DNA of 21,505 bases from a virus: positions 1-21,505 of IMG/VR virus record IMGVR_UViG_3300020477_000156. The stretch is one strand, 5' to 3'. Every line of letters starts with the position of its first letter. Positions within the stretch are counted from its first letter, which is position 1. The notes under the pieces were generated by a model. The model was not told where the DNA came from and made no database searches. It was given only the letters and a program-made list of their open reading frames with translations. Shown here one piece after another: positions 1-21,505 of the stretch. The position numbers and the translations under genes are program-made.

Positions 1-10
1 AGTTGGTAAA

Positions 11-40
11 GAAGAAACCCACCATATGGTGGGCTGCTTC
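11..40 (-). terminator. candidate terminator hairpin of the leftward unit
   Basis: A perfect 16-bp palindrome CCCACCATATGGTGGG lies at 18-33, with imperfect outer pairing GAAG/CTTC at 11-14 and 37-40. Read on the minus strand the stem is followed by a T-rich stretch (TTTCTTCTTT), and it lies just past the stop of the leftward gene at 83. This fits an intrinsic terminator for that unit. A second small stem (CTACAC/GTGTAG, 45-60) lies between it and the gene. The palindrome could instead be a protein-binding site. Confidence 0.45.
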
Positions 41-82
41 TCCCCTACACCCTTGTGTAGAGACTCGGTCGCTCGGACCTAT

Positions 83-400
83 CTAGAGGTTGACGGCGAT
101 TCCGTCACTGCCGTTGCTCGGCACGTGCACGAAGTCCATCGCCTCGGCGCGACGCGCAGCACGGCGGCCTCGGTACGAGTTGACCAGGAGCACGGTCGGG
201 GTCAGGAGACCACCGGCAGTAGCCAGGATCTCGAGGATCCTTCGGGTCTTCTGCATCTTGGTCTCGCAGCCCGTCCAGCTCTTCTGGAAGTTCTCGGCGG
301 GGGCACCGACTGCCGTCTGGTCCTTGATGAAGTCCTTGATGGAACTCTCGAGGTTCTTGAGGTCAGCTGGGGTAACGGTTTCTACCTTCGAATTGGCCAT
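83..400 (-). CDS. small protein with one predicted membrane segment
   Basis: This 105-residue protein has a polar, helix-prone N-terminal half (about residues 11-50, with Lys/Asp/Glu at intervals). A hydrophobic stretch at about 55-73 (ILEILATAGGLLTPTVLLV) follows, flanked on the far side by a basic cluster (RGRRAARR at 77-84), and a short polar tail ends it. The start is supported by an AGGGAG Shine-Dalgarno about 9 nt upstream. The layout suggests one transmembrane helix with the basic side in the cytoplasm. The family is not recognised. It is the last gene of a leftward unit, downstream of the HTH gene but separated from it by 106 bp, so it may have its own promoter. A holin or a membrane-anchored superinfection factor would fit the size, but nothing in the sequence decides this. 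Confidence 0.7.
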   Translation of the reverse strand: MANSKVETVTPADLKNLESSIKDFIKDQTAVGAPAENFQKSWTGCETKMQKTRRILEILATAGGLLTPTVLLVNSYRGRRAARRAEAMDFVHVPSNGSDGIAVNL

Positions 401-506
401 GGTGTGTTTCTCCCTTCAGAGGTTGTGAAAAGAGCCAAAGGTTCACCTTCCTTGACTCAAAAAACCTATATGGAGAAAACCCTATTTTTTTGCACGAAAA
501 TGGGGG
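401..506. promoter_or_regulatory. A/T-rich spacer with two direct repeats
   Basis: This non-coding gap between the two leftward genes contains AAAACCTAT (461-469) and AAAACCCTAT (476-485), near-identical elements 15 bp apart. A run of seven T follows at 485-491. The spacing of about one and a half helical turns and the A/T richness suggest a promoter or operator region for the gene at 83-400. No convincing -35/-10 pair was found, so the role is inferred. Confidence 0.3.
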
Positions 507-1229
507 TTATGCAGAGGCCCGATATTTGGCCTCAAACCACCGACAAACACGTTGTGTGGTCGGCAGAGGCTCGGCCCCAATGAGCCGGCTTACCTTGGAC
601 AGGTGTGTTTGGATCTTACTTTTCGGGTCTACCATCCGTCGGCAGGTGTAGACCAAGCTTCGTAGGTGGCTCAAGGCTCGGTCGAGCTTAACCCGAAGCA
701 CTTCGTCAGCTTCTGCAGAGCCTGTTGCCTTAGCACGCATCCTAGACAGGAGTGTGTAGATAGGTACCCACTGCTCTTCTTGACTATTTGTAAGCCGAAT
801 AACGTCTGTATCGTTCAAACGAAGCACCATTTCAGCCCAATGGTCTGCTTCCCTGAAAGTCCAACCAGACTTCTTCGTTAGGAGCTGCGCTGCTTTAGTA
901 GCTAGAGCGTTTAGCTCATTCTTGCTATAGGTGTGACCCACCGTTCCATAACCCAATTCATCGAGCAGCATGTTCAAGCTGTTTTCGATACGAGAAACTC
1001 TTTGAGACAGGTCCTCTAAAGCATTGGTATCCTTGCGGCGAGCAACACCCTTTCTTAGAAGGCCTTGCACAACAGAATCAGGGACTCGAATACGTCCACC
1101 TACTCGAATGGAGGCAAGTTGTCCGGAACCGATCCAACGGCGGATTGTTACGGGGTGAACCCCAATAACTTCGGCAACTTCATTTACCGACAGAAACTGT
1201 TCGGTAGACTCGACATGCGAATTGACCAT
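507..1229 (-). CDS. MerR/excisionase-type HTH DNA-binding protein
   Basis: In this 240-residue protein, residues 12-58 form the helix-turn-helix plus wing seen in MerR/excisionase (HTH_17) proteins: FLSVNEVAEVIGVHPVTIRR, then W-I-G-S-G-Q-L, then the basic wing IRVGGRIRVP. In this family the pattern S-V-x-E-V-A-x-x-[IL]-G-V-x-x-x-T-[IV]-x-R-W binds DNA. The C-terminal 180 residues are helical and charged with no recognised domain. The protein is much longer than a plain excisionase (about 70 residues), so the extra part may oligomerise or bind a partner. The ATG start has AGGGA 6 nt upstream. The gene is divergent from the structural operon at 1274 with only 44 bp between them, so it is a good candidate regulator of that operon or of itself. 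A specific repressor identity cannot be claimed. Confidence 0.8.
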   Translation of the reverse strand: MVNSHVESTEQFLSVNEVAEVIGVHPVTIRRWIGSGQLASIRVGGRIRVPDSVVQGLLRKGVARRKDTNALEDLSQRVSRIENSLNMLLDELGYGTVGHTYSKNELNALATKAAQLLTKKSGWTFREADHWAEMVLRLNDTDVIRLTNSQEEQWVPIYTLLSRMRAKATGSAEADEVLRVKLDRALSHLRSLVYTCRRMVDPKSKIQTHLSKVSRLIGAEPLPTTQRVCRWFEAKYRASA

Positions 1230-1251
1230 GCTGTATCCCTGAGCTTATTCT
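1222..1251 (+). promoter_or_regulatory. candidate sigma70-like promoter for the structural operon
   Basis: TTGACC (1222-1227) and TATTCT (1246-1251) are separated by 18 bp and stand 22 bp before the ATG at 1274. The -35 box overlaps the start codon of the divergent HTH gene. If functional, the two transcription units would interfere with each other, a common control arrangement. This is a pattern match only; large phages may use other promoter types. Confidence 0.3.
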
Positions 1252-1273
1252 TGGCTATTATCTGGAGCCCCGT

Positions 1274-2071
1274 ATGAGGTCCCTTCCCGAAAGTTTACGG
1301 TACATCAGTCAGAGGGCAAGTAACGCCTTCGTATCTGGTAAATCAAACAACCTGTCTTCTGCCGTCAAAGAGGCTGTGCAAGGGCACAGTCTTAATGATG
1401 ATGAAAAGCATAGAGTTGTGGAGATGACAAACAGAATGACTTGGCAGTCTCTTTATAGCTCTTCAGACGACAAGACTTTCCAATTCGACCCGGCCCAGCC
1501 GAGTGATTTGGTAAGTTCTGAGCCCGCTCAGGTTGTTTCTGCTGTTCCTACTGGTGCTCTTGTGGATCGAGTTGATCCCGGGCCTACTCAGTTCCCTGTT
1601 CAAGAGTATATGAACACGCAACCGACAGACCCAGCACAACGACCTCTGGAGCTTGCTGCAGAAGCAAAGGTTGCTGCACAGGAACGCCGAGCCCAGCGAT
1701 GGGGTGCGCTAGCAAAGGTTGCCTCTGCAAAAGAGTCTTTTATCGACCAGGTTGTTGATGCCAGGTTCCACAATGAGCTCTCTGGGAAAGAAATTGTTGT
1801 TGCCGTAAGTGACATCACTACCAATCCCGATGCTGCAGCGCTTCTCATAAAAGAAGCGTTTGAGCGTGTTCGGGATATGGGTCTCTCTCCTCAGTTGGAT
1901 GTAGAGCTTCCTTCTCTATACGAGGTCGATGTAGAGCATAAGTTGCTCAAGACCTACGCTGAGTACGAAGGTGCGTACCAGGACGTAAATGCACACGAGA
2001 AAGCAGCAGCTTTCCTCACAGAAGTTGCAGAAGGTGCTGAAGTTCGCGCCAGACTTGGGGTTAAGAAATGA
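1274..2071 (+). CDS. probable head-module structural protein, function unknown
   Basis: This is the first gene of the rightward structural operon (265 residues), with GGAG 6 nt before the ATG. It is mostly helical. Near the N-terminus it has a segment L-N-D-D-E-K-H-R-V-V-E-M-T-N-R-M-T-W followed by K-T-F-Q-F-D-P, a pattern that resembles hypothetical proteins encoded near portal and protease genes of large phages (recalled, not searched). A central Ala/Lys-rich helix (about 125-155: LAAEAKVAAQERRAQRW) and a C-terminal helix carry K-V-A and E-K-A-A segments like those in neighbouring head proteins. Its stop overlaps the next start (ATGA), so the two are probably co-translated. An internal core or portal-associated role is inferred only from position. 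Confidence 0.7.
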   Translation: MRSLPESLRYISQRASNAFVSGKSNNLSSAVKEAVQGHSLNDDEKHRVVEMTNRMTWQSLYSSSDDKTFQFDPAQPSDLVSSEPAQVVSAVPTGALVDRVDPGPTQFPVQEYMNTQPTDPAQRPLELAAEAKVAAQERRAQRWGALAKVASAKESFIDQVVDARFHNELSGKEIVVAVSDITTNPDAAALLIKEAFERVRDMGLSPQLDVELPSLYEVDVEHKLLKTYAEYEGAYQDVNAHEKAAAFLTEVAEGAEVRARLGVKK

Positions 2072-3093
2072 GCAGTGCTGCAGGCTTACTTATCGCTCTT
2101 AATGAGCTTGATGACGAGATAACCGACGAGGACTTCGAGAAGGAGGCGAAGATTCGCCTGTCTCCGGCCCTCAAGAGAATGACCTCCAGCTTCTTCCGTC
2201 CATCGACCCGACGTCGTGCAGGCATGGCCGCTACTCTTGGCGGCATTGGTGGTGCGGGGTTTGCTTTAGGCAGAGCGTCTTCTTCTGTAGGGAAAAAGGC
2301 TGTAAAGACCCGAGGCGGGACCCTGTACCTCAGTGGACGAGACTACACGAAGTTCATGCAGATTCTTAAGAGTCAGGGCAAGCGGGCCGCAGCTAAGCAC
2401 GCTCTTAGTCTCATCAGGGGTGGTCGAGCACAGTTCACCCGGTCTATGGGTAAACGTGCCTCTGAAGAGGATTTCGAAAAAGAGGCGGCTCAGTTGAAAC
2501 TGCCTCTCCCAATGAAGAACAAGTTCCGAAGCTTCCTACAGCAGATTGGGAAGGTCACTAAGAAACCCTTCTTGTACGGAGCAGCGTTTGCTGGTGCTGG
2601 CGCTACCTATGGTCTAGGCGCAGAGCTTATTGACAGAACCACAGATGGAATACTTGAAAAGAAGCGGTTGGCATCTAAGTCCAAGCGGTTTCGCCAGACT
2701 GTAGATATTCTGAAGCAGACCTCAGAGCCTGAGGAGCTGTACGAGATGGGCTTAGGCCCAGACCCGCAGCGAGGGTACTACAAACCCTCAACCAGTAAGG
2801 CCATGCTGGAAGCAGCTGCGTACGACATGAAGAAAAAGAAGAAGAACATGCGGAACATGTTCGACCTTATGTACCGACAGACTCCATATGTAACAACCAA
2901 CCCGGTTGTCAGTTCTATTCTTCTTCGGGATTTCGTCAGTAAGGACAGTGGTCAGATGACCCACGACAAGCTGAAGCAGCTTCTGGATATAGAGAAGAAC
3001 ATGGTCAATATTCGTGAGATGGCTCCGTACCGAATTCGCATGAAGAAGCAGGTCGACCTATCTAGGGTGCTCATCCCGGAACTCGCTGTTTAG
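2068..3093 (+). CDS. basic structural protein with two duplicated DFEKEA/Gly-rich modules
   Basis: This 341-residue protein is strongly basic overall with acidic N-terminal segments. Two modules repeat. D-E-D-F-E-K-E-A at about 20-27 precedes a Gly/Ala-rich hydrophobic stretch at about 53-70. E-E-D-F-E-K-E-A at about 133-140 precedes a second one at about 169-186. The hydrophobic stretches look like glycine-zipper helices and could insert into membranes. The C-terminal third is Lys/Arg-rich (KKKKK near 252). It lies between the first operon gene and the protease, overlapping the former by 4 bp. The family is not recognised. A portal-adjacent, internal-head or ejected protein is possible; the DFEKEA motifs resemble candidate processing or targeting signals in other proteins of this window. 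Confidence 0.7.
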   Translation: MSSAAGLLIALNELDDEITDEDFEKEAKIRLSPALKRMTSSFFRPSTRRRAGMAATLGGIGGAGFALGRASSSVGKKAVKTRGGTLYLSGRDYTKFMQILKSQGKRAAAKHALSLIRGGRAQFTRSMGKRASEEDFEKEAAQLKLPLPMKNKFRSFLQQIGKVTKKPFLYGAAFAGAGATYGLGAELIDRTTDGILEKKRLASKSKRFRQTVDILKQTSEPEELYEMGLGPDPQRGYYKPSTSKAMLEAAAYDMKKKKKNMRNMFDLMYRQTPYVTTNPVVSSILLRDFVSKDSGQMTHDKLKQLLDIEKNMVNIREMAPYRIRMKKQVDLSRVLIPELAV

Positions 3094-3103
3094 GGAGCCA
3101 AGA

Positions 3104-4669
3104 ATGTACGAGCTGGAAAAACGCCCAGTATGGATTCCGGAGGGGGGAAAGAACTATTTTCTTCCCTACCAGGAAAGTCCACGAGCGCTGGAAAAGCTCG
3201 CTAGGGAACTGCATCCAGAGATAGACCGCTGGATTCGTACTTGGCAGACCAATCCCAGGTATCAGGTAGTAGTTATTGCGCCTATGGGCGCTAGCGAAGT
3301 GTGGGGCTGCAACAGCAATGGGGACTGGTTTAGTGAAGAGCAGCTAAACCCGAAGGGAACCACAGCTTACGGCTACAAGACATTCGAGAAAGCAAACCTG
3401 TTTGAGCATCACGCAAACAAGAACCCGGCCTTGTCTCGAGGACGAATTCCCCTGGCTGTGTGGAACGACAGAATGCGTCGTGTTGAGATAATTGCAGTAA
3501 ATGACCGTCACCGATGCGAAGAGCTTGGGTCCTCCGCGATAGTTGCAGACATCGATCTAGGAAAAATGCCCCCAGTTTCTATGGGAACTAGGGTTGCTTA
3601 CGATGTGTGCTCTAGGTGCGGAAACAAGGCAAAGACAACTAGAGAGTACTGCGGCCATCTCCGACACGAGATGGGACATGTCCGTTCCGATGGAACAGCA
3701 ACCTATGCGATAAACATTCGCCCCAGGTTTTTCGACCTAAGCTACGTGCATGTACCTGCCGCTAAAGAATCTGGCGTATTGGCTAAGGTTGCTAACCAGA
3801 AGACTGCTTACGATATTTATGTACCTCCAAAGACTGTGAAGGTTGCTGGGCCTAAGACAGCAGACGTTGATAAGTCAGCGGACATAGATAAGCAGGTCAC
3901 ACCCAATACTGTGCGCAAGGCAGTAGTAAAGCCTCTCGTTCGTAAAGAGGTTCCCATCCCAGATAAGCAACTGGCGGCTATGGACAGCTTCCCGCTCAAG
4001 AGCATTCTTGCGACGTTGGGGTTTGGAGGAGCGGTACTCTCTCCAAGAGAGTTTACTGTTTTGGTGTTGAGAAGAACTCAGCCACAGATGGTTTCCCGGG
4101 TGCCGGCATCCTTTAGCCTGCCCTGGACTCCCCGAGCTTCAGGGATGACGCCTATGGGGTTGGGGGACTATCGCCCTTCTTTGTTCCGACAGCTCCGTCC
4201 TGCAATTGCTCAAAGAAGCTTTTTCCCGAGGAGCCTGTCTATAAGGATTATGGGGCTTCGTAAGTCACCCCCTGCCGCACCTCCCGCTGTACCAGTAAAG
4301 GAAGCATCCTCTTTGCCGGAAGATACGCTGACAAAGTTGTCGGCAATGTATTCAGACTACCGAGCAAGCCTGACAGACTCATTTTTGCAACATTTTGACA
4401 CAGTATGCAAAACGCACCCAGAGGTTCTAAACCCCGAGAAAGATGCGCTTTTTGAGGGGTTGACTGGTGGGGAAAGTAAACATGCTGCAGCAAAAGTGAA
4501 TTTTGGGGGATTGGCGATGCTAGCCGCTCCCGTGTACCTTCTGAGTGCTCATCTCCAAGAGATGAGGGATTTGGAGCATGTGAAACTTGGAGAAGTCGAA
4601 AGCTTCATAGCAGGCAATCCAAACTTTCTTGCATCAGTTTTAGTAAATGCAGTTCGTGCTGCATTGTGA
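3104..4669 (+). CDS. prohead maturation protease with long C-terminal extension
   Basis: This 521-residue protein matches phage head maturation serine proteases in its first ~215 residues. G-C-N-S-N-G-D-W-F (68-76) is followed by a His pair in F-E-H-H-A-N-K-N-P (100-108), one being the likely catalytic His, and by P-P-V-S-M-G-T-R (156-163) with Ser159 as probable nucleophile. An inserted Cys/His group (Cys169, Cys172, Cys183, His185) looks like a zinc site. F-F-D-L-S-Y-V (209-215) closes the fold. In related phages this enzyme cleaves scaffold, capsid and internal proteins inside the prohead. Residues 220-260 contain three K-T-A or K-V-A segments, possibly self-cleavage sites. Residues ~290-521 form an extra region with Pro-rich linker and helices that may act as scaffold or core. 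A GGGAG site precedes the ATG. Assignment to the protease family is strong; the exact subfamily is not determined. Confidence 0.88.
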   Translation: MYELEKRPVWIPEGGKNYFLPYQESPRALEKLARELHPEIDRWIRTWQTNPRYQVVVIAPMGASEVWGCNSNGDWFSEEQLNPKGTTAYGYKTFEKANLFEHHANKNPALSRGRIPLAVWNDRMRRVEIIAVNDRHRCEELGSSAIVADIDLGKMPPVSMGTRVAYDVCSRCGNKAKTTREYCGHLRHEMGHVRSDGTATYAINIRPRFFDLSYVHVPAAKESGVLAKVANQKTAYDIYVPPKTVKVAGPKTADVDKSADIDKQVTPNTVRKAVVKPLVRKEVPIPDKQLAAMDSFPLKSILATLGFGGAVLSPREFTVLVLRRTQPQMVSRVPASFSLPWTPRASGMTPMGLGDYRPSLFRQLRPAIAQRSFFPRSLSIRIMGLRKSPPAAPPAVPVKEASSLPEDTLTKLSAMYSDYRASLTDSFLQHFDTVCKTHPEVLNPEKDALFEGLTGGESKHAAAKVNFGGLAMLAAPVYLLSAHLQEMRDLEHVKLGEVESFIAGNPNFLASVLVNAVRAAL

Positions 4670-4691
4670 GCCAACAAAAGGAGAGATAACC

Positions 4692-5258
4692 ATGGGACAC
4701 CCGATTACGGTGGATGAGTTAATTGCCTCTCTCCGAGATGATTCTCCAGCTCCTGCTCGCTCTGCCGAAGCTAGCCTGGTCGCCAGGCTTAGTGAGGTTC
4801 GAGAGAAGACAGCTGCTGCAGTTGAAGCTCCGGAAGACAACTATGATTCGTTGTCTCTGGAAGAGTTGACGCAGTTAGCTTCTCAGCGTGTAGGAACTAC
4901 TGAGGTTGTCGAGGAATCTGCCACTGCCGAAAAGAAGGCTGAGGAAGTAGAAGAGACCGAAGAGGTCGAAGCTGCTACTGAAGTCGACACTGAGGCTGAC
5001 GCAGAGGCTACCGAAGAGGTAGCTGAAGAGACAAAGGAAGCTTCTGATGAGGTGACCGAGGAAGAGCCCGTTGCTGAGCTGGATAAGACAGCTGAGGAGC
5101 GTGCGATCTTCGGTGCGCAGGTTGCTGCGCATGCCTTCATGCAGGAGATTGAGTTGATTAAGCAGGCCAATGTTTTGGGTCTGTGTCGTTTCTGCAAAGA
5201 AGCTGAGGTCATTGAGGGGCAGAGTTCCTGCACCTCATGCACTCAGGAAGGGGAGTAA
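4692..5258 (+). CDS. acidic head protein with C-terminal Cys4 motif
   Basis: In this 188-residue protein the middle (about 70-130) is an extremely Glu-rich, probably disordered or coiled-coil stretch. E-K-T-A occurs at 38-41 and D-K-T-A at 131-134. A segment F-G-A-Q-V-A-A-H-A-F-M-Q-E-I (140-153) resembles the LGRxMA segment of three other small proteins here. The last 25 residues hold Cys165-x2-Cys168-x11-Cys180-x2-Cys183, a probable zinc ribbon. The ATG at 4692 is preferred over an in-frame upstream one at 4647 because AAAGGAG stands about 8 nt before it and the earlier start would overlap the protease gene. Its place between protease and capsid genes, and its acidity, suggest a scaffold, core or internal head protein. 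Confidence 0.75.
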   Translation: MGHPITVDELIASLRDDSPAPARSAEASLVARLSEVREKTAAAVEAPEDNYDSLSLEELTQLASQRVGTTEVVEESATAEKKAEEVEETEEVEAATEVDTEADAEATEEVAEETKEASDEVTEEEPVAELDKTAEERAIFGAQVAAHAFMQEIELIKQANVLGLCRFCKEAEVIEGQSSCTSCTQEGE

Positions 5259-5260
5259 TT

Positions 5261-5674
5261 ATGAGCAATACCGTTCAAGCCCTTCTTGATGCAGCTCTGG
5301 GATCTCTTTCCGATGACGAGCAGACCAAGACTGCTTCTGAGGAAACAGGTACTAGCGTCGTGGAGATTCTGGAGAAGGCTGCCGAGGAGCTCGAGAAGCT
5401 CGCCGGCCATCCTGCTCTGAAGAGTCACGAAGCTGCTCAGGCTGCTACTCCGGCGAGTGTTGATGCGCAGAACGCCTCTATTGGCGATGCACTGAAGCAC
5501 AAGCCGAAGTCGATGGGCACCAAGGATTTGAAGCATGGCAACATCGCCAAGCAGGGTAGTGAGGAAGAGGTTGAGGCAGTCGAGACTGATGACAATCAGT
5601 CGGACCGTCTTCGTCAGGCTCTCATCGCCAAGCTTCGTGCAGCAGATGTTGCTGAAGTTGGAGGTGCAGCGTGA
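5261..5674 (+). CDS. small acidic head-module protein
   Basis: This 137-residue protein starts at the ATG preceded by GGGGAG; an in-frame upstream ATG at 5237 would lie inside the previous gene. K-T-A-S occurs at 23-26, then a Glu-rich helix (33-48), a polar middle, and a C-terminal D-R-L-R-Q-A-L-I-A-K-L (115-125). That last segment is nearly the same as the end of the protein at 10273-10704 (D-R-L-R-S-V-L-I-G-K-L), so the two share a C-terminal helix and probably a binding partner. The stop overlaps the next GTG start. Scaffold or internal-head roles fit the position, but no family was recognised. Confidence 0.7.
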   Translation: MSNTVQALLDAALGSLSDDEQTKTASEETGTSVVEILEKAAEELEKLAGHPALKSHEAAQAATPASVDAQNASIGDALKHKPKSMGTKDLKHGNIAKQGSEEEVEAVETDDNQSDRLRQALIAKLRAADVAEVGGAA

Positions 5675-6042
5675 GTGAAACAACTGTAATCAGCGATAAG
5701 CTGACTGAGATTGCAGGACTGCTTCGTCAGGCTGCTTCTCAGTACACCACTGAGTCCGAGAAGGTTGCTACTGACCGTGATGAGCTTGAGCAGCTCCGTC
5801 GTAAGACGGCTGCTGGGCAAATTGCCAAGGTTGCTGCCGACCAGGGCTTCATTGATGACGACCAGGTTGATGGGTATGCAGATACTCTCGTTGATGACGA
5901 GACTGCAGACCTCGAGACCTTGATGACCAAGATGTCTTCTGTAGCTCCCCGAGTTCGTCTCGGTGCTGCAGATCCTACTTTCAACACTGATAGCGGTACA
6001 GGCGAGAGTCGCCTCGTGTCTCGCTTAACTCGAAACGTATAA
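5671..6042 (+). CDS. small helical head-module protein
   Basis: This 123-residue protein starts at GTG within a 4-bp overlap with the preceding stop (GTGA), implying coupled translation. The first ~60 residues form a charged helix (E-S-E-K-V-A-T, then E-L-E-Q-L-R-R-K-T-A). The motifs E-K-V-A, R-K-T-A and A-K-V-A fall within 30 residues. The C-terminal third is Gly/Ser/Thr-rich and less ordered (A-A-D-P-T-F-N-T-D-S-G-T-G-E-S-R). Position directly upstream of the decoration and capsid genes is typical of scaffold components. Concentration of candidate protease motifs would suit a protein degraded during head maturation. This is inference; no family was recognised. Confidence 0.68.
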   Translation: MSETTVISDKLTEIAGLLRQAASQYTTESEKVATDRDELEQLRRKTAAGQIAKVAADQGFIDDDQVDGYADTLVDDETADLETLMTKMSSVAPRVRLGAADPTFNTDSGTGESRLVSRLTRNV

Positions 6043-6055
6043 GGAGGCGACCAAA

Positions 6056-6583
6056 ATGGCCGTTAATATTCTTAGTGGTTCGGCGGATCTTTACCGAGCA
6101 GCTGTTACGCTCGGTGATACCACGCTTTCGGACCCCACCCCCGCTGCTGGTGTGCAGTCTCTTAAAGATGGTGAGTTTCTATTCCCCCTGGACGCTAGTG
6201 CAGGTACCACAGGTTGGCGACGACTTGCTGGTAATGACGAGGACGCACAGCCCGCCGATGGTATTCCTGTCATGGTCTTTGACCAGCCAGGAGACATGGC
6301 TCGTCAGGCAACTGGAAAGGTCTGCGTGATCAAAGAGGCTTCCTGGACTATGGAGACCGATATGTATCAGCAGGATAGTCTGACTCCTGCGAGCTACGCG
6401 ATCGCGACTGAGCTGACTGTCCGACACGTTAACCCCGCCACTACGGCAGATCCTAACTTCAGTCGTAGTGTTCTGGCTCCCGCTGCCGCGGGCGAGCAGA
6501 TTGTTGGAACCGTAGAAGCCGCTCCGGCGACTATGGGCAGTCTTATGGTCGTACGCATTAACCTGTCCGGCGAAGCCGTTTAA
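6056..6583 (+). CDS. probable capsid decoration/stabilisation protein
   Basis: This 175-residue protein has a strong AAGGAGG site before the ATG. It is Ala/Gly/Thr/Val-rich with alternating hydrophobic segments, few helices and no Cys4 or E-K-T-A motif. The pattern (short beta strands separated by Gly/Asp/Pro turns, for example G-E-F-L-F-P-L-D, G-I-P-V-M-V-F, S-L-M-V-V-R-I-N-L) fits a small beta-barrel. It sits immediately before the major capsid gene, the usual place for lambda gpD-like or other head decoration proteins. The good ribosome site suggests high expression. The sequence alone does not tell a decoration protein from another small beta-rich virion protein. Confidence 0.6.
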   Translation: MAVNILSGSADLYRAAVTLGDTTLSDPTPAAGVQSLKDGEFLFPLDASAGTTGWRRLAGNDEDAQPADGIPVMVFDQPGDMARQATGKVCVIKEASWTMETDMYQQDSLTPASYAIATELTVRHVNPATTADPNFSRSVLAPAAAGEQIVGTVEAAPATMGSLMVVRINLSGEAV

Positions 6584-6608
6584 CTGAGCTAATTAGGAGA
6601 ATTGAAAA

Positions 6609-7688
6609 ATGACTACTGAAGTGAATGCTTCAATTATCAATGCTCAGTTTGTGGAGGATATCCAGACTCCCGGCGAGCGTGAGAAGACTGCCGCAGAGAT
6701 TGGCGCTTTCTTGCAGGACAAGATGCGCGAGCGCAGTTTCGCTGACAATGTTATCCCGGTGAAGCCGGTTAGCCGTCAGGATCTGCAGATCTCTGAAAAC
6801 CATGACACGCCTGTGTACATTGACTTCCTGCAGCCGAATAGCGAGGCCATGGCGATCTCGTTCCGAGGCCGTCCGGATGTCAACTATGTCACCGGCGCTC
6901 GCTATTCGATCCCCTTCTTCACGGTCTCGTCTCTTGAGTACGAGAAGGCTGTCCAGGAGCTCCTGGTCTATCCCTACCCCGTCATGAAGGTGATTGAGGA
7001 CCAGGTTGTCCGGGACATGGAGGGAATCAAGGATTTCTACTTCATGACCTATGTCGAGGCCGCTGCCCAGCGTAGCGCCACCCTGACTACAGGACAGTAC
7101 ACAGCCGGTCGAATCATCCGTGGCGAGGAGGCGGTTGCCGCCTACGCTGCTGCGGGTGCCTACGACAACGCTGTGGGCCGTGTCCAGCGTAATGACCTTA
7201 TCCAGCTCGGTAAGATCTTCTCGAACAGCCGTCGGCCCAAGGGATGTCTCCTTTGGTCTTCGCCTGATTGGGATGATGTTGCTGCGTGGACCATCGAGGA
7301 CTTCGGTGATGGCCAGGAGCGAGTGACCTTTAAGGGACTCGGCAAGGGCAACATCGGTGTCGGTAGTGACTCTGTGAAGTGCATTATCTCGATTAAGGTT
7401 GACCTGGTTATCCCCGGTAATGTCTACCTGTTCGCCCCGCCTGAGTATCTCGGTCGGAACCTGCTGCTGAATGGCACGCAGTTCTGGGCTGAGAAGAAGC
7501 GAAACATGATTCGCTTCATGGGTTGGATGGACTGCGGCATGGGCATCGGAAACGTTGCTTCGGTCGCTAAGTTGGAGTTGTACAACCGAGCCGCTTCGCT
7601 CACTCTGCCTGCTGAGTCTACCGTCGGTGGTGGTGTGTTTAATGAGGCTGCTACCGGGTTCACTTACCCGCAGGTTGAGCAGTTCTGA
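6609..7688 (+). CDS. major capsid protein, probably HK97 fold
   Basis: This 359-residue protein has TTAGGAG upstream of the ATG. Features expected of an HK97-type shell protein are visible. A charged N-terminal segment (about 1-45) precedes R-S-F-A-D-N-V-I-P-V (42-51). After it come an extended strand/E-loop-like region with P-V-Y-I-D-F and a long spine-like helix around E-Y-E-K-A-V-Q-E-L (about 112-120) and V-V-R-D-M-E-G-I-K-D. The C-terminal half is alternating beta-rich. E-K-T-A occurs at residues 25-28, so proteolysis there would remove a short N-terminal arm as in other maturation-protease phages. Position after protease, small acidic proteins and decoration gene supports the call. Codon use is more C-ending than in neighbours, consistent with high expression. 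Confidence 0.82.
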   Translation: MTTEVNASIINAQFVEDIQTPGEREKTAAEIGAFLQDKMRERSFADNVIPVKPVSRQDLQISENHDTPVYIDFLQPNSEAMAISFRGRPDVNYVTGARYSIPFFTVSSLEYEKAVQELLVYPYPVMKVIEDQVVRDMEGIKDFYFMTYVEAAAQRSATLTTGQYTAGRIIRGEEAVAAYAAAGAYDNAVGRVQRNDLIQLGKIFSNSRRPKGCLLWSSPDWDDVAAWTIEDFGDGQERVTFKGLGKGNIGVGSDSVKCIISIKVDLVIPGNVYLFAPPEYLGRNLLLNGTQFWAEKKRNMIRFMGWMDCGMGIGNVASVAKLELYNRAASLTLPAESTVGGGVFNEAATGFTYPQVEQF

Positions 7689-7690
7689 TA

Positions 7691-8236
7691 ATGATAAAGG
7701 TAAAGTCACTATACCGACGGGGCCTATACCTAGTCGACGCAGCTGCAAACGGCGGTCGACGGTGGCTCCCTTCCCGAGGGGAGGTTTCTCTAGAGGAACC
7801 AAGCCTCGGGGAGTTGGCCCAGCACAAGGCCAATCGACTAGTGAGCTACGAGGAGCCAGAGGTCGAGGAGCAATCTTCGGCCTCTGCTCCACCTCCTCCA
7901 GCCAAGCAGGAGCCAGAAGTAGCTCCAGAGCCAGAGCCTGAACAAGAAGAGACAGAAGAAGAAGATGCTCCAGAAGAGCTGGTTGTTCCCGTGGGTGCTG
8001 TTGAAGCCCACGTGTCGGCTGGTGATGATGGAGTGTTTGGTACGGAAGATGACAAGGTAGAGATTAAGAAAGCCGGTTCGAGTAAAGCCGGTGAACTTAG
8101 TCCGTCGTCCTCTAAGCTTCAGCTTCAGTCTTTGACCAAAGCTAACCTTGTTGAGATGGCAGAAGCCAACGGGATTGAAGTTACGTCTCGTATGACTAAG
8201 TCTGCAATTATCAGCAAGATTAAAGAGAGTGCATAA
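7691..8236 (+). CDS. acidic-linker protein with C-terminal SAP/Rho-N-like motif
   Basis: This 181-residue protein starts 2 bp after the capsid stop and lacks a clear ribosome site, suggesting coupling to capsid translation. The N-terminus (1-35) is basic and aromatic. Residues ~52-100 are a Glu/Pro-rich, surely disordered linker. Residues ~142-181 contain S-L-T-K-A-N-L-V-E-M-A-E-A-N-G-I, then M-T-K-S-A-I-I-S-K-I, the two-helix pattern of SAP or Rho N-terminal motifs that bind nucleic acid. Such a module tethered by a long acidic linker could bridge shell and genome, or belong to a neck protein. No family for the whole protein was recognised. Confidence 0.7.
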   Translation: MIKVKSLYRRGLYLVDAAANGGRRWLPSRGEVSLEEPSLGELAQHKANRLVSYEEPEVEEQSSASAPPPPAKQEPEVAPEPEPEQEETEEEDAPEELVVPVGAVEAHVSAGDDGVFGTEDDKVEIKKAGSSKAGELSPSSSKLQLQSLTKANLVEMAEANGIEVTSRMTKSAIISKIKESA

Positions 8237-8238
8237 AC

Positions 8239-8505
8239 ATGGCACGCAGCATAGCTATCGCAGGGCAAATACTCGGTCCGGGGCAGCTTGCTGAGGTCCC
8301 AGAAGCTAACTGGTCAGGCGCTGACGAAGAATGGGTCAAACGTGGCCTTGTCAGCGTCCTGACCAGGGCTAATGGGGTTGTCGTTGTTAAGAGCAATCTT
8401 CCCGCAGAGCGTGTCTCTGCTCCCGTCCCTCCTCCCTCTGCTTCGGAAGATGAGGAGGAGAAGCCGAAAAGAAAAACTCGTCGACGGGCTAAGAAGAGCG
8501 AATGA
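8239..8505 (+). CDS. short protein with very basic tail
   Basis: This 88-residue protein begins 2 bp after the preceding stop. The N-terminal half (I-A-I-A-G-Q-I-L-G-P-G-Q, then E-E-W-V-K-R-G-L-V-S-V-L) looks like a small folded beta/alpha unit. A Pro/Ser/Glu linker follows, and the last 16 residues are mostly Lys/Arg (K-P-K-R-K-T-R-R-R-A-K-K), suited to contacting DNA. Its stop overlaps the next ATG (ATGA). The short N-terminal domain after a capsid gene resembles small head or connector accessory proteins seen in many phages, but the similarity is general only. Confidence 0.65.
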   Translation: MARSIAIAGQILGPGQLAEVPEANWSGADEEWVKRGLVSVLTRANGVVVVKSNLPAERVSAPVPPPSASEDEEEKPKRKTRRRAKKSE

Positions 8506-8984
8506 CAACGGATACGGTCCCACGCCTTGATATCGATACGTTCAGGGAGATGGTCCGCTCTTATATGCGAGACTATCCTGAGTTGAATCGTTTACTAGAC
8601 GGGCAGGAGACTGGTGACCGGCTGCTAGACACTTGCATTATGTTGGGTGTGGATTACTTCAACGTGAACCATGCTCCCACAACAATAACCCTAGAAACTT
8701 TTCCTTCTTTGAAGCTGCTCTTGCTTCTTACTGTGTGTGAGGTGTTAGAGTCCGTTATGCTTTTGAAGGCTCGCAACAGCCTTGTATATAGCGATAGTGG
8801 TTTTAATGTGAATAACGAGGGGAATATCGCTCTTTACCAGGGTCTTTTGCAGGCTTTTAGGGCACAATCGGAAGTCCTTTTGGATCGAGTGAAAGTTTCG
8901 TTGAATATCATGCAGAACTTCGGTAGTTCGATTAGTTCTGAGTACTCCGTCTTATCCGGTTGGGTAGACGATTATTACGGTTGA
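8502..8984 (+). CDS. probable head-tail connector/neck protein
   Basis: This 160-residue protein overlaps the preceding gene by 4 bp. It is mostly helical: F-R-E-M-V-R-S-Y-M-R-D-Y-P-E-L-N (14-29), then a hydrophobic helix rich in Leu (about 69-87: SLKLLLLLTVCEVLESVML), then a polar C-terminal helix and a Trp/Tyr-rich end (G-W-V-D-D-Y-Y-G). Size, helical content and position after the capsid block resemble gp6-like head-tail adaptors, which sit under the portal. The Leu-rich stretch could be mistaken for a membrane segment but contains charged residues and fits a buried helix. The assignment rests mainly on context. Confidence 0.5.
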   Translation: MTTDTVPRLDIDTFREMVRSYMRDYPELNRLLDGQETGDRLLDTCIMLGVDYFNVNHAPTTITLETFPSLKLLLLLTVCEVLESVMLLKARNSLVYSDSGFNVNNEGNIALYQGLLQAFRAQSEVLLDRVKVSLNIMQNFGSSISSEYSVLSGWVDDYYG

Positions 8985-8993
8985 GTTTTTCCC

Positions 8994-9008
8994 GGGAGCG
9001 CGTCTCCC
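8994..9008. other. small intergenic hairpin
   Basis: GGGAG (8994-8998) pairs with CTCCC (9004-9008) around a 5-nt loop in the 44-bp gap between the connector-like gene and the gene at 9029. No T tract follows on either strand, so it is unlikely to be a simple terminator. It could be an RNA-processing or stability element. Confidence 0.3.
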
Positions 9009-9028
9009 ACTAAACCTGGAGAATGAAA

Positions 9029-9466
9029 ATGTTTGGTGAAGACATGGATCTAACCAAGATCAGCGCTGCCGATTTCCTTGCTGCTCTGGAGCAGGCTGAG
9101 ACAGCCGAGACTGAGACCACCGAGGAAGTAGAGAAGACTGCTTCTCAGGTCGTTTCTGAGCTTACTGATGAGGACCTCGAGAAGATTTCTGCTGAGGACC
9201 TGATGGAGCTTCTGGCTGCCGTTGAGCAGGAAGAGGCTGTAGCCGAGAAGACCGCTGCCCTTCAGGGTGGTGACTACGATGGCTATGCCCTTGCCGGCGA
9301 GGTCATGGGAACTGCGATGGCTGAGGCCTTTGCTGCGAACATGAACAAGATGGCTGCTGATGAGGCCCCGGAAGAGGAAGTTGACCTGAGTCAGATTTCC
9401 GCTGCCGAGCTTCTGAATGCCATCGCCGAGATGGAGCAGGAAGAGGGTCAGTCCCCTTTAGCCTAA
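9029..9466 (+). CDS. acidic protein with three ISAAELL-type repeats
   Basis: This 145-residue protein is very acidic and has almost no basic residues outside the K-T-A segments. Three copies of a short helix repeat: K-I-S-A-A-D-F-L-A-A-L-E-Q-A-E (10-24), K-I-S-A-E-D-L-M-E-L-L (52-62) and Q-I-S-A-A-E-L-L-N-A-I (122-132). E-K-T-A occurs at 35-38 and 73-76. Y-A-L-A-G-E-V-M-G-T-A-M-A-E-A-F (86-101) resembles the LGRxMA segment of other small proteins here. The ATG at 9029 is preferred to one at 9023 because GGAG (9018-9021) is 7 nt before it but only 1 nt before the other. Acidity, repeats and E-K-T-A suggest an internal head or scaffold-like protein, but this is inference. Confidence 0.72.
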   Translation: MFGEDMDLTKISAADFLAALEQAETAETETTEEVEKTASQVVSELTDEDLEKISAEDLMELLAAVEQEEAVAEKTAALQGGDYDGYALAGEVMGTAMAEAFAANMNKMAADEAPEEEVDLSQISAAELLNAIAEMEQEEGQSPLA

Positions 9467-9504
9467 GCGGCGAAGAGAAGGTTGGCTCTGCTGGAGCCGC
9501 GCTC

Positions 9505-9729
9505 ATGAAGCTGCTGGGTAGGGCTGGGAAGTCTGTCTCAAGAGCTACAGGGCTGCACGATTTTCGTCGCTATCAAGCACTAAAGGGCCTTCAGGGACCC
9601 CTTACGAAGGATCAGTCTGCAAAGCTTGAGAAGCTTATGAAACTGCGGTTAGCGAGAGCTAAGCGTAGAGGCCTCCTTACTGCCGGTGCTGGTGGTACTG
9701 GTCTTGCTCTAGGAAGCATGGGCGACTGA
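9505..9729 (+). CDS. very small basic protein with C-terminal Gly-rich segment
   Basis: This 74-residue protein is strongly basic over residues 1-55 (KLLGRAGKSVSR, then KLEKLMKLRLARAKRRG). It ends in an apolar Gly/Ala stretch (57-70, LLTAGAGGTGLALG). GGAG stands about 8 nt before the ATG, inside a small GGCTC/GAGCC stem (9484-9498). Its stop overlaps the next ATG (TGATG). The basic body plus Gly-rich tail is shared with neighbours at 2068, 10715 and 12426. Such proteins could coat DNA, insert into membranes during ejection, or both. No family was recognised. Confidence 0.6.
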   Translation: MKLLGRAGKSVSRATGLHDFRRYQALKGLQGPLTKDQSAKLEKLMKLRLARAKRRGLLTAGAGGTGLALGSMGD

Positions 9730-10259
9730 TGGAACAGCAGGTCTTCTCTGCAACCTTCGTAAAGGAGGTTTCCGATTCTCTCGGTGCAGAGAAGACAGCT
9801 ACTGTTCTAGGTCCTGCTACTCGAAGTATTGGTCGTGGGGTTGGTGAGCTAGCCAAACGGTTTTTATCCAGTGTCTCCGGGAAAACTACTGCAGATAAGG
9901 CTCTTGCGTTAGCAAAGCATCCTGCGATCAAGGCTTACTTTCCTGACCAGACTGAGGCGCAGATAATCAAGCGTCTTCGGGCTGGGAAGCTAGGTGAGGG
10001 GATTCGCTATACGGCTAAGGGGACTCAGAAGGTTGTTCCTGTTCCAGGGGCACCGAACAAGAAGATGCTTGAAAGGGTGAATCCTTTCGAGGGTCAGGGG
10101 TACAATCCCGAAGTTGTTAAGAAGCTCCAAGACCTTGCGAAGGCAAGAGGAGTTCAGAAGGTTACTCGTTTAGCTACACTTGGTGGAGCTGGTTACGGGT
10201 ATTCGAAGTATAAGAAGACCAGGCCACGCCTCTCTACCTACGGTGGATACGGCTACTAA
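9729..10259 (+). CDS. basic accessory virion protein with FVKEV/EKTA N-terminus
   Basis: This 176-residue protein overlaps the preceding stop by one base (TGATG). The N-terminus holds T-F-V-K-E-V-S (9-15) and then A-E-K-T-A-T-V-L-G (20-28), two short motifs that recur in other proteins of the window. The rest is basic and mixed, with K-H-P-A-I-K-A-Y-F-P-D-Q-T-E-A-Q-I-I-K-R-L near the middle. A Gly/Tyr-rich end follows (A-T-L-G-G-A-G-Y-G-Y, then K-Y-K-K-T-R-P-R and Y-G-G-Y-G-Y). The N-terminus looks like a removable targeting peptide. An internal, packaged protein is the favoured reading; no enzymatic motif is visible. Confidence 0.65.
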   Translation: MEQQVFSATFVKEVSDSLGAEKTATVLGPATRSIGRGVGELAKRFLSSVSGKTTADKALALAKHPAIKAYFPDQTEAQIIKRLRAGKLGEGIRYTAKGTQKVVPVPGAPNKKMLERVNPFEGQGYNPEVVKKLQDLAKARGVQKVTRLATLGGAGYGYSKYKKTRPRLSTYGGYGY

Positions 10260-10272
10260 CTGTGAGGATCAA

Positions 10273-10704
10273 ATGAACAGGGCATTAGCAGAGCTGTACG
10301 GGACAGTATCCCGAGAAACGCTTAACAAGATGGCCTCTGCTGCTGGTGAAGTTGAGACTAGTGATGAACTAGACCTCTCCAACATCTCTGCAGCCGAGCT
10401 TCTTAACCTCCTCTCCGCAGACGACGTTGATGTCGATGCAGAGCCGGTCGAAGAGAAGACCGCTGAGGTTGAGACTTCTGCCGAGTCGGTAGAGGATTCT
10501 GATGAGGGCGAAGAGAAGGTTGCTTTCAGCGACGACGAATTCATGCAGTATGACACTCTGGGTCGCATCATGGCGCACCAGGTATACGCTGAGCTCGACG
10601 ATGCAGGGACTGAGACCACGGATGAGTCTGAGAAGGTTGCAGAAGACGCTGCCTCTCAGGCCGACCGACTTCGCAGTGTCTTGATCGGCAAGCTCTCCGA
10701 GTAA
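10273..10704 (+). CDS. acidic protein of the LGRxMA/ISAAELL family
   Basis: In this 143-residue protein the ATG at 10273 has GAGG about 7 nt upstream; an earlier in-frame start at 10180 would lie inside the preceding gene. Recognisable parts are N-K-M-A-S (18-22), L-S-N-I-S-A-A-E-L-L-N-L-L (35-47) and E-K-T-A at 61-64. E-K-V-A follows at 81-84, then Y-D-T-L-G-R-I-M-A-H-Q-V-Y-A-E-L (93-108), another E-K-V-A (120-123) and the C-terminal D-R-L-R-S-V-L-I-G-K-L-S-E (131-143). It combines segments seen separately in the proteins at 9029, 16703 and 5261, so it links them into one family. Strongly acidic between motifs. Likely an internal head or scaffold-type protein; the function is unknown. Confidence 0.72.
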   Translation: MNRALAELYGTVSRETLNKMASAAGEVETSDELDLSNISAAELLNLLSADDVDVDAEPVEEKTAEVETSAESVEDSDEGEEKVAFSDDEFMQYDTLGRIMAHQVYAELDDAGTETTDESEKVAEDAASQADRLRSVLIGKLSE

Positions 10705-10714
10705 GGAGAGAACG

Positions 10715-11521
10715 ATGCGCAGCCCCTTTGCTGGCTTTGTAAAGGAAGCTGCGTCTCGAGGTCGAGAGAAGTACCTTAGAGCACAGACGCAGGCGCACCT
10801 TCCCATGCAGGAGAGGGTGCGCTTGTATCGTTCTGGCCTACAGGAGCACCCAAAGAGAAAAGAGTTCACCTCTGGAGCAACCAAGGGGGCTTTAGGTTAT
10901 GGACTTGCTATTGGAGTGCCTGCTAGTCGTGCTTTGGACGGTAGGGCAGCTCAAGAGTTGGCGAGTCTAGTTGCTTCTGGTGGAGCAAGTTCTAACGACC
11001 TACAGTGGCTGACTTCTAAAGGGGTTCTCGATAAGAAGCAGTTTGGCAGCCGAGAGGTCCCTAGAACGCGAATGCAGCGTTTCAAGAGGGTGACCCCGAA
11101 GCGAGAGACGGTTGTCACCTCGGACTCCATTCTGAAGGCGTTCAGGCCCCGAGCGGTATATCGAGCCGCAGGAGAGGTCAATGTTCAGGCCTTAAAGGGT
11201 TTGGGATCTCCAGTCTCTCCTCCTGTAGAGGCTTTCCTTCGAAGAGCTAATACTCGGAAGTTGGGAGCAGCGCTCCTTGCTCTTGGGGTAGGTGCTGGTC
11301 TTGGTGGGATGACCGAGTTGACCAAGTACAAGGACATCAAGAAGACCGATAAGCAACTTGCTAAGAAGCTTCTCCGGGGTGACCTCTCTCAGAGAGCCTT
11401 TACAGACGATCTCGTCAAGTATGTCTTTGCTCCTATGGCACTTGGGTCAGCTATGTCTCGAGTAGGTCCTGCTATTGCTGGTCAGAAAGATCTAGCAAGA
11501 CTCTTCAGGGGAATGCGGTGA
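10715..11521 (+). CDS. basic protein with FVKEA N-terminus and two Gly-rich hydrophobic segments
   Basis: This 268-residue protein has AAGGAGAG before the ATG. Residues 1-25 read M-R-S-P-F-A-G-F-V-K-E-A-A-S-R, resembling the E-F-I-x-E-A capsid-targeting sequence of T4 internal head proteins in pattern. Gly/Ala-rich apolar stretches lie at 54-74 (GATKGALGYGLAIGVPA) and 183-200 (LGAALLALGVGAGLGGM). Between them is a basic region (P-R-T-R-M-Q-R-F-K-R). The stop overlaps the next GTG start. This layout would suit an ejected protein that inserts in the host membrane, or a DNA-binding core protein. Family not recognised. Confidence 0.67.
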   Translation: MRSPFAGFVKEAASRGREKYLRAQTQAHLPMQERVRLYRSGLQEHPKRKEFTSGATKGALGYGLAIGVPASRALDGRAAQELASLVASGGASSNDLQWLTSKGVLDKKQFGSREVPRTRMQRFKRVTPKRETVVTSDSILKAFRPRAVYRAAGEVNVQALKGLGSPVSPPVEAFLRRANTRKLGAALLALGVGAGLGGMTELTKYKDIKKTDKQLAKKLLRGDLSQRAFTDDLVKYVFAPMALGSAMSRVGPAIAGQKDLARLFRGMR

Positions 11522-12423
11522 TTTACGTCACAGCTATTCGGATCGAGTTTATCACTCGAGAAGTTCTGCGGATTAATTGGGAGATTCGTGACCACTTCGA
11601 GACCATAGGTAACTACCGATTTACGGTTCTTAGGTCGAACTCCCCAGAAGGTCCGTATGTAGCTGTTTCTCCGGCTCTGACTGATACCTACGTTTTTGAT
11701 GACATCAGTGTAGATATGCATTCTCTTCATAGAGAGTGGTACTACCAGATTCAGGTAGTTAACGCGGTAACAGCAGAGACCGTGGTGTACGGAGCTAATG
11801 ACCCAGATGAGACCTATCTAAATGGTGCTCGACCAGGTGGTGTAGCTCCCCAGGCTCCACCAGATAAGATTGTCACCGAGTCTAGGTATCGCCTAAATCT
11901 GGTTCTTAAAGAGTTTAGTGGGCGGCGGGTACTTTGGTTCCCGAAGCGTACTTTTGGTCAGCTCTGCACAAACTGTGTAGACGAGCTGACTCAAAAGAGG
12001 ATGCAGAGTCGTTGTCTTGAGTGTTATGGCTCTTCTTTTTCTGGGGGGTACTTTAACCCCGTAGAGATCTACGCTCAGATGGGTCCTTCTATTGATAAGG
12101 ATATTCTGCACTGGATAGGGCAGATCGAACCTAGACAGTCCGTCATACTTATTAATGGTGTCTACCGACCAAAGCCGGGCGACTTGCTTTGCGAAGTAGA
12201 AGGTCGTCGGTGGATAATCGACCGGGTACAGCCGACAGAGAAGCTACGTTCCAGGGTTCGTAACACGATGGTTGCGCACGAACTTACCAAGGGCGAGGTA
12301 GAATTTGATATACGAGTTAACTGGAGTAGAGACAGTCTTACGGCAAGTCCCTTGAGGCAGTTTCTTCCAGTAACTGATGTAGAATCCTATCGGTCTGCTC
12401 TGAGCGACATCAACCAGGTTTAG
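11518..12423 (+). CDS. neck/connector-like protein with FN3-like domain and Cys4 motif
   Basis: This 301-residue protein starts at GTG in a 4-bp overlap (GTGA). Residues ~4-95 show the strand pattern of a fibronectin-III/Ig-like domain (V-L-R-I-N-W, then Y-R-F-T-V-L-R-S-N-S-P-E-G-P-Y, then W-Y-Y-Q-I-Q-V-V-N-A). Cys150-x2-Cys153-x12-Cys166-x2-Cys169 is a probable zinc ribbon. The C-terminal part (176-275) is beta-rich, with G-D-L-L-C-E-V-E-G-R-R-W-I-I-D-R-V near 221-237. It looks like a head-closure or adaptor type fold. No E-K-T-A motif is present, unlike the head proteins. Position between the connector-like gene and the tail terminator fits a neck component. The domains are reasonably clear; the neck role is inferred. 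Confidence 0.6.
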   Translation: MIYVTAIRIEFITREVLRINWEIRDHFETIGNYRFTVLRSNSPEGPYVAVSPALTDTYVFDDISVDMHSLHREWYYQIQVVNAVTAETVVYGANDPDETYLNGARPGGVAPQAPPDKIVTESRYRLNLVLKEFSGRRVLWFPKRTFGQLCTNCVDELTQKRMQSRCLECYGSSFSGGYFNPVEIYAQMGPSIDKDILHWIGQIEPRQSVILINGVYRPKPGDLLCEVEGRRWIIDRVQPTEKLRSRVRNTMVAHELTKGEVEFDIRVNWSRDSLTASPLRQFLPVTDVESYRSALSDINQV

Positions 12424-12425
12424 TT

Positions 12426-12992
12426 ATGCACAAGTTGATTCCTGCGAAGTACTTAATGCCTAAGCTAGGTAGTCAGCGTCCGGATAACGTATCCCCGGCT
12501 GTGTGGCAGGTAGTGACTCGCCAACCAACTAAAGATGAGAAACAAAAGCGATTAAACAAGTTGATTGCTGCAACTGCGTTGGCTGGTGGGGTAGGCTTTG
12601 CAGGTGGCAAGATGTTATCTCGAGTACTTCAGGGGTCTAAGTATTCTCCCAAGGAGCTCAAGAGACTTCGTCGGGCTGTAGTACTGCTGGGTCTGTTGGG
12701 TTCGCCTCCTGCAACCTACATGATTGGAAGGAAGGCATACGTTGGTAACCCGGTCACAGAACTACGAGCAGTTACTCACGGCAGTAAGGCAGTACAACCC
12801 GGTAACCGGGGACTGGATGAGGGACTCCACCCACATCCTCCTAAGGTTCCTGCGGGACTTGTATTTCCAGCACGACCCCCAGGACTTCCACTGGGAGCCC
12901 TCCCAGGAAGCCACAGAGGTGGAAATCCGGGCGACGCGGACAGTCGATATAAGTACGTTGGAACGCCGGCCCGCCATCCTGGTGCATCGTAA
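12426..12992 (+). CDS. basic Gly-rich membrane-like protein with overprinted C-terminus
   Basis: This 188-residue reading frame starts 2 bp after the preceding stop. Residues 1-105 look genuine: a basic N-terminus, L-I-A-A-T-A-L-A-G-G-V-G-F-A-G-G (46-61), basic K-E-L-K-R-L-R-R, then A-V-V-L-L-G-L-L-G-S-P-P (84-95). From about residue 106 it runs in a different frame through the start of the tail-terminator gene, and the residues become Pro/Gly/His-rich, as expected of an out-of-frame reading. Either the ancestral stop was lost and the tail is an overprinted extension, or a sequence error moved the frame. The body resembles other Gly-zipper proteins of this window. Function unknown. Confidence 0.5.
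   Translation: MHKLIPAKYLMPKLGSQRPDNVSPAVWQVVTRQPTKDEKQKRLNKLIAATALAGGVGFAGGKMLSRVLQGSKYSPKELKRLRRAVVLLGLLGSPPATYMIGRKAYVGNPVTELRAVTHGSKAVQPGNRGLDEGLHPHPPKVPAGLVFPARPPGLPLGALPGSHRGGNPGDADSRYKYVGTPARHPGAS
12726..12735 (+). promoter_or_regulatory. ribosome binding site fixing a TTG start
   Basis: GGAAGGAAGG ends 6 nt before TTG at 12742. This purine block is the best Shine-Dalgarno match near the start of the next gene and favours TTG 12742 over TTG 12724, which it overlaps. It lies inside the coding frame of the preceding gene. Confidence 0.6.
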
Positions 12993-13506
12993 CCAGTTCC
13001 GGTACGGTGTGACCTCGGTTGATTTGAAGCGTGATTTAGACATGACTACAGGGAACTACACAGAGATGGATCTAGTAGCTGGGAGCTACACAATCCACTG
13101 TTTGTCCCCTGAAGGACTAGAAGCCGAGAGGTTGGCCCTGATTACTGCTCGAGGGCTGCGACATTTTCGCCAGAATCTAAAACTTGCAGGGTTTTTTCAG
13201 GTAGGTCGTTCGATTACTATTGGCGAAGAGCAAGATGCGTATAAGGTGATTCAAGATCAAGCAAAGAATCAATATGTTGATGTTCCAGTAGCCTTTCCTG
13301 TTTATTACCAAGAAGGTGTTACTATCACTCGGCCGACATCTGGTCAGACTCTGGCCGATGAGATTGACATTACTTTGCGAGGTCGTGGTACTAAGATTGA
13401 CGACAAGAACAGAGAACTCCCGTATTATCCTGCACAAGTGGATGGGCAAGGCAATCCTTCCGGTCCGAACATCGTTGTGCAGCAATCTCAGCTGGATAAC
13501 AGCTAG
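12742..13506 (+). CDS. probable tail terminator/tail completion protein
   Basis: This 254-residue protein starts at TTG with a strong upstream purine block. An N-terminal helical part (Q-N-Y-E-Q-L-L-T-A-V-R-Q-Y, then H-I-L-L-R-F-L-R-D-L-Y-F-Q) is followed by beta-rich segments (R-P-A-I-L-V-H-R-N-Q-F-R-Y-G-V). A helix then holds E-R-L-A-L-I-T-A-R-G-L-R-H-F-R-Q-N-L, and a final beta/turn part is Thr/Gly-rich. The gene ends 11 bp before the sheath gene. Proteins of this size and position in contractile-tail phages are tail terminators or sheath-terminating neck proteins. The first 251 bp overlap the preceding reading frame; this frame is the clearly coding one. Assigned by context and fold pattern, not by motif. 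Confidence 0.55.
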   Translation: MVTRSQNYEQLLTAVRQYNPVTGDWMRDSTHILLRFLRDLYFQHDPQDFHWEPSQEATEVEIRATRTVDISTLERRPAILVHRNQFRYGVTSVDLKRDLDMTTGNYTEMDLVAGSYTIHCLSPEGLEAERLALITARGLRHFRQNLKLAGFFQVGRSITIGEEQDAYKVIQDQAKNQYVDVPVAFPVYYQEGVTITRPTSGQTLADEIDITLRGRGTKIDDKNRELPYYPAQVDGQGNPSGPNIVVQQSQLDNS

Positions 13507-13517
13507 GAGACGTAAAA

Positions 13518-15914
13518 ATGGCTGAGCTGGCTCGCCCTGGCGTTGAAATTCAGCAGGTAGTTGCAACTACCAGCCCCACAATTCTGCAACCCGCACTGAT
13601 GCCCTGTCTGGTGGCTCCGTGTAACCGAATCGTAGATGCATTTACATCTTCGGGTGCGGTGAACACGCTTGCTCGTGCTGGTGCGTATACCAATGGTGTT
13701 GGCACAGTTGCATACTCGTTCCCGCAGTTCACGTACGGTACGGGCAGTGACTTGATGCACGGGAATGAAGCCCGAGCCTGGATTGAATCTGGGTCGAGTA
13801 CTGCTGAGCTTAACAGTGCTGCAGACGAGGTTGTTGTCCAGGCTGGTGCTGGTGGCTGGAGCTATGTAGCAAGTACTCGCACACTGACACTGGTTGGAGC
13901 GCTGGCCGACAGCCTAGGAATGGCTGCTGGTGACGTGGTGCGACTCACGACGGTTGGCGATGATGGCCCTGTTGCCAACGGGACCGATGCTCTAGATGTT
14001 GTTATCGTCAGCATTACCTCCGAGACGGCTGTAGTCATTCGAACTATCGATGACTGGGGTCACGATGTCGCTGGTGGCGCATCTCAGGCGGGGTGGAAGC
14101 TAATCAAGAACCCCGCAGAGTTCATGGTTCATACGGGAGCAGCTATAGGCTCTACCCGGCGAATTACGACAAATGCCGCAATAAGCAGTACCACCACCAA
14201 CCGTGGTGTAGACATTACAGCGGTAACTGCTGGTTCGGCTGGCGATGCGATTACGGTTACTTTCGACAGTACGGCTTCTGCTATCGCGGTGGCCAGGTCC
14301 GGTAACGCGATTACGGTTGATTACGTTGGTACTACTTCTACGTGGGCTCAGATTAAAGCGGCGTGGGATGCAACCAGCATTGATGAAGATCTAGCTACGT
14401 TTACCGTTCTTGGTACCGGAGGAGACGCAGTACCTGCTGTGGCAGACCTTCGCTCTACGAATGGCGGAACAGGCGCGACCTACTCCTTAGATGGAGGTGC
14501 AGATAGTGGCACTCTGGTGGTGGATGAAGATCTACTTGCCACAAAGTTCTCGATTGCATCAACTGCTCTGAGCGGCTTCATCCTTATGCAGTACACAGCA
14601 CTGCGACGGGACGTAACAAACGCCGGTGCTACTCCAGCCCTGCTTCGATTCGATAGCGAGACAGCGATGGTTGCCTCCATCGGTCCGGTCGATACTCGAA
14701 ACCCACTGGCCCTCATGTTTTCGATGGCGCTCAAGAACTCCCCCGGAAAGACAGTTTCTGGAATAGGTATTGATGAGCAGTCTCCTCAGTTCCCAGAAGG
14801 AACTGTTGCTGCCTATACGAGAGCTTTCACATTCCTTGCCTCTAAAGAGGTGTATGCAATTGCTCCCTTCTCTCAGAGTTCGGCAGTTCACCAGGTACTC
14901 AAGACACACGTTACTGCGATGTCTGCTTCTACTGAGAAGCATGAGCGAATCGGAATTGTAAGCAGGCCTCTGGTTACTAATCAGGCCGATACGGTACTTG
15001 GAAGCGGTACGACGACAGGAGATATTACTGTCGGCGGTAACTTCACATCTGGTGATAACTTCACAACGATGGCTGTTACTGCTGGTGATGTGCTCGTAAT
15101 TGCCAGCGAAGCAGGTCCATTTGCTCTGGGTAACGGTCTGACTGGTTGGCGAGTAGCGTCTATTTCTGGCGATACAACTATTGCTTTGAATGCAACAGAT
15201 GTATCTTCTCAGGCCCCCACGGCGAATTCATCTGCTACCTGGACGATTTATCGACCTGGTGCAACAGCTACCTCCAATCTCCAGGAGGCTGAAGCTGTAG
15301 CTGCTTACAGCTCTGGGCTTGGAACTCGACGAATGGTTCAGGTACTTGCTCCGCAGGTAACAGTTACCGTTGGTGGAAGTCAGCAGCTGGTGTCGGGAGC
15401 ATTTGCTTGCGCAGCCTTCGCCGGCCAGATTGGCGGAATCGATGTTCAGAAGCCGCACACCAACCTGACTCTTACTGGGTTGGATGCTGTAAAGAATACT
15501 GGAGATCGCTACAGTACGTCCGAACTGGACACGATAGCTGGTGGGGGTACAACTATTCTCGTACAGGATCTGCCGAGTGGTCCGGTTATAGTTCGTCACC
15601 AGCTCACTACAGATGTTTCGACAATTGAATACCGAGAGTTGTCTATTACTAAGGTACTGGACTACCTCTCCAAGTTCTTCCGAAACACGCTTAAGCCCTT
15701 TATCGGGCAGTTCAATATTACCGGCGGGTATATGGACACGATGGGTACTCTGATTGAGGGTCAGCGCTCTGCTCTGATTGCTCGAGGGACCATTTCTAAC
15801 CTGACGATCAACAGCTTAATCCAGAGCACTACTCAACCTGATACCGTAGAGATCGACCTATCGGTCGCTGTTTACTATCCCGCCAATTACATTCGGGTCA
15901 AACTGATCATCTGA
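13518..15914 (+). CDS. contractile tail sheath protein
   Basis: This 798-residue protein has GGAGACG before the ATG. The N-terminus A-R-P-G-V-E-I-Q-Q-V fits the start of phage tail sheath proteins (x-x-P-G-V-Y/E). The central part includes V-Y-A-I-A-P-F-S-Q-S (about 451-460). The C-terminal ~110 residues (about 690-798) show the conserved sheath end: Y-R-E-L-S-I-T-K-V-L-D-Y-L, R-N-T-L-K-P-F-I-G-Q-F-N, and a final beta hairpin rich in V/I. Residues ~225-330 form a Thr/Gly/Ala-rich insert with two A-I-T-V strands and a T-x-x-Q-I-K-A-A-W helix, a beta-sandwich insertion seen in several sheath and tail proteins. The protein is longer than common sheaths (about 400-660 residues). It polymerises around the tube and contracts at infection. 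No E-K-T-A motif was seen. Confidence 0.88.
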   Translation: MAELARPGVEIQQVVATTSPTILQPALMPCLVAPCNRIVDAFTSSGAVNTLARAGAYTNGVGTVAYSFPQFTYGTGSDLMHGNEARAWIESGSSTAELNSAADEVVVQAGAGGWSYVASTRTLTLVGALADSLGMAAGDVVRLTTVGDDGPVANGTDALDVVIVSITSETAVVIRTIDDWGHDVAGGASQAGWKLIKNPAEFMVHTGAAIGSTRRITTNAAISSTTTNRGVDITAVTAGSAGDAITVTFDSTASAIAVARSGNAITVDYVGTTSTWAQIKAAWDATSIDEDLATFTVLGTGGDAVPAVADLRSTNGGTGATYSLDGGADSGTLVVDEDLLATKFSIASTALSGFILMQYTALRRDVTNAGATPALLRFDSETAMVASIGPVDTRNPLALMFSMALKNSPGKTVSGIGIDEQSPQFPEGTVAAYTRAFTFLASKEVYAIAPFSQSSAVHQVLKTHVTAMSASTEKHERIGIVSRPLVTNQADTVLGSGTTTGDITVGGNFTSGDNFTTMAVTAGDVLVIASEAGPFALGNGLTGWRVASISGDTTIALNATDVSSQAPTANSSATWTIYRPGATATSNLQEAEAVAAYSSGLGTRRMVQVLAPQVTVTVGGSQQLVSGAFACAAFAGQIGGIDVQKPHTNLTLTGLDAVKNTGDRYSTSELDTIAGGGTTILVQDLPSGPVIVRHQLTTDVSTIEYRELSITKVLDYLSKFFRNTLKPFIGQFNITGGYMDTMGTLIEGQRSALIARGTISNLTINSLIQSTTQPDTVEIDLSVAVYYPANYIRVKLII
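14247..14318 (+). repeat. direct repeat inside the sheath insertion domain
   Basis: GCGATTACGGTT occurs at 14247-14258 and again at 14307-14318, exactly 60 bp apart in the same frame, encoding A-I-T-V twice. It marks a duplicated beta strand in the inserted domain rather than a mobile or regulatory repeat. Confidence 0.55.
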
Positions 15915-15938
15915 GCCCGCAGCGCAAGGAACTGACTA

Positions 15939-16685
15939 ATGGCGAATCGCACAGTTGCTGAATTTGACTTCTTCAATAAGTCCGTACAATCCGGTCTTAC
16001 GGAGGGTCAGTTTGTAAATGCTGAGTCGATCCTTATTGCCTGTGGACCGCCTAACCTGGCGGCTATGGCTGGCAGTGATGGAGTTACCTCGACATCACAG
16101 ACTGTCGCTTTCCCTCTTGGGAAGGTGCAGCAGTTCAGTTTGGGACAGAATACGGCTTTCCAGCGAATCTTTGAGATTGGCTCGAAGAGGTCGTACTTCA
16201 TCTCTGGTCGATCTGTAGGAACTCTCGGTCTTGGTCGAGCGTACTACCACGGACCTTCCTTGCTCCGTGCTGCGTATGCCTACTACGCGTCCCCGAGCAG
16301 TAGCGGTATTAATATCACTGCGATGTACGACAACGGCGATGCTATGAGCAACGTCAATCCTCACGATGTACAGATTGCTCCTGGTTCCGGAGCAAATGGG
16401 AACCTTTGGTTGAACCTCGCTTCGGACATCTTCAGCCAGCCTATGGGCTTCCTGATTATGATTCGTGACAGCAACAACGCTACCGTTGGTGCTTTCTATG
16501 CCGAGTACTGCGTTATTCCGACACACGGATTCCAGTTCGACAGCCAGTCGGTTGTTGTCCAGGAGCAGGCAAGCTTCCTCTTCGAACGTCTTGTACCCAT
16601 CAATCTGACGGGTATTGTTGAAGTCTTTGGTACAGCAAGCGACCCGCACGGAATTATAGGTAAGGCCGTCGGTCTCAACAGCTAG
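15939..16685 (+). CDS. tail tube protein
   Basis: This 248-residue protein begins 25 bp after the sheath stop with AAGGAA upstream, the usual sheath-tube order of contractile-tail phages. It is beta-rich with few charged helices. G-K-V-Q-Q-F-S-L-G-Q-N-T and Q-R-I-F-E-I-G-S-K-R-S-Y-F-I-S-G-R (about 61-92) look like the conserved core strands and loop of large-phage tube proteins. The next segment G-L-G-R-A-Y-Y-H-G-P-S-L-L and the C-terminal E-R-L-V-P-I-N-L-T-G-I fit stacking rings. It lacks Cys clusters and the E-K-T-A motif. Chaperone genes would be expected next; here two accessory genes and a reverse-strand island intervene. Confidence 0.75.
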   Translation: MANRTVAEFDFFNKSVQSGLTEGQFVNAESILIACGPPNLAAMAGSDGVTSTSQTVAFPLGKVQQFSLGQNTAFQRIFEIGSKRSYFISGRSVGTLGLGRAYYHGPSLLRAAYAYYASPSSSGINITAMYDNGDAMSNVNPHDVQIAPGSGANGNLWLNLASDIFSQPMGFLIMIRDSNNATVGAFYAEYCVIPTHGFQFDSQSVVVQEQASFLFERLVPINLTGIVEVFGTASDPHGIIGKAVGLNS

Positions 16686-16702
16686 TTAGTGGAAGCACTC
16701 TG

Positions 16703-16891
16703 ATGGACAACGATTTCGAAAAGAATGACCGCCTGGGTCGCCTGATGGCGCAAGAGTTCATCAGTGAGCTCGAGCGTATTGAAAAGACGGCCTCCGAGTC
16801 TACAGAGCCGGTTGAGGCTCCTATAGAGGGCAAGAGCCCTTCCTCTGTTTTGCGAGAGCTGCTTCAGCAGACACAGTCTCCTACAGCGTAG
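16703..16891 (+). CDS. small acidic protein of the LGRxMA family
   Basis: This 62-residue protein has GGAAG about 9 nt before the ATG. It consists almost wholly of the segment N-D-R-L-G-R-L-M-A-Q-E-F-I-S-E-L (8-23) followed by I-E-K-T-A-S-E-S (27-34), and ends in P-S-S-V-L-R-E-L-L-Q. The same combination occurs in the middle of the 143-residue protein at 10273. It is the smallest member of this family and shows that the LGRxMA segment plus E-K-T-A can stand alone. Its location after the tube gene is far from the head block. Function unknown. Confidence 0.68.
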   Translation: MDNDFEKNDRLGRLMAQEFISELERIEKTASESTEPVEAPIEGKSPSSVLRELLQQTQSPTA

Positions 16892-16899
16892 TACGCACA

Positions 16900-17709
16900 G
16901 TGACCGCTGACTTTTTCAAGGTCGCCGATGCTTTTAAGCGTCGGATGGAACGTCTTCTTGCAAAAGGAGACCGGCCTGGAGTACAGCGCCTTGCTACTCA
17001 GATGATGGAGAAGCAGCCCTCCAGACATCTTGAGGTTATGCGTGCCCTGAAGCAGGACCCTTCTTTGGGTGGGTCTGCAATTCGACATACTAGGGCCCAC
17101 AAAAAACTCCCAGAGGGGGTTCGTGCAGCGTTAAACACTCCTGCAGGCCGTAACCTTCGGGAGAAGGTGTTGCAGAAGCGTCTCGCTCAGTCCCGTATAC
17201 CGCATCAGATGCCGCACCTTCGGAAACGGATCTTAGACCCCAGGACAAACCCAGGGTTGATAGCTAAGCAGCAGGAAGTCCTGGCTTTGGTAGCGAAGCG
17301 CCGGAAAGATCGAGCACTTGATAGGGCTGCTGGAATAGTTAAGAAGAAAAAGGCAAGAATTTCTCCGGCCGGTAGTCTTCCAAAGCCCACTAGGGTGCGT
17401 TACGTCCCTTCGGTTAAGCAAGATTGGTCTAGGACAATGCACCCGGCAGATCGAACTTTCGGGGCGTACAAAGCTACACCTACTTCAGCGATGTCGGCAG
17501 TAAGAAGTCTTCCCCCCGGAAACCTTGTTAGCGTTACGGAGTATAATGCGCGTCGACGGTCTGTTCCGAGACCAGCGAAGGTTCGTTCCCCGGCGGCACA
17601 GCGTAGGCTTGAGCGAATGCGCTCTAAGTACGTAACCAAAACCCCCAAAAAGGGTTTTGGTAAGGCGCTAGCTTTTATTGGTGGAAAGCTTCTGCGGAGA
17701 GGTCGCTAG
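16900..17709 (+). CDS. highly basic protein, probable DNA-binding internal protein
   Basis: This 269-residue protein starts at GTG 9 nt after the preceding stop, without a clear ribosome site, so it is probably coupled. It is very rich in Arg and Lys throughout, with little acidic content. The N-terminus D-F-F-K-V-A-D-A-F-K-R-R (4-15) matches the F-x-K-[E/V]-[A/V] tags of other accessory proteins. Helical basic regions at about 55-150 include R-K-R-I-L-D-P-R-T-N-P. A Lys patch K-K-K-K-A lies near 148-152, and Ser/Pro/Arg-rich sections resemble histone-like tails. The end is K-T-P-K-K-G-F-G-K-A-L-A-F-I-G-G-K-L-L-R-R. It could condense DNA in the head. Its TAG shares the CTAG palindrome with the stop of the convergent gene. 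Confidence 0.65.
   Translation: MTADFFKVADAFKRRMERLLAKGDRPGVQRLATQMMEKQPSRHLEVMRALKQDPSLGGSAIRHTRAHKKLPEGVRAALNTPAGRNLREKVLQKRLAQSRIPHQMPHLRKRILDPRTNPGLIAKQQEVLALVAKRRKDRALDRAAGIVKKKKARISPAGSLPKPTRVRYVPSVKQDWSRTMHPADRTFGAYKATPTSAMSAVRSLPPGNLVSVTEYNARRRSVPRPAKVRSPAAQRRLERMRSKYVTKTPKKGFGKALAFIGGKLLRRGR
17635..17661. other. perfect 10-bp inverted repeat inside a coding end
   Basis: ACCAAAACCC (17635-17644) pairs perfectly with GGGTTTTGGT (17652-17661) around a 7-nt loop. It lies within the last codons of the basic-protein gene and about 45 bp beyond the stop of the convergent leftward gene. No T tract follows on either strand. It may attenuate or terminate transcription at the convergence point, or reduce read-through. 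Confidence 0.4.
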
Positions 17710-18203
17710 GTACCCAGCTTCTGTAGATAAGCAGACAGCTCATCCTGGTCGTACCCAGGGTCTGCCTCTTTATCCTCCTCGAATTTCTCTTCCGCAGTCT
17801 TTACGGTCTGCGGAGCTCCGTCTGGTTTAGTAATGACCCCTGCCCAGGCAGGCCACTCTTCGATAACTCCACTAATAGGAAGCATGCTGCCTCTTCGTTG
17901 GTAGTTCTCGGCATGTACTGTAGGGTCTGGGTAGATGGGCCAGAGGCCTAGATGATGCCCAATGGCTATGCAGGCCATGGCAAGGCTACCATTGCCTCCT
18001 GTCCAGGGCATGAGAAGCTGCCAGCTGAGCCCAGACTCAATGTTTGGGATGTCAGCCAGTGCCTGAGCGAAGGCTTTCCGCTCCCGCCTTGCTGTCTCTA
18101 CGTCGATCAGGTACTCGTGCCTCGGATGAACCTTGACCGTTGTTGTCCCGACCATCGTTCCCTCTGGCCTCAGTATGCTCTGAATTATCCTTGCTAGATC
18201 CAT
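17706..18203 (-). CDS. unrecognised protein of reverse-strand island 1
   Basis: This 165-residue protein is read leftward. The ATG at 18203 is chosen because AGAGGA stands 8-9 nt upstream; starts at 18245 and 18155 are possible. The body has a mixed alpha/beta look with Trp-containing segments (G-L-S-W-Q-L-L-M-P-W-T-G-G-N-G-S-L-A-M, then E-E-W-P-A-W-A-G-V). The end is acidic and carries T-V-K-T-A-E-E-K-F-E-E, a K-T-A segment like those of the head proteins. Its stop codon shares the CTAG palindrome with the stop of the convergent + gene. It overlaps the end of the upstream island gene by about 150 bp. No family was recognised; T-V-K-T-A may hint at virion association. Confidence 0.6.
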   Translation of the reverse strand: MDLARIIQSILRPEGTMVGTTTVKVHPRHEYLIDVETARRERKAFAQALADIPNIESGLSWQLLMPWTGGNGSLAMACIAIGHHLGLWPIYPDPTVHAENYQRRGSMLPISGVIEEWPAWAGVITKPDGAPQTVKTAEEKFEEDKEADPGYDQDELSAYLQKLGT

Positions 18204-18360
18204 CACCAAGTTCCTCTTCAAGCCATAGACCAATAAGCGCCTCAACTACGCTGTCTACAGTAATCTCACTAGAAGTTGCAGGTAGTATCTCCCGCAGATG
18301 ATCTACTCGATCTTGCAGGTACCGACCGTAGGGTTCCTGGATTTTGACAACGATTGTCAT
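18052..18360 (-). CDS. ribbon-helix-helix-like protein with overrun tail
   Basis: This 102-residue leftward reading frame is the first gene of reverse-strand island 1. Residues ~2-7 (T-I-V-V-K-I) form a strand. They are followed by helix Y-G-R-Y-L-Q-D-R-V-D-H-L-R-E-I-L and, after a turn, helix T-V-D-S-V-V-E-A-L-I-G-L-W-L-E-E-E-L, the strand-helix-helix order of ribbon-helix-helix DNA-binding proteins. From about residue 53 the sequence turns Gly/Asp/Arg-rich and polar and overlaps the next gene in another frame, so the tail is probably an overrun. The start lacks a strong ribosome site. A 7-bp inverted repeat just upstream could be its operator. A small repressor of the island is a reasonable guess; the fold is inferred from pattern only. 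Confidence 0.45.
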   Translation of the reverse strand: MTIVVKIQEPYGRYLQDRVDHLREILPATSSEITVDSVVEALIGLWLEEELGDGSSKDNSEHTEARGNDGRDNNGQGSSEARVPDRRRDSKAGAESLRSGTG

Positions 18361-18361
18361 G

Positions 18362-18404
18362 CTATGTTCACTTTAGTACACTCACGCTCAGTTTTGCAAC
18401 ATAG
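18362..18404. promoter_or_regulatory. inverted repeat in a divergent promoter region
   Basis: CTATGTT (18362-18368) and AACATAG (18398-18404) form a 7-bp inverted repeat with a 29-nt spacer. They lie in the 52-bp gap between the leftward RHH-like gene and the rightward chaperone gene. The arms sit close to both start codons and could be half-sites of an operator, with AGGAG for the + gene starting just past the right arm. No secure promoter boxes were seen. Confidence 0.35.
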
Positions 18405-18412
18405 GAGCAAAC

Positions 18413-18988
18413 ATGCCCAGAGCAGCCCAGCAAGTAACAGAAGAGCAAGAGCCCATGGAGCAGCAAGATGCTCCTGTAGAAGACCCCATAAATCCTGCTG
18501 AAGAGCTGGAGGGTGAGCTTAGGTTTGCGCAAGATCCACTAACCTCTGATGCGCGAAGAAAGCTTATCGAGGACAAACTGGAGGATATCGACGTCTCCCA
18601 GTTCCTCTTCCAGGGATACATCCAACAGGAAGTAGGTCTGGCAGTCCCCGTTACCTACCGAACTCCGTACACCAGGCACACTCTGTGGGCCGAGAGGATG
18701 ATTACGGACATGGTGGATAACAATGTCCTCTTTGTAGAGCACTACGGAAGAATCCTTAATCTGGCTATTTACCTTGTGGCCATCGGAGAGAAGCGTCTCC
18801 CCGATCTCGGTGCGTACAAGAAGGAAGCGGATTACGACAGTTTCCGAAAGGCCGTAGAGGAGAGAATTGAGTATCTCCAGGAACTCCCCACAGGATTTAC
18901 AGATGACCTCGGTGTGAACCTCGAGTGGTTCAATCGCCGAGTTCGTACCAAACTCGCGGTTACTGGGGTGGCCGACCTAAAAAACTGA
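18413..18988 (+). CDS. tail assembly chaperone, zero-frame product
   Basis: This 191-residue protein has AGGAG about 6 nt before the ATG. The N-terminal ~45 residues are acidic and Pro/Gln-rich (disordered); the remainder is helical with P-V-T-Y-R-T-P-Y and R-I-L-N-L-A-I-Y-L-V-A-I-G near the middle. It ends V-A-D-L-K-N followed by TGA directly after the slippery heptamer at 18979-18985. Size, position downstream of the tube gene and the -1 frameshift to a second frame match the G / GT tail assembly chaperone pair known from lambda and many other tailed phages. These coat the tape measure before tube polymerisation. The frameshift product would be about 329 residues. Sequence similarity alone would not identify it; the frameshift architecture does. 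Confidence 0.75.
   Translation: MPRAAQQVTEEQEPMEQQDAPVEDPINPAEELEGELRFAQDPLTSDARRKLIEDKLEDIDVSQFLFQGYIQQEVGLAVPVTYRTPYTRHTLWAERMITDMVDNNVLFVEHYGRILNLAIYLVAIGEKRLPDLGAYKKEADYDSFRKAVEERIEYLQELPTGFTDDLGVNLEWFNRRVRTKLAVTGVADLKN
18979..18985 (+). promoter_or_regulatory. -1 ribosomal frameshift slippery heptamer
   Basis: A-AAA-AAC in the zero frame (CTA AAA AAC TGA) is the canonical X-XXY-YYZ pattern and lies immediately before the stop. Slippage by -1 places ribosomes on CTG ATG GAG, continuing into the next frame up to 19401. It is one of the most efficient bacterial slippery sequences known. Confidence 0.85.
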
Positions 18989-19401
18989 TGGAGGACCCAG
19001 GGTTCTGGGTCCGCGCTAATGTCTTCTACGATAGGAGTCGTTCACTCGACGACCTGTTCCCGGTACAGCTGCACCTTCTGGATATTGTCTTTCTTCGAAG
19101 ACAAGAAGAGAAGCTAGCGCACACCTCTCTGCTACTAATGGCTATGAGAGGCGCTGAGGGCGATAAGATAAAGGGCGCGTTCGATTCCTACCTGAAGGTT
19201 GCCTACCCGTTTGTGAACCTGGGTGATGCAGAAGAAGAAAGCCGCAAGAAGATTCAAGAAGAGCTCGAGGCTATGAGCCGACATGCCCTGGTATTCCAGA
19301 ACCCCGTAGAGGTTGCACGTAAACCTCTGAGAGGCCCCGGAGCTAAAATTCTCAAGGAGTCAGCAAGACTAAAAAGAGAGCGTAAAGAAAAAGCCCCGTA
19401 G
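18988..19401 (+). CDS. tail assembly chaperone, -1 frameshift extension
   Basis: This frame is open from the slippery site to TAG at 19401. As a frameshift product it adds 138 residues to the zero-frame chaperone (about 329 in total). As a separate ORF it could start at ATG 18988, overlapping the upstream stop (TGATG), giving 137 residues. It is helical and charged: L-F-P-V-Q-L-H-L-L-D-I-V-F-L-R-R-Q-E-E-K-L-A, then A-E-E-E-S-R-K-K-I-Q-E-E-L, and ends in a basic tail (A-R-L-K-R-E-R-K-E-K). In lambda the T part binds the tube protein while the G part binds the tape measure. Here the next + strand gene would be expected to encode the tape measure, but a terminator and reverse-strand genes follow. 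Confidence 0.75.
   Translation: MEDPGFWVRANVFYDRSRSLDDLFPVQLHLLDIVFLRRQEEKLAHTSLLLMAMRGAEGDKIKGAFDSYLKVAYPFVNLGDAEEESRKKIQEELEAMSRHALVFQNPVEVARKPLRGPGAKILKESARLKRERKEKAP
18993..19012 (+). promoter_or_regulatory. frameshift-stimulating hairpin
   Basis: GGACCCAG (18993-19000) pairs perfectly with CTGGGTCC (19005-19012) around the tetraloop GGTT. The stem starts 7 nt after the slippery heptamer, within the usual 5-9 nt spacing for -1 stimulators. Confidence 0.8.
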
Positions 19402-19413
19402 AGAGGCTTTTTC
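19387..19413. terminator. bidirectional intrinsic terminator
   Basis: GAAAAAGCC (19387-19395) pairs with GGCTTTTTC (19405-19413) around a 9-nt loop that contains the TAG stop of the chaperone extension. T runs occur on both strands, so it can end both the rightward chaperone transcript and the leftward operon whose last gene stops at 19418. Confidence 0.8.
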
Positions 19414-19417
19414 AGAC

Positions 19418-20158
19418 TTATCTAGCCAGGTTGTAGTGGAGGTCCCACTCCGCACCGGCATTTGCAAACTCGTCTAACTTCAACTGTGTTAACCGAGATA
19501 TAGGCTCTTTCAAAACTGCCTTTATTGCCGGCCCTTCGCTACTAGGTGCTCTGGGTAACATCGACAACTGCTTATCATTCTGTAGGTCACCTATATGCAT
19601 GTAGTAGATGTAGGGATGTTCCAAACGAAGAAGGAACATAGGAAACTTGCAGTTCAAGGTCACAGGACCATCTCCCCAAACCGCGAAAGGCTCTACAAAT
19701 TCGGGGTTCGGGATATTGTATGCCGCTACCTCGTAGTAGCTTTCTTCTACGAGATCTTCATACACAGAGCTTCTTACAAAAACGGATTCATCTATTCGTG
19801 TTAATGCCTCACCGGATGGAGTTACAAGGTGCCTTAGGGCAGACTCCCAGGTGTCCACCATGCCCGTAAGTGTCATCATCATGGCGAACCAGGAAGGAAC
19901 GCCTAACCTACGAATCATGATGGACCTGTATGCAGAGGCAACCTCATCATAAGTGTCCGCGTTATGGAGACAGTCCCATTCCGTATCTCCGTAAATAGGG
20001 AGAGCCTCCCTTACCTGGAGCTCGGTGAAGAGTCTGTCCAAGCCAATAGTATCGTCGTCGTGATAGTGAGGCCCTCGGTCTCCAGAGTGGTCTAGGTAGT
20101 ACTCAGTACCTCCCATTGGCGCTGACTGAGGAGCGACGCCAGCTAGTATGTTTCTCAT
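19418..20158 (-). CDS. unrecognised protein, last gene of reverse-strand island 2
   Basis: This 246-residue protein is read leftward. Its ATG overlaps the preceding stop by 4 bp (ATGA), so it is co-translated. The N-terminus is polar with an H-Y-H-D-D-D cluster (about 32-37), which could bind metal. The middle is rich in aromatic and Met residues (V-P-S-W-F-A-M-M-M-T-L-T-G-M-V). The C-terminal third has F-P-M-F-L-L-R-L-E-H-P-Y-I-Y-Y-M-H-I-G. No signal peptide or membrane helix is convincing. No family was recognised. It lies downstream of three small genes in one operon and ends at the bidirectional terminator. Confidence 0.65.
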   Translation of the reverse strand: MRNILAGVAPQSAPMGGTEYYLDHSGDRGPHYHDDDTIGLDRLFTELQVREALPIYGDTEWDCLHNADTYDEVASAYRSIMIRRLGVPSWFAMMMTLTGMVDTWESALRHLVTPSGEALTRIDESVFVRSSVYEDLVEESYYEVAAYNIPNPEFVEPFAVWGDGPVTLNCKFPMFLLRLEHPYIYYMHIGDLQNDKQLSMLPRAPSSEGPAIKAVLKEPISRLTQLKLDEFANAGAEWDLHYNLAR

Positions 20159-20595
20159 GTGCGCTTTACCTCGAGAGTTACGGTTGTTCCTGTAGGGAGA
20201 GGTACCCGAATGCTGAAGTCCCGAACCTGCTTGCGCTTACCGCGAAGCCGAGGGTCTATTTCATAGTTCTGCAGTACTAAGCGGAGGATGTCTTCCAGAG
20301 ACATCCGAAGACATAGTGGAGGCAGCCTAAGCCGCTCTACAAGGTGTGCCTTTATCTCGTACTTCGTTATGAAGGCAGACCTATTTTTCGGAGACCAGGT
20401 CCAGGGACCCATGTGCCAATAACGTTCCATGTCACAAATGAAGACGATGGCGTCCTCAATTGATAGACCCGCTATGTCTGTTTCTGTAAGCCCGGCGTCC
20501 TTAGCTCGGTGCTTAAGCCAATCCCAGGTGTCCTGCTCTGGTCCGGGAATCTCTCGTAGAAGGTCTAGGCAGAGCGTAGCCTCCTCTTTAGTCAT
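20155..20595 (-). CDS. unrecognised small protein of reverse-strand island 2
   Basis: This 146-residue protein overlaps both neighbours by 4 bp (ATGA at each end). The N-terminal half is acidic and helical with Trp-rich parts (D-T-W-D-W-L-K-H-R and Y-W-H-M-G-P-W-T-W-S-P). The C-terminal part is basic, with R-G-K-R-K-Q-V-R-D-F-S-I-R-V and a final beta hairpin (T-G-T-T-V-T-L-E-V-K). It may be a small nucleic-acid-interacting or host-interaction protein, but no family or motif supports a specific function. Tight spacing shows it belongs to the same transcript as its neighbours. Confidence 0.65.
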   Translation of the reverse strand: MTKEEATLCLDLLREIPGPEQDTWDWLKHRAKDAGLTETDIAGLSIEDAIVFICDMERYWHMGPWTWSPKNRSAFITKYEIKAHLVERLRLPPLCLRMSLEDILRLVLQNYEIDPRLRGKRKQVRDFSIRVPLPTGTTVTLEVKRT

Positions 20596-20993
20596 AGTAC
20601 GGAGCCAAGCTGGTACACATCGTCCAAAGGGATTCCCTTATCGTGAACAACGTATAGGACGCTAGTGGCGCTCGAACCACCATCAACATAGTGGTCTGAA
20701 ACACCAACGGTATCCTTGACGACTAAGTCCCAGGGAAGCTCACCAGCTTCCATTATCTCGTAGTACCTCTGGTATTGGACGTCCTGAGCTATCTCTCCAG
20801 GTAGTCCACAACGTATTGCTTCTGCTTTCATGCATTGCACTACTTGGTCTGGCAACGTCCCAGGAACCACCTGGTTTTCATCATTCAGTAGGTCACCAAA
20901 CACTCTGTTGGCAGTCTTCGGGTTTGCTTTGGTCCACAAACCAAGGGTCCTCATAAACGTGTTCCAGTCCTCAAGTCGCTTCATCATCTTCAT
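20592..20993 (-). CDS. unrecognised small protein of reverse-strand island 2
   Basis: This 133-residue protein starts at ATG 20993 because AAAGGAGG (21001-21008, minus strand) lies 7 nt upstream; a longer version from 21011 would translate the ribosome site itself. It begins M-K-M-M-K-R-L-E-D-W-N-T-F. The body is mixed, with P-G-T-L-P-D-Q-V-V-Q-C-M-K-A-E-A-I-R-C-G-L-P and a hydrophobic strand S-V-L-Y-V-V-H-D near the end. Its stop overlaps the next start by 4 bp. It overlaps the end of the upstream gene by 23 bp. No family was recognised. Confidence 0.65.
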   Translation of the reverse strand: MKMMKRLEDWNTFMRTLGLWTKANPKTANRVFGDLLNDENQVVPGTLPDQVVQCMKAEAIRCGLPGEIAQDVQYQRYYEIMEAGELPWDLVVKDTVGVSDHYVDGGSSATSVLYVVHDKGIPLDDVYQLGSVL

Positions 20994-21384
20994 CGGAGAA
21001 CCTCCTTTCATGTTGGTTATGCGGAAGACTCAGGAGAGCTTTTCCCCTGGATGAAATGGTCCATAGGGAGACCTTTCCAGTAGAGAAAGACTCTTCCTTA
21101 ATACAAGACCGTCTAAGCTCTAGTGCCTCTCTGAGGTCAAATACTGTTTGTTGTATACGCCTCGGGAAGGGAGCGAGAACTCGCTTAACTACTGGCTGAC
21201 CCGCCTCCCACCGAGCTATTTCCAGCTCTGACCAGGTAAGGCACAAATCTGAGTACCGCCAGTTACCCGAACTCTTAGGCTCCTTCGCCTTATTCAACCA
21301 GGCTTTTATCGCTGCGTTTCGCATCGCATTTGTCCAACCCCTGGAAGGCAATCTGTATTGTATGTAATCGCCGCACTGGGCCAT
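20971..21384 (-). CDS. unrecognised small basic protein of reverse-strand island 2
   Basis: This is a 137-residue protein from ATG 21384; a GTG at 21432 would give 153 residues but would lie within the well-conserved-looking part of the upstream frame, so the shorter form is preferred. Neither start has a good ribosome site. Residues include W-T-N-A-M-R-N-A-A-I-K-A-W-L-N-K-A-K and W-S-E-L-E-I-A-R-W-E-A-G-Q, then a basic R-R-I-Q-Q-T-V-F-D-L-R-E-A-L-E-L-R-R helix, and the end is polar (E-D-D-E). It is predominantly helical and basic. No family was recognised. The end overlaps the downstream gene by 23 bp. Confidence 0.55.
   Translation of the reverse strand: MAQCGDYIQYRLPSRGWTNAMRNAAIKAWLNKAKEPKSSGNWRYSDLCLTWSELEIARWEAGQPVVKRVLAPFPRRIQQTVFDLREALELRRSCIKEESFSTGKVSLWTISSRGKALLSLPHNQHERRFSDEDDEAT
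21001..21008 (-). promoter_or_regulatory. strong Shine-Dalgarno deciding a start
   Basis: AAAGGAGG on the minus strand, 7 nt before ATG 20993. It lies inside the coding frame of the upstream gene, which continues to 20971. Confidence 0.7.
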
Positions 21385-21505
21385 CACTTGGAAGGAAGGC
21401 GCACTCACCCGGAGTGAACTGACAATCTTCACAAGTGCGCTCTACCCAGCCGCGAACTTTCTCTATTTCATAGAGGTGCAATATGGCCTCTGTGGAAGCC
21501 TCTCC
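21290..21505 (-). CDS. partial gene at the right edge, Cys-containing
   Basis: This leftward frame is open to the window edge, so the start lies outside; 71 residues are visible. It contains V-E-R-T-C-E-D-C-Q-F-T-P-G-E-C-A-F, with C-x2-C and a third Cys seven residues on. This suggests part of a metal-binding or disulfide-containing small protein. The last ~30 residues overlap the next gene and are less gene-like. A TTG within the frame at 21481 could be the true start, giving 63 residues. No family was recognised. Confidence 0.45.
   Translation of the reverse strand, partial: GEASTEAILHLYEIEKVRGWVERTCEDCQFTPGECAFLPSDGPVRRLHTIQIAFQGLDKCDAKRSDKSLVE

Follow-up and report, generated by a model that had tools for sequence, protein, structure and literature searches.

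Herpesvirus assemblins cleave V/L/I-X-A-S sites between Ala at P1 and Ser at P1′. The measured cleavage motif of phage T4 gp21 is L/I-X-E (PMC9026906), and that of phage SPN3US is A-X-E with Ser at P1′ (PMC10052503). C-terminal self-processing is known for SPN3US gp245 (PMC5694885) and phiKZ gp175 (PMC9026906). In T4, the first 10 N-terminal residues of the internal protein IPIII suffice as capsid-targeting sequence (CTS) (PMC9026906). No prohead protease cutting at Lys or at K-X-A was found in the literature searched, which misses most subscription journals, and the same search found no paper on Salmonella phage Arash, a relative used below.

The locus described here resembles T4 in the protease fold as judged by structure comparison, in two specificity residues standing one apart, and in the distribution of predicted sites: they lie in the major capsid protein (MCP), core and internal proteins, with several per scaffold protein and an N-terminal leader on internal proteins (PMC9026906). 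It differs in that T4 cuts after Glu, whereas here Lys and Ala are fixed and Glu is only preferred, and in a CxxC...CxH knuckle within the catalytic domain of the protease. With phiKZ gp175 and SPN3US gp245 it shares a large myovirus head, many internal proteins that are cleaved there and predicted to be cleaved here, C-terminal self-processing, likewise predicted here (PMC5694885), and a preference for Ser after the fixed pair (PMC10052503), but both of those proteases cut after Glu (S/A-X-E in phiKZ, A-X-E in SPN3US). SPN3US gp245 is reported to be uncut at its N-terminus, whereas the present family has a site before the catalytic domain in every non-redundant protease. The best structural matches are herpesvirus assemblins, in which P3 is aliphatic rather than Lys and to which no sequence similarity of the window protease was detected. 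The kind of system is known, and the K-x-A specificity proposed here is apparently new to described prohead proteases. A fixed Glu at P1, as in L/I-X-E, S/A-X-E or A-X-E, was not found in this family; the top residue pair was K.A, with Lys and Ala strict.

The window, that is the whole stretch analysed, is a complete IMG/VR record of 21,505 bases and a fragment of a contractile-tailed phage. Its head cluster (1274-7688) consists of a motif-bearing ORF, another ORF, the protease, three small ORFs, a decoration protein gene and the MCP gene. Neck, accessory and tail genes follow, the sheath gene at 13518-15914. Features that bear the motif are as follows.

1274-2071, + strand: ORF with K-x-A at residues 32, 132, 148, 193 and 243; homologue of motif-rich D69_268 (blastp 1e-9)
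2068-3093, + strand: ORF with FEKEA, a loose form, at residues 25 and 138; homologue in contig L001
3104-4669, + strand: prohead protease, 521 aa (PHROG match, relatives, fold)
3194-3202, + strand: K31-L-A33, predicted N-terminal self-processing site (K-x-A in 62/62 proteases, model border)
3200-3793, + strand: protease catalytic domain, about residues 33-230, with candidate catalytic H103 and S159
3785-3793, + strand: K228-V-A230, predicted C-terminal self-processing site (K-x-A in 55/62 proteases, model border)
3800-3880, + strand: additional K-[T/V/S]-A copies, clustered in the protease tail at residues 233, 246, 251 and 257
4692-5258, + strand: motif-rich scaffold/core-like ORF; EKTA 4803-4814 (residues 38-41), DKTA 5082-5093 (residues 131-134)
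5109-5168, + strand: degenerate leader FGAQVAAHAFMQEIELIKQA in ORF 4692
5261-5674, + strand: scaffold/core-like ORF; KTA 5327, KAA 5375, KLA 5396
5671-6042, + strand: scaffold-like ORF; EKVA 5758-5769 (residues 30-33), KTA 5803, KVA 5827
6609-7688, + strand: MCP; E25-K26-T27-A28 at 6681-6692
9029-9466, + strand: accessory ORF; EKTA 9131-9142 (residues 35-38) and 9245-9256 (residues 73-76), KMA 9347
9729-10259, + strand: ORF with EKTA near the N-terminus, 9789-9800 (residues 21-24)
10273-10704, + strand: ORF with KMA 10327 and EKTA 10453-10464 (residues 61-64)
10513-10524 and 10630-10641, + strand: two EKVA in ORF 10273 (residues 81-84 and 120-123)
10561-10596, + strand: leader-like GRIMAHQVYAEL in ORF 10273
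10715-11521, + strand: ORF with N-terminal FAGFVKEAAS; KEA 10742-10750
16703-16891, + strand: 62-aa ORF, nearly all leader and site GRLMAQEFISELERIEKTAS; leader 16736-16774, EKTA 16781-16792 (residues 27-30)

ORF 5671 has a weak PHROG head scaffolding match (E 0.07) and a 56% homologue in L001. ORF 9029 carries ISAAELL-type repeats and matches a protease-adjacent scaffold-like ORF in contig L012, and the 62-aa ORF has a 24-aa match (62%) to the second ORF after the protease in contig L021.

L001 is from a relative of the window phage, with an MCP identity of 78%. Other relatives were Arash and the Vibrio phages D69, D148 and D181, while Bacillus phage G, Rhodococcus phage E3, Gordonia phages and many mycobacteriophages including Myrna were related by the protease only. 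Comparison of gene order placed the protease gene immediately upstream of scaffold and MCP genes in the window, L001, Arash and D69. When the protease, the tube protein or the 62-aa ORF served as a single query against viral contigs, no relatives came up; scanning with alignments instead yielded 80 loci for the protease and 73 for the MCP.

A sequence-only reading of this DNA had listed E-K-[T/V]-A copies in ORFs 4692, 5671, 6609, 9029, 9729, 10273 and 16703, and looser K-x-A in the protease, ORF 1274 and ORF 5261. All were present in frame, and EK[TV]A was absent, as had been claimed, from decoration, neck, terminator, sheath and tube proteins; the decoration protein and the sheath each have one loose K-x-A (IKEAS at residue 93 and IKAAW at residue 280). 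Within-protein shuffles gave 0.39 expected EK[TV]A against 10 seen, a count that none of 500 shuffles reached, and 5.1 expected K[TV]A against 24 seen. The control words ER[TV]A (0), EE[TV]A (1) and E.KA (3) were not enriched in window proteins. When all 2000 residue pairs (20 x 20, gaps 0-4) were scanned without bias in the window, K.A ranked second after C..C, and in the 21 remaining ORFs, which do not belong to the motif-bearing set, K.A was at chance (17 seen, 17.7 expected).

The motif had also been placed at the protein rather than the DNA level, and this view held. The DNA pattern GARAARRYNGCN had 12 forward and 0 reverse matches, and its reversed control pattern had 1. The Glu-Lys codons in the motif were nearly always GAG AAG, and these are the common codons in the window (AAG 161 vs AAA 35, GAG 196 vs GAA 86), so their near-uniformity is no sign of a DNA-level motif. 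With Thr/Val and Ala codons varying and the Glu and Lys codons tracking usage, a DNA-level motif was ruled out.

The window protease matched the head maturation protease family phrog_18299 (2e-7), and 37 of 42 relatives matched head maturation proteases in PHROGs below 1e-5. Pfam and NCBIfam gave no useful name, and searching PDB sequences with a profile of the protease gave nothing; only the fold search matched. In the model, for which 42 relatives were used, confidence is high over a domain of about residues 33-230 and low for residues 26-32 and 232-280. Its best structural matches were herpesvirus assemblins and T4 gp21, with Z up to 10.4 (varicella-zoster protease), and unrelated structures started below these at Z 5.5. 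H103 and S159 were invariant in 42 protease sequences, and profile comparison aligned the serine of GKMPPVSM (S159) with the S140 region of T4 gp21. H103 and S159 are thus candidate catalytic residues of a predicted assemblin/gp21 fold.

Among 62 non-redundant proteases, K-x-A was found just before the catalytic domain in all 62 and just after it in 55; one of the seven without the C-terminal site is a truncated ORF. Because the flanks of the model are of low confidence, the two sites mark the borders of the catalytic domain, where predicted order gives way to disorder. At the N-terminal site, L/M/F/V/I stood two before K in 59/62 and S, A, E or G followed A in 58/62.

The window MCP was identified by a profile match to the phage G MCP (6wkk, 5.5e-5). 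K-x-A occurred at one place of the N-arm in 36/36 non-redundant MCPs. K26 and A28 were invariant in nine closer relatives, and the homologous position reads LVKEAG in Arash and LTKEAG in D69. K26-A28 lies inside a confidently predicted helix (residues 21-42), which counts against a cut site, as protease cut sites are usually extended.

The same pair scan was applied to the genes around the protease (positions -2 to +3, protease left out) in 58 non-redundant viral contigs with the same protease. K.A ranked first of 2000, with 1203 seen vs 456 expected (z 36.9), followed by L.K and M.K. A logo of the 1203 sites carried information only from about -4 to +4, and no comparable logo was obtained from K.A sites in neck and tail genes. 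The sequence-only reading had taken E-K-[T/V]-A as the unit. The motif is real, and that unit proved too narrow, since only K and A are strict, and E and T/V are mere preferences within [L/M/F/I]-x-K-x-A-[S/A/G/E/Q]. Any substitute for K or A abolished the excess (R at K 1.6x, S or G at A 1.2x, vs 8.9x). The x within K-x-A varies freely except that Pro is absent, L/M/F/I strongly prevails two before K, and the logo has approximate symmetry around the K-x bond.

Hydrophobic-x-K-x-A was enriched 7.0x at gene position -2 and 7.1x, 8.7x and 7.4x at +1, +2 and +3, and stood at about 1x at +7 and +8; by gene class, enrichment of the extended form was 7-9x for ORFs of scaffold-like type and about 1x for tail genes. 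The Arash and D69 ORFs syntenic to motif-bearing window ORFs were full of it. Across a group of tailed phages that is large and little studied, (Leu/Met)-x-Lys-x-Ala is found at matching places in shell, scaffold-like and protease proteins.

The complete Arash genome was scanned with [LMFI]-x-K-x-A-[SAGEQ], Pro being disallowed after K. The head cluster gp218-226 held 29 copies vs 1.5 expected, other structural proteins (as labelled in the record, which does not state the basis) 18 vs 6.4, and all remaining proteins 8 vs 9.0, which is chance. These counts show that the motif is not equally frequent in virion and non-virion proteins. The strict E-K-[T/V]-A unit, unlike the generalised form, was not denser in Arash structural proteins (0.18 per 1000 aa) than in hypothetical ones (0.16). 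As a positive control, the scan of T4 head genes returned I.E at rank 1 and L.E at rank 4 of 2000, which is the measured gp21 motif. A second control, SPN3US, was weak, with A.E only at rank 84. The two controls indicated that the scan can find a true cleavage motif, though not always.

From conservation, position, enrichment and predicted fold, which were established directly, we infer that the motif is very probably the processing signal of the window phage's prohead protease, including self-processing. The proposal that it is a maturation-protease motif is thereby strongly supported by its positions in MCP, protease and scaffold-like proteins, the gradient, the chance level in the non-structural proteins of Arash and the T4 control. 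The assemblin/gp21-fold serine protease (3104-4669) would read [Leu/Met/Phe/Ile]-x-Lys-x-Ala-[Ser/Ala/Gly/Glu/Gln] and cut there. During head assembly it would free itself at K31-A33 and K228-A230, trim about 28 N-terminal residues off the MCP at E25-A28, and break up the motif-rich scaffold/core-like proteins of adjoining genes. Such a signal would be a testable, sequence-derived cleavage code for the head proteins of phages that are widespread yet barely studied. It could single out scaffold, internal and possibly ejected proteins in unannotated genomes and predict mature virion proteins. The T4 and giant-phage proteases described for this fold cut after Glu; K-x-A would be an additional specificity and bears on how specificity evolved between T4 and herpesviruses.

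The bond itself is rather more likely to fall after Ala, with Lys at P3, Ala at P1 and a mostly small P1′, than after Lys. This placement follows T4, phiKZ and SPN3US, whose sites are fixed at P3 and P1, one residue apart. Ser, Ala, Gly or Glu would then come after the cut, in line with SPN3US and herpesviruses. Cleavage after Lys ([L/M]-x-K/x-A) would keep the hydrophobic P3 of T4 and swap Glu for Lys at P1; we consider it a plausible but less probable placement. The L/M/F/I two before K does resemble the T4 L/I at P3, and the symmetry of the logo about the K-x bond and the absence of Pro at x fit it as well. However, P1′ would then be Glu, Val, Thr, Leu or Gln, none of them small, the strict Ala would become P2′, and the preference for Ser/Ala/Gly, which resembles P1′ of SPN3US (PMC10052503), would lie one residue past Ala. 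If the cut does follow Lys, trypsin would cut at the same bond, so the ends would be invisible in ordinary tryptic searches.

Two further explanations dispense with cleavage. K-x-A might be a docking motif that binds one partner, the MCP or the protease, gathers head proteins into the core and stays intact in the virion. The motif often trails a conserved leader in the first and second ORFs after the protease, many copies per protein are typical of docking motifs, and the MCP copy is predicted to be helical. Docking is nevertheless improbable, because it leaves unexplained why K-x-A sites bracket the catalytic domain and why two strict residues are spaced one apart, like P3 and P1 in T4, phiKZ and SPN3US sites. 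E, K and A also abound in the motif proteins, and D69 likewise showed raised E...E-type pairs, as if the motif were an artefact of acidic, coiled, Lys/Ala-rich proteins. This we regard as very unlikely indeed, since composition-preserving shuffles failed to yield the motif, R for K or S/G for A abolished the excess, and in both MCP and protease the motif occupies fixed, homologous positions.

Besides the preferred reading as a processing signal, the possibility of a packaging tag had been raised, and it may be partly right. Conserved peptides directly precede the motif and resemble the T4 CTS; from this resemblance we infer that they may act in targeting. G-x-[I/V]-M-A-[R/H/N]-x-F-x-x-E-L-x-K-x-A was found in eight +1/+2 ORFs, and a profile of the part preceding K found further copies, mostly with K-x-A directly after. 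In the +1/+2 ORFs, GRIMARAFxDELxKxA was mostly internal or C-terminal. Shorter leader forms stood at the N-termini of unrelated proteins within the same phage: F..[EDA]phi.{1,3}K.A (phi, hydrophobic) was seen 22 times in the first 30 residues vs 0.6 expected, and the R.A control once vs 0.5. In genes +6 and beyond, the excess of phi-x-K-x-A was restricted to the first 30 residues. In the window, ORFs 4692, 10273 and 16703 carry the leader or a degenerate form. Arash gp206 and D69_261 both start with MPK-x-AS.

The leader, which is probably helical, may in some proteins bring the protein into the prohead and then be cut off, as with the T4 CTS. More tentatively, in a proposal nearly as probable as its opposite, GRIMARAFxDELxKxA and the N-terminal F..EL.K.A could form a transferable capsid address tag with cleavage site throughout the clade, many of whose genomes are about 130-210 kb. 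It would load many different proteins into heads, with a virion RNA polymerase (Arash gp206, D69_261) perhaps among them, and within the assemblin fold the protease would form a branch specific for Lys-x-Ala. Should the leader be a targeting tag, phage heads would have a new handle for cargo loading.

In the heads of phage G, Myrna-like phages and E3 the signal was weaker than in the window family. K.A ranked 3 in the head genes of phage G and 7 in those of Myrna. The phage G MCP is without K-x-A, yet its protease has both sites. The MCPs of Myrna and E3 carry K-L-A in their N-arm. In the E3 head genes R.A ranked 21 and K.A 680, and R may replace K in this phage.

The catalytic domain of the predicted prohead protease contains a CxxC...CxH knuckle shortly C-terminal to the candidate serine, which was almost unchanged among protease relatives (n = 42).

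3608-3658, + strand: CxxC...CxH knuckle, protease residues 169-185

The knuckle probably binds zinc, and its presence is the reason why the C..C pair ranked top in the residue-pair scans.

A domain akin to this protease was also contained in a Myrna protein whose record carries the label 'tape measure'.

Myrna (L011) 11896-15531: gp97

This label is disfavoured, because the window-type protease domain lies inside gp97 and its gene immediately precedes decoration-like and MCP genes; the likelier reading of gp97 is a protease that carries a long, scaffold-like tail. In the head genes of Rhodococcus phage E3, the residue-pair scan showed a raised R.A pair (rank 21), whereas K.A was placed at rank 680. 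The E3 genome is high-GC, and the R.A excess could represent a Lys-to-Arg shift within the same protease specificity.

Copies of the K-x-A motif, the putative head-processing site, were also found in further proteins of relatives.

Salmonella phage Arash (L005) 30093-34670: gp206, large RNA polymerase subunit
Vibrio phage D69 (L007) 3289-7872: D69_261, large RNA polymerase subunit
Arash (L006) 36467-37336: gp242, structural protein

Both polymerase subunits carry K-x-A-S within an extreme N-terminal MPK-[S/K]-AS, and they may be virion RNA polymerases with a head-processing signal. The gp242 gene is distant from the head cluster and its protein has six copies of the extended motif; gp242 is probably an internal head protein.

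Besides K-x-A, another word, DLSxISAAELLxxL, recurs in several copies in the motif-rich proteins.

9029-9466, + strand: ORF with the word
10273-10704, + strand: ORF with the word
L012, ORF +1: scaffold-like ORF adjoining the protease gene of a relative; its version is DLTQISAADFLDAL

Two window ORFs share a stretch of about 270 bases, which they read in different frames.

12426-12992, + strand: first ORF
12724-13506, + strand: second ORF

Matches from relatives fall on the second; therefore, the gene call may be wrong where the first ORF ends or where the second begins.

Follow-up and report, generated by a model that had tools for sequence, protein, structure and literature searches.

A diverged tail assembly chaperone-like gene pair, very probably joined by −1 frameshifting and set apart from the tape-measure gene, in a contractile-tailed phage

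The window analysed here, meaning the whole stretch of 21,505 nucleotides, is a 21.5-kb viral fragment from IMG/VR represented by a single contig piece. Its plus strand carries a contractile tail sheath gene (13518–15914; PHROG 279 tail sheath, E 9.7e-16) followed directly by a probable tail tube gene (15939–16685), an order that is conserved in relatives. Further along the same strand, an ORF of 191 codons with an ATG start (18413–18988; P1, the G-like half) ends in ...GAC CTA AAA AAC TGA, so that a slippery heptamer A_AAA_AAC (18979–18985) lies in frame directly before the stop codon (18986–18988), which in turn overlaps an ATG (18988–18990) of the −1 frame. That frame (P2, the T-like half) runs for 138 codons from CTG at 18985 to TAG at 19401, giving a predicted fusion of 329 aa, and after a 7-nt spacer there is a candidate stimulatory hairpin at 18993–19012, GGACCCAG-GGTT-CTGGGTCC, with 8 Watson–Crick pairs and a tetraloop. 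The elements on which the original prediction of a programmed frameshift was built (the in-frame heptamer, the adjoining TGA, the perfect 8-bp stem 7 nt downstream and the 138-codon −1 frame) are thus all exact in the sequence. Minus-strand genes at 17706–18245 and 19418–21432 flank the pair, which may therefore constitute its own transcription unit. Elsewhere in the window, two small ORFs (9023–9466 and 10180–10704) have the repeated motif DLxxISAAELLxxL in common, and an EKTA or EKEA motif occurs in several of the proteins.

The A_AAA_AAC junction is not a chance arrangement. The string AAAAAAC is by itself not rare, with 4 sites versus 1.9 expected. An in-frame X_XXY_YYZ heptamer no more than one codon from the stop is found at 46 of 3,422 ORF ends in related phage DNA (1.3%), at 21 of which the −1 frame is, in addition, open for at least 100 codons, and both of these figures include the pairs of the window's own family. 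Perfect 8-bp hairpins placed 5–9 nt downstream occur at 0.12% of window positions.

Neither half has a match in Pfam, PHROGs, NCBIfam or phage tblastn searches, and single-query searches with either half, as DNA and by tblastn against phages, viral contigs, genome contigs and Rfam, were unproductive. The tail sheath, which weakly matches Salmonella phage Arash and Vibrio phages, also yielded nothing usable as a single-sequence query. It was an alignment of three sheaths that served as bait: 80 viral loci were fetched with it and the whole records behind 20 of them were searched, three of which carry both halves, adjacent and in −1 relation. A profile of the second half then gave 13 loci, three of them from these same records, with two others (L100 and L101) alike at the junction, and a first-half profile matched 12 of 50 further records. 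Homologues of both halves, adjacent and in −1 relation, are present in about 20 other records and are diverged, at 20–30% identity; two loci with weak first-half matches and a candidate A_AAT_TTA site about 12 codons before the stop (L110 and L114) are left out of these counts. The same sheath family is found in 10 of the 12 records recovered through the second half, and the remaining two are possibly fragments.

At the homologous junction nearly every relative examined has a canonical X_XXY_YYZ heptamer, the letters of which vary by lineage (A_AAA_AAC/T, G_GGA_AAT, G_GGT_TTT and A_AAT_TTT/C, against the 1.3% background at ORF ends). In the three relatives found first, the 0-frame closes with AAA AAT, preceded by GTA, ATA or TTA, with one further codon before the stop; others have G_GGA_AAT, G_GGT_TTT with an immediate TAG, or A_AAT_TTT or A_AAT_TTC, mostly with an immediate TAA. 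The layout of the window, with the stop directly after the heptamer, is also seen in L098, L012 and Arash. The expectation that the heptamer would be kept in homologues is therefore borne out, with one clear exception that counts against it, L097, where the site is the non-canonical G_GAT_TTT and only the T_TTT tetramer is retained. A conserved −1 peptide, LxTPLGWARAN, starts right at the slip in the relatives, and the homologues of the T-like half share this start directly after the slip site. Judged from these comparisons, the −1 frame codes for protein, conservation extends to the slippery junction, and the window very probably contains a real programmed −1 frameshift.

The same comparisons bear on other ways in which the two frames might have come about or be expressed. 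As the window is a single contig fragment, an indel that splits one gene, whether through gene decay or through an error in sequencing or assembly, has to be considered; many records, that of the isolated phage Arash among them, nevertheless have the split at this very junction, and with different heptamers, which makes this reading very unlikely, indeed close to negligible. Slippage of the RNA polymerase at the run of six A residues, rather than of the ribosome, is highly improbable, since the G_GGA_AAT, G_GGT_TTT and A_AAT_TTC sites of relatives mostly lack a long single-base run and what the relatives have in common is the X_XXY_YYZ pattern. Alternatively, ribosomes that terminate at the TGA could restart at the ATG at 18988 through the TGATG overlap, in which case the second half would mainly be translated on its own, as a protein of some 137 aa. 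The overlap is indeed present in the window, and its −1 frame has this ATG one codon past the slip. In most relatives, on the other hand, no ATG or GTG lies close to the slip, the first such codon of the −1 frame being at least 12 codons past the start of the conserved peptide, and yet the peptide is conserved from its first codons, so that no route to its synthesis other than frameshifting is evident. The slippery heptamers are likewise conserved, and there is no Shine–Dalgarno-like sequence just 5' of the window ATG. Reinitiation as the main route is accordingly unlikely. Of the suggestion that frameshifting and reinitiation both act, the second part stands only as a possibility for the window, where reinitiation may add some second-half protein; TGATG is not conserved.

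Stimulatory RNA structures 3' of the heptamer are common in G/GT-type chaperone genes but are not required. The 70 nt downstream of the window heptamer fold with a minimum free energy of −27.5 kcal/mol, whereas synonymous-codon shuffles average −19.2 kcal/mol (z −2.38, 7 of 300 shuffles). With the same control and with folding that excludes pseudoknots, downstream structure scores z<−1 at 27 of 34 junctions (mean −1.98), although these are not independent tests because the sequences are related. No excess of structure is seen relative to synonymous-codon shuffles at L094–L098, which are five of the closer relatives and in this respect count against the frameshift reading, nor at L117 and L064. 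The prediction that homologues keep the stem holds in part: most of them have an excess of structure, without conservation of the hairpin in its exact form.

A G/GT-type pair customarily lies directly upstream of the tape-measure gene, though this position is not defining. The pair in the window does not: opposite-strand genes follow it and the 21.5-kb window contains no tape-measure candidate, which agrees with the detachment described originally and counts against the chaperone reading. Homologues elsewhere supply the link. Those of the G-like half lie directly before ORFs of 911–1203 aa in L012 and L077, the former directly after the tube gene, and in Arash gp2/gp3 directly precede gp4, a protein of 1097 aa labelled structural. 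The giant ORFs of L012, L060 and Arash share sequence with giant ORFs in L099, L100, L102 and G006, where about 6–16 kb separate the pair from the giant ORF downstream of it. These ORFs are tape-measure candidates on the grounds of their size, their position and their homology to one another; comparison of family models with them gave no match above the cut-off. The records L065–L078 form a second clade, in which an AAATTTT site is strictly conserved, with a strong stem, directly before a giant ORF; the site is about 3.7 kb after the sheath match, and in L077 a DUF2345-like gene precedes. Profile comparison of the window first half with those of L065–L078 (91.5%, E 8.7e-7) indicates distant relatives, whereas the corresponding comparison of the T halves gave no support, and thus it is only the G-like half that links the two clades by sequence.

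The AlphaFold (AF2) model of the G-like half has a mean pLDDT of 75. Ranked by Z, the top PDB match to this model is the HK97 tail assembly chaperone 2ob9 (Z 5.2, 93 residues, 4.1 Å), a weak match that covers only residues 60–175 and that ranks third by Foldseek with an E value of 1.3, which counts against it; the Z score is below the level that would exclude a merely common arrangement, and the next, unrelated matches have Z of 3 and below. Among BFVD matches, several carry the name tail assembly chaperone, one is a T4-like baseplate hub assembly protein, and Bacillus phage G gp181/gp182 match with E values of 2e-3 to 6e-3. For the T-like model, the structure search gave only generic helical matches. 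We see a small but appreciable chance that this is a true −1 frameshift pair with another role, such as a baseplate-hub assembly factor, instead of a tape-measure chaperone, given the baseplate hub match, the lack of a match to curated chaperone families and the position of the pair away from the tape measure in this branch. Against such a role are the homologues directly before a giant ORF, the presence of the same giant ORF family about 6–16 kb on in the detached branch, and the fact that the HK97 chaperone has the best Z. The positions of the homologues and the fold match both favour the chaperone identity put forward at the outset, and we consider the locus to be a G/GT-type tail assembly chaperone pair of a contractile-tailed phage, made by −1 frameshifting, with a probability of roughly 0.84. 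The case that the pair works like a G/GT pair is strong, with overlapping −1 ORFs, a slippery heptamer and conservation of both, the junction features that define such pairs, all present; for its identity by descent, the case depends on how gene order and homology connect it with L012, L077, L060 and Arash.

In G/GT-type systems G is far more abundant than GT, neither protein is in the virion, and the tape measure and tube are bound. For this phage, the occurrence and efficiency of the frameshift, what the hairpin does and the function as a chaperone are inferred from the sequence and the models. We envisage that most ribosomes would stop at the TGA to give the 191-aa G-like protein. In a minority the tRNAs on AAA and AAC would re-pair one base back on AAA AAA, with help from the hairpin that starts 7 nt further on, and these ribosomes would read 138 more codons to give the 329-aa G–T fusion. 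In lambda, the tape measure is bound by gpG and by the minor product gpGT, whose T part brings in tube subunits (PMC5009743). By analogy, the tape-measure protein would here be coated with many copies of the G-like protein, and tube subunits would be recruited by the less abundant fusion. The most efficient slip motifs in E. coli are V_VVA_AAR and H_HHU_UUY, and one proven case of A_AAA_AAC, in an insertion sequence, is mentioned (PMC4066793). That A_AAA_AAC does not belong to the most efficient group counts against the proposed slip, but E. coli may not be the host, and a low efficiency would suit a minor product.

The pair is very probably a previously unlisted, highly diverged version of a known phage tail chaperone pair, in keeping with the low sequence similarity reported between chaperones of different phages (PMC5009743), and is unusual mainly by its distance from the tape-measure gene. 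More tentatively, there may be a large unrecognised chaperone family in one branch of which the frameshift pair left the tape-measure gene, its dose being set without a shared operon, and in which the slippery motif was swapped several times at a fixed protein junction. What is gained is a chaperone family missed by curated libraries, together with a natural series of slippery motifs swapped at one homologous site, a useful resource for testing the suitability of heptamers for different hosts. Chaperone genes cannot be located reliably by gene order, since many kilobases may separate the pair from the tape measure. Our literature searches found no paper naming Salmonella phage Arash and none joining tail assembly chaperone, frameshift, jumbo phage and tape measure. 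Arash is an isolated phage with a homologous pair, and is open to direct laboratory testing. In its genome (OQ632216.1; L118:1622–2538) the −1 frameshift pair consists of gp2 and gp3, with A_AAT_TTC TAA at the junction, and the tape-measure candidate gp4 comes next.

In comparison with known systems, the window pair shares with lambda gpG/gpGT the overlapping −1 frames, a heptamer near the end of the first, an expected minor fusion and a long-tailed phage as its source, and differs in having no Pfam, PHROGs or NCBIfam match, in its A_AAA_AAC heptamer and in not being beside the tape measure. With the HK97 chaperone 2ob9 the likeness is the top structural Z among PDB matches, weak and partial and at 13% identity, and with Bacillus phage G gp181/gp182 it is a structural match to the G-like model at 14–15% identity. 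Arash gp2/gp3 (OQ632216) has a homologous G-like ORF ending in A_AAT_TTC TAA and a −1 frame open for 120 codons, and differs from the window pair in being annotated as two hypothetical proteins and in its location beside the large terminase gene and before gp4.
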